DNA from: Haematococcus lacustris
Lineage: Eukaryota; Chlorophyta; Chlorophyceae; Chlamydomonadales; Haematococcaceae
Assembly (NCBI GenBank): GCA_030144725.1
Contig: JASKMD010000017.1
Location: 5,437,278 to 5,501,277 of the forward strand
DNA: 64,000 nucleotides
Direction: 5' to 3'
A model generated the notes under the pieces. That model worked only from the letters and a program-made list of their open reading frames with translations. It was not told the origin of the DNA and ran no database searches. Both the position numbers and the translations under genes were made by a program. Below are positions 1 through 64,000 of this stretch, piece after piece (the first letter of the stretch is position 1; each line of letters starts with the position of its first letter).

Positions 1-714
1 CCCACCCCCACCCCCACCCCCACCCCCACCCCCACCCCCACCACCACCACCACCTCCACTCCCTTTGCCACCGCCACCGCCACCCCCACCGCCACCCCCG
101 CCCCCTACTCCACCACCACCGCCACCGACCACCGCCACCGCCACCCCCACGCACCACCACCACCCCCACCCCCACTCCCACCTCCACCCCCTACTTCACC
201 GCCACCGCCACTACCACCGCCACCCCCACCTCCACCCCCACCCCCACCCCCACCCCCTACTCCACCGCCACCCCCACCTCCACCCCCACCCCCACCCCCA
301 CCCCCACCCCCACCCCCACCCCCACCCCCACCCCCACCCCCACCCCCACCCCCACCACCCACCCCCACCCCCACCCCCACCCCCACCCCCACCCCCACCC
401 CCACCCCCACCCCCACCCCCACCCCCACCCCCACCCCCACCCCCACCCCCACCCCCACCCCAACTCCTCCCCCACCCCCACCCCCAGCTCCTCCCCACCC
501 CACCTCACCCCCACCCCCACCCCCACCCCCACCCCCACCCCCACCCCCACCCCCACCCCCACCCCCACCCCCACCCCCACCCCCACCCCCACCCCCACCC
601 CCACCCCCACCCCCACCCCCACCCCCACCCCCACCCCCACCCCCACCCCCACCCCCACCCCCACCCCCACCCCCACCCCCACCCCCACCCCCACCCCCAC
701 CCCCACCCCAACCC
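1..714 (+). repeat. CCCCCA hexanucleotide array (left flank of assembly gap)
   Basis: Almost pure CCCCCA repeats interrupted by CCGCCA, CCTCCA and short unique words such as CCCTTTGCC and CCCCTACTCC. The same words recur near 3540-3770 and 4700-4960, so the window opens inside the array system that continues within the LINE reading frame. The strand is extremely C-rich, so all three forward frames are open by composition alone; the predicted Pro/His or Pro/Thr proteins here are not evidence of a gene. The opposite strand is (TGGGGG)n, a strong G-quadruplex former. Confidence 0.9.
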
Positions 715-1214
715 NNNNNNNNNNNNNNNNNNNNNNNNNNNNNNNNNNNNNNNNNNNNNNNNNNNNNNNNNNNNNNNNNNNNNNNNNNNNNNNNNNNNNN
801 NNNNNNNNNNNNNNNNNNNNNNNNNNNNNNNNNNNNNNNNNNNNNNNNNNNNNNNNNNNNNNNNNNNNNNNNNNNNNNNNNNNNNNNNNNNNNNNNNNNN
901 NNNNNNNNNNNNNNNNNNNNNNNNNNNNNNNNNNNNNNNNNNNNNNNNNNNNNNNNNNNNNNNNNNNNNNNNNNNNNNNNNNNNNNNNNNNNNNNNNNNN
1001 NNNNNNNNNNNNNNNNNNNNNNNNNNNNNNNNNNNNNNNNNNNNNNNNNNNNNNNNNNNNNNNNNNNNNNNNNNNNNNNNNNNNNNNNNNNNNNNNNNNN
1101 NNNNNNNNNNNNNNNNNNNNNNNNNNNNNNNNNNNNNNNNNNNNNNNNNNNNNNNNNNNNNNNNNNNNNNNNNNNNNNNNNNNNNNNNNNNNNNNNNNNN
1201 NNNNNNNNNNNNNN
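715..1214. other. assembly gap of exactly 500 N
   Basis: Positions 715-1214 are N. A round 500 suggests a placeholder rather than a measured size. The gap sits in the CCCCCA array and hides the 5' part of the LINE reading frame. Confidence 0.99.
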
Positions 1215-1215
1215 T

Positions 1216-4200
1216 AGCCAGCCCTCCTCCACCCCTTCCCATCCCGCCAACAGCCATCCCTTACCCTCCCCATCACGCCTACCCATCCCTAACCACACCA
1301 CAACCACCCCTCTTCACCCCCACCGCAGCCACCCCTCTCCCATCCCTTCAAGGCCCCCCACCCCCCACGACCCTACAGGCACCCCTACAGGCACCCCTTC
1401 CCACCAAAGGCACCCCTCTTCTGCCACAACAAGGCTATCTTCAGCCAATCACCCTACCGCCACCCTTCCCCTTCCCTGCCTCAGACCCACTCCTCCAGCC
1501 CCATCACGGCCACCCATCCCCCGCCACCCAACAGCCACCTCTCCCCAAAACACCAACCCTACCCCCCCCTCCCATCGCCACTCCCCCTCGCCTGCCCATC
1601 CCCCCCCCTCGCTTGCCTCCCCCCCCCCTATCCCAGACCCTCTCCCCTCACGCCCCTCACCAATCCCCCCTACTCTTACCCACAACCCTCACCCCCCCCC
1701 CACATCCCTCCCCTCCAACACCTCCCTTCCCCCAAACACCTCCTTCCCTCTCACCACTCCCCCCTCCCCTTTACCACCACGACCACACAGTAGGCCCTTC
1801 TCCAACTCCACTACCCCTCCACCTTCTCCCCCTTCTCCCCCAGGAGCCCCAACCAACTCCCCTCTCCCCCCACCCCGTCCTTCGAGGCCGCCACCCCATC
1901 ATGCATCTCGCCAACGGTCTTCTAGGGCTCCCTCCCAAACCAACACCACCCCCCCAAACCCTCTTTCCACCCCTTCCCCCCTCTCCCCCCCGGCTCATTC
2001 CACTTACCTCACCTGTCCTCCTCCCTCGCCATCCTGGATCTGGACCAAGGGGACGAGAGAAACCCCAGGTCCCCACTATGGCTTGGTCACCACCCAAGTG
2101 ACATCCAATTCTGGCCAACTCCTCATCAGGGTTATCTTCTCAGTCAACCTTCGACCTCAACCGGCTGACAACCCCAACCACACCTCCTGGCAAGATGTTA
2201 CCCTCACCGCCCTCCGGAGACGGAATGCCCACCTCCTTCACCCTACCCACCTCCCTCCTGAAGACCACAGGTCCCGGGTCAACTCCACCCTCTCAGCCTT
2301 TCACGACCAATCCTACTCCCTTGACTTCGAACACCTCCCTGATCGTTGTGACATTCTGAACCCTCTGCGGAGCTGGGACAACAACACCTGGATTACCCTA
2401 GGCCTTACCCACCCTCCCTCGTTCCACACCCTCCCTTCTACACCACCCACTTCCCAAGAGCCTATCCCTCTCCTATCACCCATTGGTACACGAAGAGCTC
2501 GCTCACCTTCCCCCACACCTTCCGCCCAACGTCCACCTCAAAGACCTAATACAGGTCCTATCCTTTTCAATGTAGGTCTAAGTCCCCCCTCCTCTCGCAG
2601 GCGTCGGCGTCTTCCCAACACCCTCCCCCACCCAAATTCATCTACACCTTCCCCCATCCCCAATCCCCCCCACCCCCCCACCACCACCACCCCTCCCCCT
2701 CCCCCTCCCCCTCCCCCACCCCCTCCCCCACATCCTTCTCCTCCTAACACCCTCACCCAAGATCGACGGAGCCTTCTCTCCTGGCCACGCTTCCGCTTTG
2801 GTTCCAACCTTCTTCCCCCTCCCCTCACAATTACCTACACCTCCTCCACCTCCTCCACCCCCACCCCCACTCCCACCCCCGCCGCCACCCCCACCCCTGC
2901 CGCCACACCCACCCCCACCGACACCCCCACCACCACCGCCACACCCACCACCACCGCCACCCCCACCCCCACCCCCACCCCATCCCCACCCCCACCCCCA
3001 CCCCCACCCCCACCCCCACCCCCACCCCACCCCCACCCCCACCCCCACCCCCACCCCCACCCCCACCCCCACCCCCACCCCCACCTCCACTCCCTTAACC
3101 ACCGCCACCGCCACCCCCCACCCCCACCGCCACCCCCAACCCCTACTCCACCGCCACCCCCACCCCCACCCCCACCCCCACCCCCACCCCACCCCCACCC
3201 CCACCCCCACCGCCACCCCACCGCCACCCCCACCCCCACCCCCACCGCCACCCCCACCCCCACCCCCACCGCCACCCCCACCCCCACCCCCACCCCCACC
3301 CCCACCCCCACCCCCACCCCCACCTCCACCCCCTCACCCACCCCCACCTCCTCCTCCACTCCAGTTGCCTTGTCGCCCTCTCCCACCTCCACACCCCCCC
3401 CCACCTCCACCCCTATTGCCTTGTTGCCTTGTCACCTGTTGCCTTGTCACCGTTGCTTGTTGCCCTGTGCCTTGTCACCCACCCCCACCTCCACCCCCTC
3501 ACCCACCCCCACCTCCTCCTCCTCTCCAGTTGCCTCCGCCACCGCCACCCCCACCTCCACCCCCACCCCCTACTCCACCGCCACCGCCACCGCCAACCCC
3601 ACCCCCACCCCCACCTGCACCTCCACCCCCACCCCCACCACCACCTCCACCCCCTTTGCCACCGCCACCCGCCACCCCCACCGCCACCCCCACCCCCATA
3701 CTCCACCGCCACCCGCCACCGCCAACCCCACCCCCACCCCCACCCCACCCCCTACTCCACCGCCACCGCCACCCCACCCCCACCCCCACCCCCACCCCCA
3801 CCCCCACCCCCACCCCCACCCCCACCCCCACCCCCACCCCCACCCCCACCCCCACCCCCACCCCCACCCCCACCCCCACCCCCACCCCCACCCCCACCCC
3901 CACCCCCACCCCCACCCCCACCCCCACCCCCACCCCCACCCCCACCCCCACCCCCACCCCCACCCCCACCCCCACCCCCCACCCCCACCCCCACCCCCAC
4001 CCCCACCCCCACCCCCACCCCCACCCCCACCCCCACCCCCACCCCCACCCCCACCCCCACCCCCACCCCCACCCCCACCCCCACCCCCACCCCCACCCCC
4101 ACCCCCACCCCCACCCCCACCCCCACCCCCACCCCCACCCCCACCCCCACCCCCACCCCCACCCCCACCCCCACCCCCACCCCCCACCCCCACCCCCACC

Positions 4201-7200
4201 CCCACCCCCACCCCCACCCCCACCCCCACCCCCACCCCCACCCCCACCCCCACCCCCACCCCCACCCCCACCCCCACCCCCACCCCCATCCCCACCCCCA
4301 CCCCCACCCCCACCCCCACCCCCACCCCCAGCCCCAGCTCCTGCCCCACCCCCATCCTCACCCCCACCCCCACCCCCACCCCCACCCCCACCCCCACCCC
4401 CACCCCCACCCCCACCCCCACCCCCACCCCCACCCCCACCCCCACCCCCACCCCCACCCCCACCCCCACCCCCACCCCCACCGCCACCGCCACCCCCACC
4501 CCCACCCCCACCGCCACCCCCACCCCCACCCCCACCGCCACCCCCACCCCCACCCCCCACCCCCACCCCCACCCCCACCCCCACCCCCACCCCCACCTCC
4601 ACCCCCTCACCCACCCCCACCTCCTCCTCCACTCCAGTTGCCTTGTCACCCACCCCCACCTCCACCCCCTCACCCACCCCCACCTCCTCCTCCTCTCCAG
4701 TTGCCTCCGCCACCGCCACCCCCACCTCCACCCCCACCCCCTACTCCACCGCCACCGCCACCGCCAACCCCACCCCCACCCCCACCTGCACCTCCACCCC
4801 CACCCCCACCACCACCTCCACCCCCTTTGCCACCGCCACCGCCACCCCCACCGCCACCCCCACCCCATACTCCACCGCCACCCCGCCACCCGCCAACCCC
4901 ACCCCCACCCCCTACCCCACCCCCTACTCCACCGCCACCGCCAACCCCCACCCCCACCCCCACCCCCACCTGCACCCCCACCCCCACCCCCACCCCCACC
5001 CCCACCCCCACCCCCACCCCCACCCCCACCCCCACCCCCACCCCCACCCCCACCCCCACCCCCACCCCCACCCCCACCCCCACCCCCACCCCCACCCCCA
5101 CCCCCACCCCCACCCCCACCCCCACCCCCACCCCCACCCCCACCCCCACCCCCACCCCCACCCCCACCCCCACCCCCACCCCCACCCCCACCCCCACCCC
5201 CACCCCCACCCCCACCCCCACCCCCACCCCCACCCCCACCCCCACCCCCACCCCCACCCCCACCCCCACCCCCACCCCCACCCCCACCCCCACCCCCACC
5301 CCCACCCCCACCCCCACCCCCACCCCCACCCCCACCCCCACCCCCACCCCCACCCCCACCCCCACCCCCACCCCCACCCCACCCCCACCCCCACCCCCAC
5401 CCCCACCCCCACCCCCACCCCCACCCCCACCCCCACCCCCACCCCCACCCCCACCCCCACCCCCACCCCCACCCCCACCCCCACCCCCACCCCCGCCCCC
5501 CGCCCCCGCCCCCACCCCCACCCCCACCGCCACCCCCACCCCCACCCCCACCCCCACCCCCACCCCCACCCCCACCCCCACCCCCACCCCCACCCCCACC
5601 CCCACCCCCACCCCCACCCCCACCCCCACCCCCACCCCCACCCCCACCCCCACCCCCACCCCCACCCCCACCCCCACCCCCACCCCCACCCCCACCCCCA
5701 CCCCCACCCCCACCCCCACCCCCACCCCCACCCCCACCCCCACCCCCACCCCCACCCCCACCCTCACCCCCACCCCCACACTCACCCCCACCCCCACCCC
5801 CACCCCCACCCCCACCCCCACCCCCACCCCCACCCCCACCCCCACCCCCACCCCCACCCCCACCCCCACCCCCACCCCCACCCCCACCCCCACCCCCACC
5901 CCCACCCCCACCCCCACCCCCACCCCCACCCCCACCCCCACCCCCACCCCCACCCCCATCCTCACCCCCACCCCCACCCCCACCCCCACCCCCACCCCCA
6001 CCCCCACCCCCACCCCCACCCCCACCCCCACCCCCACCCCCACCCCCACCCCCACCCCCACCCCCACCCCCACCCCCACCCCCACCCCCACCCCCACCCC
6101 CACCCCCACCCCCACCCCCACCCCCACCCCCACCCCCACCCCCACCCCCAGCCCCGCCCCACCCCCCCCACCCCCACCCCCACCCCCACCCCCACCCCCA
6201 CCCCCACCCCCACCCCCACCCCCACCCCCACCCCCACCCCCACCCCCACCCCCACCCCCACCCCCACCCCCACCCCCACCCCCACCCCCACCCCCACCCC
6301 CACCCCCACCCCCACCCCCACCCCCACCCCCACCCCCACCCCCACCCCCACCCCCACCCCCACCCCCACCCCCACCCCCACCCCCACCCCCACCCCCACC
6401 CCCACCCCCACCCCCACCCCCACCCCCACCCCCACCCCCACCCCCACCCCCACCCCCACCCCCACCCCCACCCCCACCCCCACCCCCCCACCCCCACCCC
6501 CACCCCCACCCCCACCCCCACCCCCCCCACCCCCACCCCCACCCCCACCCCCACCCCCACCCCCACCCCCACCCCCACCCCCACCCCCACCCCCACCCCC
6601 ACCCCCACCCCCACCCCCACCCCCACCCCCACCCCCACCCCCACCCCCACCCCCACCCCCACCCCCACCCCCACCCCCACCCCCACCCCCACCCCCACCC
6701 CCACCCCCACCCCCTCCCCCACCCCCACCTCCACCCCCACCTCTACCCCCACCCCCACCCCCAACCCCACCCCCATCCATCCGGCTCCCTCCTGGGCTCA
6801 CCTCCCTTTTGGCTCCGGTCGTGCCCCTACACGGCCACGTCCTCGTCCTACAGGCCTCCGCCTAGCCACCCACAATGTCTCCGGCCTCACTTCCATCTCA
6901 GCCGTTTTCACCCTCGTTAAAACCTGGGTTGACGAAGGCCTAGACATTATCTGCCTACAAGAGACCTGGATAGGACGTCCTACCGCCCATGGCTCCATTT
7001 CCCAACAACAAGCTGGCCTATGGTTGAACCAAGCCACTTCTGCCCTACATTCCCCCCCTTTTCACACCTTCTGGGCCAACAACCACTCCTCCCATTCCCA
7101 TGCAGGGGTAGCCATCCTTGTCCGCAGTGACCTCCCCATTACCCTCTCTAACCACTCAGCCCTCCCCTGCGGTCGCCTTCAGTCCCTCTCTATCTCTTGG

Positions 7201-10200
7201 GCCGGTCATTCCTTTTTGCTACTCAACTCCTACTGGCCAAGCACAGGAGCTGTAGACCGCGCCACCTTCCTCACCCAAACCCTTGCCCCCCTTCTCCTTC
7301 CCTCATCCCTACCCCTCTGCCTTGTTGGGGACTTCAACTTCACCCCTCTCCCCAACCTTGATAGGTTACCCTCCTGCCACACCACTACCCTTTCGGACAA
7401 TGCTACCACCACCCTCCTCTCATCCCTCCTCCCATCCCACTCTGACATCTACCGCCAACACCATCCTACAGGCAGAAGCTTCACCTTTCACAGGGGCCAT
7501 CACCACCTAGCCCGCCTTGACCGCATCTACCTTCCTCCCCAACTCTCGACCTTCTCCCACTCAGCCTCCTGTCACTTTTCCCCCCGAGGCGATCACCACG
7601 CAGTCTCCTTTCTTCTCCTCCCCGCCTCTCCCCTACAACCCAGAGGCCCAGGGCGACACCCCATCCCTTGCTCCATGGCTACCAACCCTACCGCCAGCCC
7701 CCATCTTACTCTTTGGGCCCGTAAAGCAGTCACCTTTGGCCTCACCCTCTCTTCCGCGGATCTCATCTCATGGTGGCCTACCCTACAGAAAGCCTTCAAA
7801 ACCTTTGCCCACACCCTCCTCCCTCTCACTAAAGAGCACGATCACAGAGCTCTCGTTACCCTCAACACCACCCACCACGACCTTACCCTTGCCCATTCCG
7901 CTGTGGCCACAGCTCTCCCTGACACCCTTCCTCATGCCTTAAACCTGGTGGCCCAAGCCTTCACCTCATTCAGGCAAGCGCACTCAGCTTCTACCTCTCA
8001 CCTTACCCGCGACGCGCACTCCACCTGGCTCCACCATAGAGAACAACCCTCCCCCCTCCTCACCTCCCTCATCCACCCACCGACCACCCCTACTTCCATC
8101 CCCTCTCTCCGTTCTCCTGGAGGCGAATACCTCACCTCTAACAGGTCCATTGCTACAGCTCTCGGCGCCCACTTCTCGCGGGTCAGCGCTCAACCTCTTA
8201 CCAACCCACATGCCCAACGAGCGGTTATCACAGCCCTTCAGCTTGAGCTTACTAAAGGCACAGTCCACCTTATCCCCCCCACCCTTGCTGGGTTAGCCGG
8301 AGCGGCAGACATCACAGTGGCTGAAGTCCTCACAGCCCTCACCTCCTGCCCCTCGACATCCTCCCCTGGCCCTGACGGCTTACCCTACAACCTTTGGCGC
8401 GTCGACGGTGACTGCTGGGCTCCACTGATAGCCAAGCTCTTCACTGCTATCGGCACCACTGGAACCCTCCCCACCGGCTTCAACAGAGGTACCATTACCC
8501 CCATCCCCAAACCTTCAGCTCCCAACCTCTCTAACCCTACCTCTTATCGCCCCATCACCCTCCTCCCCTCTCTTTACCGTCTCCTCGCCAAAATCTTGGC
8601 AGCTAGGTTCGGGAAAGCCATGGCCCCAGCCATCGGCAGGGAACAATCTGCCTTCCTCCCCGGTCGTCGGATAGAGGATAACATCAACACCACCTCCCTT
8701 CTTCCCCACGCCCTCCAGAGTCAAGGGCTCTCAGCAGCCAACATCTACCTCGACATAGCCAAGGCCTTTGACACCGTAGACCGCCACTTCCTTTACACCC
8801 TCATGCACACCTTGGGAGCCTCGGACGGGATGGTTAATTGGGCTCGGATCCTCCTTCACAACACCCAGGCTGTTACCCACGTCAACGGCACAGACTCACC
8901 CCTTTTCACCTGGTCCGCGGGCGTCCGACAAGGCTGCCCCCTCTCCCCCCTCCTTTACCTCTTTGTGGCTCAAGGGTTCGCCTCCTGGCTCATCTCCCAC
9001 CCACAGCTAGGCGTGCGGATCGGAGGCTCTCGGCTCGTCTGCACTTTCTTCGCTGACGATACCCAGATTCACCAAGGCGACCTCACAGACCCTGCCCTCT
9101 CCACCCTCTCCCTTGCTCTCACTACCTTTGGAGACGCTTCGGGGCAACGGGTAAATACAGACAAATCCTCTGCTGTCCTCATTGGCGTCCCCCTCCCCTC
9201 TCCCCCCACCCATCTGGCTGGCATCCCTGTCCATCACTCCGCCACTTCCCTTGGCATCCAACAGGCCAACCCTACCCTCTCCTCCCCCACCCCTCGCCAC
9301 ACCAGAGCCACCCGAGCCTCTCTTAGACCTCCAAACACCCTCTCCCCTCACCCCGACCCAGCTACCTCCTCAGCCTGGGAGGAGCGCCTGAGGCAAGCCA
9401 CCAAACACCTCCACCGTCTCAACGGCCTCCCCCTCTCTACCATGGGCAAGGGCATCGCCTCCTCCACCTATGCCCTTAGCACCTTCCTCTACCACGCCGA
9501 ATTCTCGGGCCTACCACCTACTCTCCCTACCTTCACCCATACCCTCTACCACCTTGTGGTCAAGAACCTCCCTTACCCCCTTGCCATAGGCCGTCCTGCT
9601 GACGGAGGTTTTGGCCTCCTACCTCTAAGAGAACATATCCAGGCTCGGCACGCCGCCATGGCTACACGGCTTCTACACCACCTCATCAATGACCACGCCT
9701 ACTCCACCCTTCCCTCCCCGTCCCCGTCCCCGTCCCCCCCACCAGTCAATCCCACCCTTCACCCCCCACCCTTTACCCGCCCTACACCTACCCGCCCCTT
9801 CCTCTCTTTTATCCGTACCTTCCTCTCCAATCTCTACCACACCCTTCACTCCCTCTTCTCCCGTTTTTTCACCCCCCTTCTCTCCTCCAGCCTACCACCT
9901 AGCCCCTCCCGAGACAGCCCCTCCCACCCTACCCAGCCTTCTCATACCAACCCCAACACCCTCCCCCCTTCACCAACCCCCCCAACCCCCTCTCAATCAT
10001 CCCCTTCATGGATCCCCCTAGCAGCCACCCTCCTCACCCACGCCTGTCCCTCTCTCCACCCTGCTCATACCCTACTTCTCTCTACCCAAGCCACCGTTCC
10101 TGACATTTCTCGAGGCATCATAGGCCTCCCTGCACTCCACCAACCCCACCTACTCCCCCAAGGCATCATTACCCTCATGTGCCAAGCCCTCCAAGCCCTC

Positions 10201-11049
10201 GGCCCTTTATCCCTTCCCGCTACCTCTCCCAGCCAACCCCTCCCAGTTACACCAGTCCCCCTCCAACACCTTACCTCCCTCTCTTGGTCCTCACCCACCA
10301 CCTCTGCCCCTCGGGTCTTCCCCACCCTCATTGGGACCCCTGTGAGGGTCTTCACCTCCATGCTCACTCCCCACATCACCTCTGCCCGCAAGCAGGCCCA
10401 CATCTCTTACATCAACCAAGCTCTATCCACACCTCACCCACCTACCTCTCGAGCGCTAGCCCTTCAAGCTTTCACTGCCAACCTTAACAAAGCCTGGAAG
10501 ATTCCTTGCTCCAACCTCCTTAAAGAGACCCTTTGGCGCTTGAGCATCAATGCCATCCCTGGGAGCCGCATCACCCCCTGGTCTTGCCCTTGCGACCCCT
10601 CTCACCATCCCCGTCACAGCCGCCAACACAGCTTCTGGAGTTGCCCCATCGCCGTTACCATTAGACAACAGCTCTCCCTCAGCCTCGGCACCCAAGTTCA
10701 CCAATCCTCCCTTTGGTGCCTCATCCCCCCCACCCCTACCTTCCCTCCTTCCCTCTGGAGCCTGGTTTGCATGGCTGCCCTTGATGCGATGGACTTTGGC
10801 CGTCGCCGTCTTTGGGCTCTCACCCATCACCCCACCACTCAAGCGACCGCTCCTACCACCCTTTCCCCCATTTCTGCAGCCAGCCAGCTTGCTATCTCTA
10901 CCTTTTGGCTTCACCTACAAGACTTCACCCTAGCCCATCCCAACCCTCCTGGCTGGAACCTCCCCCATCCCCATCCCTTCATCTCTACTCAAGACGGATC
11001 CCTTAGTGTCACTTTCCCGGTTACTCCTCCTAGTCCCTCTGACCCTTAA
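1216..11049 (+). CDS. LINE polyprotein: N-terminal region, Pro-rich repeat linker, AP endonuclease, reverse transcriptase, zinc knuckle
   Basis: Frame 1 is open from the gap edge to TAA at 11047. No ATG occurs before about 7670, so the start lies in or before the gap. 1216-2080 encodes a Ser/Thr/Arg/His/Pro-rich stretch and 2080-2850 a more complex region of unknown fold. About 1,300 codons of CCCCCA repeat follow. The endonuclease (6856-7620) starts LATHNVSGL and shows LQETW, GDFN, LDRIYL and a final GDHHAV. The RT (about 8490-9190) shows [29 protein letters not shown] and catalytic FADD (9049-9060). A Cys/His cluster (CPCD...H...FWSCP, 10585-10644) resembles the zf-RVT knuckle of L1 elements. 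No RNase H domain was recognised. ORF1-like and ORF2 functions would be one protein. Openness across the repeats is not evidence of coding because C-rich sequence lacks stops. Confidence 0.85.
2850..6780 (+). repeat. CCCCCA array with higher-order structure inside the LINE frame
   Basis: Nearly 4 kb of CCCCCA repeats. A block of non-repeat words (CCCCCTCACCCACC, CTCCACTCCAGTTGCC, CTACTCCACCGCC, CCACCTGCACCTCC) occurs at about 3320-3770 and again at about 4595-4960, with traces at 40-290, giving a higher-order period near 1.2 kb. Small slips such as CACCCCCCAC shift the repeat register between Pro-Thr, Pro-His and poly-Pro. The array lies between the N-terminal region and the endonuclease of the LINE. 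Confidence 0.9.
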
Positions 11050-11334
11050 CGTGTTTCACTCCCCTCTCCTTCCTAGCCCTCCTAGCTTTTGCGTCCTTAC
11101 CAGCCCTCCAACCTTTTGCGCCCCTTGCTCCTCCGCTTCTCTGACTTCTCCGCTTCTCGAGGTCTCTCACACGCTCCCTTTAGCTCCCTTCCCCTTCCTT
11201 CTCTGAGTTCTTTCTCTCCTAGGTAGTTCCCCTTCTTTTTCCCTTTCTCTCTGTTCTCTCCTAAGTCTTTTACCTTTGGAGGTTGGCTTGTATCCACCCG
11301 AGCCCTACCTCCTTAGTGTAACAACTACTACTAC
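11050..11334 (+). other. LINE 3' UTR and ACT-rich tail
   Basis: Pyrimidine-rich non-coding sequence after the LINE stop, with many CTCCT and TTCTC runs, ending TGTAACAACTACTACTAC. The same 18-nt end closes a 379-bp insertion at 27820-28198, which supports this as the true 3' terminus. Confidence 0.7.
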
Positions 11335-12803
11335 CCTATGCCCTCACCCCCACCAGCAAGTGCAGTGTTCGGCATGTCTTCATTGACACACGGGGCCTCT
11401 ACGGCATGATGCGTGACGCCGGCATGCTGGGGGTGCTGACGGAGGAGGGGGTCACCTCCTTGGCGAAGTTCAGGAACGGTGCCCTACCTGACCCAGCGGA
11501 GCCGGGCAAGTACATTTAAGGGCCCAAAGACAGCCATGTGAGTGCTCCTTGCAGTCAGGTGAACTCGAAGCCGCGCTGGGCCAACGCCAAGTTCAGGCTG
11601 TACTGTGGCAAGAAGCGCGTGGTGGCTTCGTTTTGGGCCAAGGTAAGGGCCAGTAGCAGCTGCCACGAGCAAGGCAGCAGTCAACCAAAGTCAGCACACC
11701 TGGCCAGCTGTTGCTCTTGCTACCTCTGTTGCTGGTGCTATACCTCAGCTTACACATGTGTGCCACTGTGTCTTGCTATATGTGGCTGCAGCAAGCAGGC
11801 CAAGCAGCGGTGGCCGGACCGCATCCTGGCCCTGGCCTATGGGGCTGCTGGCTTCAGTGGCAGCGGCAGCATTGGCTGCAGGGGTGTGCTAGTTAGCCAG
11901 ATGCTGAAGGAGGCGGTGAGGCAGTTCTCAGCGGGACGAGTGGTGATGGTAGATGAGTTCCGCACCAGCCGGGTCAGCTCAGCCTACAGCCACCCCAGTG
12001 AGGCCCTCCTTGGGCAGCCGCCATAGTCCTTCAGGTGAGAGGGTTGAGGACAGGGTTGAGGGTTGGTAGTGTGGTGGGGTGAGGGTTGGTGGAGCTTGGA
12101 GGTGGTGGAGTCAAGGTGGCTGGGTAGGGTCAAGATTGGGAAGGTAAGGAAAAATCTTACAAATTTGCATTGCCCCATGTGTCCTTGCAGGTGGCTGCGG
12201 CCAGTGTACAGCGAAGCAAAGCGTTCCCAAGTCAGGGGCTTGATGTGCTCAACAAGCAACAACATCAGGTAAGCACTGGCCTGGCACTGCACATGTGCAT
12301 GTCCGCAACATATCCCACATGACATGGCACATGGGTTGACTTCATGCATCTCCCACACCCATGTGCAGATTCTATGACCGGGACGTATCAGCCGCGCTGA
12401 ACATCCGCCGCTGTGCAGTCGGCCCAGGCCCACGTCCCACGGAGCTGTGCTACTAGGAAGGCCGCCCAGCCATGCCAAAGCCAGGCAGGTCAGGCGCTCC
12501 CAACAGCGATGACTGCATGCTCCGCTACGGCTCAAATTGGAATCACTAACTTTGACGCTTTGTTGTGCACGGCCTACTCAGTGTATACTAATTCTGGATG
12601 GGTGAAAGGTAGCTGGCTGGGTTGGCTACATTGTGAACCATCTAGCATGATATTTGGCGCAGTGAGTGCAGAGTTACAGCCGTCCTACTACCAGGGGTCG
12701 GTTTCCTGTCATTTTTAAACAGTTGGGAGCGCCTGAAGGCAGGCTAGGCCAGGAGTGGGTGTACATGCGGGACAAGGCCCTGTTGCGCAAGTGGCGGCGA
12801 TAG
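11335..12803 (+). pseudogene. Fanzor (TnpB-like RNA-guided nuclease), family 1, copy A, multi-exon pseudogene
   Basis: Four exons can be followed. About 11357-11642 reads FIDTRGLYGMMRDAG, then FRNGALPDPAEPGKY, then RLYCGKKRVVASFWAK. 11796-12034 reads QAKQRWPDRILALAYGAAGF, GCRGV..SQMLKEAVRQF and VMVDEFRTSRVSSAYS, which carries the Asp-Glu of the RuvC-II/zinc-ribbon junction. 12191-12268 reads WLRPVYSEAKRSQVRGLMC. 12369-12803 begins FYDRDVSAALNI, the RuvC-III motif, and ends RDKALLRKWRR-stop. GT-AG borders join in phase. Nonsense codons lie at 11517 (TAA), at 12024 (TAG, where related copies suggest Glu) and after ELCY (TAG). A MITE splits the last exon. The RuvC-I region is missing, probably displaced by the LINE. 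The zinc-ribbon cysteines expected after TSRV are absent. Confidence 0.85.
12490..12736. mobile_element. MITE-1, 247 bp, 15-bp perfect TIRs, 7-bp target duplication
   Basis: The ends are TCAGGCGCTCCCAAC (12490-12504) and its exact reverse complement (12722-12736). AGGCAGG flanks both sides (12483-12489 and 12737-12743). Removing the element with one AGGCAGG restores the Fanzor frame KPGR-LGQEWVYMRDKALL. It has no coding capacity. A second, inverted copy is at 52921-53142. The superfamily is uncertain: a 7-bp duplication is not the usual 8 bp of hAT elements. Confidence 0.9.
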
Positions 12804-12870
12804 CCAGCTACAGCAAGACAATCAAAGAAAACAAGATGTTAAACCCCTCGCAAAGGGGATGTGTGTGAGT
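12804..12870 (+). ncRNA. candidate 3' guide-RNA/right-end block of Fanzor family 1
   Basis: Directly after the family 1 stop lies AT-rich sequence, then the hairpin CCCCTCGCAAAGGGG (12844-12858) followed by ATGTGTG. The same arrangement follows the family 1 remnants at 27192-27260 (minus strand) and, diverged (CCCCTCACAGGAGGG), at 63000-63040. In TnpB and Fanzor systems the guide RNA is encoded at or overlapping the 3' end of the ORF. Whether this block is transcribed is an inference. Confidence 0.4.
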
Positions 12871-12871
12871 A

Positions 12872-13055
12872 AGAGCTATAGAGTAGGGTAGAGCTCTTGC
12901 TAGTAGTAGACCTGGAGGCACACACACCCAAAGGCTTAGCTGAAGTGGGCATTAGGCACACTAGCAGTAGCCTTTACAATAATGAACTCGCAGCCTGTAT
13001 TTAGCTACAACTCATGCTTTATTTTGATGTTGCATGAGGGCTGTAGGGATTTAAA
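12872..13055 (+). repeat. dispersed repeat Z (copy 1), probably extended right end of Fanzor family 1
   Basis: About 180 bp starting AGCTATAGAGTAGGGTAGAG and ending TGCATGAGGGCT. It is repeated in inverted orientation at 22838-23008 with roughly 85-90 percent identity by eye. Because copy 1 directly follows the family 1 3' block, it may be part of that element. Confidence 0.7.
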
Positions 13056-13739
13056 ACTTGTAGGGGAACTTTGCGCTGTGTAACGCCTACCTCTTGCCAA
13101 CCTCACAAGTCTGAAGAGCACACACCGTTTCTTCCTTTACTGGCCATGTACAGAAGACTCATCACCTACGTAGGACTCAGAAGCGAATGATAACATACAC
13201 GACGCACATGGCATACACGCACTCATCAGTTGCGAGGGTCCATTAACTGACCTTACCCATGTATGGCATACAAGTACAGAGGCACACACAACTCAACGCA
13301 GTACAACCACATGCAGGCTAAGGAGTTGTGGGACCCACCGCAATCATGGGCGCTCAAAGCATGGTCACACTTGACAACTAAATAACCCATTGGCACGGCC
13401 CACTGCTGCCGGGCTGCCTACAAATACCAATCTTGTGGGCTTTAGCATTTGTGCCTTCTGACTTCACCCAGGCCCCAAAAATGAACCCAGATACAGACCC
13501 AGATACACTGGCTGCATACTAGGGACCAGTGGAATGCAAAGGCATAGCCATGGGTGGTGGGATGACGCTGGGCGGAAGGGGGACGGAAGGACAGGCGGCA
13601 TGCATGACGACAGGCATGCAGCTTGAGAGGGTCTGCGAGGGGTTCGGCCCCGCCCCCCGCCAGCCCCTCCCGCATCAGCTTAGGGGGCAACAAGTACCAG
13701 CACCTACCACCCACACTACCGCCCTGACGCGTGTGACAG
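13056..13739. other. intergenic, no feature recognised
   Basis: Mixed sequence with CATACACG and GGCATAC words. No convincing ORF, repeat or RNA gene was seen. 13600-13740 begins to resemble the 3' flank of Fanzor family 2. Confidence 0.5.
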
Positions 13740-14030
13740 GGCTGTAGCCCTGAGCTGGCGTAAAACTCATGCACATTAGACTGATGACAGCTTGATGTGG
13801 CCCACACTACTGTGCCCCAGCAGGCTGCTGTCGCTGCTGCTGGGCCTTGGGTGGGTTGGTGGTCTTGCGATCGCTTTGTAGCCCAGGTCAGAATACTCCT
13901 TGCCCTTGGCTGGCAACTCCAGCGGGTCAGGCCACAAGCACAACTCCAGCGGGCGCCATCTGCTCTCCCAAGTGCGCTGTATGTTTCAAGCTGCATTGCA
14001 GTCCCAGTCTACTGGTGTTGAAGCTGAGAG
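13740..14030 (-). pseudogene. Fanzor family 2, copy H, 3' fragment
   Basis: The minus strand reads WDCNAA-stop-NIQRTWESRW, then RPLELCLWPDPLELPAKG and KEYSDLGYK, which is the family 2 RuvC-III region (elsewhere WLDRDCNAALNM) and its conserved C-terminal tail. A nonsense codon interrupts RuvC-III and everything upstream is missing. The 3' side keeps part of the family 2 non-coding block with CTGATGACAGCT (13780-13791). Confidence 0.8.
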
Positions 14031-14129
14031 GGATGCACCATGCAGCCTACCACAAGCCACCATGCCACCGCGGCAGTCAGTGCAGCCAGGCCCTTTCCAA
14101 CAGAATGCAGCAGTATGCAACATCATGCA

Positions 14130-16561
14130 TCACTGCAAGCTGGGGGTCAAGCTGCGCAGTCTCTTAGGCTCCGGCCCCTCTGAGCTGCACTCCATGCGGC
14201 CCACCTTGGTCATGCAGCCATGCACGCCCCCCCGCCCCGCCTGCAAGAAGTGCTGACGCCAGAGCCCACGCGAAGGGCCATCCACCAGCAGCCCTGCCAG
14301 CGCATCCAGCGGCTCCTCTGCCATCCCCACAGCCCTGGGGTAGGCGGTCAGCAGCAAGGCCGGTCGGGCACCACCAGGCACCCCAGCCTCCGCTGCCCCG
14401 GCCTGCTCTGCCCTGCTGTCTCCCTCACCTGACCTCACCAGCTGCGCCCCCAGCACAGGTGAGGCCGGGTCTGGAGTGTGCACTGCAGTTGCTGTGCTGT
14501 GTGGCGGACTTGAGGCGGGTGTGTCCCAACTGCCCCGCCAGCTGCTGGGCTGGCGCCCTGCAGGGGTCAGGCCAGGTGCTGTGCAGCCAGTGGGTGCGGC
14601 TGCCTCTGCTGCTGGCCCCTGGGGCATGGTGTGGGGTGGGATGCTGGGCAGTGCGCTGTCCACTTGAAGATAGAACAGGGCCTGCTGGGCGGTGTGGATG
14701 ACGCGCACGCAGCGCAGGGCGCCGCTGCCCTGGCACTGCACCGCCCGGCTGCCGCCCAGCAACTGGCCTGCAGCCAGACATGCAAGCGGCAGGGAGGGCA
14801 GGGTATGCTGGAGCAGAGTTGGCAGGCGGCTGTTCTAAAAAAAAGAGCTAGCTGGCAAGTAGTCACAGCCTACAGCACCTCGCAATGAGACATCACCGTC
14901 GTCTTCTGTGCAGCCCGTGGCACATATAGCCGTGGCTGCACACCTGGCAGCACAGACTGACTGAGATACCATGCAAATGTGGTGGAGCGTCCATCACTAC
15001 CCAAGCCCTGGAGCCATGGCGCACTCTAGGGCTGTAGCTAGTTCACTGGTATTTGCTAGTGCAACGGGCTGGTAGCCATCTAAGCATCAAGCTGTCGGTT
15101 TTGATGAGGTGCCCAGTGGTGTGGGGTTTGCCCACAAACGTGCCATCGATGTGGGGGCTGTAGTCATTAAGGGTGCGACCGAGGATGCTACAACGTGTTT
15201 GTAGTAGCTGAGTGAGATTACCCAAAGTTCAACATGTTCCTTGTTGGACAAGTTTTGTGGGGAATGAGATACCATGTAAGACAGCCTAGTGCCACAGCAG
15301 CGTGCCAAGCAACACCAGCTCGCTTCTGGTCATAAGCCATGATTGAGACCACCCCTGGTCAGCAGCTGTGGGCACTCACATTCCACGACGGACAAGCGAC
15401 CAGTCCCATCCACTCCTGCCAGCGCCCACGAGCCACTGGCACCACCCGCCCCCCATGGGTGCCTTCGCATGGGCTGGGCTGCTGGGCTGACCGCTGTTGT
15501 GATGAGGGGCGAGCACAGGTGCTCCAGCCCAGGGGCCTGGCAGGCCAGCTGACAACCCTCCACATGCAGCTGGCCTGCCCGGTGCAGAATGCATGGGCCT
15601 GCATGGGACTGCATGGCTATGCCGGTGATCTTGCATGTAGCCCGGACGTCCAACAGGGCCTGGGTCCCTGAGCGAAGGCTGGAGTACAGGCTGGAGCCCA
15701 GCTGTGTCCGTGAGGCGGCCTGGCCAACCAGGTTCAGGCACTTGTCGATGATGAGGCCATCTGTGGGCAGTACAGGGCAGTACAGCTACGCCATGCCCTC
15801 TGCACCCTTGAGCAGCCTCCAGCCGCACAAGGCGTCCCTGCATTGCCTCGCCCCCCCAGAGCACGACACAGGCAAAACCGCCAAGAGGCTGACTGCAGAT
15901 CAAAAGGGGCTGGCAAAGGTAGAGAGGGGCCAGTGTGAGGGCGCCACGACCTGCGGACCAGGATGCAACTCTCATCCTACACCCACTCTCCTCTGTGGCC
16001 TGCCCCTGGAGCTGCCAGAGCATCATTGCTAGAGTGCTGCAGCAGGCCAAGGGCTGCAGCTGCGCTTGACCAAGGCTGCTTTTAAGGGCCTGCAGAGAGC
16101 GACTGTGGCTGGGCTGTATATGGCTGGGCCCCACCTGTTATGACATGGGCGCCAGGGCAGCAGAAGATTGTGTCTCCTGGTCTGCTGGCCTTGACCGCAC
16201 ACGTCAGGGTCCTGTAGTGGTTTGGTCTGCTCAGGGGCGCTGCAGGGCCCACCACCGACAGCCAGTTGCGGGAATCGTGCGTAAGACGCTTCAAACGCTG
16301 CGTCACAGGCAGGTGGGCGGGTGGGTAGGCGGGTGGATGAGTGGGCGAGTGGGAGGGTAGGTTGGCGTGTGGGTGGGTTGGCATGTGGGTGGGTGGGCGG
16401 GCACTCTGCACTCTGCAGCCTCTGCAGTCTAACGTTCAGTCACACACCAGGCAGGTCCGAGCGAGGTTGAATCCATCAGGCACTGGGTCTAGGGAGCTCA
16501 GCACACTCAGCAGCAGCGCATCATCCAAGTCCAGGAGTCGACACGGAGCCTCAACTGCCAT
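14130..16561 (-). CDS. F-box protein with parallel beta-helix repeats (FBXO11-like architecture)
   Basis: Four exons join in phase: 16561-16448, 16297-16135, 15760-15380 and 14767-14130, for 431 aa. Residues 8-48 form an F-box: LLDLDDALLLSVLSSLDP, then LARTCL joined across intron 1 to RLKRLTHDSRNW. Then comes a carbohydrate-binding/beta-helix-like segment (YRTLTCAVKASRPGDTIF, CCPGAHVIT, DGLIIDKCLNLVG, ITGIAMQSHAGPC, LHVEGCQL, CVRVIHTAQQALFYLQVD), typical of pectin-lyase-fold repeats in F-box proteins that present substrates to SCF ubiquitin ligases. The last 150 residues are Ala/Pro-rich and end EGPEPKRLRSL. Intron 1 holds a GGGTGGGC minisatellite; intron 3 holds a family 3 Fanzor end in the opposite orientation. 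The start could lie upstream since the frame is open there. Substrate and role are unknown. Confidence 0.75.
15080..15300 (+). repeat. Fanzor family 3 right-end block, solo copy in an intron
   Basis: From GCATCAAGCTGT to GAGTGAGATTACCCA this matches, in opposite orientation, the 3' flanks of family 3 copies at 19288-19422 and 63133-63275. The core GGGTGCGACCGAGGATGCT is best conserved. No family 3 coding sequence was recognised upstream. It lies antisense to the F-box gene inside its intron 3. Confidence 0.75.
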
Positions 16562-17060
16562 GTCCTGGACCTCAGCCTGAAGAAGAGCCCAGGCATTGCA
16601 CCGGACAGGTTAGGTCTGATGGTCTGTGTAGAGCTCAGCTGGCAGGGTGCTGCTGGCACGCGGATGCTGCCAGCGCACGACCTGCACCAGTTGCATGCTC
16701 TCGCGCCCGCCTCTATTTTTTGCACCTGTTCTACAGTCGTGGCCTGTGACATAGTCTCCAGCAGGGATCGCGGCATGCTCGAGAATGTCACAAGTTGCAC
16801 GTAGAGATGTCAATCACATAATGCGCCATGACTCCGGTCCAACCGCAGTTATTGCTGCCGCCCAACTGCTTTGCGTCGTGATGCTCATGTGTCTTTCTAC
16901 TTCCATCCTCTTCTATCTTTCCTTCATGCTGCCATGCTGCCAGCTAAAGATGTAAGCTCTTGTCTTGTCTTGATCTGCCATTAGTGGCTTTGGCATTGTT
17001 AGCAGCGCAAGTTTTGGGACGTCGGGTCTCGTCAAGTATTTTGTCTTCCTTGCGTTTGCC
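16562..17060. other. intergenic between F-box gene and Fanzor family 3 remnant
   Basis: Contains the presumed 5' region of the F-box gene and T-rich sequence around 16890-16990. No further gene or repeat was recognised. Confidence 0.4.
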
Positions 17061-17345
17061 TATTGGGACTCCCAATATGGGAGGCGTTTCCATGGGTTGT
17101 TGCGGGCCCAGCCATTATTAAACCCGCCGGTACTCTGCAGCCTCTGCCTGACCTTGGGCAGCCGGTCATTGACCAGCTTGTAGCCCTGCTGGTACTCCTT
17201 GCACCACTGGGGCAGAGCCTCCAGGTCCTCACACTGGCACAGCTCCAGGGGGCGCTGCTTGCTCTCCCCAATGCGCTGGAAGTTGAGGCACGAGTTCCGG
17301 TCCAGCCGCCTGCCCCATGGGGGGCCCGGGGTTGTGGCACTAGGT
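17061..17345 (-). pseudogene. Fanzor family 3, copy A, C-terminal fragment
   Basis: The minus strand has an uninterrupted reading frame: LDRNSCLNFQRIGES, RPLELCQCEDLEALPQ, KEYQQGYKLVNDRLPKVRQ, ending YWESQ-stop at 17061. This is the RuvC-III neighbourhood of family 3 (LDRDTNGCLNF in copy C), but the catalytic Asp of RuvC-III is Asn and Thr-Asn-Gly is shortened. Upstream domains are absent. No family 3 3' block is found downstream. Confidence 0.75.
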
Positions 17346-18041
17346 GCAGCACTAGGGAGGGGGTTGAGTTTGCATTACACCGTTCTGTGTTCAGGTGTCA
17401 AAGAGTTTGTATGGGTTGTGAGGGGTTGAGTGTTCGGTTGTGGGGTTGATGTGTTAGAGCTGTCGTCACCACCTGCACAACAGGGCTTTGTCAGGCTAAA
17501 AAGCCCCCTCGGGTACTCCTGAATACACTGACTAATGACCACTGGTTGCATCAATGCATTTCAGCACCCTCCCTTAGCAAGCAGCTGGGACTGTATTGTA
17601 CGATATTGTCAAGGGGTAGGGGCTAGGGGGCAATAGGCGTTGGCATCAAGCTTGTAGCCACAGGTTATGCCTATCAGCAGGCCTGTATCCATGTCGTAGA
17701 TGTCAAGCAGTGGGTCAAGTGGTGGGATACCCAAACCATTGGATACATGCCACACAGGCAAGACACCAGCAACAGTGACTAGGTCCTAGGAAACAGCACT
17801 GTTGGGAGCAGCGCTTAGCATTCAGGCTTGCTTTCCCTGTCCTACCCTGTCCTGCGCATGTCTAGCCCAATTGCGTGGTGGCACCAGTAGGACATGTCTT
17901 AAGGAACTGCCTGAACTGGGCAATACAGCTCGACACGACGTTGGGCAGAGAAAGAAACAAAAGGCTGCACCCTTGCCAGCAGCGCCGCTCACACTTGTCG
18001 AGCTTCTCCCTAGCGTGCCCTTCATAAGTGGCTGATCAGTA
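17346..18041. other. intergenic, downstream of ASA6 on the minus strand
   Basis: No ORF with a protein-like pattern, no tandem repeat and no RNA gene recognised. It would include the ASA6 3' UTR; no TGTAA polyadenylation word was noticed close to the stop. Confidence 0.4.
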
Positions 18042-18759
18042 TCACTTGAAGTTGAGCACTGGCTTCAGCGCATTGAGGGGAGTGGCTGTGTGGGGTGACA
18101 GCCCTCGTAGGGAGAGGACAACGCTGCGGAATGGGATGAAGCTAGCAAATGTAATCCACCAGGCTGCCTGCAGGACGTCCAGAGATAGGTCAACAATCCA
18201 GTCGTGGCTGCGAGCTTGCACGTTGGCTCTGTATGCCACCCACACCCCAGCTGCACCAATGGCAACTTTCAGTGTTGTGGACATGCCCTCACTAGCTCCT
18301 GCGGGAGCGGCATAGCAAGGCTGGATGCTGGCTTTCAGAGCTGAGAGTCCGCCCGATGTGAAGGTACTGGCATTGCTGGCCTTGACAGCGCTGATCAGAC
18401 CCGCGATGGAGCTGGAGCCTGCAATGCGCGCCAGATACGCAACGTATCTCAGCATGACTGCAGTCCATCAACAAGCTGAACTGTAATTGTATCAAATCAG
18501 GAGCGGCATAACTGCACGATGCCACTGTACACAGGCACTCTGATCAGCACGCACACATTGCCGACATACCTTCTTGAGCAGCTGACGACGTGCTCACAGC
18601 GCGAGAGGCTCCAGCTGCAAACAGTACGCACAACGAAGCTCGTATCTCAAAGTGCATGACTAAGGTGCCTGGCAGCCAGCAACAAGCTCGCGGGCAACAG
18701 CTCCCACCCTGCAGCAGGTTTACGAGTCCAGAGCCACGGCTAGCAGCCACGCGCAGCAT
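18042..18759 (-). CDS. ASA6: mitochondrial ATP synthase associated subunit ASA6
   Basis: Three exons, 18759-18708, 18614-18570 and 18418-18042, give 157 aa in phase. The N-terminus MLRVAASRGSGLVNLLQ followed by SRAVSTSSAAQEG looks like a cleaved mitochondrial presequence. The mature part carries KVAIGAAGVWVAYRA, HDWIVDLSLDVLQAAWWITF, FIPFRSVVLSLRG and a short C-terminal tail. From memory this pattern matches ASA6, one of the extra peripheral-stalk subunits of the dimeric F1Fo ATP synthase in Chlamydomonas and Polytomella, which lacks a counterpart outside chlorophycean algae. Two hydrophobic segments fit a membrane-embedded stalk base protein. ATG at 18759 is chosen because both downstream introns then join in phase. 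5' of it is a short direct repeat (CGTAGGAGGCTGTTGCAGTG, twice). Confidence 0.85.
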
Positions 18760-19287
18760 TTCCGTAGGAGGCTGTTGCAGTGTTGCAGCGTAGGAGGCTG
18801 TTGCAGTGTCCGTGGGAAACAATGGTTAGGAGTTTTCGGCATGGGCTCGCATGAATCCTGGAGGTCGGGATTGTCATTCGGGTTTTGAAACAGTTCGGGT
18901 GAGTCAAACAGATGAGGGATGGCATGTAAAAGCCTACAAAGGTCCAATGTAGCTGCTAAATTCAGCCCCAAGTCCACTATGTTAAACATCGTGTTGTATG
19001 GAGAATCCCATTGAGGGAACATTTTTAAAACTCAAACATGTTGTTCTATGTTAAATGAGCTATGGTCAGCTTGGATACACTCACAGTGTAGCCTAATGTT
19101 TGAAACATAGGAAGCTTCGAGTCGGCAGCTTGGGGCCACCTACTCAGTACACAGAAGACACTTCACTAAGTGAAGGCGCTGACGACTGTTCGTCACGGTC
19201 CAGTTTGGCTACCTGAGCCATGGGATAACCTAGAGCTTCAGACAAACAAAGCTCATTCAACAAGGAACAACATGATTGACTGCGGGT
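18760..19287. other. ASA6 upstream region
   Basis: Presumed promoter and 5' UTR of ASA6, including the 20-bp direct repeat at about 18762-18811. The remainder is AT-richer unique sequence. From about 19240 it begins to resemble the outer part of the family 3 3' flank (CAACAAGGAACAACATG). Confidence 0.4.
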
Positions 19288-19930
19288 CATCTCACTCAGC
19301 TACTTCAAACAGGTTGTAACATCCTCGGTCGCACCCTTGATGACTGCAAACCCCACACCGGTGGCACGTTCCGTGGGCCGACCCTCAGGACCACTGGGCA
19401 TCTCATCAAAACTAACAGGTTCTTGCTTTAAAGGCTAACAGCCGCCTCAAACTACTAGGCCCTAGATGCATTGTTGCGGGCCCAGCCATCGTCGCCCCGC
19501 CGGAACTCTGCAGCGCGGTGCCACCTCTGCCTGACCTTGGGCAGCCGGTCATTAACCCGCTTGTAGCGCTGCTGGTACTCCTTGCCAACGGTGGGCAGAG
19601 CCTACCTGTCCTTCCAGCTGCACAGCTCCAGGGGGCATTGCATGCTTTCCCCGATGCACCGGAAGTTTAGGCACCGTTGGTGTCCCAGTCTAGTCACCTG
19701 CCCCATGGGGGGCCTGGGGTCGTGGCACTGGGCCAGGTACAGCAAGGGGGGGCTGGTCCTCGGCAGGGGGAGGGGGTGGCTCCTGGGCAGGGGCAGGGTG
19801 GTGCTGAGCCGTGGGGTTGGGCGGCACCTCATGGCACCACTTCGGACCACTTAGCATGCCGCTGGCTCCAGGTTGGGCGCACAAGCCAATGGTTGACCTG
19901 GCCTGCTGGGGGTACCCAGTCCGCGGGATT
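19288..19930 (-). pseudogene. Fanzor family 3, copy B, decayed
   Basis: The minus strand reads WVPPAGQVNHWLVRPTWS (linker shared with families 2 and 3), then a Pro-rich stretch, then a decayed RuvC-III (LDWDTNGA-stop) and the C-terminal tail in broken frames. 19288-19422 is the conserved family 3 3' block, including CCTCGGTCGCACCCTTGAT. Several stops and the D-R-D to D-W-D change mark it as dead. Confidence 0.75.
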
Positions 19931-20519
19931 GTTGATTCAGCTTCAGCACAGGCACTCACTTCAGGGGCGCCTTGCCTTTCATCGCAACGACAGGACCATG
20001 CTATGGAACTGGACAAGGCTGCTGTACAGTCAGCTGACCTGACTTGGCAGCCCAGCCACGCCTCAGCCTAGAGGCCAGACCTGCTGTGTCGCATGTTGGC
20101 ACCCATCCCTTGCCGCACACGCAGGAGTTCTGCCCGGCAGTGAGGGCTGCAAAGCATGCATGGGCGACTGTCAGCATTGTGCCCAAATTGGCTATGGCTG
20201 TGAAAGCTATAACGATACTTCAGGAACACTCACCAGCGCAACACATCATCCTTGGTCCAGTCACAGCAGCAGAATGGCAGGAAGATGCACGGCCAGCACG
20301 CTGTAAGGAAGAGCCCGGCTGCAACCAGCCAGGTGCAGGCGCCTGCGGCCTTTGCTGGCTGTGGCACCACAACCTGCGATCAGGGATGTGCACGCATGCT
20401 ACAGCAGCGGGACAGGGGGTGCGGAGGTGCCGCTGGACAGCCATTAAGCTTACATGCATGCATGACACGTGCTGGTAATAAGCCATTACCATGTATCAAC
20501 GACCCTATGAACCCTACGA
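19931..20519. other. intergenic with a small shared fragment
   Basis: 19942-19985 (GCACTCACTTCAGG, GCGCCTTGCCTTTCA) recurs at about 29133-29175, and CATGCT(A/G)TGGAACTGGAC recurs at 57837. These look like scraps of a dispersed repeat. No gene recognised. Confidence 0.35.
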
Positions 20520-22066
20520 AATGTGGATACTGCGGGGTAAGAATCAGCAAGGCCCTAGCTGAGCGGCATGAGATTGTGTTTCATCCTGTCACACAGATTG
20601 GAGTGGGCATTGACCCCAGCGCCATCCCCGGTGGGACGAGGAGTCAGGCCAGCTGGTAACAGACAAGCTGGCCCAGTGGAAGCTGACCAAGAACCAGGTG
20701 CGGCAGGCCAGTGGCCTGAACAATGACCGACGTAACATCGAGGGGTGGCTAGCACTGACCAAACCCCAGTTTCAGCACCTGGCAGCAGCTCAGCCGGCAC
20801 CTCCCTGGAGGTCAACGAGAAGCACATCACAACCACCATGGCTGTCTGGAACGCGGTGTGGGAGGTGTACCTGGGCCCCAAGTGGGCACAGCAGCGGCTG
20901 AGGCTGATTGGAGCCCAAGCTAGAGCAGTTATTTGAGATGATTGGGGTTGAAGAAGGTGAGGGTGGATGGGTGGTTTTTGTGTTGGGAGGTGGTGGGATG
21001 GCATGAAGTGCTGCAATGTCAGCCACCATGGGTGCCTTGTGTGCATGACTGCAGCTGCAGGAGGAGATGGCTGAGGTGTAATGGAAGCGCCACCGTTGTG
21101 CCAAGCAGCTGCTGATGTTCTTTGACGCATGCATTGGCACCCAGGGAGGCTGGGGTGCTGACCAGTGTTTTTCCCGTTTCGCCCAGGTGCATTAATTATG
21201 GCTTATCGCATATGACATTGCCCTTATTTATGACGCGATGGGCGATAGGCAGTTTGCAGATAGCTCAAAACGAGAGCTAAAACATGACATTTCATATCGC
21301 ACACCACACATAACGCGAAAAACGAGAGCTGAAACATGACAACTCTTTATAGCGCACACTTTACATGGCACGAAAATTCCACTAGTGTTGACGCCGTGCT
21401 GCAAGCCTGCTGCAAAGTGGTGTGCAGGACCAGGGGCATAGACCAGCAGCAGGACAGGGTGGTGCTAGTGGGTGAGTTCTGCACCAGCCGGTCATCTCAG
21501 CAGTAAATGGCCCGCAGCCCTGTGAGGAAGGGCTAAACTACCACAGGGCTACCAGGCCTGCAGGCTGCAAGCCCCCAGCAAGGCAGGTGCACCACCGGCT
21601 GATGCGTCCAGCCTGGGGCCAGCAGCGTAAGCAGCCAGTGCAGGGCCTTATGTGGTGTCCGATAGTGGCCCCCAGCAACATGTCAGACCCCATGCAGCCA
21701 GGCAGGCACACAGACAGCCGCCTCAAAGCCTGAGCCTAGCACTCCCCCGCCAGGCAAGCGTAGCCAGTGCACAAAGGCTGAGCAGACAGATGAGCCCACC
21801 CAGCCCCCAAAGGTCAAAAGCAGGGGCAAAGGCAAGGCTGCCAAAGCCAAAACAACTCTGCAGGTGGGTGGACAGGGACTGCAATGCAGCATTGAACATG
21901 CAACGCATTGGGGAGATCTGGAGCTGTGCTGGTGGCCGGACCTGCCTGAGCTGCCAGCCAAGGACAGGGAGTGCCCTGACCTAGGCTACAAGCGACTGCC
22001 GGGCTGGCCACCCAATGCCCAGCAGCAGCAGCAGCCTGAATCAAAGTATTGTGTCCATTCTTTATG
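20520..22066 (+). pseudogene. Fanzor family 2, copy A, long copy spanning RuvC-I to RuvC-III
   Basis: Reads ALAERHEIVF then TQIGVGIDP (RuvC-I, catalytic Asp present) at about 20560-20620. Next, in a shifted frame, are WDEESGQLVTDKLAQWKLTK and QASGLNN, then VWNAVWEVYLGPKWAQQRL. An intron (about 20958-21057) separates EEMAEV-stop-WKRHRCAKQLLMFF. A hAT-type MITE interrupts GAD/AVLQACCK. Further on are VVLVGEFCTSR (Asp changed to Gly before the Glu), the Pro/Lys linker, and an intact RuvC-III WVDRDCNAALNMQRIGE near 21869-21920. Frameshifts and stops make it a pseudogene. The normal family 2 3' block is missing after about 22033. It is the only copy here on the plus strand. Confidence 0.85.
21163..21384. 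mobile_element. hAT-type MITE-2, 222 bp, 8-bp target duplication
   Basis: The ends are CAGTGTTTTTCCCG and CGAAAATTCCACTA (the 3' end reads TAGTGG when inverted), giving the short YAGTG terminal signature of hAT elements. Flanks are GTGCTGAC (21155-21162) and GTGTTGAC (21385-21392), 7 of 8 identical. Removal with one flank restores the Fanzor frame GAD-AVLQACCK. Inside, ACGAGAGCT(A/G)AAACATGACA occurs twice. Non-coding. Confidence 0.85.
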
Positions 22067-22192
22067 AGTGGAGCAGGTGAGGGGACCTGGTTATGTCTTT
22101 GCGTAGTTACTTGACACCCGCTGGGCTGATGATGAGGTGCTAGACAGCCAAGGGAATGTAGGCAAATGGATTTGATACAGGAAGGGCATCAA

Positions 22193-22735
22193 CTAGGTAG
22201 ATGGAACAAGCTCTGACTCTATGTCCAGAGTGTCACTCACTCTTCGGCAATGACCACATGTCATGTACTCTGACTGTGTCTCATGGTGATGACACACCAG
22301 CACCACAGGCTCCGCTGCTTGGCAGGAAGGTGCCTGGTATGGTGGAGGCGGCTGGTAGCAAGGCTGCGCCGGGTAGCCAGGAACAGGCTGTCCTGCAAAC
22401 GAGCAAGCATGTCATGCCAATTAGTATTCTTGCCTCAAAGAGTGGGGTAGCAAGGACATGTGCCGCTCACCGTATGCAAGAATAGGTGGGTAAGCATGCT
22501 CCTGTGATTGCATCAGCACCAGCATCAGCACCAGCAGTGTCAGCACCAGCACCAGTAGCAGCCCTGCCTTCTGCCGCGCGCGTGCTGGCTGTTGATGCTG
22601 CTGGCTGACATTACGTCGTGCTGTGTCATACATGTGCTAGGAGGAAGGACGGACGCAGCTCGCAAAGGAGTTGCAGTAGCGTGCGGCACACACCTGAGGG
22701 TGCAGCAGCGGAGCTGATGCTTCTTCGGCGCCCAT
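22193..22735 (-). CDS. small Pro/Tyr-rich single-pass membrane protein, unknown function
   Basis: Three exons, 22735-22694, 22636-22471 and 22392-22193, join in phase to 135 aa starting MGAEEASAPLLHPQ. Residues 15-38 are polar and basic (YDTARRNVSQQ). Residues about 39-57 are a Leu/Val/Met membrane segment (LLLVLVLTLLVLMLVLM). A loop with YPPILAYG follows, then a tail rich in Pro and Tyr (PGYPAQP, YQPPPPYQAPS) and a Cys/His cluster CHHHETQSEYMTCGHCRR. The PPxY-like words could bind WW domains; the Cys/His cluster could hold a metal. I do not recognise the family. The stop after ELVPST is the first in frame. Confidence 0.6.
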
Positions 22736-22837
22736 AGTCGCTGTCTACAAGCGAGTGCTACTGTTCGCGGGGTTGCCTCGCCGACACGTGAAAATGTGTG
22801 TCCAGCGCATCCGTCCAACGCACTCACTCACACAAAT

Positions 22838-23008
22838 GTTTAAAGCCCTCATGCAACTCCAAGACAAAGCATGAGTTGTTATCAAACACAGGCTGCGAGT
22901 TCATTATTGTAAAGGCTACTGCTAGTGTGCCTAATGCCCACTTCAGCTCAGCCTTCTGGTGTGTGCGCCTCCAGGTTTACTACTAGCTCTCTACCCTACT
23001 CTATAGCT
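22838..23008 (-). repeat. dispersed repeat Z (copy 2, inverted)
   Basis: Reverse complement of 12872-13055. No Fanzor coding sequence adjoins it, so it may be a solo right end of family 1 or an independent short repeat. It begins about 100 bp upstream of the ATG of the 135-aa gene and could supply part of its promoter. Confidence 0.7.
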
Positions 23009-23080
23009 AAGGAGCGTCCGGGGCTGTATCATATTATATGATAGATACCAGTACCCTTTTCGCATTGGCGAGGCTACCGG

Positions 23081-23551
23081 TCAACGGAATCTTCCGAACC
23101 TCTCGCGACTGCTTCGGTGAATCCACGTTTTGACCCCGCAGTAAATAGTTGCAGCTTTCTCTTGTATTCCTGGCAAGCCCACAGCCCTGGAGAGCGTGGT
23201 TATTTCATAGTTTGAACGGTGTGAGGCGGTCTTATGTGACCAGGGGTGTAATGCATTCTTTGGTGAACGCACTTTTCCAAAATAACCCATTTCTCCTGGG
23301 TCCACCCGCAGCCAGGTCGGGGCCACGCGGAGCCCGGTCACGCACAGCAACCAGGCAGGTGCGAGTAGCAGGTGTAGTCGAGTTTGGCTGCGTTGGCTAG
23401 TGCGTTGACCGATGTTGGCCGCTTGGGCAAGTGGGTTGACATGGGCGCCGAACTGCCCTGCGATACTCCTTGTCAGGCCAGTGCGGCTCCATGACGTGCT
23501 CGTAAAAGCATCCCATCCTGAGACGAGTGTGCCAATCGCGCCTGCGAACAT
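23081..23551 (-). CDS. possible 156-aa protein with organelle-like presequence, unknown
   Basis: A single uninterrupted frame from ATG 23551 to stop 23081. The N-terminus is rich in Ser/Thr/Gly/Ala with Arg (TSTSWSRTGLTRSIAG), like a mitochondrial or plastid targeting sequence. The C-terminus is basic (HRSSRERFGRFR). No domain recognised. Its start lies only 9 bp from an oppositely oriented ATG at 23561, so at most one of the two is likely to be translated from these starts. The segment lies within inverted repeats, so it may belong to a mobile element. Confidence 0.35.
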   Translation of the reverse strand: MFAGAIGTLVSGWDAFTSTSWSRTGLTRSIAGQFGAHVNPLAQAANIGQRTSQRSQTRLHLLLAPAWLLCVTGLRVAPTWLRVDPGEMGYFGKVRSPKNALHPWSHKTASHRSNYEITTLSRAVGLPGIQEKAATIYCGVKTWIHRSSRERFGRFR

Positions 23552-23560
23552 TTCACGAAC

Positions 23561-23746
23561 ATGTCGCGTGTTGTTGGGTGGCTCTTGAGTGCGGATGTAT
23601 CACCCACGCTGCTCCACGCGCAATGCACGAGGCTGCTCAAATCACCAAGCTATTGGCATCAGCATGGGCATGTGGGGGGGGGGGCTGTCCAGGGTGTGTA
23701 CAACATGTATGCTGCCATTGCCAACAAGCTGGAGGGCAGGAAGTGA
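23561..23746 (+). CDS. possible 61-aa small protein, unknown
   Basis: The frame from ATG 23561 to TGA 23744 reads MSRVVGWLLSADV... with a plausible C-terminal half (YWHQHGHVGGG, VQGVYNMYAAIANKLEGRK). This resembles small organelle membrane-complex subunits in composition, but I cannot name a family. It overlaps the 5' region of the 156-aa ORF on the other strand. Confidence 0.35.
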   Translation: MSRVVGWLLSADVSPTLLHAQCTRLLKSPSYWHQHGHVGGGAVQGVYNMYAAIANKLEGRK

Positions 23747-23989
23747 GCGACATGCCATCAGTCTGTGGATCAGCTGTTGATTGTGACTGGCTTGTTTGCA
23801 TGGTTCAAATGGATTGGTTGACAACGATACGTGGAAGGAGCTTTATGGAAGGGGACAAGTCTAGTTTAACTGCGGAAACGCGTTGGAGAAGACGCTTGTT
23901 CCTGTTGCTTACATATGGCAGAAGAGGAAACACATGTAAGGGGCTGTCTATGCACTGCCCTGCAGCCATACTGCTGCCACTCCCTAGCC

Positions 23990-24335
23990 CCTAGCACCAC
24001 AGCTGCTCCTGCCCAGCACCACAGCTGCTCCTGCCTGGCACCACAGCTGCTCCTGCCCAGCACCACAGCTGCTCCTGCCTGGCACCACAGCTGCTCCTGC
24101 CTGGCACCACAGCTGCTCCTGCCCAGCACCTTAGCTGCTCCTGCCTGGCACCACAGTTGCTCCTACCCAGCCCCACAGCTGCTCCTGCCTGGCACCACAG
24201 CTGCTTCTACCCAGCCCCACAGCTGCTCCTGCCGGGCACCACAGCGGCTCCTCTCTGTAGCACAGCTGCTCCTGCCTAGCATCACAGCTGCTCCTCTCTT
24301 TCGCACAGCTGCTCTGTAGCACAGCTGCTCCTCTC
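23990..24335 (+). repeat. 21-bp minisatellite, about 15 units
   Basis: The unit is close to GCACCACAGCTGCTCCTGCC plus one base (T/C and G/A variants), tandem from 23990 to about 24300, then degrading into TCTATAGC repeats to 24380. No spacer-repeat structure, so not CRISPR. Confidence 0.9.
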
Positions 24336-24902
24336 TATAGCTCTATAGCTCTATAGCTCCTCTCTATAGCTCCTTTTTGTAGCTCCGTGCCAAGTAGTCA
24401 GTCAGCGCTGCTGCACCTCAGCTTTTCGTCGACCTCACCTGCCGCTTGGCCCACGCCTCTAGCCCGCAGCGTGCGGTTCCCGTGGCTTTCTGCTTTCACT
24501 CTGCCAGGCCGAAACCGCACTTTTTTGCCAGGCCGAAACCGTGGGCCCGCATTGCATACCATAGCATCCCAGCCAGCCGCAAAACCCAGCACCGCATCCA
24601 TTTGGCGTGGCTGAGGCCAGTTAGCAACTAACGGTACGAGCGGGACGTGCGGGAACGACTGTGGCCCCCAACCAACCGACCGGGAGGAATCTTTTTTAAT
24701 TCAAATAAATACATTTCGCCGCGCCAGTGCGAAAAGGGTACAGGTATCATGATAAAATCATTATATTTCATTATAAGCCCTGTTTCTGCATCGCAAGACG
24801 CCTGTGGGGACCCTATGTCCTCGCGCACTGGTCGTAACCGTGCGCGCTGAGGTTCGGGTGGCAGTTAAGCGGCAGTTGGCCGGCAGTACTGGGTTCTGAG
24901 CA
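24336..24902. other. intergenic
   Basis: TCTATAGC short tandem repeat (24335-24380), a direct repeat of GCCAGGCCGAAACCG (about 24506 and 24527), and the right inverted-repeat arm near 24715-24760. No gene recognised. Confidence 0.4.
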
Positions 24903-25043
24903 ATGTCTCGTGCACTGACGCTGACGCCAGAGCAGCTGTGTAACCATGCTGCCATCAAGCGGTGTGTTCCGCAAGTTGCAAAACAGCAAGGGCTGTCCCA
25001 GTTCAACAGTGAAGGCCATGTCGTTGCTGTGTGCGCCCGATAA
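24903..25043 (+). CDS. possible 46-aa ORF, unknown
   Basis: ATG at 24903 opens a frame reading MSRALTLTPEQLCNHAAIKR and ending HVVAVCAR-stop at 25043. The composition is protein-like, but it is short and no family was recognised. It could be a first exon or a transposon scrap. Confidence 0.2.
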   Translation: MSRALTLTPEQLCNHAAIKRCVPQVAKQQGLSQFNSEGHVVAVCAR

Positions 25044-25323
25044 TCCACAGCGTGGGCAACATCAGCCGGCGGGCCTGTAGACAATGTTTCGCGCAATGTA
25101 GACAATGCGTTGCGGAGGATGCTGCATAGCTAGTCCCGCTAGTGCGGCGATGTCTGGTTGACTAGCTAGTCCTGACTTGCACGACTGCAGTGCACCGAAG
25201 TTTGTCTTTGCACTTGCGATGCTTACCACCATCATCCCCAACGCCATCCCAGCTGACGGGAGATTAGCGAGCTTGTAAAACCAAACATGTAATTCTGCAG
25301 CCAAAACTGCAGCTACCCCTTCT

Positions 25324-25440
25324 AGCATACCGTACTCTCTCTTTGGATTCGCGTCCGCGAATTGTTTTTGTTGCGAGTAAACAATGTAATTTTTACTGAA
25401 TCGCGAAGTGGTCAAACAATTAATTGACCTAGGACCTTTT
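25324..25440 (+). repeat. degenerate copy of the TACCGTAC module (see 43224-43421)
   Basis: Matches module 2 of the 99-nt tandem pair: TACCGTACTCTCTCTTT, ATTCGCGTCCGCGAATTG, then GTAAACAATGT and ACTGAATCGCGAAGTGG. The middle (CTCGCGAAGTCGCGAAC) is deleted. Module 1 is not found upstream. Confidence 0.8.
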
Positions 25441-25611
25441 TCCGAACGCGGCAAATTTGAAGATTATTTGAGATTCGCCTTAGAATGAGAGGAATGACGT
25501 TTTGATTTGCCGCCGTGCTGGTCAGGGGTCGCAGAGGCGCAAGCTTGACCTTTCCCATATCGCATATACTCAGCAATAGCAATGGGCATGTGGGATGGCG
25601 GCCACGGCTAG

Positions 25612-25721
25612 ATGGACGACGTCGAAAGCGACGATGACATTGAGGTCGTCATTGCCTTAAGCGTTCTTCCGTTTTTGTTGGCAGCCAGCTTGCCTCTTGT
25701 GGCCGACCTCGCCCCCCCGCT
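25612..25721 (+). CDS. possible first exon of an acidic-start protein, unknown
   Basis: ATG at 25612 reads MDDVESDDDIEVVIALSVLP, then a hydrophobic FLLAASLPLV segment, and meets a GTAAGT donor at 25722. Acidic starts of this type occur in some transposase genes. No following exon could be assigned because a minisatellite begins nearby. Confidence 0.25.
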
Positions 25722-25814
25722 GTAAGTTTTTCTAGCAAATACCTGCTCGCTATCTTTCACGTCAACGCAATGCGTGCTTTGTGTAGGGCTGCTTCTACAA
25801 GTATTCGATGAAGC

Positions 25815-25921
25815 CGATCTGCAGGTGTGGTCAAGTGGATGAGCATCAGCAGCAGGCTGCAAGTGTGTTGCAGTGGATGAGCAGCAGCAGCAGCAATAGG
25901 CTGCAGGTGTGGTGTATTGGA

Positions 25922-25952
<31 letters not shown>

Positions 25953-26110
25953 CAACAACAGCAGGCTGCAGGTGTGGTCAAGTGGATGAGCATCAGCAGC
26001 AGGCTGCAGGTGTGGTGCAGTGGATGAGCAGCAGCAGCAGCAGCGTGTGGTCAAGTGGATGAGCATCAGCAGCAGCAACAGCAGCAGCCTGCAGGTGTGA
26101 TGCTTTGCAG
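25815..26110 (+). repeat. CAGCAG/CAACAA-rich minisatellite
   Basis: Variable units around GTGGATGAGCATCAGCAGC and GGCTGCAGGTGTGGT, with an embedded (CAA)n run at about 25928-25960. No gene. Confidence 0.85.
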
Positions 26111-26966
26111 GCTGTAGCAGGCAGCAAGTGTGTTGCAGTAATTGAGCCATGTTTTCAACATGTAAGATTTGTAAACCTCAACACAGCCCAGCAGTTATGC
26201 TTTGGTTGCTGTATAAGATGTAAGAACGACGTCATGCCTCAAAATAAGCTGTCTCAACACCGACTGAACGAATGTCAACACAACACCATGCACAATAGCC
26301 AAGTACCAATGTTGTGCCATGCCAGATGGACAGATGCCAGATGGCCAGATGGACAGATGGCCCCACCCCTTCTGTAAGGCTGTACCGCTCAACCCAAGCA
26401 ACGGAGCTAAAACCTTGACAACGCAAAGTGGGGCGCGGAGTGGTGTGCAGTGGCCATCGCGCAAATGAACATGGTGGTGATGGCGAAATGCGTTGGGCTT
26501 CAGCGCCGCGTACATGGCAGCTAGGCATGGCAGGCGCAGTTCGCTATCACGGCGATGCGTCCTCGATGGTGAGGGGGCTCGTCATTGAGCAGGCTGCTGG
26601 CCGTGCTGGTGGTGGTGCTAATGTTGCTAACGACCATCAACGACTAATTCGATTCAATAATCTCCAGCAATCTTGCCTTCGGTGCCCACGTGCGGGGGTC
26701 AAAAATCGTAGATAATCAAAGTATTTACAAGTAACTTAAAAAAGTGTGTTTGCAAGCTACTGCGCCTCAGCGCCTCCTTGGTGGCCCCGAATCTGAAGCA
26801 CACTTCGGCGTAGCACGTAGTGCGGTTGGCGGTCGCTAAGCTGCTGCCCAACCTCGGCAAATTTCATAAGAAGGTTCAAGTTATCTTTGAATTTGGCGTT
26901 TTTTGGGAAAAAGGTCCCTAAGTAAATGTAAAGCCGTAGTAGATGTAAAGCCGTAGTAAATGTAAA
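26111..26966. other. intergenic with one decayed coding scrap
   Basis: On the minus strand, 26905-26771 reads FKDNLNLLMKFAEVGQQLSD, then RQPHYVLRRSVLQIRG and ends GGAEAQ-stop. This looks like the end of a transposon ORF, but no family was recognised. A 17-bp unit TAAATGTAAAGCCGTAG is tandem near 26920-26965. Confidence 0.35.
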
Positions 26967-27191
26967 GCCGAAAATCTGCTACGCCAGGTTGACCAACACG
27001 ATGAAATGCACTATCAGAGGGCTCTCGATCGTGATGCTCCCCCAAAGGGCTCTTGATCAGCGGCAAATGTCCAAAGCCTATCAGCCTGGTATGGGTTGTT
27101 GTAGCCCACTAGCACATCAAAGGCATGAGTGACCTCGTCCTTGCATGGCGGCTGCAAGAATGCTAGCACTTTGCGTGCTTGTGATGACAGC
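26967..27191 (+). repeat. repeat X (copy 3), transposon fragment
   Basis: Matches 43501-43729 and 48386-48614 at roughly 90 percent by eye. It includes the end of a short coding frame (RQVDQHDEMHYQRALDRDAP...GS-stop) and continues to GTGATGACAGCT, where it abuts the family 1 Fanzor 3' end. Confidence 0.8.
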
Positions 27192-28401
27192 TACCAATGA
27201 GCACACATCCCCTTTGCGAGGGGTTTAGTATCTTGTTTTCTTTTATTGTCTTGCTGAAGCTGGCTATCCCCGCTGCCACTTGCGCCGCCACTTGCGCAAC
27301 AGGGCCTTGTCGGGCACACACACATTCCTGGCCTGGCCTGCCCGGCTCTGGCATGGCTGGGCGCCCATCCCATCTGGACAGAGCAGTGGGACGTGGTCCT
27401 GGGCCGACTGTACAGCGGCGAATGCTGAGCACGTCTGACACGTCCTGATCATAGAACCTGCAGGGGTATGGTGGGGGAGGCGAAATGAGGTCATGTGTAA
27501 TGCCATGTGGGATACGGTTAGATCATGCTCATGTTGAGGGTGAGGCCAGTGGTTACCTGATGTTGTTGGTTGTTGAGGACGCCAAAGCGCAGACGTGGGG
27601 TCGCTTTGCCTTGCTGAACATTGGCTGCAGCCACCTGCAAGGACACATCTTCAATGTTGATTTGTACAGCCTTTCCCTGACCCTACACAGCCACTTGACT
27701 CCAGCACCTACCAGCGCTGCTAACCCTTTCCTTGACCCTACCCTCAACCCTATCACCTGAAGGACTCAGGCGGCTCTGCATGGAGGGCCTCACTGGGGTT
27801 GCTCTGTGTTGAGCTGACCAGGTCAGCAGGGCCAGCCACTAGCGCTGTCAGGTTATGTCCACACGCATTCGTCCAGACGGTTCTCGCAGGGCTGCTGACC
27901 ATTCACTCTCCCCATGGCCGTCAGTGTTACATCAACATCCATCATCTCAACATTCAACATCATTGTAACATCAACATAGCACCAACCAGCAGCTGAGCAG
28001 ACAATCATTAGCTACGGATCGCACGCAACTATGGATCCAACTACCACGCGTATGTGTGATGGAAAGAGATACCCATGGCGCAGGTAAGCTGGTTGGCAGA
28101 GGCTACTCTGAGCTCTGTTGCCATGTGGCTACTGCTGTCATCTATCTACTGCTGTCATCTATGTGGCTGGTGCTCCTTTGTGTAACAACTACTACTACTG
28201 CTGAGCTGCCCGGCTGGTGCGGAACGCGGCCTTTATCAGCACTCGCCCTGCCAGGAACTGTCTCACTGCCTCCTTTAACATCTGCCTGATAGGGATACCC
28301 CTGCAGCCAATGGTGCCGCCCATGGGCCAATGATGGGGGTGGCCGCTGGTACAATCATTCAGAAATTCAAATGCACAGTTCCAGCTGCCACTGTTGCACA
28401 T
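27192..28401 (-). pseudogene. Fanzor family 1, copy B, interrupted by a retroposon
   Basis: In minus-strand order: 28401-28200 reads TIGCRG...RQMLKEAVRQF and AFRTSR (the Asp-Glu of VDEFRTS is lost). After a 379-bp insertion come SEALHAEPP and the intron, then RWLQPMFSKAKR, then FYDQDVSDVLSIRRC (RuvC-III decayed: D-R-D to D-Q-D, Ala-Ala lost), and finally PDKALLRKWRR. The 3' hairpin CCCCTCGCAAAGGGG follows at 27208-27222. Stops and substitutions show it is dead. Confidence 0.85.
27820..28198 (+). mobile_element. 379-bp retroposon (short or 5'-truncated LINE/SINE-like) with LINE-type tail
   Basis: It lies between near-identical 13-bp flanks TGTTGAGCTGACC (27807-27819) and TGCTGAGCTGCCC (28199-28211) within a Fanzor exon. 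Its last 18 nt, TGTAACAACTACTACTAC, equal the 3' end of the LINE at 11317-11334. The body shows no reverse-transcriptase coding and no clear tRNA-like A and B boxes. It is probably mobilised in trans by that LINE family. Confidence 0.75.
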
Positions 28402-28584
28402 TAACTGCGACAGCGCAAGAGTCTCGGGTCGCTTGCGTCAGAGAAGATGCTCGAAGACAGGACAAACACGCTGGAAGCTATCTACCCGCCTGCGGCCGGC
28501 AAAGTGTTTCAAAGGAGGTCGAAGGTGTGTAGCCTTGGAGCAAACGCACACAAACATGGCGCAGAGCTGATCATTGCATGAGAT

Positions 28585-31500
28585 ATGCAGGCCGAAAAGG
28601 AACGTGCGGCGCAGCTAGTGCAGACACATGCGGCCCCAGCTCCCCAGGATCCGTTCCTCCAGCAAGGGCAGCCTGGGACTGTGGCCAAGACCCCCGACAC
28701 TGACAGCAGCAGTGGTTCCCATGGCTCTGCGTCATCTGATGATTACAACTGGCTGGGCTTAAGCCAGGGGCGGCGGCGCAGCAGCATGCTGCTTCCAGGA
28801 GGCCTGCGATGCCTAGCGAAGGAGCTGGCTGCTGTGCAGTCCAAACAGCGGCTTCAGCATGAGGCTCGTAACGCAAGACTACTGGCAATCCTTAACGAGA
28901 TGGCTGGCTACTATGCTGAGGTGGGTGCTCTGCCATAGAAGGGGTTAGCTTTGCAGCTATAAGTCCAGCTGGTCAAGATTTGCATAGTTTGCAGGTGGAT
29001 GCGTTTGAACTTGTGGAGGAAAGCCCGGAGCCCATCAAAGCCAGGAAGTCAATGCCCAGGCGTGGAAAGCTGCCAGGTGCTTACTATGTTTGCAGGCAAA
29101 CAAAACTCATTCTGACAAAACGCCCTAACTTCAGCACAGGCGCTCACTTCAGGAGCGCCTTGCCTTTCAACGCATCGCAACGACCATGTTTGCAGGACAA
29201 TGCTGTTCTGTCTCTGCAGCTGATGGTACTGGGGTCAACGCACTGATACAGGGTCTGACGCTCTGCTGTGCTGATGTCTTCACTTGATGCAGGAAAGGGA
29301 CATGCAGAGAAGGCTTTGCAGCACCAGCCCTCCTCGTCTCCTGCAGGTGTGTCCTCGTGTGAGCCCTGACACTGGCAGCAGCAGTGGAGCTCTGGGCCGC
29401 TCAGCATCTGATGGTGCATCTGACCATGCAGCTGCCATTGTATCCCCGCAATGTCCAAGTCTCAGCCCGAGAGAGCAAGCACCCTGACAAAAAGGGCAAG
29501 CTGTGTGTTTGTGGCTTGTGCAGAGGAGGGCGCCGCCAGCACCCCACCCTGCAAAGGACCTCCTCAGACAATCAGCAGCTCCAGGGGGCCTGGCAGCACT
29601 GTCAGCTTGCAGTCCCTGAAGTCCAGCACACCGCCCACAGCTGCACCAGCCCCAGTCACCCACACCTCATGTGCCAGGCCTAGCTGGAACTCCCCAGTGC
29701 CCGGCCTCGCCTCACACTTGACGAGTGTGAGGGAGTTAAGCTGCTCAAAGGTGGTCAGCGCTGAGGAAGGCCTGCCGTCCTCTTTGGCAGCCACAGCTTC
29801 CTTGTCACCGCGACTGGGGCTCGCCAGCTTGCTGGAGGAGGAGCAACAGTCAAGCAGCTGTCTGGAGACAATCTACCCCTCCACTGGGGAGGACCAGGAC
29901 AGTCAGCGGCCAGACAGCCAGACAGCCCTTGACCTTCATCAACATCGCCCCTCTCTCGGCCAGCTGCCTAGAAGCAGCTCTCACACTCAGCTTGGTGCTG
30001 TTTGTGAAGTGAGTCATATGCAGTACCGGTCCATGCCAATGCCATCCCCGCAGGACCAACCCAGCACTGAGTCATCAACATACCAGACACACCGTAGCAC
30101 TGAGCAGCGCTGCACAGCAGGCAAGGAACTGCCAAGATCACAAGCAGAAGCCAGACGCACCAGCGCTCCTTCCCACGCTGTCCCTTCACAGCCAATTGCC
30201 CTCCCGCACACCCGTCGCAGCAGTACTGCCGTGGTCACAGGCCGGCGAACTAGCACTCTTGTTCCGCTTCGCCTAGCATGCTCCCAGCCCGGAACTGACT
30301 TTGCCACCAAGACCCTGCCACCGCTGGCGAGCAGTCAGCAGCCAGTGGATGACTGCCAAGCTGATGTCCTGCCTGCTCGCCACAGCATCGGGGGAGCTGA
30401 AGCCCAGCTCGCAGGCCATATGAACGGCTCAATTCAGATTGCAGTAGGCAGGTATGGAGCCACAGGGGCGGTGCAGGACCCACAGGGGGACTCTGCAGCC
30501 GCCCAGGCTCAGGACAACACCAGGAGCATTGGGCCACAGCATGAACAGGCAGCCCCTGAAGTGAGCCAGAGCCTGCACCTTGAAGCAGCTCAGCCGCTGA
30601 TGGAGGCTGCAGTGGAGCCTGCAATGTCTGCAGCTGCATCGCCCAAAGCAGTGCAGCCGGTGACAGAGGTGGCTCAGGGCTCACAGCCGCTGCTCAGCGA
30701 GGCACAGGAAGGACAGCAAGAGAGCGACAGTGTCGAGGCACTGGGTGGCAACGAGGAGCAAGGCTGCGGTCAGGCCCAGGGGCCCACACTGTCACCCATG
30801 CAAGAGCTGCTGCGCATCTGTGGCCAATCGGTGCGTCAAATTAGGCCACCACCACCTGAGCACTGCCTAGCAAGCATAGCCATACACCGGACACCGCAGC
30901 TGGCATGCCTGATCACTGCTGTGCCAGCTAGGCAGCCAGGAGCAACAGAAGGCAACAGACCAGCACCCTCCTCACCAACCCAGTGTGCATGTGCATTTTG
31001 GGCCATGTGTGGCCACAAACGGACGCCTCATCAGACTCCAAACTAGCTGTTTTGCTTGGCGGTGTTTTTTCAATTCGTCTGTGACATCATGCTGCGAGGT
31101 TGACTGCCCAGGCTTGCATGTGGCACACCATCAATGATGCACTGGAGGCTCCCATGTGCGCCCTGACACTGGCAGCAGCAGTGGAGCCCAGGGCTGCTCA
31201 TCATGTGATGGTTACAACTGGCTGGACCTGAGCCATGGGCACTCAGCCCAAGCCTTGAGGCTGCTGCCTGTGTGACTGGCTTGCTGCGTGGCGGGTGTGG
31301 GAGATGGCGAGGGGCATTGGCATGAGAAATAGCAGCATGTCGCAGCAGCAACAGCATGCAGCGGCAGCAACGCTGCAGTGTTCCTAAGCCTGTTCTTGAA
31401 TCCAGCAGCATGCACCAGCCTAGCCACAGCACATATCTCCCCTACGACTAAGGGCTGTGTTGTTTGGAAAACGGATTTGTTGTCCGGGCTAACACCTTCT

Positions 31501-34500
31501 TCCCTGTCCCCACTCCCTTTGGAGAGTGGGTGTTGACGTTGGCATAAAACACATGCTCTTAGATAAGCAACAGCTTGGACAGTGCCTAGGGCATATGTTT
31601 CACTGTGCCACAGGATGCTGGGGCTGGGCCATGGGTGCTTGGTCTCGCAGCTTCTTAAAGCTCAGGCCAGAGTACTCCTTGCTTAGGGCCAGTGCCCTTG
31701 CTCGGCCTGGCCATTAGCACAGCTTCACTGGGCGCCATGGCCCTCCCCTGCCCACTGGAGGTTCAGGGCTGCATTGCAGTCCCTGCCCACCCTTTTGCTG
31801 TCCACCCTTCGCTTCGCACAGCTGGCACCAGGCTGACCGCACACAGGCAGTCCTGCACCTGACTCACTGGGGGCTTCCAGCCAACAGGCCTGGTGGGCTT
31901 GCTGCGGTTCAGCCGCCTCTCACAGGGCTGGGGCCTGTTCACGGCTGACCCAACCCGGCTGGTGCGAGACTTATCCACTGTCACCACCTAGCCACGCTGC
32001 CTGTCTGCTGGCTTGCCACTGTAAGGCCTTTCCATCGCCTTGCGGCAGGCCTGCAGCACGGTATTGGCGATGCACCGTGTGCCAAAGCCAGCACCTTGGC
32101 CCTCAACCTTGAGCCTTCATTGCAGTCGAACACACTGATTGTGGACCACTACAAAACGGAGTTTTATCTGTGTGGTGTTCCCATCGCATGGCATGCTCAT
32201 GGCTTATACATGGCATACGCATGGTCATGGTCGCCTACCACCTACAGCATTGCCTGACCCCTGTGACAGGGCTATGACGTAGAGTTGGCATGACAAAACA
32301 TGCACTAATTGAAAGCTGATGACAGCTTTAAGTGGGGGGGGCACACACTACTGTGCCACAGCAGGCTGCTGCTGCTGGGCCTTGGGTGGCTTGTCTCGCA
32401 GCCGCTTGTACCCCAGTCCAGGGTACTCCTTGCCCTTGGCTGGCAGCTTCCCCTGCTCTGGCCACCGGCACAGCTCCAGTAGGCGCCACTTCCTCTCCCC
32501 AATGTGCTGCATGTTCAGCGCTGCATTGCAGTCCCTGTCCAGCCACCTGCCTGGCTGTGGGGCGGACTTTGCCTTGGCAGCCTTGCCCTGGGCCTTGTTG
32601 GGCTCAGCTGCCGGCTCAGCCTTGGTGCGCTTGCTGCGCTTGGCTGGCGGGGGAGTGCTGGGCCCAGGCTCTGAGGCTGCTGGCTGTGAGGCTTCCTGGC
32701 TGCTGCGTGGGGCCTGTTGGGTGTCGCGGGGGGCCACTACAGGGCACCACATCAGGCCCAGCACCGGCTGGTTACGCTGCTGGCTCCAGGCTGGGCGCAC
32801 TAGGCGGTGGTGCACCTGCCCTGCTGGGGGCTTCCAGTCTGCAGGCCTGGTGGCCCTACGTTTGTTCAGCTGCCTCTCACACGGCTGCTGGCCATTCACT
32901 GCTGAGCTGACCCGGCTGGTGTGGTGCTCATCCACAAGCACCACCCTGCCCCGCCGCTGGTCTGTGTCTGTCACTTTGTCATCTGCATCAAGCCGCCCTT
33001 GCTTTCCCTGCTTGGGCTCAGCCACGCTCTTCTTTCGCTTCGTTTTGTGACATACGGCAGCAAGACAGGCGTATCCTACATTTCGAGGGCTTGCACGCAT
33101 ATGGTTTGCATGCTGCCACTGTCCATGCTACCAGCTCTCAGCTCTCAGATTGGCAGGGCGGACGGTGCTAATAGCAGTACTGGCGGTACTGACGACTATA
33201 AAGCAAAAAGGCTGTGTTTCATCATGACTCACGACAACCACAATGAATGATGCAACTGATTACAACCAATTGCCACTGCAGCCGCACCATGCGGCAACAC
33301 CAGCAACACACCAGTAGCACCCACGCCAGCAGCCCCAGCCCACATGCTGCTTGTGGTGGCTGTCTGCCAACGCCAATGAGAGTGGGAGTTGTGCCGGTCA
33401 GGCTTGTTGCATGGTGTGCTGCAGATGGACGAGGCCGCCATTCCCTCAATGTCTCAATTCATCGGCAACCTGGCAGACCTGCGCAAGATCACCAAGATTG
33501 GGTGAGGCTAGGCAGTGGGGGGGTGCAGGGCCAACACTCATCCTCCTGCATAACGTCTCCTGCAGGGCCTGCTGGACTAGAGGTGAATCTCCCTCCACTG
33601 CACCCACAGTAGTATCCCCAGTGCCGGGCTTTGCCTCACATTTGATGAGTGTGGGGGAGACTAGATGCAGCCTTCAGGCTGAACTTGGTGCTGGTCGGCT
33701 CCCTCAACACTCCCAGCAATACCAGCTGCTCGTGGCCTCATGCCTCGTGCCTCGTGGCCTCGTGCCTCGTGCCTCGTGGCCTCGTGCCTCGAGGCCTATG
33801 CCTCGTGCCTCGTGGCCTTAGCGCCACCTAGACACCGTGACTGCAACAGCAACATGGCAGGCCGGGCAGCCCCTGGGCATGGCCTGAGGGGAGGGGCCAG
33901 TGTGTGGCCTATTGAGGGAGGACACCGCAGCCAGCGATCCGGGGGATGCAGGGCAAAGGGCTGGAGGGTGAGATGCTTCTCAAAAATCACCTCCCTCCTT
34001 GGCCCAGCGGGTAGTTTCAGCCCTCCACTCCAGCAGCACCCAGCAGTCATAGCATCGTGGCAGCGGGCAAGGGTTGCCCCCCACCACCTCCCAATGCTCC
34101 TCCCTATGTGGACACCGGGTGCCATTTGCATGAACCCTCATAAAGAGCTCCTTTAGTGCCCGCTCCTGCCATCCGCTGAACTGCACCGCTGCCCCTCCCA
34201 CCGGAACCCAGCCACACGTACAGCCGCACCTGATGCTGATGCCGGTGTGGCTGAATGCTAGCTGGCCATCGCTATTGGTGCCAATGTGTTGCATGTCTTG
34301 CAGTAGGACTTGTTCATGCTACTGCCATGCCCTTACCCCAAGGTGGGGGGCATCATGCCCCTGACCTAGACTATCAACGCAAGCCGGACGAACACGCTAG
34401 CCATGTGACCATCTGTTTTTCTCTTCTGTAGTCAAAGGTTCACGGTTCTAGTCACCTATGGTTGGAGTCACCATGCTGCATGCCTACCACCATCAAAGCT

Positions 34501-37500
34501 ATCCCACCAGGTCATGCGCCCAGGGATTGAGTATCGTTTGGGACCCAGCTAGAAGAGGGTCCTTGGCCGATCAGCCTGAGTGGTCCGCCAGCAGCTCAAC
34601 TGACTCTCTGTCCAACATCCTTGAGGCTGCACTGACTGCCCAGGTCTAGCCCCATCTCAACCTGGGTGGAGTCCTTAAACTCCTGCGTGTCACCCTAACC
34701 CCTTAGTGAAGCCAGGCGCATCAGGGAGGGCTGCTGTCGCTGGGCTCCTGCTGTTGGGCCCCTGCTGCTGGAGGGGCCTGTGAGCCTGCAATGCATCCTA
34801 TGCCACGTCTGGCTCTGTGCCTTCCTCTTGCCCCTCTTGTCACCAGCCTGCTGTGCTGTCCATTGCCCCTCCCACATGACGCAGGGAAGGGACCTACGGA
34901 GAAGCCTTCAAGTTTGGCAAGTGAGTGGGCAGCTGAGTGCAGGCTATGGGTAGTTTCATAGTGAAGCCTGTGGCGCAGCAGAGGGTCGAACCTGTAGTTA
35001 AGTTAGCCAGTAGCTGCTCAGACTAGGCCTTTGTCGTGACACCTCTCAATAGCACTCCTGGTGGATCAGCTCTGTCCACCCCGGCTTGTTCAAAGAGCAT
35101 GTGTATGCTTCCATTGCCACCCACCGTCCACCCTCACCTGGACAGCTGCACACTGTAGCTGCACAGCTGCTGCTTAGCCTCACCTTCCCGCTGTCACCTG
35201 CACAGCTACTGTCTACCCTGACCTGCACAGCTGCTACTGTAGAACAGACTGCATCCTGAGTCCTCCAGACACTTTCACAGCACTTGAGGGACCTGTAAAG
35301 AGCACATGTGCTGTTGCAGACCCCCTGCTGCACTGCACAGTACACTGTGTACTGCCAGAGAGGCCCACATCATCTGCAGTCCAGGGCTTGCGTAACGCTT
35401 GACCCTGGGCTGGGGATGACAGGACCGTGTTCAAGGTGGTGCCGGTGGAGGGCGAGGCCATGGTGAACAACGCACCCCAGAAGCGAGCCCACGAGATGGC
35501 AGCTGAAGCCGTCATCGCCCTCACCCTCACAGGCCTGCGCCGCCCAACTGATGCGGGTAAGCAGTTCATCATGGCCATGGTCTCAGTGTGATCTCAACTG
35601 CACCATGACTGCTACCCACATGCCATCAATGCAGCACCATTCAATGCCATGTCATCACCATCGTGATCATCTAGTAGGGCAGTGGCTACTATAGAATTCC
35701 ATGCACGCCCCGCAAAGGTGTGTGGGGCCAACGATGGGGTTCACTCAGTGTTGTGGGAGAGGCGCACCTTGCGTTCCCGGCTACATCCTGTGGCCATTCC
35801 GCGTTGTATGCTTCTTGTGCCTTGTGCCAGGTGAAGTAAAGCAGCTGATGCTTGCTATTACCAGTGCTTGCCCGTGTGGGTGAGGTTCGACGTCAGTACT
35901 GCAGTCCCTTGCAGTCAGCTTGGTTGCCAAGGCCATCGCACCAACTGTGGGACTAGCTCACAGCAGTTGCCTGACTTCACCATGTCATGTGGCCCACTTG
36001 GTACCTAGGTCGCCCTGCCGTCATGGCTGCATTGCCCTGCTCATAGCCTCAGCAGCCTCCCCCCTAGGAGCCAGGTGTTGCGCCCTGTGCACCTGATCTG
36101 CTGGGCTCAGTGCCATGCTAGCGGGGACCCTAAGACTGGCCATGTGCCCCATGCTGCCTGTGCAGCTGGACAACCAGCGTTGAACCAGAGCTCGTGTTTT
36201 GTGGAGACCCATCAGGTCAGTGATAGATAGCCTCCACAACCCACTGCACACTAGTGTTTTCCTTTTCGTTTGCCCAGATGCATGTTTTACAGCTCAAAGT
36301 GATACGGCCCTATATACCCTCCTGCATGTGGAGCAGTAGCAATGCCACTTCAGTAGTACTATGCCTTCAACCAGCACCTTGGCCCTCAACCTAGAGCCTT
36401 CATTGCAGTGGAACACAACGTGTGGGCCTCTACAAACAGTGTTTTATCTGTGGAGTTCCCATCGCATGGCATGCTCATGGCCTATACATGGCATACACAT
36501 GGTCATGGTCGCCTACCACCTACAGCATTGCCTGACCCCTGTGACAGGGCTATGACGTAGAGTTGGCATGACAAAACATGCACTAATTGAAAGCTGATGA
36601 CAGCTTTAAGTGGGGGGGCACACACGCTACTGTGCCTTAGCAGGCTGGGCCTTGGGTGGCTTGTCTCGCAGCCGCTTGTACCCCAGGCCAGGGTACTCCT
36701 TGCCCTTGGCTGGCAACTTCCCCTGCTCTGGCCACCAGCACAGCTCCAGTGGGCGCCACCTGCTCTCCCCAATGTGCTGCATGTTCAGTGCCGCATTGCA
36801 GTCCCTGTCCAGCCACCTGCCTGGCTGTGGGGCGGGCTTTGCCTTGGCAGCCTTGCCCTGGGCCTTGTTGGGCTCAGCTGCCGGCTCAGCCTTGATGCGC
36901 TTGCCGCGCTTGGCTGGCGGGGCAGTGCTGGGCCCAGGCTCTGAGACTGCTGCTGGTGTGGCTTCCTGGCTGCTGCATAAGGCCTTTGGGGGGGGGTGGG
37001 GGGCCACTACCGGGCACCACATCAGGCCCCGCACCGGCTGGTTACGCTGCTGGCTCCAGGCTGGGCGCACTAGGCGGTGGTGCACCTGCCCTGCTGGGAA
37101 CTTCCAGTCTGCAGGCCTGGTGGCCCTGCGCTAGTTCAGCTGCCTCTCACAGGGCTGCTTTAACCAGCAAAGGCCTGCAGCACAGCAGATCCATCGGCTG
37201 TCGCTGCTCGTTGCCATGTACTTGGTATAAGAGGTGGTACCTCGAGCTGATGCTAACGCTGATGTCGATGCCGCCCTGCATGGCAGCAAGAGCAGTGTTT
37301 CTTCTCTCCCCCTTTGCCCAGGTGGGCGTCTGTCATGGCCCTTACGCCAAGGAGCTGGTGCGGGCCTGGCACAAGTGGGACAAGGCACATGGCAGTGAGA
37401 ACGACCCGGTGGACGGCCTGCAGCCTAGCCAGCTGTACCTGGTCATCGCCATGGCTGACTGCGGCAGGGACCTGGAGAAGGCTGCAGTGCCGGGCTTTGA

Positions 37501-38122
37501 CCAGGCCCGCAGCCTCCTCGCTCAGGTGTGACACGCAAAAACACACACACGCACGCACACACGCACGCACGCACGCACGCCTCTTATGCACACAGACATG
37601 CCACCCCTGGTGAGAGCTCATTCAGGTCTGGAGTTACACACAGCCATGTGACTGACACTGAGGCTGTGAGGTCACACAACTTCACTGGAACCCCCCACGA
37701 AATGCCATGGGTGCATTTTGATTGCACATATCATCCAAAGACCTGCGGTTGATGACATTATGGCTAATGACCTTATGGCTTATGACCTAATGACCTTATG
37801 ACCTCATGAGGCATTGCGCCACTAGGCTCATATCAGCTAACACCTGCTGATACCTACTTATACCCAGGAGGCGATGTCACTCACTCTCGCCCCTCCAAAG
37901 GGCACTTCCAAAGGGCACTTCCAAAGGGCTCTTCCAAAGGGCGAATTGCAGTCTGGCAGCGTCCACTGCAGCAGCCAGTGTGACTGTGGTCGCCTCTGGG
38001 TTGAGCTTTGACAGCTGCTTGCTTATGCGCCTGTGCGCCCTGGTGCCTTCACGACACAGTGCCTCGAGAACAGGCCACCAGGCTGTCTTACCACTGTCTT
38101 CCACCACTGCTGCTGCTGCTGT

Positions 38123-38190
<68 letters not shown>

Positions 38191-39401
38191 GGTGGCCGGT
38201 AGGTGGCCATGGCGCTGGCTGTGGGTGAGGAGGCCCTGGAGTTTGAACACCGGGACCTGCACTGGGGCAATGTCATGGTGCAGGCCGCTGCCAGCCCTAC
38301 CATCAACTTCCGCCTCAAGGGGAAGGACATCCAGGTCCGCGCCAGCACACTGACCCACACCCTTGGCATGGGCCCCCTCTCCCAGGCCTTGCGTAGGCAG
38401 GCAATACACCACCTTGTCTCCAACACCTCCTGGGTTGCCTCCCTTGACACCACTCAGCTGTGATCAAGGCCATAGCGCACCTCGTCCATGTGTTGATCCA
38501 CTGGCTGGCTGCAGGTTGACACCCATGGCATGACGGCTGCCTTGATTGACTTCACTGCATCAAGGTGAGCTACTCTCTTACACCCATCTGCTGTCACATT
38601 TTGTGGACGGTGCAGCGGAGCACACGCCTGACTGTCTTGTGCTGCCTGAGCAGGTTGCGCACCCTTACGGGCAAGCTAGCCTACTGCAACTTGTCGGCTG
38701 ACCCGGAGCTGTTTGAAGGGCCAAAAGGAGAGGTGCAGGTGAGCCTCCACCAAGACCTGCCATGCCTGTTCTGCCAACACTGGAGCACCTCGTGAGCAAC
38801 AAACAGGTCAAAAGGATCCTAGCACTCACCAGGGACGGTTTCCATCTGTGACACATGAACCCACGCTTTGTGCCAAGCCTCCAGCAGAATTCATGTCTGA
38901 AGGCCACAACACTCTCTGTCAAAGCTCAGTTGGCTGTTGGGAGAGGCGCAGGCGAGCTTGCTTGTCTGCTTAGAGATGGTTGTGCCTGGTGCTTTATCCA
39001 CAGTTTGACACGTACCGTTGGATGCGACGACTCAATGGTGATGACTGGGAAGCATCATGTCTGGGCACCAACTGCCTATGGCTGGCATACCTGGCAGAAA
39101 TGATGCTGAGCAGCAAGGGCATCAACATGACAACAGCGCAGAAAAGGAAGCTTCGCGAGTTCAGGTAGCGAGTTTTAGCCTGATGGTATGCAGCAGGCTG
39201 CAAGCGGACGCCTTGATGCTCCTCATGTTGCTGGCCTGCGGTGGGGCTGCAGGAGACGGGCTGCGCAAAGTCCAAGCTGTGGACTCCTCATCAGTGATGA
39301 TTTCTTCAGTGGTCTCTGGCGGCCAACTTCCTAACGGTCCACATCGCAGTTTGCATCGCGTTTGCACAGCACCAGCAATCCAGCTCTCATCCTCACGCTA
39401 G
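28585..39401 (+). CDS. haspin-type serine/threonine protein kinase, 14 exons
   Basis: Exons 28585-28920, 28995-29076, 29293-29346, 29524-30830, 33425-33501, 34885-34920, 35423-35556, 36166-36215, 37322-37525, 38203-38334, 38515-38564, 38654-38738, 39004-39164 and 39194-39401 all join in phase (971 aa). An in-frame TGA lies two codons before the ATG. The first 590 residues are low-complexity Ser/Gln/Pro/Ala. The kinase domain shows KIGEGTYGEAFKFG (glycine loop), TVFKVVPVEGE (catalytic Lys), WHKWDKAHGSENDP, FEHRDLHWGNVMV (catalytic Asp), LIDFTASR (haspin-type DFT in place of DFG), YCNLSADPELFEGPKG and FDTYRWMRR...TNCLWLAYL. These are hallmarks of haspin, which phosphorylates histone H3 Thr3 at mitotic centromeres. 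Three Fanzor copies sit antisense in its introns. Splicing is predicted by eye; the first three exons are least certain. Confidence 0.85.
31540..32098 (-). pseudogene. Fanzor family 2, copy B, old copy invaded by copy C
   Basis: The minus strand reads GFGTRCIANTVLQACRKAM, VVTVDKSRTSRVGSAVN (Glu replaced by Lys), then ERRLNRSKPTRPVGWKPP, and further decayed remains of the RuvC-III region near 31740-31800. The family 2 3' end is only vaguely recognisable at 31500-31600. At 32098/32099 it is broken exactly where the right terminus of copy C begins. It lies in intron 4 of the haspin gene, antisense. Confidence 0.75.
32099..32345 (-). ncRNA. candidate omega/guide RNA and right end of Fanzor family 2 (copy C)
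   Basis: About 247 bp directly 3' of the ORF, conserved with 36372-36625 (copy D) and 60701-60955 (copy G). It contains a 7-bp stem, 4-nt loop hairpin AAAGCTGATGACAGCTTT (32312-32329), a second hairpin around CCCCTGTGACAGGG (32258-32272), and ends in all three copies at the same outer terminus CAGCACCTTGGCCCTCAAC. Function is inferred from family architecture (guide RNA encoded at the 3' end); no expression evidence. Confidence 0.5.
32099..33110 (-). pseudogene. Fanzor family 2, copy C, longest open stretch (250 codons)
   Basis: An uninterrupted minus-strand frame (33100-32348) covers GRVVLVDEHHTSRVSSAVNG, the linker RATRPADWKPPAGQVHHRL, VLGLMWCPVVAP, a 70-residue Ala/Pro/Lys insert with the basic cluster AKRSKRTKAEP, then RuvC-III WLDRDCNAALNMQHIGE and the tail LPAKGKEYPGLGYKRL. 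RuvC-II Glu and RuvC-III Asp are present. Zinc-ribbon cysteines are replaced (TSRVSS; only one Cys in MWCP). RuvC-I and the N-terminus are missing, so it cannot be a full nuclease. 5' of 33100 the similarity ends inside haspin intron 4. Confidence 0.85.
33735..33825 (+). repeat. CCTCGTGCCTCGTGG minisatellite in haspin intron 5
   Basis: Short tandem units of CTCGTGCCTCGTGGC, about six copies, intronic. Confidence 0.85.
36372..36625 (-). ncRNA. candidate omega/guide RNA and right end of Fanzor family 2 (copy D)
   Basis: Second copy of the conserved 3' block. The hairpin AAAGCTGATGACAGCTTT is at 36590-36607; the terminus CAGCACCTTGG starts at 36372. Identity to copy C is high across the whole block and drops sharply outside the terminus. 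Confidence 0.5.
36372..37160 (-). pseudogene. Fanzor family 2, copy D, 5'-truncated
   Basis: A minus-strand open frame (37085-36627) covers the linker region VHHRLVRPAWSQQRNQPV, RGLMWCPVVAP, the Lys/Pro insert with AKRGKRIKAEP, RuvC-III WLDRDCNAALNMQHIGES and the C-terminal tail. It is truncated at about 37160 within QPCERQLN, so RuvC-I and RuvC-II are missing. It lies antisense in haspin intron 8 (36216-37321), leaving both splice sites intact. Confidence 0.85.
37808..37940 (+). repeat. dispersed repeat Y (copy 1), with CCAAAGGGCACTT tandem units
   Basis: From AGGCATTGCGCCACTAGGCT through GGCGATGTCACTCACTCTCG to tandem CCAAAGGGCACTT units. A second copy is at 62039-62165 in the ELIP intron. 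On the minus strand both can be read as LEVP(F/I)GSALWR(G/C)ESE-stop, possibly the end of a transposon ORF. Copy 1 is in haspin intron 9. Confidence 0.8.
38107..38190 (+). repeat. CTG trinucleotide repeat at the 3' end of haspin intron 9
   Basis: About 27 CTG units with two TTG interruptions, ending 12 bp before the acceptor of the exon that encodes the catalytic HRD motif. Poly-Leu/poly-Gln readings in other frames are composition artefacts. Confidence 0.95.
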
Positions 39402-39787
39402 CCATCTCTAGCAGGGTCTTGGACTGAGGGTACATCTCCCTGTATGTGGCCACCCTTCTCATTGGACGTTCAGGGGACATGACGCTTGTTGGCGCGACCA
39501 TTGAGATATGAGGATGCCATTTGTGCGGTTCGCCTTGTGACCGCATCGCAATGGCACCTGCACGCCCGAGCTTCCTAAGCTGGCCTGACTGGCCTCAATT
39601 TCAAATCCAACCCCAGATCCAGCCCCCTTGTTCCTCACTAGGGCCTCCATTTGAGCCGGACCAGCAGTGGCCACTAGGCTCAGGAAAAATTTCTAGGTTT
39701 CCGAGCCACCTAGAATTCTATGGGCGTGCCCTACTAGTGGGCAATAGTAGCCCGACTCAAATGGTGTTATTGGGCTGTGTGGAGTAA
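39402..39787. other. haspin 3' region
   Basis: Presumed haspin 3' UTR and short intergenic sequence before Fanzor copy E. No polyadenylation word TGTAA and no further feature seen. Confidence 0.4.
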
Positions 39788-41700
39788 ACCCAATGCACAT
39801 GGACATGGTGCATGAGTGCATACCACCTACAATATTGCCTGGCTCGTTAGGGCTATTGTGTAGAATCGGCATGGAAAACATGCGCTGACTGTAAGGTGAT
39901 GACAGCTCAACAAGGGGGGCCACATACTACTGTGCCTCAGCAGGCTGCTGTTGCTGCTGCTGGGCTGTGGGTGGCTTGTCTCGCAGCCGCTTGTAGCCCA
40001 GGCCAGGGTACTCCTTGCCCTTGGCTGGTAGAGCTGCCTGCTGTGGCCATCGGCACAGCTCCAGTGGACGCCACCTGCTCTCCCCGCCTCTAGGGCCTTG
40101 GTGGGCTGGGTGGGCTCAGCTGCCTCTGGCTCAGCCTTGGTGCGCTTGCTGCGCTTGGCTGGCGGGGGGGTGCTGGCCCAAGGCTCTGAGGCTGTTGCCG
40201 GTGTGGCTTCCTGGCTGCTGCATGGGGCCTGTGGGGGCTTGCGGGGGGCCACTACCGGGCACCACATCAGGCCCCGCACTGGCTGGTCACGCTGCTGGAT
40301 CCATGCTGGGCGCACCAGGTGGTGTTCTACCTGCCCTGCTGGAGGCTACCAGTCTGCAGGCCTAGTGGGCTGCTCATGGTCCAGCTCCTCCTCACATGGC
40401 TGCTTTCCATTCACTGCTGAGCTGACCCGGGTGGCGCGGTGCTCATCCACAATCCATGGACACCTCAGCCATGTCCTTCTCCAACTGCAGCCATGCACAC
40501 AAGGCCCACACATTCCAAATACACAACCCATCCACTCACCCTCACACCCTCACCTTCTTGAAGTACTGCTCCAGCGCACGGTCCTGGGCTCCGTACACCC
40601 TTAGCCGCTGCTGTGCCCACTTGGGGTCCAGGTACACCTCCCACACCGCGTCCCAGGTGGCCAGGGTGACGGTGATATGCTTCAGGTTGGCCACTAGGGA
40701 GGTGCCGGCTGAGCTGGCTGCTGCCAGGTGCAGGAGGTGGGGCTTGATCGGTGCTAGCCACCGCTCTGTCACGGCGGGAGTTGTTCAGGCCGCTGGCATG
40801 CTTGACTTGGCCCTTGGTCAGCTTCCACCGGACCAGCTGGTCAGCTACCAGCCGGCCAGACCTCGCGTCCCACACCCCTGAGGCTGCACTGACTGCCTGG
40901 GTGACGCCGGGGTCGATGCCCAGCCCAATCTGCGTGGCTGGATCAAACACGAACTCACGTTTCTCAGCTATGCCCTTGCCTTTGTGGGGGGTCCCACTGC
41001 ATGGGCTGCTGCTCCTGCACTAGGGCGGCTGTTGCTGCTGGCTGCAGGGGGTGGGGCAGGAGGAGGGGGAAGGGGGCGTGTGTAGTGGACGCACACGCTG
41101 ACACCGTCTGTCTCCACAGACCCCTCAATTTAAAACCCCTTGTTGCGAAGCTGGCGCGTGTCGAATCACCTAGCCCAATGGTCGCTCAGTGCTGGCTATG
41201 AGGTGAATGGTCTCCTGGTCAGACCCAGCTGCTTGCACACCCCATGCAGCACCCTGCTCTCCAGCTTGATGAAGTTCACCCCCACCCTGGCCATGGGGGT
41301 AAGGGTGAAGGGGGATGGGCAGGTCAGGGTCCGGGGACCACCCCTACGCTTGCCGCGTTTTGGCTGCCCTGGCACAGGGTGGGTGGAGGGCTGCTGCCAC
41401 TTCTTTAGCCACCTGCACACATGCACTGCATGCCGCATGCAGCAGGGCAGGGGCAGGTTGTCCTGCAAGGAACCCTTGCTTCTTTATGCCCAGCAGACGG
41501 CGGTGCTTGTCGGCCTCCTCTATCAGGGCACCCGCATGCGTCTTGTCCAGGTTGGCAGCCTGCAGCTCCGAGCTCTGGGCGTTGATACCGTACCCACACA
41601 CCATCTTTATGAACAGCTGCGCCTCCTCCCCGCTCCAGCCTAGCCGGGCCTTGGCTGCCTTGGCATACAGCTTGACAAAGCGCTCAGCAAGAAGGGCTAG
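39788..41700 (-). pseudogene. Fanzor family 2, copy E, most complete at the N-terminal side
   Basis: In minus-strand order: RFVKLYAKAAKARLGWSGEE and an alpha-helical N-terminal region (41690-41300), MARVGVNFIKLESRVLHGV (about 41300), VETDGVSVCVHYTRP (about 41110), a Pro/Ala spacer, FVFDPATQIGLGIDPGVTQ (RuvC-I, about 40950-40890), VWDARSGRLVADQLVRWKLT, WDAVWEVYLDPKWAQQRL, a GT-AG intron (about 40555-40494), DMAEV, then a deletion of about 50 codons, VDEHRATRVSSAVN, the linker insert, and the C-terminal tail. RuvC-III itself (DRDCNAALNM) is deleted near 40083. One-base frameshifts and stops occur. Part of the 3' block remains at 39788-39935. The N-terminal end touches a CAGGC array. It defines the domain order of the family. 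Confidence 0.85.
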
Positions 41701-42030
41701 GCCAGGCCAGGCCAGGCCAGGCCAGGCCAGGCCAGGCCAGGCCAGGCCAGGTCAGGTCAGGTCAGGTCAGGTCAGGTCAGGTCAGGTCAGGTCAGGTCAG
41801 GTCAGGTCAGGTCAGGTCAGGTCAGGTCAGGTCAGGTCAGGTCAGGTCAGGTCAGGTCAGGTCAGGTCAGGTCAGGTCAGGTCAGGTCAGGTCAGGTCAG
41901 GTCAGGTCAGGTCAGGTCAGGTCAGGTCAGGTCAGGTCAGGTCAGGTCAGGTCAGGTCAGGTCAGGTCAGGTCAGGTCAGGTCAGGTCAGGTCAGGTCAG
42001 GTCAGGTCAGGTCAGGTCAGGTCAGGTCAG
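41701..42030 (+). repeat. (CAGGC)n then (CAGGT)n satellite array
   Basis: About 10 units of CAGGC followed by about 55 units of CAGGT. It joins Fanzor copy E to the duplicated block. A shorter pure CAGGT array (46794-46915) separates the two copies of the block. Confidence 0.95.
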
Positions 42031-42033
42031 AGT

Positions 42034-42495
42034 CTATGCACCACCATCACTTGCCTGGTTGGAATAGTGCTGCTGCATGGTCACCGCCAGCTGCATGGAG
42101 TGCGCTCCGATGGTGTTGTTGTCACCTCTCAGATTGATGTTGCCCAGCTCCTGTAGCTTGGCCAGCAGCGCCTGGTTCCTGGGGCCCTCAAAGACTGGCA
42201 TGAGCGTGGGGTGACGGCGCTGGCTTTTGCGCACAAGTTGGTTGTAGACAGTCTTGAAGTTCGGGTTGGCGAAGAATTCGCAGAAGTCTTTCTGCTGCCT
42301 TAGCATGACAGGGTCCTCGCTGTCAAGGGGCAAGGGATGCCCTGTGGGTGCTGCTGGTGCAAGGGCTGCCAGACGGGCGCTGCAACGCCTTGCAGTGGGC
42401 TGCATGACTGGCTGAGGCTCTGGCTCCGAGTCAAACTGTGACTCCGGCTCAGAGTTACAATCTGACTTGGAGTCAGAATTGTAGTCCCACTCCAT
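42034..42495 (-). CDS. acidic 153-aa ORF of the duplicated block (copy 1), unknown
   Basis: Starts MEWDYNSDSKSDCNSEPESQ, continues with a short basic word (TARRCSARLAAL) and a helical half (KDFCEFFANPNFKTVYNQLV, PVFEGPRNQALLAKLQELG), and stops at the edge of the CAGGT array. It is identical in copy 2 (46919-47380). Composition is protein-like and probably belongs to a transposon, but no family was recognised. It may be one exon of a longer gene. Confidence 0.4.
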   Translation of the reverse strand: MEWDYNSDSKSDCNSEPESQFDSEPEPQPVMQPTARRCSARLAALAPAAPTGHPLPLDSEDPVMLRQQKDFCEFFANPNFKTVYNQLVRKSQRRHPTLMPVFEGPRNQALLAKLQELGNINLRGDNNTIGAHSMQLAVTMQQHYSNQASDGGA

Positions 42496-42654
42496 GATGG
42501 CAGGCTGAGCAGGGACAGGCTGGGCAGGGGCAAGCGGGGGGAGTGGGGGTTAGGGGGGTGCATCAGGGGCTTGAGGGGCGGCACGGCTGGAGGCTTAGTG
42601 GCGCTGGGGAAGCCCGAGGTGGGGTAGCCCACCAGGCACGTCAGAAATATACAC

Positions 42655-42880
42655 AACACAAACAGTGAAGCGATGACGCGGAGCTGGCTGTGCACCTCAG
42701 CCCGCAGCTGGAGGTGCTCCTGTAGCTTGCGGTTTGTTTTCTTGCAGCCGCGCATACAAAGAGGCGATCACTCGAAGCTGGCTGTGCACCCCAGCCCTCA
42801 GCTGGAAGTGTGCCATCAGCTTGCGGCGGGTTTTCTTGCACCCGCGCAGCACAGCGCCACCCGGGACCTTGAGTACCTGC
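42655..42880 (-). repeat. 95-bp coding-like tandem module (copy 1; also 47540-47765)
   Basis: Two adjacent units encode RGCKKT(N/R)RKL..H.QLRA with VHSQLRVIASL, but in different frames, so the tandem repeat arose at DNA level. A third, solo unit lies at about 61590-61700 next to Fanzor copy G. Confidence 0.75.
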
Positions 42881-43223
42881 GGCTAAGCACAATTGACATT
42901 TTGACAGGCCACTTTGACAGGCCCAGACACGATGAGGGGACACAAACAGTGCGGGGACACACAAGGCGGGGGCGGCCACTTACGTGACGTCTTTTCGTCT
43001 CACAGCGGAACGAGACGCTGCGACCGAACCAAAAGGAGCGACGGGTTAGCTCACAGTTGGCTAGGGAAACAAACCTTTCAGTTTCTTTGCTGGGCCCTTC
43101 TTTTGTTTGTTGGTGCCCTTCCGCTTCTTCGTACCCATCACGCGATGTGAGTGTCGCTCAATCGTCGCTTTGTTGATCGGCTTTGTTGATTGTCACTTTG
43201 TTGTTGAATTGAGTTAAGAAAAC

Positions 43224-43421
43224 TACCGTACTCTCCCTTTTAATTCCCTATCCCGAATCGTTTTTTGTCCTTCGGGAAAACGGGAATGATTAAACAATGT
43301 AGGTTATTGGTCTTTCGGGAAGTACCGTACTCTCTCTTTCGATTCGCGTCCGCGAATTGTTTTTTTTGCCTCGCGAAGTCGCGAACAAGTAAACAATGTG
43401 ATTTTTTACTGAATCGCGAAG
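43224..43421 (+). repeat. two tandem 99-nt modules with coordinated CCC/CGC and GGG/GCG changes
   Basis: Both modules (43224-43322, 43323-43421) begin TACCGTACTCTC and align without gaps. Module 1 has ATTCCC, TCCCGAAT, TTCGGGAA, ACGGGAAT and TTCGGGAAG. Module 2 has ATTCGC, CCGCGAAT, CTCGCGAAG, TCGCGAAC and ATCGCGAAG at the same positions. AAACAATGT is shared. Copy 2 of the block repeats both at 48109-48306. The changes keep complementarity inside each module, as expected for a structured RNA or a hairpin-forming DNA site. Confidence 0.85.
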
Positions 43422-43460
43422 TGGTCAAACAATTATTTGACCTGCGTAAATGGTGCTGCG

Positions 43461-43592
43461 ATGGATCGCTTTGTGGTCCGTGGCATCCCTGTTGACGACG
43501 CAGCCGAAAATATGCTACGCCAGGGTGACCAACACGATGAAGTGCACTATCAGAGGGCTCTCGATCGTGATGCTCCCTTAAACGGCTCTTGA
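43461..43592 (+). CDS. 43-aa ORF of repeat X (copy 1), unknown transposon protein fragment
   Basis: Reads MDRFVVRGIPVDDAAENMLR, then QGDQHDEVHYQRALDRDAP and LNGS-stop. The diverged copy at 26967-27062 keeps the frame with mostly conservative changes (QVDQHDEMHYQRALDRDAP), which suggests past selection as protein. It begins 40 bp after the 99-nt modules. It may be the N-terminus of a transposase whose remainder is lost. Confidence 0.4.
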   Translation: MDRFVVRGIPVDDAAENMLRQGDQHDEVHYQRALDRDAPLNGS

Positions 43593-43735
43593 TCAGCGGC
43601 AAATGTCTAAAGCATATCAGCCTGGTATGGGTTGTTGCAGCCCACCAGCACATCAGGAGGCATGAGTGACCTCGTCCTTGCATGGCGGCTGCAAGAATGC
43701 TAGCACTTTGCGTGCTTGTGATGACAGCTGGTCAC

Positions 43736-43982
43736 TAGGGCGCGACCGAAATATGATTTTCCTGAGGAAACGCCGATATGACTGAATATGACTGGAATAT
43801 GATTTTCACCGTTTGTAGGGCGGTGGAGAAGATTTGAGACTTAGCGAACGGAGATTAGGCTAGCGGAGACCCCTAGCTATGTATGGATCACTAAGCCACG
43901 GCCATATCTGCCAAGGGCGGCCCACAAGGCAGATGATATGTCCATGCTGAAATATGATCAAAAATGATATGGTCGCGCCCTA
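43736..43982. mobile_element. hAT-type MITE-3, 247 bp (copy 1)
   Basis: The ends TAGGGCGCGACC and GGTCGCGCCCTA are perfect 12-bp inverted repeats, with ATATGATTTT-like sequence inside both. The target duplication CTGGTCAC is exact (43728-43735 and 43983-43990). The 8-bp duplication and TAGGG start fit hAT elements. Internal short repeats GAATATGA(C/T)T occur. The same element is at 48621-48867 with the same flanks, so it predates the segmental duplication. Confidence 0.9.
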
Positions 43983-44018
43983 CTGGTCACCCCTTCATGG
44001 AGCCACCACGTAACTTAG

Positions 44019-44201
44019 TAGATAATGGTGTCGCGGGTCGTTTTAGGCGGTTTAAAAAGGCGAGGTCGAGGCCCTGGCGCGGGGCAGCTCGAGACCGAAG
44101 CCAGCGGACACGGAGCGTAGCGACGTGGCCGCTAGCTGAGGTCGAGAGCTGTCCCGCGCCAGGGCCGAGACCGAGCCTTTTTCAACCACCTGAAACGACC
44201 C
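44019..44201. mobile_element. foldback MITE-4 (copy 1, right end deleted)
   Basis: Same as 48904-49104, but the right outer part (after CGACCC) is missing. The sequence jumps to what lies at 50266 in block copy 2. Confidence 0.8.
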
Positions 44202-44204
44202 TAA

Positions 44205-45600
44205 CGCTGTGGCAGCACGGGTGGCAGCTGCGGGGAGGGAGGCTGGCTGGGGCGGGCTGGGGCTGGAGCTGGGGGAAGGGAATGGGGAGGGAGAGGGGGA
44301 GTGAGTGGGGCAGCAACATGCTGCAGCTTTGGCAGCCCCCCTCTCTCTGAGGAACTGTATGGCTCCGTTCAGCAGGGCTGATGGCATGCAGACAGGCCAG
44401 GTTTTGGTCGTGCCAGGGGCAGGGGTCGGGGCTAGGGCTGCAGCTAGGGCAGGGGCAGGGGCTGGGGCGGGGGCGGGGGCTGAGGCAGCCGGTAGGGCTG
44501 GGGTGGGGGCTGGTGCGGGGGCTGTGATGAGGGCTGAGGTGGTGGCGAGGGCTGGGATGAGAGGAGGAGTGGGGACCAGGGCAGGGGCTGGGGCTGGGGC
44601 TGCTGGGCTGGAATAGCGGCTGCATGGAGGCTGATGGCATGCTGTCAGCCGGCGTATTGACCCCCTGCTGCAAGGGTGCGGGGGTGCTGGGACCCTGCTC
44701 CTCAGGTTATGGTGCCAACGGGGATGACGAGAAGGGCCTGCAGCACATCATGGCAGGGCAGGTAGCATGCAGGTAGCGGTACCTTCAGCTGTACCTTCTT
44801 GCAGTGTTGACAACTGTAGCGTCACCTTGCTATCAGGCTGTGACCGCAGAAGGCGCAACAGTGCGGGTACTTGCTGTATCTGCTGAGAATTGCACCAGCA
44901 ATTGCCCTGCAACCAATGTGGGGCAGGGGCAGGGCCGGGTGGTGCTGGCTGGACCCCTGCAGCCGGGACTGTGATGGGTGCGAGAGGTATGGGAGATGGT
45001 GGGGGCAGGGCGCATGGGCTGGCCCAAGCTGTGCACCTGCTTGCATGGGTGTGGAGCAGAGACGGGGCATGGGCTGGAGCTGGCTGGCTGGCTCCTGCCC
45101 CCGCAGCTGCTGGCCCACGGCATGCGCAGCTGCAGCAGCCTCTGCGCAAGTCCTGTGGGCTAGTGGAACCTGTGAAGGCTTAAGGTTGTCGCAGGCCGTG
45201 ATGACTTCACACATCTGGGCTGTGACCTGGCCGATGAGGCTCTGTCAGGAGCGGTAGGAGGCTGCTTCCCCCTCCACATGGATCTCCACCCAGCCAGTGC
45301 TGCCAGCTGGGGCAAACTTCACACAACACGCACAGCGGGCAGTATTGCCCCCCCTCCATTTGTAGGGGTGGGATTTGGAGGACAAGCCCATGCCTGCAGG
45401 CATGTGCACACGCCAGCTTCTACACCTCTTGGGATAACTCAGGATGAGTTGAGACTTTGGCAGGGGGTCCACAATGAGTTCCCTAGCCAGTGACGCAAGG
45501 CTGGAGAGTTCGACTGAGTTCGATGGTCGTGAGACTAGCATCAGCAGAGTGGGGAGCATGGAGGAGGGTTTGCCCACCTTTTGGAGCCTAATTAACAAGG
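44205..45600 (-). pseudogene. transposon-like ORF with two Cys clusters, interrupted only by TGA (copy 1)
   Basis: One minus-strand frame runs from MLPTLLMLVSRPSNSVEL (about 45558) to the GC-rich Pro/Gln region near 44300. It reads through CRSWRVHMPAGMGLSS, ARCACCVKFAPAG, LIGQVTAQMCEVI, PHCCAFCGHSLIA, RYSCQHCKKVQ and LPACYLPCHD. It is interrupted by TGA after EGEAASYRS, LIAR, GTIT and QYAG. Cys pairs resemble a zinc ribbon. I do not recognise the family. All four stops could come from CGA by C-to-T change, as expected for a methylated, silenced element. The copy at 50266-51661 is identical. Confidence 0.45.
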
Positions 45601-46793
45601 GATTGATGCACTTGCCACTGCTGTGCTCCTACTGTGGTCTCCTCCTAGTTTCAGAGCCCCTGGGCCAGCGCATGTTGGTCACGATGTTGGACATGAGGTC
45701 GGGCTCCTCGCACATCGCGCACTATCCATCGCTTTAACCAGACACTCACTGCTTCTGGGTCAACGTACATCAAGTCCGCAGGCACGGTAGGGTCGGATAC
45801 CCGGCAACATGCCCGACCAGCTCAGCGTGTGGCTCAGCGCGGCCGCACGCCGACGCTTCAATCAGCGTGCGAGTCCGTGCAGAAATGAGTCCGGAAAAGC
45901 CGTTGTCCCTGATCGTTAGGGTTGGTGGTCCAATGGGAGGGGTGACCAGCTACCAGCGAGTCGCTATGACCCAGCAATAACACAAGCAGCGAGCAATGAC
46001 CTGCCATGACCCCAACAACGACGATAGCAGTGCCAGCAGCGAGGGGCTGGCTGCACAAAGTCAGATTCTGGGGTGTTTGGTCAGGCTGGGGCAGCAGCCG
46101 GGGTGGCTGGCCAAGCTGGGGCAGCAGCTCGGGAGGCTAAACGCACAAAATCAGCTACTGGGGTGCGGTGAACAATGAACAACCCTTTCATTCGTCTCTC
46201 GATCGTGGGGTGCGGAGAACGATGAACAACCCTTTCAAACGTCTCTCGATCGTCAAACGACAATGATTGAGAAGCGACTACCCGGGACTACTAACTTTGG
46301 GCCTTCTCAGAGAAGTTCTCCATCGCCCAGCACACCGGCAAGGCGCATGAGAACTGGTGGCATCCTGCTAAGATTCAGCCCACCTTGCAAGGGGGAGGCG
46401 GGCCAGGCTGGGGCAAAGGCTAGGGCGGTGGCCAGGCCAGGGTGGCAAGCAGGGTGGCTGCTTTGTCCAAGGCAAGGTCGAGGGAGGTGGGCCAGGCTGG
46501 GGCAAAGGCTGGGGTCACAGGACAGGCGAGGGCGGCAACCAGGCTGGCAACCATGTCAAGGGGGGAGGCGGTTGGTCATACACGGGCAGCCGGCCAAGGT
46601 GGGGTGGCTGCAGGAGTAGCCTGAATGCTCCGAGGCAGATGATGAAATATACCGCCACTGCCAGCAACAGCAGGAGGACCACGAGTTTATAAGCGAGGTG
46701 TAGTGCCCCATGTGACGTGGTCAGGTGACAAGGTCACCAGAAGAGAGAGCCACGACAGGTGACTATGTGGATTATATGATTTCAGTGAAGCTG

Positions 46794-46915
46794 AGGTCAG
46801 GTCAGGTCAGGTCAGGTCAGGTCAGGTCAGGTCAGGTCAGGTCAGGTCAGGTCAGGTCAGGTCAGGTCAGGTCAGGTCAGGTCAGGTCAGGTCAGGTCAG
46901 GTCAGGTCAGGTCAG
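46794..46915 (+). repeat. (CAGGT)n array between the two duplication copies
   Basis: About 23 pure CAGGT units starting after GATTTCAGTGAAGCTGAG. It probably marks the recombination or amplification site of the tandem duplication. Confidence 0.95.
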
Positions 46916-46918
46916 AGT

Positions 46919-47380
46919 CTATGCACCACCATCACTTGCCTGGTTGGAATAGTGCTGCTGCATGGTCACCGCCAGCTGCATGGAGTGCGCTCCGATGGTG
47001 TTGTTGTCACCTCTCAGATTGATGTTGCCCAGCTCCTGTAGCTTGGCCAGCAGCGCCTGGTTCCTGGGGCCCTCAAAGACTGGCATGAGCGTGGGGTGAC
47101 GGCGCTGGCTTTTGCGCACAAGTTGGTTGTAGACAGTCTTGAAGTTCGGGTTGGCGAAGAATTCGCAGAAGTCTTTCTGCTGCCTTAGCATGACAGGGTC
47201 CTCGCTGTCAAGGGGCAAGGGATGCCCTGTGGGTGCTGCTGGTGCAAGGGCTGCCAGACGGGCGCTGCAACGCCTTGCAGTGGGCTGCATGACTGGCTGA
47301 GGCTCTGGCTCCGAGTCAAACTGTGACTCCGGCTCAGAGTTACAATCTGACTTGGAGTCAGAATTGTAGTCCCACTCCAT
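46919..47380 (-). CDS. acidic 153-aa ORF of the duplicated block (copy 2), unknown
   Basis: Identical to 42034-42495; see that entry for the description. Confidence 0.4.
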   Translation of the reverse strand: MEWDYNSDSKSDCNSEPESQFDSEPEPQPVMQPTARRCSARLAALAPAAPTGHPLPLDSEDPVMLRQQKDFCEFFANPNFKTVYNQLVRKSQRRHPTLMPVFEGPRNQALLAKLQELGNINLRGDNNTIGAHSMQLAVTMQQHYSNQASDGGA

Positions 47381-48108
47381 GATGGCAGGCTGAGCAGGGA
47401 CAGGCTGGGCAGGGGCAAGCGGGGGGAGTGGGGGTTAGGGGGGTGCATCAGGGGCTTGAGGGGCGGCACGGCTGGAGGCTTAGTGGCGCTGGGGAAGCCC
47501 GAGGTGGGGTAGCCCACCAGGCACGTCAGAAATATACACAACACAAACAGTGAAGCGATGACGCGGAGCTGGCTGTGCACCTCAGCCCGCAGCTGGAGGT
47601 GCTCCTGTAGCTTGCGGTTTGTTTTCTTGCAGCCGCGCATACAAAGAGGCGATCACTCGAAGCTGGCTGTGCACCCCAGCCCTCAGCTGGAAGTGTGCCA
47701 TCAGCTTGCGGCGGGTTTTCTTGCACCCGCGCAGCACAGCGCCACCCGGGACCTTGAGTACCTGCGGCTAAGCACAATTGACATTTTGACAGGCCACTTT
47801 GACAGGCCCAGACACGATGAGGGGACACAAACAGTGCGGGGACACACAAGGCGGGGGCGGCCACTTACGTGACGTCTTTTCGTCTCACAGCGGAACGAGA
47901 CGCTGCGACCGAACCAAAAGGAGCGACGGGTTAGCTCACAGTTGGCTAGGGAAACAAACCTTTCAGTTTCTTTGCTGGGCCCTTCTTTTGTTTGTTGGTG
48001 CCCTTCCGCTTCTTCGTACCCATCACGCGATGTGAGTGTCGCTCAATCGTCGCTTTGTTGATCGGCTTTGTTGATTGTCACTTTGTTGTTGAATTGAGTT
48101 AAGAAAAC

Positions 48109-48306
48109 TACCGTACTCTCCCTTTTAATTCCCTATCCCGAATCGTTTTTTGTCCTTCGGGAAAACGGGAATGATTAAACAATGTAGGTTATTGGTCTTT
48201 CGGGAAGTACCGTACTCTCTCTTTCGATTCGCGTCCGCGAATTGTTTTTTTTGCCTCGCGAAGTCGCGAACAAGTAAACAATGTGATTTTTTACTGAATC
48301 GCGAAG
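48109..48306 (+). repeat. two tandem 99-nt modules (second block copy)
   Basis: Same as 43224-43421, shifted by 4885 bp. Confidence 0.85.
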
Positions 48307-48345
48307 TGGTCAAACAATTATTTGACCTGCGTAAATGGTGCTGCG

Positions 48346-48477
48346 ATGGATCGCTTTGTGGTCCGTGGCATCCCTGTTGACGACGCAGCCGAAAATATGC
48401 TACGCCAGGGTGACCAACACGATGAAGTGCACTATCAGAGGGCTCTCGATCGTGATGCTCCCTTAAACGGCTCTTGA
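48346..48477 (+). CDS. 43-aa ORF of repeat X (copy 2)
   Basis: Identical to 43461-43592. Confidence 0.4.
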   Translation: MDRFVVRGIPVDDAAENMLRQGDQHDEVHYQRALDRDAPLNGS

Positions 48478-48620
48478 TCAGCGGCAAATGTCTAAAGCAT
48501 ATCAGCCTGGTATGGGTTGTTGCAGCCCACCAGCACATCAGGAGGCATGAGTGACCTCGTCCTTGCATGGCGGCTGCAAGAATGCTAGCACTTTGCGTGC
48601 TTGTGATGACAGCTGGTCAC

Positions 48621-48867
48621 TAGGGCGCGACCGAAATATGATTTTCCTGAGGAAACGCCGATATGACTGAATATGACTGGAATATGATTTTCACCGTTTG
48701 TAGGGCGGTGGAGAAGATTTGAGACTTAGCGAGCGGAGATTAGGCTAGCGGAGACCCCTAGCTATGTATGGATCACTAAGCCACGGCCATATCTGCCAAG
48801 GGCGGCCCACAAGGCAGATGATATGTCCATGCTGAAATATGATCAAAAATGATATGGTCGCGCCCTA
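48621..48867. mobile_element. hAT-type MITE-3 (copy 2)
   Basis: Duplicate of 43736-43982 carried by the segmental duplication. Confidence 0.9.
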
Positions 48868-48903
48868 CTGGTCACCCCTTCATGGAGCCACCACGTAACT
48901 TAG

Positions 48904-49104
48904 TAGATAATGGTGTCGCGGGTCGTTTTAGGCGGTTTAAAAAGGCGAGGTCGAGGCCCTGGCGCGGGGCAGCTCGAGACCGAAGCCAGCGGACACGGAG
49001 CGTAGCGACGTGGCCGCTAGCTGAGGTCGAGAGCTGTCCCGCGCCAGGGCCGAGACCGAGCCTTTTTCAACCACCTGAAACGACCCTAGCGACTCCATTA
49101 TCTA
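48904..49104. mobile_element. foldback MITE-4 with long terminal inverted repeats (complete copy)
   Basis: The outer ends TAGATAATGG and CCATTATCTA are followed inward by GGGTCGTTTTAGGCGGTT against AACCACCTGAAACGACCC, and by GGCCCTGGCGCGGG against CCCGCGCCAGGGCC. Imperfect arms of about 75 bp leave a short loop rich in GAGGTCGAG. Non-coding. The truncated copy 1 is 44019-44201. Confidence 0.8.
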
Positions 49105-49106
49105 GT

Positions 49107-49304
49107 GTAATTGAGTTTTACGTAGGCGAAGCTCTATAGGCGCGGCGAAGCCGCGCAATGTGATGCTTCTTGTCACCTGCGATGGTGTTGGCCGGCTGTT
49201 ACGTGTTCGTTGGCAACCACTTTTGTTAATACACCAGGTCGCTGCAGTTAACGATTCTTAAAACGAGGTCTATTAACGATTACAATCGAGTAAAACTCAA
49301 TTAC
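49107..49304. mobile_element. MITE-5, 198 bp, 15-bp perfect inverted ends
   Basis: The ends are GTAATTGAGTTTTAC (49107-49121) and GTAAAACTCAATTAC (49290-49304). A 17-nt hairpin GCGCGGCGAAGCCGCGC (49140-49156) lies inside. No clear target duplication. It sits only 2 bp from MITE-4. Confidence 0.75.
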
Positions 49305-49630
49305 CACCACGTAAGGGACATTTGACTCCATGGAACCACCACGTAGGGGACATTTGACTTTGCGGCGTGCCTGGTGAGAGTCGAGTTGTCATTTTAAACG
49401 CCAAATGCCTTTTTTCTGCGTCGCGCTTGCGCCTGCGCGCCCGAGCTGCTGGCACCCACGGTGACCGGCAGTCTGCCAGGCACGCGAACGGTTTCGCTGT
49501 GCGCGATGGGCCTTTCAAATGCTGCTTCACAACACCCACAACGCGGGATGCAGAGTTCTCCGCTGCGGTACACTGCGGTACACTTTACGCATGGAGCCCA
49601 GTTTTCTCAACGTCATCTTACACAGCCAGC
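49305..49630. other. no feature recognised
   Basis: Direct repeat CCACCACGTA(A/G)GGGACATTTGAC (49306 and 49336), then unique sequence. No gene pattern. Confidence 0.4.
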
Positions 49631-50448
49631 TCAATCCCACTCTGCCTGCTCATTCAACTGCTCCAGTACCATGTACCGTAGGTCAGCACGCAAGGTGTTG
49701 GCTGGCACATACAACCCCACTGCCTTGCAATACTCGTTTAACATTTTCACGCTCAGCTTCTTGCCCAAGGTGCATAGCTGCATCACGCTGTCTGGTGCAA
49801 ATGAGCACAGAAGGGTGAGCACAGAAGGGGTCGTGCATTTCGCACATGCAATGGTGCAAATGGTGCAAATGGTGCAAATGAGCACAGAAGGGGTCATGCA
49901 TTTGGCACATGCACATGCAGTCTGTGACCACTGAACCTGGACCCCTGCTGCAGGGAAGAAGCAGCTGTGCATGCTCATAGAGCCGGGGATGGATGATGCA
50001 AAGGCTAGAGCACTCTGTCCAACAGCTGAGCCTGCTGGTCTGCTGAGCCACATCGCCCAAACACCTCCATCACCTCCTGACCCATGCGCTCAATGTGCTT
50101 GTCACGGGGGCCTGCTGCTGATCCGCGCTGCTGTGGCTGCTGGTTCTCCGCATGCGTGGCAAGAACATGGGTGGGAGGTGCTGGCCCTGACCTGCTCCTG
50201 TCCCTCTCCCTGCTCCTGCCCCTCTCCCTGCCCCTGCCCCTGTCGGAGTGTGGTGCACTGTGCTGCGCTGTGGCAGCACGGGTGGCAGCTGCGGGGAGGG
50301 AGGCTGGCTGGGGCGGGCTGGGGCTGGAGCTGGGGGAAGGGAATGGGGAGGGAGAGGGGGAGTGAGTGGGGCAGCAACATGCTGCAGCTTTGGCAGCCCC
50401 CCTCTCTCTGAGGAACTGTATGGCTCCGTTCAGCAGGGCTGATGGCAT
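49631..50448 (-). CDS. Arg/Ser-rich protein with SAP-like C-terminus, two-part gene fragment
   Basis: 50448-50005 reads a Pro/Ser-rich start, then DRGRGRERGRSRERDRSRSG, HAENQQPQQRGSAAGPRDKH and MGQEVMEVFGRCGSADQQAQ. After a probable intron, an exon (about 49796-49631) reads DSVMQLCTLGKKLSVKMLNE and YCKAVGLYVPAN with RADLRYMVLEQL, resembling a SAP (DNA-binding) motif, and ends AEWD-stop. Between them are tandem GCAAATGGT and AGCACAGAAGGGGTC units. It could be the C-terminal part of the same transposon gene as 50266-51661. It is absent from duplication copy 1 through the deletion. Family unknown. Confidence 0.35.
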
Positions 50449-51661
50449 GCAGACAGGCCAGGTTTTGGTCGTGCCAGGGGCAGGGGTCGGGGCTAGGGCT
50501 GCAGCTAGGGCAGGGGCAGGGGCTGGGGCGGGGGCGGGGGCTGAGGCAGCCGGTAGGGCTGGGGTGGGGGCTGGTGCGGGGGCTGTGATGAGGGCTGAGG
50601 TGGTGGCGAGGGCTGGGATGAGAGGAGGAGTGGGGACCAGGGCAGGGGCTGGGGCTGGGGCTGCTGGGCTGGAATAGCGGCTGCATGGAGGCTGATGGCA
50701 TGCTGTCAGCCGGCGTATTGACCCCCTGCTGCAAGGGTGCGGGGGTGCTGGGACCCTGCTCCTCAGGTTATGGTGCCAACGGGGATGACGAGAAGGGCCT
50801 GCAGCACATCATGGCAGGGCAGGTAGCATGCAGGTAGCGGTACCTTCAGCTGTACCTTCTTGCAGTGTTGACAACTGTAGCGTCACCTTGCTATCAGGCT
50901 GTGACCGCAGAAGGCGCAACAGTGCGGGTACTTGCTGTATCTGCTGAGAATTGCACCAGCAATTGCCCTGCAACCAATGTGGGGCAGGGGCAGGGCCGGG
51001 TGGTGCTGGCTGGACCCCTGCAGCCGGGACTGTGATGGGTGCGAGAGGTATGGGAGATGGTGGGGGCAGGGCGCATGGGCTGGCCCAAGCTGTGCACCTG
51101 CTTGCATGGGTGTGGAGCAGAGACGGGGCATGGGCTGGAGCTGGCTGGCTGGCTCCTGCCCCCGCAGCTGCTGGCCCACGGCATGCGCAGCTGCAGCAGC
51201 CTCTGCGCAAGTCCTGTGGGCTAGTGGAACCTGTGAAGGCTTAAGGTTGTCGCAGGCCGTGATGACTTCACACATCTGGGCTGTGACCTGGCCGATGAGG
51301 CTCTGTCAGGAGCGGTAGGAGGCTGCTTCCCCCTCCACATGGATCTCCACCCAGCCAGTGCTGCCAGCTGGGGCAAACTTCACACAACACGCACAGCGGG
51401 CAGTATTGCCCCCCCTCCATTTGTAGGGGTGGGATTTGGAGGACAAGCCCATGCCTGCAGGCATGTGCACACGCCAGCTTCTACACCTCTTGGGATAACT
51501 CAGGATGAGTTGAGACTTTGGCAGGGGGTCCACAATGAGTTCCCTAGCCAGTGACGCAAGGCTGGAGAGTTCGACTGAGTTCGATGGTCGTGAGACTAGC
51601 ATCAGCAGAGTGGGGAGCATGGAGGAGGGTTTGCCCACCTTTTGGAGCCTAATTAACAAGG
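50266..51661 (-). pseudogene. transposon-like ORF with two Cys clusters (copy 2)
   Basis: Duplicate of 44205-45600 with the same four TGA codons. Here it is still joined downstream to the Arg/Ser-rich ORF of 49631-50448. Confidence 0.45.
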
Positions 51662-52920
51662 GATTGATGCACTTGCCACTGCTGTGCTCCTACTGTGGTC
51701 TCCTCCTAGTTTCAGAGCCCCTGGGCCAGCGCATGTTGGTCACGATGTTGGACATGAGGTCGGGCTCCTCGCACATCGCGCACTATCCATCGCTTTAACC
51801 AGACACTCACTGCTTCTGGGTCAACGTACATCAAGTCCGCAGGCACGGTAGGGTCGGATACCCGGCAACATGCCCGACCAGCTCAGCGTGTGGCTCAGCG
51901 CGGCCGCACGCCGACGCTTCAATCAGCGTGCGAGTCCGTGCAGAAATGAGTCCGGAAAAGCCGTTGTCCCTGATCGTTAGGGTTGGTGGTCCAATGGGAG
52001 GGGTGACCAGCTACCAGCGAGTCGCTATGACCCAGCAATAACACAAGCAGCGAGCAATGACCTGCCATGACCCCAACAACGACGATAGCAGTGCCAGCAG
52101 CGAGGGGCTGGCTGCACAAAGTCAGATTCTGGGGTGTTTGGTCAGGCTGGGGCAGCAGCCGGGGTGGCTGGCCAAGCTGGGGCAGCAGCTCGGGAGGCTA
52201 AACGCACAAAATTAGCTACTGGGGTGCGGTGAACAATGAACAACCCTTTCATTCGTCTCTCGATCGTGGGGTGCGGAGAACGATGAACAACCCTTTCAAA
52301 CGTCTCTCGATCGTCAAACGACAATGATTGAGAAGCGACTACCCGGGACTACTAACTTTGGGCCTTCTCAGAGAAGTTCTCCATCGCCCAGCACACCGGC
52401 AAGGCGCATGAGAACTGGTGGCATCCTGCTAAGATTCAGCCCACCTTGCAAGGGGGAGGCGGGCCAGGCTGGGGCAAAGGCTAGGGCGGTGGCCAGGCCA
52501 GGGTGGCAAGCAGGGTGGCTGCTTTGTCCAAGGCAAGGTCGAGGGAGGTGGGCCAGGCTGGGGCAAAGGCTGGGGTCACAGGACAGGCGAGGGCGGCAAC
52601 CAGGCTGGCAACCATGTCAAGGGGGGAGGCGGTTGGTCATACACGGGCAGCCGGCCAAGGTGGGGTGGCTGCAGGAGTAGCCTGAATGCTCCGAGGCAGA
52701 TGATGAAATATACCGCCACTGCCAGCAACAGCAGGAGGACCACGAGTTTATAAGCGAGGTGTAGTGCCCCATGTGACGTGGTCAGGTGACAAGGTCACCA
52801 GAAGAGAGAGCCACGACAGGTGACTATGTGGATTATATGATTTCAGTGATGCTGCATTACAGAATTACAAAGTTACTTACTTACTTACGCAGTGTAATTA
52901 CATGTAAACGACACGTGACT

Positions 52921-53142
52921 TCAGGCGCCCCCAACTAACAGAAAACCTACCCCTGGTGGTAGGACGGCTGTAACTCTGCACTCACAGCGCCAAACATTAT
53001 GCTAGATGATTCACCATGTAGCCAACCCAGCCAGCTACCTTTCACCCACTTTATATAATTATACAGTCAGTAGGCCGTGCACAGCAAAGCATCCAAGTTA
53101 GTGGTTTAAATTTGAGCCGTAGCGGAGCATGCAGTCAGCGCT
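52921..53142. mobile_element. MITE-1, copy 2 (inverted, one end lost)
   Basis: Starts TCAGGCGCCCCCAAC (14 of 15 like MITE-1) and follows its reverse complement through CAGCCAGCTACCTTTCACCC and GAGCCGTAGCGGAGCATGCA to about 53142, where the expected second terminal repeat is missing. 52873-52889 next to it is a CTTA microsatellite. Confidence 0.85.
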
Positions 53143-53282
53143 ACGACCGCCCGCGTCGCTTAGGCTGCTCTACACAAGCATGCGCGTCGACAGCAGCAGT
53201 CGGATTAGAAAACGGTTGCGGAAATGTGGCACGGAGGCAGTTGGCAGGTGCGGTTGGGAGAGGTGGCCACTACAACCTGTGT

Positions 53283-55998
53283 CTAACTATGTCTCGTGTG
53301 GCACCGCTTGCGCTTGGCAGCTGTCTGGGGCTGCCCCAACCCAGCAGGTGTGGTGCGCTTGCGGAGCGTGCAGCCAGGAGCTGGCGCTTGAGTCATAGCA
53401 GCCTGCCCCTCGGTGGCGATTGCAGCCAGTGCCAACTGATACATGTGGCCGAAATCAGGTGATGCAGGCGGCCCTGTGCTTGCTGCTGGGGTGGCTGCTG
53501 TGAGGGTGGCTGTGGGGGCGGGTGGGCCTGTGGGGGGGGCACACCAGCTGGCGCAACTCTGCTGCACCCTGTTGTTGTTGCTGCTGCTGCCACACGCTGC
53601 TGGCTTGCATGGTCCCCCACATTCACCACAACCACCCCAACACTGCAAGCAGCTGCTGTGGCTTTGCGTGCGGCTGTGGCTGGTGCCCTGGCTACGGCTT
53701 CAGCCACCTCATGCAGCCGCACCGCAGCGCGAAGCTTAGGCAGCTGCAGCGTAAAGTCTTGCACATCTATGTTGTTGAGGGTGGACCTATGTGTGTGCAG
53801 GGACATATGCTCCAGGAGCGCAGGCAGCTCCATGAAGCGGCCAGCTCCATGCTTCAGCAGCTGTAGCAAGGACTCCACCGGGGCATTGGAGGTGGGACAT
53901 GCCAGGAAGTACACCTCGAGGTGGAGGCGCAACCCGGTCCTGCATGGGCTGCCCTCAGCCATGGCCTGGATGTTGGAACTGGCGCCACGTGCAATGAGGG
54001 CCGTTTGCAGTGCTGTCTGTAGTAGTCCTCCATGGCCGCACAATGTTGCTGTAAGTAGGTGGCCAGCTGCTGCTTCTGCTGCTCCTGTTGATCGATGGGC
54101 ACTAGCTGTTGTAGCTTGCTGTGCAGTTGTGACAGCAGCTGCGCATTGTTGCCCCATGGCTGCTGCAGACCCTTGCAAACCTGCTGGATGTGGCGGTACA
54201 ACTCAAAGGCATGCAAGCCGTCGTCCTTGCTGGCCCACAGCAGCTCAGGCATGAGGTATGTCTGGCCCACCACTGCCACGACGGTGATCCTCAGGAGCAG
54301 ATCACTGTCCTGCAGGTGCTTGCATAGCTCACGAGCCCAGGCAGGCGCCCGCCGCTGCTGGCACTCTACTACCTCAGCCACTGCCTCCCCCGCATGCCGC
54401 CAGACGGCAAGCAGTGACATGGTGTCTCTGGCTTTGCACCCCACCGGTCAAGCTTCAGCACCACCCAGTGTTGCGCTAGGAGGCTGCTGAGGTCAGTGAT
54501 GGCTGACCTAGTGCCTGGCAGCACCCCCAGACCCTTGAGGAGGGTGTTGTGAATGCCGTGGCTGTAGCAAGGCTGCGCCCGGGTCACCCCAACCTGCCCC
54601 TCCTCTTGCAGCAGCTGACTGATGCGCGCAATGACACCGGTAAACTTCCCCATGTTGACTGATGCGCTGTCTGCACAGATGCCGGCAAGGTTAATGCCGG
54701 CGAGGCCGAGGTCACCCAACATCCGCATGATGACACGGACATGGGCCTCAGCCGTGCCGCTGGCCAACTGGATGACGCCCACAACGTCAGTGACTATGGT
54801 GGTGAGGCGTGGGGCAGCAGCTGAGCATGAGTGCCCCGCCCGCTCCACCTGCCCCTCGTGACCCAGCTGCTCCTCCCCCTGTGGCTTAGGAAATGCTGCA
54901 GTGACCTTGACGACGAGCACCTTCCCATGGCGCTTGATTGTGCATCCGTCAAATGCCAAGTGTATCGCCAAGGCTTGCTTCAACATCTCTGCATACAAAG
55001 CAATCCAATGCAAATGTAATCCAATGCAAATCCCTCACTCATCCCTTACTTATCCACCACCTCCCAGCCCAGCCCAGCCCAGCCCAGCCCAGCCCAGCCC
55101 AGCCCAGCCCAGCCCAGCCCAGCCCAGCCCAGCCCAGCCCAGCCCAGCCCAGCCCAGCCCGCCCAGCCCAGCCCAGCCCAGCCCAGCCCAGCCTCACCAA
55201 GGGTCTTGCTCTTCAGGTACTTGGCTACCACGCGCAACTGCCGCCTCACAGTGGTGCTCTGCCCAGGTCGGTGTGGGTTGGGCACCTGGCATTGCTCATT
55301 CACGAACAGCTCTCTGCACATGGCCAGCTTGCGGCTGCTGGCCTGTGTCTGCAACACCAGCCTGGCTGTGCTGAGGTAGTGTTGTGCGTGGTATGCAGCT
55401 GTTCTGGCCGCAGGCTTCCCACGGCGCCCCACTTGCGTGGGAATGAAGTTGGCTGTCAGCGCGGGTGGGTTAGCAGTGGGGCTGGGCTGCTGGAATGCAC
55501 AGCCTGTGGGGTTGCCATGGGTGTCCAGCCTGCCATAGCCACCCTCAGCACACCGCTGCAGCACCTCTGGTGACACCCGGTGCCGCATCAGGATGTTTAA
55601 GAGCTGCTGCTGATGCCGGGTGAGCCGGGGGCGATTGGACGGCAGCGGCGGACGTTGCGTAGCTCATGGGACAGCTGGCGCTTGTCTCGCTGCAGCAGCT
55701 GGATTGAATGGTTGCGCTCCTCAGCCTGCTGGTCCAATGCCTCATACTCACCCTGCACCTCTTGGTGTGCTGCCTGCAGCTGCTCCATGTCCGCCTGCAC
55801 CTGCTGAAAATCTGCCATCGCATCATCGAGCTGCTGGTGGAGCCGCTCAACTTCTGCCCGTAACTGCATGGTTTCACCCTGTGCCTTCATCATCTGAGCT
55901 TTTAAGCCATTAGGGCAGCATTTATACCCCGCCTTGGGTGAGGCATGCAGCTTTTGCAGGTGTTGGCGCTGCTTCAGGCTCAGCCTTTTACCCCCCAT
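53283..55998 (-). pseudogene. hAT-like transposase gene, intron-containing, several frameshifts
   Basis: Starts MGGKRLSLKQRQHLQKLH (ATG 55998), then CCPNGLKAQMMK and a long coiled coil (AEVERLHQQLDDAMADFQQ). After a one-base shift come LTRHQQQLLNILMRHRVSPE and LRVVAKYLKSKTL. An intron (about 55194-54989) holds an AGCCC array. The next exon reads EMLKQALAIHLAFDGCTIKR, GKVLVVKVTAAF, LAGICADSASVNMGKFTGV and CYSHGIHNTLLKGL, resembling the hAT RNase-H-fold core (acidic residue near 'FDGCT', 'ADSAS-NMGK', 'C-H'). More frame shifts follow (about 54430, 54020, 53500). Downstream are LRLHLEVYFLACPTSNAPVE, SLLQLLKHG, and a tail with AAKRKR. The hAT assignment rests on motif resemblance only. Shifts may be decay or sequencing indels. 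Confidence 0.55.
55060..55195 (+). repeat. AGCCC pentanucleotide array in the transposase intron
   Basis: About 26 units of AGCCC, one slip near 55158, starting a few bases inside the intron donor side. The opposite strand is (GGGCT)n. Confidence 0.95.
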
Positions 55999-56029
55999 GG
56001 TGGTGGCTAGGGCTGGGAGGGGGCGGAGG

Positions 56030-56255
56030 GGGAGGTGGTGGGCTGGGAGGGGGTGGGCTGGGAGGGGGTGGGCTGGGAGGGGGTGGGCTGGGAGGGGTGG
56101 GCTGGGAGGGGGTGGGCTGGGAAGGGGTGGGCTGGGAGGGGGTGGGCTGGGAGGAGGTGGGCTGGGGGGGGTGGGCTGGGAGGGTGGGCTGGGAGGGGTT
56201 GGGCTGGGAGGGATTGGGCTGGGAGGGATTGGGCTGGGAAGGGTGGGCAACGAGG
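56030..56255 (+). repeat. 15-bp minisatellite GGGGTGGGCTGGGAG
   Basis: About 14 variable units directly upstream of the hAT-like ATG (on its 5' side). G-rich on this strand. Confidence 0.9.
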
Positions 56256-56666
56256 TGGGCTCCTGCATTGATGGGTGGAGGGGGGGGCGGGCATGGTGGG
56301 TCGTTGCACGCCGTGGCCTTGCACCATTCTGGTGTACATGATGTAACTCCAAAGCTGTCAAACAGATAGAGGCCTGGGCTGTTTGTTGTGCGGTTTGTTT
56401 CAATAGATGCGCCAATGGGTAATGAACAAACATTGTATAACCGTTTTTCTGTGGGTGCAGCGGGTGCAACACAGTGGAGGACACAGTGGAGGAGGGGGGG
56501 TGTAAGCCGGTGATACCTTAGTGTGCGCCGACCCAAATGGTGTATTCGGCGGAAGTAAGTACATTTTATATGTTCCAAACACCCCGTCAAGGTGCCCTGC
56601 ACGCCCGGCAGACATCGCGTTGGGTGTCAGCCGGACATTCCATTTGTGCACAATCAGCTCACTACG
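56256..56666. other. intergenic upstream of hAT-like gene
   Basis: Unique sequence, presumed 5' region of the transposase gene. No feature recognised. Confidence 0.4.
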
Positions 56667-57085
56667 CTAGGTAGATGGGGCCTCAGCGATGTGGCTCACC
56701 GTGCCAAGGAGACCCGTCTCGCCGATGTGATTTGACACGTGATAGCATAGTTCATGACACAAGAGTGCGCTGCGGAGGATGAAACATGCAAAATGCGGTG
56801 AGAACAGAGAGCGTGAGTAGAGGCAAAGACCCACGAGCGACTGCTGATACCCGTCACCAAATGGCGGCGGCCTTCAGTGTCGGCAGTGAGCTGTGAAGAC
56901 CCTCCAGGCTTAGTGCCAGTGATTACAGCTGGCTGCTGGTCGGTGTTACAGTATACCAATGGGTCTTCAAAGCTGCCGCCGCAGCATCCCAAACACTACA
57001 AATACCCACAATCCATGCAAGCATGCAAGTTAACTTATTCAAACATATGCAAGCCGCCACTAACCTCAGCCATACAAGCTTCCAT
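56667..57085 (-). CDS. 94-aa Cys/His-containing small protein, unknown
   Basis: Three exons, 57085-57065, 56995-56835 and 56769-56667, join in phase: MEACMAE + CLGCCGGSFEDPLVYC... + ALLCHELCYHVSNHIGETGL... ending EAPST-stop. It has seven cysteines and the word HELCYH (HExxxH) that might bind a metal. No transmembrane segment. I do not recognise a family. The second intron uses the donor GTGGGT inside SSRS; an alternative donor would change the third exon's frame, but only this one gives a stop-free join. Confidence is moderate because exon 1 is only 21 nt. Confidence 0.45.
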
Positions 57086-57465
57086 GTTGTTGTGATGTTC
57101 AACCGCTTGCCTAGCTTGCATGACATATCTCATGTCACGCATTTCGCACGGTCACAATCATGGCTGTGACAGATTTGTTCGCGGGCACATGTGGCAGTAC
57201 GCGAGCAAAGACTTCAATGGCTAGCGCTGATGGTCAGATTACACGGACTAAACCGCCAGTGCCAATGTGATTAACGCTATTGAAAACGATGCACTATTGA
57301 GAGAGTACTTGCATGAATAATACCAACCCCATGTTGGGGGCGCCCAAGGTGACTATGTGGATATGATTTAGATGCGAGGTTAATGGGCTGGGAGGCTTGA
57401 TTATTTCTATGCACGAAGACGTTCTCAAAACCAGCTTTAGACGTACTTTGGCCATCGGGGAACGA
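57086..57465. other. intergenic
   Basis: AT-richer unique sequence; no gene recognised. Confidence 0.4.
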
Positions 57466-57540
57466 AAAATATGGCTCGGGAATAATATTTTTATTATAGT
57501 TTCCGAGGCCTCGGGAATCAAAAGGGAGACTACGGTATAA
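57466..57540 (-). repeat. variant TACCGTA module
   Basis: The minus strand begins TACCGTAGTCTCCCTTTT and GATTCCCGAGGCCTCGG (a palindrome CCGAGGCCTCGG), then an AT-rich ATAATAAAAATATTAT and TTCCCGAG. The first 25 nt match the 99-nt modules at 43224; the rest is a different self-complementary sequence. Confidence 0.6.
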
Positions 57541-57552
57541 TCAAAACAATTG

Positions 57553-57800
57553 CCGTAATGATACGGCTTGTTGGTGATACGCTGATTTGGTGAGAACCCA
57601 AACCTCATGCTCAAACAACTGCTGATACAATCTGGTATCGGAAAACATCTCATGCTAAAAGAATTTGCACCCAAATCCCATGCTCAAACAATTGGTGATA
57701 CAATTTGGTGACGATAGGCTATCGTCACCAAATTGTATCACCAATTGTTCCTATCGGATAGGATTTGGTAAATCACCAACAAGGCGTATCACTACGGTGA
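57553..57800. mobile_element. MITE-6 with internal 63-nt near-perfect palindrome
   Basis: The ends CCGTAATGATACGGCTTG and CAAGGCGTATCACTACGG are inverted repeats of about 26 bp with three mismatches, continuing to TTGGTGAT/ATCACCAA. At 57687-57749 a 31-bp arm beginning AACAATTGGTGATACAAT is followed, after a single G, by its exact reverse complement. Non-coding. Confidence 0.75.
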
Positions 57801-58186
57801 ACTTAAAAACAAGAGTCCCAACGCAACGATAAAACCATGCTGTGGAACTGGACGTCCTGGACCGGGCTTGGAACAGCCACATCAATAGAATGTCCACCAA
57901 CCTTGCTATTGCTAGCAGCTCATTCGTCAAAACTTGTGATGAGGTGCATAAGCTCAGAAGTCGGGCTTACGTGTATCAGGTTGACTAAGCTCAACCTGCA
58001 TATCCCGCTGAACAGCCAACTCCCACCCATCAACAACCAAATGGTTTGCACGCCACACTCTTATCTGCAAGCCTGCGAAAGAGTCCTTGCTTTGGGAGAT
58101 GTGCTGGGCTGGAGCTTGCCAGCTGGGCCGGCTGGATCACTCTTTCTGTATCTGGCATACGAGGGGTACTGGCATCAGGTGCTTCG

Positions 58187-58991
58187 TTACTTCTTGTCAG
58201 AGTTGTTGCCGATGTAGCCATCCAGCTTGTCTTGCATCTCAGCTGCCTCGTTAAACCCATCAACGCCAGCCTTGAACAAGAGGCCTGAGCAATGTGAACA
58301 CACAGCAGCTGCCAGCTTGCCGCAGGACTGGGTACTTGCTTCGCTCTCTTGCTACTCACCTGCTACAGGGTAGCCTGAAACACTCATTACCAACAAAATG
58401 GGCGCCCACAATGGGTTATCCGGCTGCAATAGCATGGTTATTGTGAGTGAGAAATGTACCATGACGAAAGGGGGCAAGCAGCTAGCACGCAAGGGTGGTG
58501 ACGCTGGCTCTTACCTGCAATACTCCAAATATGGCGTTATGACTCTGATATTCATAGATTGAGCCTGTGGCTGCTATGGCTACCAGCACGGAGCCTAACA
58601 GCCCCGCTTGCCAAGGCAATCTGTTGCTTGTCTGTGCAGCCTGCGTACATAGGCATTCAAGGCACCCGTGAGAGGTCCTCTGTCTGAGTAAGAAGCTTGT
58701 TCAGGTAGTGGAGCCACACCCTACTCGGCCTACCCACTTGCAGCTCGCGCTCCTTCTCACGTCGCACCCATGGTGGCAGCTCTTCTGCACTTGGTGCTCC
58801 GTTGCTGCTGACCTGCAGCGGACGGCCCAGGTTAGGAGCGCGGATGGACAACCTCTCATGGGCAAGCAAACCTCGGGCTTCGGTACAGGCGCATCCTTGC
58901 GCAGCACTGTGCGTGGCCTGCCTAAAGTTGGAGCACGCTTTGGTGCCAATCCTCCAAACGTAGGGCGGAAGTTGGCGGCAAGGCATGGCAT
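58187..58991 (-). CDS. plastid-targeted two-helix membrane protein, conserved-looking, unknown function
   Basis: Five exons, 58991-58872, 58812-58738, 58631-58515, 58423-58360 and 58284-58187, join in phase to 157 aa. Residues 1-40 (MPCLAANFRPTFGGLAPKRA ... RTVLRKDAPVPKPE) look like a chloroplast transit peptide. Then comes SAEELPPWVRREKERELQ, a helix LLGSVLVAIAATGSIY, the loop HNAIFGVLQPDNPLW, a second helix APILLVMSVSGYPVAGLLF, and an acidic C-terminus EMQDKLDGYIGN. The layout suggests a small thylakoid or envelope protein. I recall similar plant proteins but cannot name the family safely. Intron 1 is only 59 bp. It is divergently arranged with the ELIP-like gene. Confidence 0.7.
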
Positions 58992-59107
58992 TCTGGCACT
59001 GACAAAAGTAGCCCACTACGGCGAAGCTAAGCAGCGGGGCCTGCTTGCACTTTTGCAATTCTTCACTCCTGTCCGTTGTCGCTGTCTCCGCGGCGAAAGC
59101 GCGCTCA
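58992..59107. promoter_or_regulatory. 116-bp divergent intergenic region shared by two plastid-protein genes
   Basis: Only 116 bp separate the ATG of the 157-aa gene (minus) and the ATG of the ELIP-like gene (plus). It therefore must hold both 5' UTRs and a bidirectional promoter, unless either gene starts further out. No specific element was identified. Confidence 0.45.
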
Positions 59108-62100
59108 ATGCACAGGGCTTTTAGCGGCATGAGAAGTGGCATCGCGCCCATTTCAGGTCCAGAAATCAGAGTGGGGCGAAGGGCGGGATTGTGTTGCTTT
59201 GCCGCCTCGAACACTACCAGCTCGCCTCTCGTACCGCCGAGCTTGGCGGCCTCCAACCGGTACCGAGTGAGCCTGTGGGGTGAGGTCAGCATTGCACCAA
59301 GCAGGTCAGGGTGACATGGCATGTGCTGGGAGGCACTGACTCCAGTGCATGTGCCCTCTGCAATGCAGATGCACTGAAGTTCAACGGGCCTGCTCCTGAG
59401 CTGGTCAATGGGCGGCTGGCAATGGTCGGTTGGGTCAATGCTGTAGTGGTGAGTCAAAGCTGGTACATGACCTCCCTCAACAAGTACCATGCGAAGGCAT
59501 AATACGTCCCCCTCACTAGGGATGGTATTTTACCTGTATGAGGATATGTTCCCATGCACATGGCATGGGCGCACTCCACCATGACTGACATGCACTGGTG
59601 TAAGCTGATGACGGCTCAAGAATGGGTATACTACTGTGCCGCAGGCTGCTGCTGCTGCTGGGCCATGGGTGGGCAGTCTCGCAGTCGCTTGTAGCCCAGG
59701 TCTAGGTACTTCTTGAATTTGGATGGCAGCTCAGGCAGGTCCAGCCTCCAGCACAGCTCCAGCTCTCCCCGATGCGTTGCATGTTCAATGCTGCATAGCA
59801 GTCTCTGTCTACCCACCTGCAGGGTTGTTTTGGCTTTGGCAGCCTTGCCTTTGCCCCTGCATTTGACCTTTGGGGCTGGGTGGGCTCAGCTGTCTGCTTA
59901 GCCTTTGTGCACTGGCTACGCTTGGCTGGCAGGAGAGTGCTATTCTTAGGCTTTGACGCTGCTTGCTGCCTGGCTGCATGGGGGCTGTGGCATGATGCTG
60001 GGGCCCACTACCGGGCACCACATCAGGCCCTGCACTGGCTGCTTACGCTGCTGGCCCCAGGCTGGACGCAGCAGCCGGTGGTGCACCTGCCTTGCTGGGG
60101 GCTTGCAGCCTGGAGGCCTAGTAGCCATGTGGTAGTTTAGCCCTTCCTCCCAGGGCTGCTGGCCATTTACTGCTGAGATGACCCGGCTGTTGCAGAACTC
60201 ATCCACTAGCACCATCCTGTGCTGCTGCTGGTCTATGCTCCTGGTCCAGCACACCACTTTGCAGCAGGCTTGCAGCACCGCGTCAGCACCCGAGCCTCCC
60301 TGGGTGCCAATGCCAGCTTTGTCAAAGAACACCATCATTTGCTTTACACAACAGTGGCACTCCCATAACACCTCAGCCATCTCCACCTGCAGCTGCAGCC
60401 ATGCATGCAAGGCACACAGGGTGGCTGGCATGGTGGCACCAAGTTAAGCATGGCACAGTCACAATACAGTGCCACTCTCAAGACACAAGCCACTCACCCA
60501 CACCAAGACAAACCTCGGCATCTTGAGCGCTGCTATTGCTTGACGGTGCTCTTCCGTTGTGACATATGTAACTTTCAAGCAACTCAAGGTTTCCACAAGC
60601 CATTTTTACGGCTCATTCATACGGCTCATTCATGGGGTTTTGGCTCTGTTTGGTCCGTGGGACACCCTTGCCAACATGCACAACTGGTACAAGAATTAAA
60701 CAGCACCTTGGCCCTCAACCTTGAGCCTTCATTGCAGTCGAACACACTAATTGTGGACCACTACAAAACGGTATTTTATCTATGTGGTGTTTCCATCGCA
60801 TGGCATGCTCATGGCCTATACATGGCATACACATGGTCACGGTCGCCTACCACCTACAGCATTGCCTGACCCCTGTGACAGGGCTATGACGTAGAGTTGG
60901 CATGACAAAACCTGAAGTAATGTAAGCTGATGACAGCTCAAGAGGGGGGGCACACACTACTGTGCCGCACCAGGCTGGGTCTTGGGTGGCTTCTCTTGCA
61001 GCCGCTTGTACCCCAGGCCAGGGTACTCCTTGCCCTTGGCTGGCAGCTTCCCCTGCTCTGGCCACCAGCACAGCTCCAGTGGGCGCCACCTGCTCTCCCC
61101 AATGCGCTGCATGTTCAGTACCGCATTGCAGTCCCTGTCCAGCCACCTGCCTGCTTGTGGTGCTGGCTTTGCCTTGGCAGCCTTGCCCTGGGCCTTGTTG
61201 GGCTCAGCTGCCGGCTCAGCCTTGGTGCGCTTGCTGCGCTTGGCTGCCGGGGGAGTGCTGGGCCCAGGCTCTGAGGCTGCTGGCTGTGAGGCTTCCTGGC
61301 TGCTGCGTGGGGCCTGTGGGGGCTTGCGGGGGCCACCACAGGGCACCACATCATGCCCCGCACCGGCTGGTCATGCTGCTGGCTCCAGGCTGGGCGCACT
61401 AGGCAGTGTTCCACCTGCCCTGCTGGGGGCTTCCAGTCTGCAGGCCTGGTAGCCCTGCGCTTGTTCAGCTGCCTCTCACAGGGCTGCTGGCCATTCACTG
61501 CTGAGCTGACCGGGGTGGTGTGGTGCTCATCCACAAGCACCACCCGGGGTGGGGTAGCCCATTAGGCATGTCAGGAAGGTTCTGAGCACATACAAAGAGG
61601 CGATCACTCGAAGCTGGCTGTGCACCCCAGCCCTCAACTGGAAGTGTGCCATCAGCTTGCGGCTGGTTTTCTTGCACCCGCGCAGCACAGCGCCACCCGG
61701 GACTTTGATGACCTGCGGCCAAGCACAATCTTCACTGTGACAGGCCACTTTGACAGGCGAAGACACAATGCGGGGACACAAACAGTGCGGGGGCATACAA
61801 GGCGGGGGCGGGTGCGCACCTGTCGTCGCTGGGTCTTCCATTCACCCCTTCGCTCCTCGCGTTGTTTGCCTGGAGGGGTGCTAGGACCTGCGCTGGCATG
61901 AACAGTAGCGATGTGAGCAGCGCGGAGCTCACCGGACTGCACAGTTGCAGCGGACCACACCACGACTACGACGAACCCTGTTTTCGCGGGCTTTCGATCG
62001 GATGCGGCTCTGGCTCCGCGCTACTGGGCCGCTTCCTCGGAGGCATTGCGCCACTAGGCTCATATCTGCTAACACTTGCTCACACCGAGTTATTCCCAGG

Positions 62101-62849
62101 AGGCGATGTCACTCACTCTCGCACCTCCAAAGGGCACTTCCAATGGGCACTTCCAAAGGATCGAAACAAGAATCAAACAGTATGGAGTAATGAGGATGGT
62201 CAAATATTGGCCTGTTGGATGGAAGTATTGATTGTAAACCATTGCACAAGCATGAGGAACTCAACATGTAAGAAGCGTGTTGAGGGGACAGCTGTCGTGT
62301 TCTGTGACCTCTTGTTGAGCTGACCTGGAACATATTGTGACCTTGCGCAGCATGAGGTCACCACGAGCCAAACAGTGCTGCAGCAGGCGCAGGAGCTGGA
62401 TTGGGTGACACTGGCAGTACTAGCGATGTGGGTGTATGCCACCATGGTACCCATCTGCAAAGGCGTGCGGCACGATGAAGCCTTTGGTGAGCGCAACCAG
62501 TCATCAGCGAGGCATGATAGGCTGGAAGCTAGGGGCTGGATGAGTGGGGGTTAGGTTCGGTGCAAGCTTCAGGGAGGCCAGGGTCAGGGTGGGAGGTTGG
62601 CTAGGCAGTCTCTTACCCATGGAATAAGGCACGCTCTGGTGTGAAGGGATGTTTTTTATCGACGGACACGGCTTTCAGTTGGCCTAGTGCACACAATGGA
62701 GCTGTAGGCTCATCTCTGAAGGTTTGCCCCTATGATGCGCCACAGGCTTCTTCACGCCCAGTCTTGAGAGGAACCACGGGCGAGCGGCGATGCTAGGCAT
62801 TGTGGGGCTTGCCGCTCTTGAGGCGCAAGTCGGACAACCCTTCTTTTAG
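59108..62849 (+). CDS. ELIP-like (early light-induced, LHC-superfamily) chloroplast protein, four exons
   Basis: Exons 59108-59266, 59305-59448, 62351-62486 and 62746-62849 join in phase to 180 aa. The N-terminus MHRAFSGMRSGIAPISGP..., rich in Ser/Arg/Ala, fits a transit peptide. Helix I is FNGPAPELVNGRLAMVGW (LHC motif E..NGR.AM.G), followed by HEVTTSQTVLQQ. Helix II is WVTLAVLAMWVYATMVPICK. Helix III is LERNHGRAAMLGIVGLAALE (LHC motif again, His for Asn). Length and order match ELIPs, which bind pigments in thylakoids under light stress. Intron 2 (59449-62350, 2.9 kb) carries two Fanzor family 2 copies and repeat Y. A third Fanzor scrap lies 27 bp after the stop. Confidence 0.8.
59545..60435 (-). 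pseudogene. Fanzor family 2, copy F
   Basis: The minus strand has an intron acceptor, then VEMAEVLWECHCCVKQMMVF, DKAGIGTQGGSGADAVLQAC, MVLVDEFCNSRVISAVNG, QPVQGLMWCPVVG in one frame (60431-59946). Shifted frames then carry the Lys/Pro linker, RuvC-III WVDRDCYAALNMQRIGES (Asn to Tyr) and the tail YLDLGYKRL. RuvC-I is missing (truncated at the intron). A partial 3' block with AAGCTGATGACGGCT is kept at 59600-59615. Antisense in ELIP intron 2. Confidence 0.8.
60436..60700. other. ELIP intron sequence between two Fanzor copies
   Basis: Unique intronic sequence with a tandem (T)ACGGCTCATTCA doublet near 60608-60632. No gene. Confidence 0.4.
60701..60955 (-). ncRNA. candidate omega/guide RNA and right end of Fanzor family 2 (copy G)
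   Basis: Third full copy of the conserved 3' block. It starts at the shared terminus CAGCACCTTGG and keeps the AGCTGATGACAGCT hairpin (60925-60938), here with a 5-bp stem. Confidence 0.5.
60701..61547 (-). pseudogene. Fanzor family 2, copy G, 5'-truncated
   Basis: The minus strand reads VLVDEHHTTPVSSAVNGQQP, the linker RATRPADWKPPAGQVEHCL, RGMMWCPVV. Then, after a one-base shift in a CCCCC/GGGGG run (about 61335), it reads the AKRSKRTKAEP insert, RuvC-III WLDRDCNAVLNMQRIGES and the tail. RuvC-II Glu and RuvC-III Asp are kept; RuvC-I is missing. The 5' break at about 61547 abuts a fragment of the duplicated-block module. Antisense in ELIP intron 2. Confidence 0.85.
61548..61760 (-). repeat. 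solo fragment of the duplicated-block coding-like module
   Basis: The minus strand encodes LRGCKKTSRKLMAHFQLRAG and VHSQLRVIASLYV, matching 42655-42880. Its break adjoins the 5' end of Fanzor copy G, whose sequence stops at a GGGGTGGGGTAGCCCA word also present at 42618. Confidence 0.75.
62039..62165 (+). repeat. dispersed repeat Y (copy 2)
   Basis: Matches 37808-37940 with about 85 percent identity by eye; here with two CCAAAGGGCACTT-like units. Located in ELIP intron 2. Confidence 0.8.
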
Positions 62850-62875
62850 ACTCCTCTGTAGTTGTTTCTTTGTCC

Positions 62876-63060
62876 CAAAAGCCGGGTAGGCCAAGTCAGG
62901 AGTGAGTGTGTATATGGCTGGCGATGCCCCGTTGCGCTAAGAGCCGCGCCGGTGGCAGGGATAGCCAGTTGCAGCTAGTCAACCTCTACATTATATACAT
63001 GACCCCTCACAGGAGGGATGGGTGTGAGCAAGAGCTGTAGCCTGTAGTATAGGAGCCGCT
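62876..63060 (+). pseudogene. Fanzor family 1, copy C, 3' terminal scrap
   Basis: The decayed end of the family 1 ORF (KPGRPSQE-stop, then a diverged DKALLRKWRR region) is followed by the family 1 3' block CCCCTCACAGGAGGGATGGG and GTGAGCAAGAGCT. It lies 27 bp downstream of the ELIP stop, on the same strand, so it may supply part of the ELIP 3' UTR. Confidence 0.7.
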
Positions 63061-63119
63061 GGTGCAGAGCCCCTGCTGCAAGTACCTTCTGCTCTGTAAG
63101 AGGATGTCAATGAGATGTT

Positions 63120-64000
63120 TGACGGTGGGTAATCCTACTCAGCTACTCCAAACAAGTTGAAGCAGCCTCGGTCGCGCCCTTGATGACTACCAACCCCACA
63201 CCGGTGGCACTTTCGTTCCAGCCAACTGGAGACCACTGGGCACCTCACCAAAACTAACAGCTTGATGCTTTGTAAAGCTAGCAGTTCGCGTAAACTACTA
63301 GGTCCCATGCATTGGTGCGGGCCCGGCCACCAATGCCCCGCGGTACTCTGCAGCCCGGTGCAACCTCTGCCTGACCTTGGGCAGCCGGTCATTGACCCGC
63401 TTGGAGCGCTGCTGGTACTCCTTGCCAACGGGGGGCAGAGCCTCCCTGTCCTTCCAGCGGCACAGCTCCAGGGGTCGCTGCATGCTCTCCCCGATGCGCT
63501 AGAAGTTGAGGCATCCGTTGGTGTCCCGGTCTAGCCACCTGCCCCATGGAGGGGCCTGGGGTCGTGGCACTGGTCCAGGCGCAGCAAGGGTGGCTGGTCC
63601 TCGGCAGGGAAGGGGGTGGCTCTTAGGCTGGAGGAGGGGGTGGGGGGTCCTCGGCAGGGGGAGGGGGGTCCTGGGCAGGGGCAGGGGGGCCCTGGGCAGG
63701 GGGGTGCTGAGCTGGGGGAGGGGGAGGGGGGTTGGGCGGCACCTGATGGCACCACTGCAGGCCCCGCACATAGCATGCCGCAGGCTCCAGGCTGGGCGCA
63801 CCAGCCGCTCGATCACCTGGCCTGCTGGGGGTACCCAGTTTGCGCGCCCCGCACATACTTAGCATGCCGCCTGCCCCTGCCACTGGTATTGCTGCCCACT
63901 GCCACTGGCACCTGCAGACACGGGAAAGCACAGCACACGCACGGCAGGACTTGATGCACGGAGTCGCAATGTCGCGTGGTGCACACTGCGCCGCGTCGTC
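63120..64000 (-). pseudogene. Fanzor family 3, copy C, cut by the window edge
   Basis: In minus-strand order from the edge: QVIERLVRPAWSLRHAMC, RGLQWCHQVPPN, a long Pro-rich linker, WLDRDTNGCLNF then TAG in place of Gln, RIGESMQRPLELCRWKD, KEYQQRSKRVNDRLPKVRQ and a tail ending MHGT-stop. RuvC-III Asp is kept. Frame changes occur in the linker. The conserved family 3 3' block follows at 63133-63275 (CCTCGGTCGCGCCCTTGAT core). RuvC-I and RuvC-II would lie beyond 64000. Confidence 0.8.
63133..63275 (-). ncRNA. candidate omega/guide RNA block of Fanzor family 3 (copy C)
   Basis: About 140 bp conserved with 19288-19422 and, inverted, 15080-15226. The best-kept word is GATGACTACCAACCCCACAC with CCTCGGTCGCGCCCTTGAT. 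It has no protein reading frame shared by all copies. The role as guide RNA is an inference from its position 3' of the ORF. Confidence 0.4.

What the first reader, a model, noticed from the sequence alone, without database searches (positions are those of the whole stretch)
11335..64000. A dense population of eukaryotic Fanzor (TnpB-like) nucleases in three families
At least 15 remnants carry the RuvC-III word D-R-D-x-N/S-A-A-L-N or neighbouring family-specific sequence, and two (20520, 39788) also carry RuvC-I GIDP. Family 1: DRDVSAALNI with KALLRKWRR end. Family 2: DRDCNAALNM with GYKRL tail. Family 3: DRDTNGCLNF with NDRLPKVRQ tail. All copies are broken, so activity would need an intact relative elsewhere in the genome. 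Fanzors are known in green algae; the three-family co-occurrence and their distinct 3' ends are what seem new.
Basis: partly seen in the sequence, partly recalled or inferred. Interest (0 to 1): 0.9.

Follow-up and report, generated by a model that had tools for sequence, protein, structure and literature searches.

The report
Zinc-ribbon-less Fanzor elements in Haematococcus
This stretch of a green alga's chromosome is littered with broken copies of mobile genes related to the RNA-guided DNA-cutting enzyme Fanzor; thousands of copy ends lie in the genome, the source genes show signs of being kept intact by selection, and they lack a zinc-binding part that known relatives carry.

Summary
The window is chromosome 17 of Haematococcus lacustris and carries about 15 Fanzor pieces: three families, each one clade in a tree (support 99-100), plus a fourth lineage. 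The window copies are broken; full-length gene models exist elsewhere (P0022, P0126, P0238). Membership rests on the published Fanzor fingerprint: DPG in 169 of 177 proteins, and the shifted glutamate word in 125 of 133 (0 when shuffled). The Cys4 zinc ribbon of the 2013 Fanzor motif is absent: no CxxC in 125 of 125. Family 2 is a ~3.6-kb, intron-bearing element whose 3' end occurs 2,970 times (up to 3 mismatches; control 0). Copies are 5'-truncated and often sit after TGCTG with short target duplications. Variants shared by at least 4 copies are mostly synonymous (ratio 0.14; singletons 0.60), so source genes were under purifying selection. Not shown: RNA guidance (covariation no better than shuffles) and the mobilising enzyme (LINE-like or Helitron-like). 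Several Fanzor families in one green alga were reported for Chlamydomonas in 2013, so that part is not new.

The parts
11826..12489 (+). Family 1 Fanzor copy, RuvC-II to RuvC-III (VVMVDEFRTSRVSSAYS ... FYDRDVSAALNI), frames broken; by eye its homology may begin near 11356, just after the 3' tail of a LINE-like element
   Evidence: tblastn; sequence
13703..14011 (-). Family 2-like 3' piece (RuvC-III and tail), decayed
15067..15258 (+). Family 3 3' tail only
   Evidence: self-match to 19246-19443 and 63115-63270
17090..17361 (-). Family 3 C-terminal piece
19246..19930 (-). Family 3 C-terminal piece with 3' tail
20489..22054 (+). Family 2-like copy, RuvC-I (GVGIDPS) to RuvC-III, broken
27331..28319 (-). 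Family 1 copy, RuvC-II to RuvC-III, broken
31602..32095 (-). Fourth-lineage Fanzor copy (VVTVDKSRTSRVGSAVN ... GRDCNAALNLQ), abutting the family 2 copy at 32089
32089..32966 (-). Family 2 copy, 5'-truncated, with exact 3' end; 92% to the L041 element; no duplication recognised
36372..37159 (-). Family 2 copy, 5'-truncated, exact 3' end; weak duplication TGCTG GTTAAAG / TGCTG GTTGAAG (below the score threshold)
37808..37927 (-). 5' end of a family 2 element, beside a run of 13-bp monomers (37894-37942)
39803..42973 (-). Near full-length but decayed family 2-type copy with exon 2 to exon 4 and RuvC-I GLGIDPG; the RuvC-III word is missing
46798..47858 (-). Second copy of part of 39803-42973 made by the tandem duplication
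59588..60461 (-). Family 2 subfamily copy, RuvC-II to RuvC-III, broken
60701..62160 (-). Family 2 copy with both ends and an internal deletion (exon 2 joined to exon 4); flanked by TTTGATTCTTGT / TTTAATTCTTGT
63115..63843 (-). Family 3 copy (DRDTNGCLNF; NDRLPKVRQ tail)

Best explanation
The pieces are dead copies of mobile elements that encode Fanzor1-type nucleases, in a genome where such elements are very abundant. The family 2 element has tandem 13-bp monomers and a TATA-like box at its 5' end, a gene of at least four exons for a protein of about 880 residues with the RuvC triad D-E-D, and a fixed 3' end (...GGTGCTG). Pfam recognises no transposase in its protein, so it is taken to be mobilised in trans. 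Shown for part of the copies: they are anchored at the 3' end, lie after TGCTG, stop at varied points towards the 5' end, and are flanked by duplications of about 12-17 bp if TGCTG is counted. Supported: the source genes evolved under purifying selection. Inferred from homology only: the protein is an RNA-guided nuclease, its guide RNA comes from the element's 3' end, and cutting helps the element spread. Inferred: the insertion chemistry is LINE-like (target-primed) rather than Helitron-like. No family seen has the Cys4 zinc ribbon of known Fanzors, so the nuclease must work, if it does, with a remodelled TNB domain.
For: Fingerprint of Fanzors as defined in PMC10711439 (section 23 read, section 10 by passage): RuvC-I word DPG in 169 of 177 proteins where DP was not demanded; shifted glutamate word [D/H]-E-[H/F]-R-x3-V in 125 of 133, 0 in residue-shuffled versions. 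Profile of 23 proteins of three families against PDB chains: top hit Guillardia theta Fanzor1, E 0.4; a four-sequence profile: Parasitella Fanzor1, E 0.14, ranked second after a repeat protein with no passing stretch; the aligned parts are the right motifs. Families 1-3 align over TDGV to RuvC-III at 34-35% identity. Exact 3' end in copies with unrelated flanks; 1,324 exact and 2,970 with up to 3 mismatches genome-wide, control 0. Duplications: score 8 or more in 10 of 42 copies against 0.27% with permuted flanks; GCTG plus 8 or more exact bases in 13 of 47 against 0.44%; 8 of 15 copies with both ends against 0.64%. Selection: median dN/dS 0.34 over 945 pairs; nonsynonymous/synonymous ratio 0.139 for variants shared by at least 4 copies, 0.604 for singletons. 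No transposase domain in P0022 by Pfam.
Against: Sequence links to solved Fanzors are weak (searches gave no Fanzor). PF07282 found nothing in the genome and was under its cut-off for the window ORF. No CxxC lies between RuvC-II and RuvC-III in 125 of 125 proteins in which the E word was found; 8 of 133 lacked that word. The loose form of the fingerprint test (126 of 133) is uninformative, since 68% of shuffled sequences pass it. The 133 were selected from 329 held proteins by a pattern that already demanded TDGV, DP[GSD] and DRD. The 3'-end RNA fold is little better than shuffles (z -1.48) and covariation is not above shuffled controls. Many copies show no duplication. The copies used for the selection test were mostly picked by similarity to one window ORF, which favours low dN.
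Confidence: 0.78

Rival explanations
1. The elements are moved by a LINE's target-primed reverse transcription, like a very long SINE, from an unspliced RNA (the version of the best explanation that I lean to).
For: Variable short duplications, truncation down to 27 bp (L034), extra bases at some 5' junctions, a fixed 3' end equal to the bases at the target (TGCTG), and 5' monomers with a TATA-like box.
Against: None of 17 deletion junctions removes an intron precisely; of ten re-examined none allows GT-AG and two allow GC-AG; no poly(A) end; the one LINE 3' tail in the window does not share the terminus (by eye).
Confidence: 0.45
2. The elements are non-autonomous Helitron2-like transposons that move by one-ended rolling-circle transfer, as proposed for CRe-1, 2 and 3 of Chlamydomonas.
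For: Precedent with the same 5' truncation, 3' over-abundance and short duplications (PMC3627910 section 8). Introns 1-3 are present in 11, 2 and 22 spanning HSPs of L031-L050 and the window and no precise loss was seen, which suits DNA-level copying. A small 3' hairpin is present (4 pairs). Helitron Rep domains exist in the genome (18 matches).
Against: No terminal inverted repeat of 7 bp or more between the ends of the one element tested. Of 15 copies with both ends, 8 carry duplications (two of them probably one insertion), unlike complete CRe copies. The target is TGCTG, not T-rich. Among the first 100 exact termini listed, none lies near the Rep matches on C1, C2 and C22; the other Rep matches could not be checked.
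Confidence: 0.3
3. The proteins no longer cut DNA and are kept for another job, for example binding DNA or RNA.
For: The zinc ribbon is absent.
Against: Catalytic positions in the last exon are kept: E in 43 of 44, the two D of DRD in 41 and 40 of 44 copies, though many copies are dead; the RuvC-I D lies in another exon and was seen as DPG in 169 of 177 proteins.
Confidence: 0.15
4. The family is not Fanzor but another RNase H-fold nuclease.
For: Weak profile scores.
Against: The DPG plus shifted-E fingerprint is reported in under 1% of TnpB-family proteins and is the published mark of Fanzors (PMC10711439 section 23); the best single-stretch PDB relatives are Fanzor1.
Confidence: 0.05

Closest known systems
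CRe-1, CRe-2, CRe-3 Fanzor1 elements of Chlamydomonas reinhardtii (Bao and Jurka 2013, PMC3627910)
   Same: Several Fanzor1 families in one green alga, introns in the gene, strong 5' truncation, intact 3' ends, internal deletions, short duplications after a fixed short target word
   Different: Target word TGCTG rather than TTTT; duplications also at about half of copies with both ends; no terminal inverted repeat found; no Cys4 ribbon; 2,970 3' ends against 150, 70 and 35 loci named there. Their protein and DNA sequences were not compared here.
GtFz1 and PpFz1, solved Fanzor1 nucleases (PDB 9cer, 9cf0; PMC11423790, passages read)
   Same: TDGV, DPG (GtFz1), DEFRTS (PpFz1) and the RuvC-III word in the same order
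   Different: Both show CxxC-type zinc ligands in the alignments; Haematococcus proteins have S and V or Y there, and families 2 and 3 have a long proline- or lysine-rich linker before RuvC-III
Abundant Fanzor element of Auxenochlorella (PMC12633428, passages read)
   Same: A Fanzor-coding element is the most abundant repeat of a green alga
   Different: Described there only as uncharacterised; no sequence comparison made

Membership tests
Fanzor (fingerprint of PMC10711439) | DPG at RuvC-I | tested here: met
   169 of 177 proteins with a RuvC-I word after TDGV, DP not demanded
Fanzor (fingerprint of PMC10711439) | RuvC-II glutamate six residues before the first zinc position | tested here: met
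   [D/H]-E-[H/F]-R-x3-V in 125 of 133; 0 in shuffled versions
Fanzor (motif of PMC3627910) | C4 zinc finger between RuvC-II and RuvC-III | tested here: not met
   No CxxC between E and DRD in 125 of 125; 0 of 133 have E-x6-CxxC. Families 2 and 3 keep two single cysteines (C707, C752 in P0022). PMC10711439 says that many, not all, Fanzors have the finger. So it is filed as a zinc-ribbon-less variant, not as a member by the full 2013 motif
Fanzor | Sequence relation to solved Fanzors | tested here: inconclusive
   Well ranked, but E 0.4 and 0.14; no Fanzor
Fanzor | Fold (WED, REC, RuvC, TNB) | not testable with these tools
Fanzor | Guide RNA from the element's 3' end | tested here: inconclusive
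   A consensus fold exists but z -1.48 and covariation within shuffles; no Rfam match at gathering score
Helitron2 (PMC3627910 section 9) | Asymmetric terminal inverted repeats | tested here: not met
   None of 7 bp or more between the ends of the L041 element; one element tested
Helitron2 | No duplication at complete insertions | tested here: not met
   8 of 15 copies with both ends have one
LINE-mobilised non-autonomous retroelement | Variable short duplications with 5' truncation and fixed 3' end | tested here: met
   duplications in a part of the copies
LINE-mobilised non-autonomous retroelement | RNA intermediate (spliced copies) | tested here: not met
   No precise intron loss among 17 junctions; none of ten is GT-AG
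LINE-mobilised non-autonomous retroelement | 3' tail shared with an autonomous LINE | not tested

The most novel reading that the evidence does not exclude
Haematococcus carries a large radiation of Fanzor nucleases that cut under RNA guidance without a zinc ribbon, and whose elements insert by target-primed copying at TGCTG, so that the nuclease's target-adjacent word and the insertion word are one and the same.
Probability: 0.2. Interest if true: 0.8.

Novelty: new variant of a known kind. Interest (0 to 1): 0.5.

Why it matters
Fanzors are RNA-guided nucleases of eukaryotes. Families with thousands of copies, full-length gene models and a signature of selection, but without the zinc ribbon, would give many natural variants of such a nuclease and a way to ask what the ribbon is for. 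The insertion word and duplications make it possible to test how a Fanzor element spreads, a question that the first biochemical paper leaves open (PMC10432273, discussion passages read).

Tried and rejected
Spliced-mRNA retroposition: not supported, since no intron is lost precisely and no junction is GT-AG. Guide RNA by covariation: not supported. Rfam: no match at gathering score; two sub-threshold matches judged chance. Viral relatives: family 1 gave none in viral contigs. Plasmids: no match. Helitron end match: not supported as far as it could be checked. Pfam hits PF05419 and PF16786 judged chance. One search's tree missed families 1 and 3 through too narrow a pattern; one search replaced it. 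One search timed out; one search crashed while printing its last rows, after its statistics were printed. The loose fingerprint counts are not used: 68% of shuffled sequences pass that. An earlier estimate of duplications at complete copies was replaced by the count.
Full report
Where it lies. The window's contig is 12,486,648 bases long, the length of chromosome 17 in the Haematococcus pluvialis (lacustris) assembly (PMC10400597, passages read), and the listed relatives of the window's proteins (the best 120, 120 and 98 of three searches) are gene models of H. lacustris.

The observation. Six strict RuvC-III words and one GIDPG occur in the six frames; none occurred in 60 simulations of 11335-64000. 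With full-length relatives as queries, about 15 pieces were mapped. They belong to family 1 (11826-12489, 27331-28319), family 2 and subfamilies (starting at 13703, 20489, 32089, 36372, 37808, 39803 with its duplicate at 46798, 59588, 60701), family 3 (15067 tail, 17090, 19246, 63115), and a fourth lineage (31602). The most complete, 39803-42973, spans exons 2-4 but has lost the RuvC-III word. At 32089 one Fanzor element abuts another.

What the proteins are. Full-length-looking gene models exist for each of the three families: P0022 (884 aa), P0126 (816 aa), P0238 (789 aa). Of 329 proteins held, 177 show a RuvC-I word after TDGV, and it is DPG in 169. A pattern demanding TDGV, DP[GSD] and DRD selected 133; of these 125 carry the word [D/H]-E-[H/F]-R-x3-V, which puts the glutamate six residues before the first zinc position, and shuffled versions never do. 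DPG with the shifted glutamate is the published fingerprint of Fanzors (PMC10711439, section 23 read and section 10 by passage). A looser count (126 of 133) is uninformative because 68% of shuffled sequences pass it. Between E and DRD no CxxC occurs in 125 of 125. Knuckle 1 mostly reads SSAV (family 2), SSSV (family 3) or SSAY/SSAD (family 1); knuckle 2 CPVV, CHxV or SSTS/CSTS. A 23-protein profile of three families ranked Guillardia Fanzor1 first (E 0.4), and a four-sequence profile ranked Parasitella Fanzor1 second (E 0.14), among 177,635 distinct PDB sequences, with the correct motifs aligned; four other PDB searches gave no Fanzor. Pfam's TNB profile was over its cut-off in 3 of 10 proteins, which hold more than one Fanzor piece each, and under it or absent elsewhere; it found nothing genome-wide. 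A tree of 41 proteins (12 per family and 5 unassigned, drawn from 133) gives one clade for each family with support 99-100, and warns that the long branches between families may be misplaced.

The element. Four loci hold long family 2 copies; the L041 element is 3,678 bp with exons at about 133-344 (probably split again), 455-1167, 1330-2499 and 2651-3423 (edges read by eye). The 5' end is a variable run of 13-bp monomers followed by a TATA-like box. The 3' end is the same in copies with unrelated flanks. Its 25-mer occurs 1,324 times exactly and 2,970 times with up to three mismatches; the reversed control gave 0. Family 1 is also abundant: 150 scored of 2,779 first-look candidates (a lower bound).

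How copies are made. 64 HSPs reach the 3' end, with starts spread over most of the length (overlapping loci are counted twice there). Duplications: score 7 or more in 15 of 42 copies against 1.4% with permuted flanks, 8 or more in 10 of 42 against 0.27%; GCTG followed by at least 8 matching bases in 13 of 47 against 0.44%; and in 8 of 15 copies with both ends against 0.64%, two of the 8 being probably one insertion. Of three window copies with an exact 3' end, 60701 has a clear duplication, 36372 a weak one, and 32089 none. So 3'-anchored insertion at TGCTG is shown for a part of the copies; the enzyme is not. I lean to target-primed copying (0.45) over Helitron-type transfer (0.3).

Selection. 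In 44 distinct copies of the last exon, median pairwise dN/dS is 0.34 over 945 pairs, and 12 of 44 have stops. Pairs at dS 0.4-0.8 gave a higher 0.66 (96 pairs), probably decayed copies. Variants shared by at least four copies are 43 synonymous and 19 nonsynonymous (site-corrected ratio 0.139); singletons are 73 and 140 (0.604). This is what source genes under constraint and dead copies would give. Most of the copies came in by similarity to one window ORF, so the singleton figure is probably too low.

Guide RNA. The 3' region folds into a consensus, but the single-sequence z-score is -1.48 and covariation is within shuffled controls (58, 55, 49, 211 and 29 of 500 shuffles reach the five observed values). 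A guide RNA is therefore inferred from homology only.

Novelty. Five Fanzor1 families, three described closely, are in print for C. reinhardtii (PMC3627910), and a Fanzor element is the most abundant repeat of Auxenochlorella (PMC12633428, passages). Searches for Fanzor with Chlamydomonas, with Haematococcus, with green algae, and with LINE terms listed no account of these elements; the library lacks most subscription papers, and a 2023 survey of Fanzors in Science Advances (recalled) was not seen. Whether other green-algal Fanzors also lack the ribbon was not tested. New as far as I could see are the absent zinc ribbon shared by the families here, the copy number, the selection signature, and duplications at TGCTG in copies with both ends.

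Noticed in passing
window 65-11335 (+): A LINE-like element with a reverse transcriptase domain (RVT_1, E 1.2e-24) in a 2,988-aa ORF; long CCACCC hexamer arrays lie at 1-714 and 2855-6775 and 500 N at 715-1214; its 3' tail runs up to a family 1 Fanzor copy.
   Followed up: partly
window 41909-46793 and 46794-52854: Tandem duplication, 99.9% identical, with breakpoints at an AGGTC array in intron 2 of a Fanzor copy; the second copy has a 1,174-bp insertion at 49092-50265 that also ends in TGCTG.
   Followed up: partly
H. lacustris gene models: Many listed proteins with Fanzor pieces also carry Pfam domains of host genes (for example kinase, histone and ADP-ribosylation-factor families), so Fanzor copies may distort the gene catalogue.
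   Followed up: no
   Followed up: partly
L034 8795-8821: A 27-bp copy of only the family 2 3' terminus flanked by a 14-bp near-perfect duplication, an extreme truncation.
   Followed up: partly
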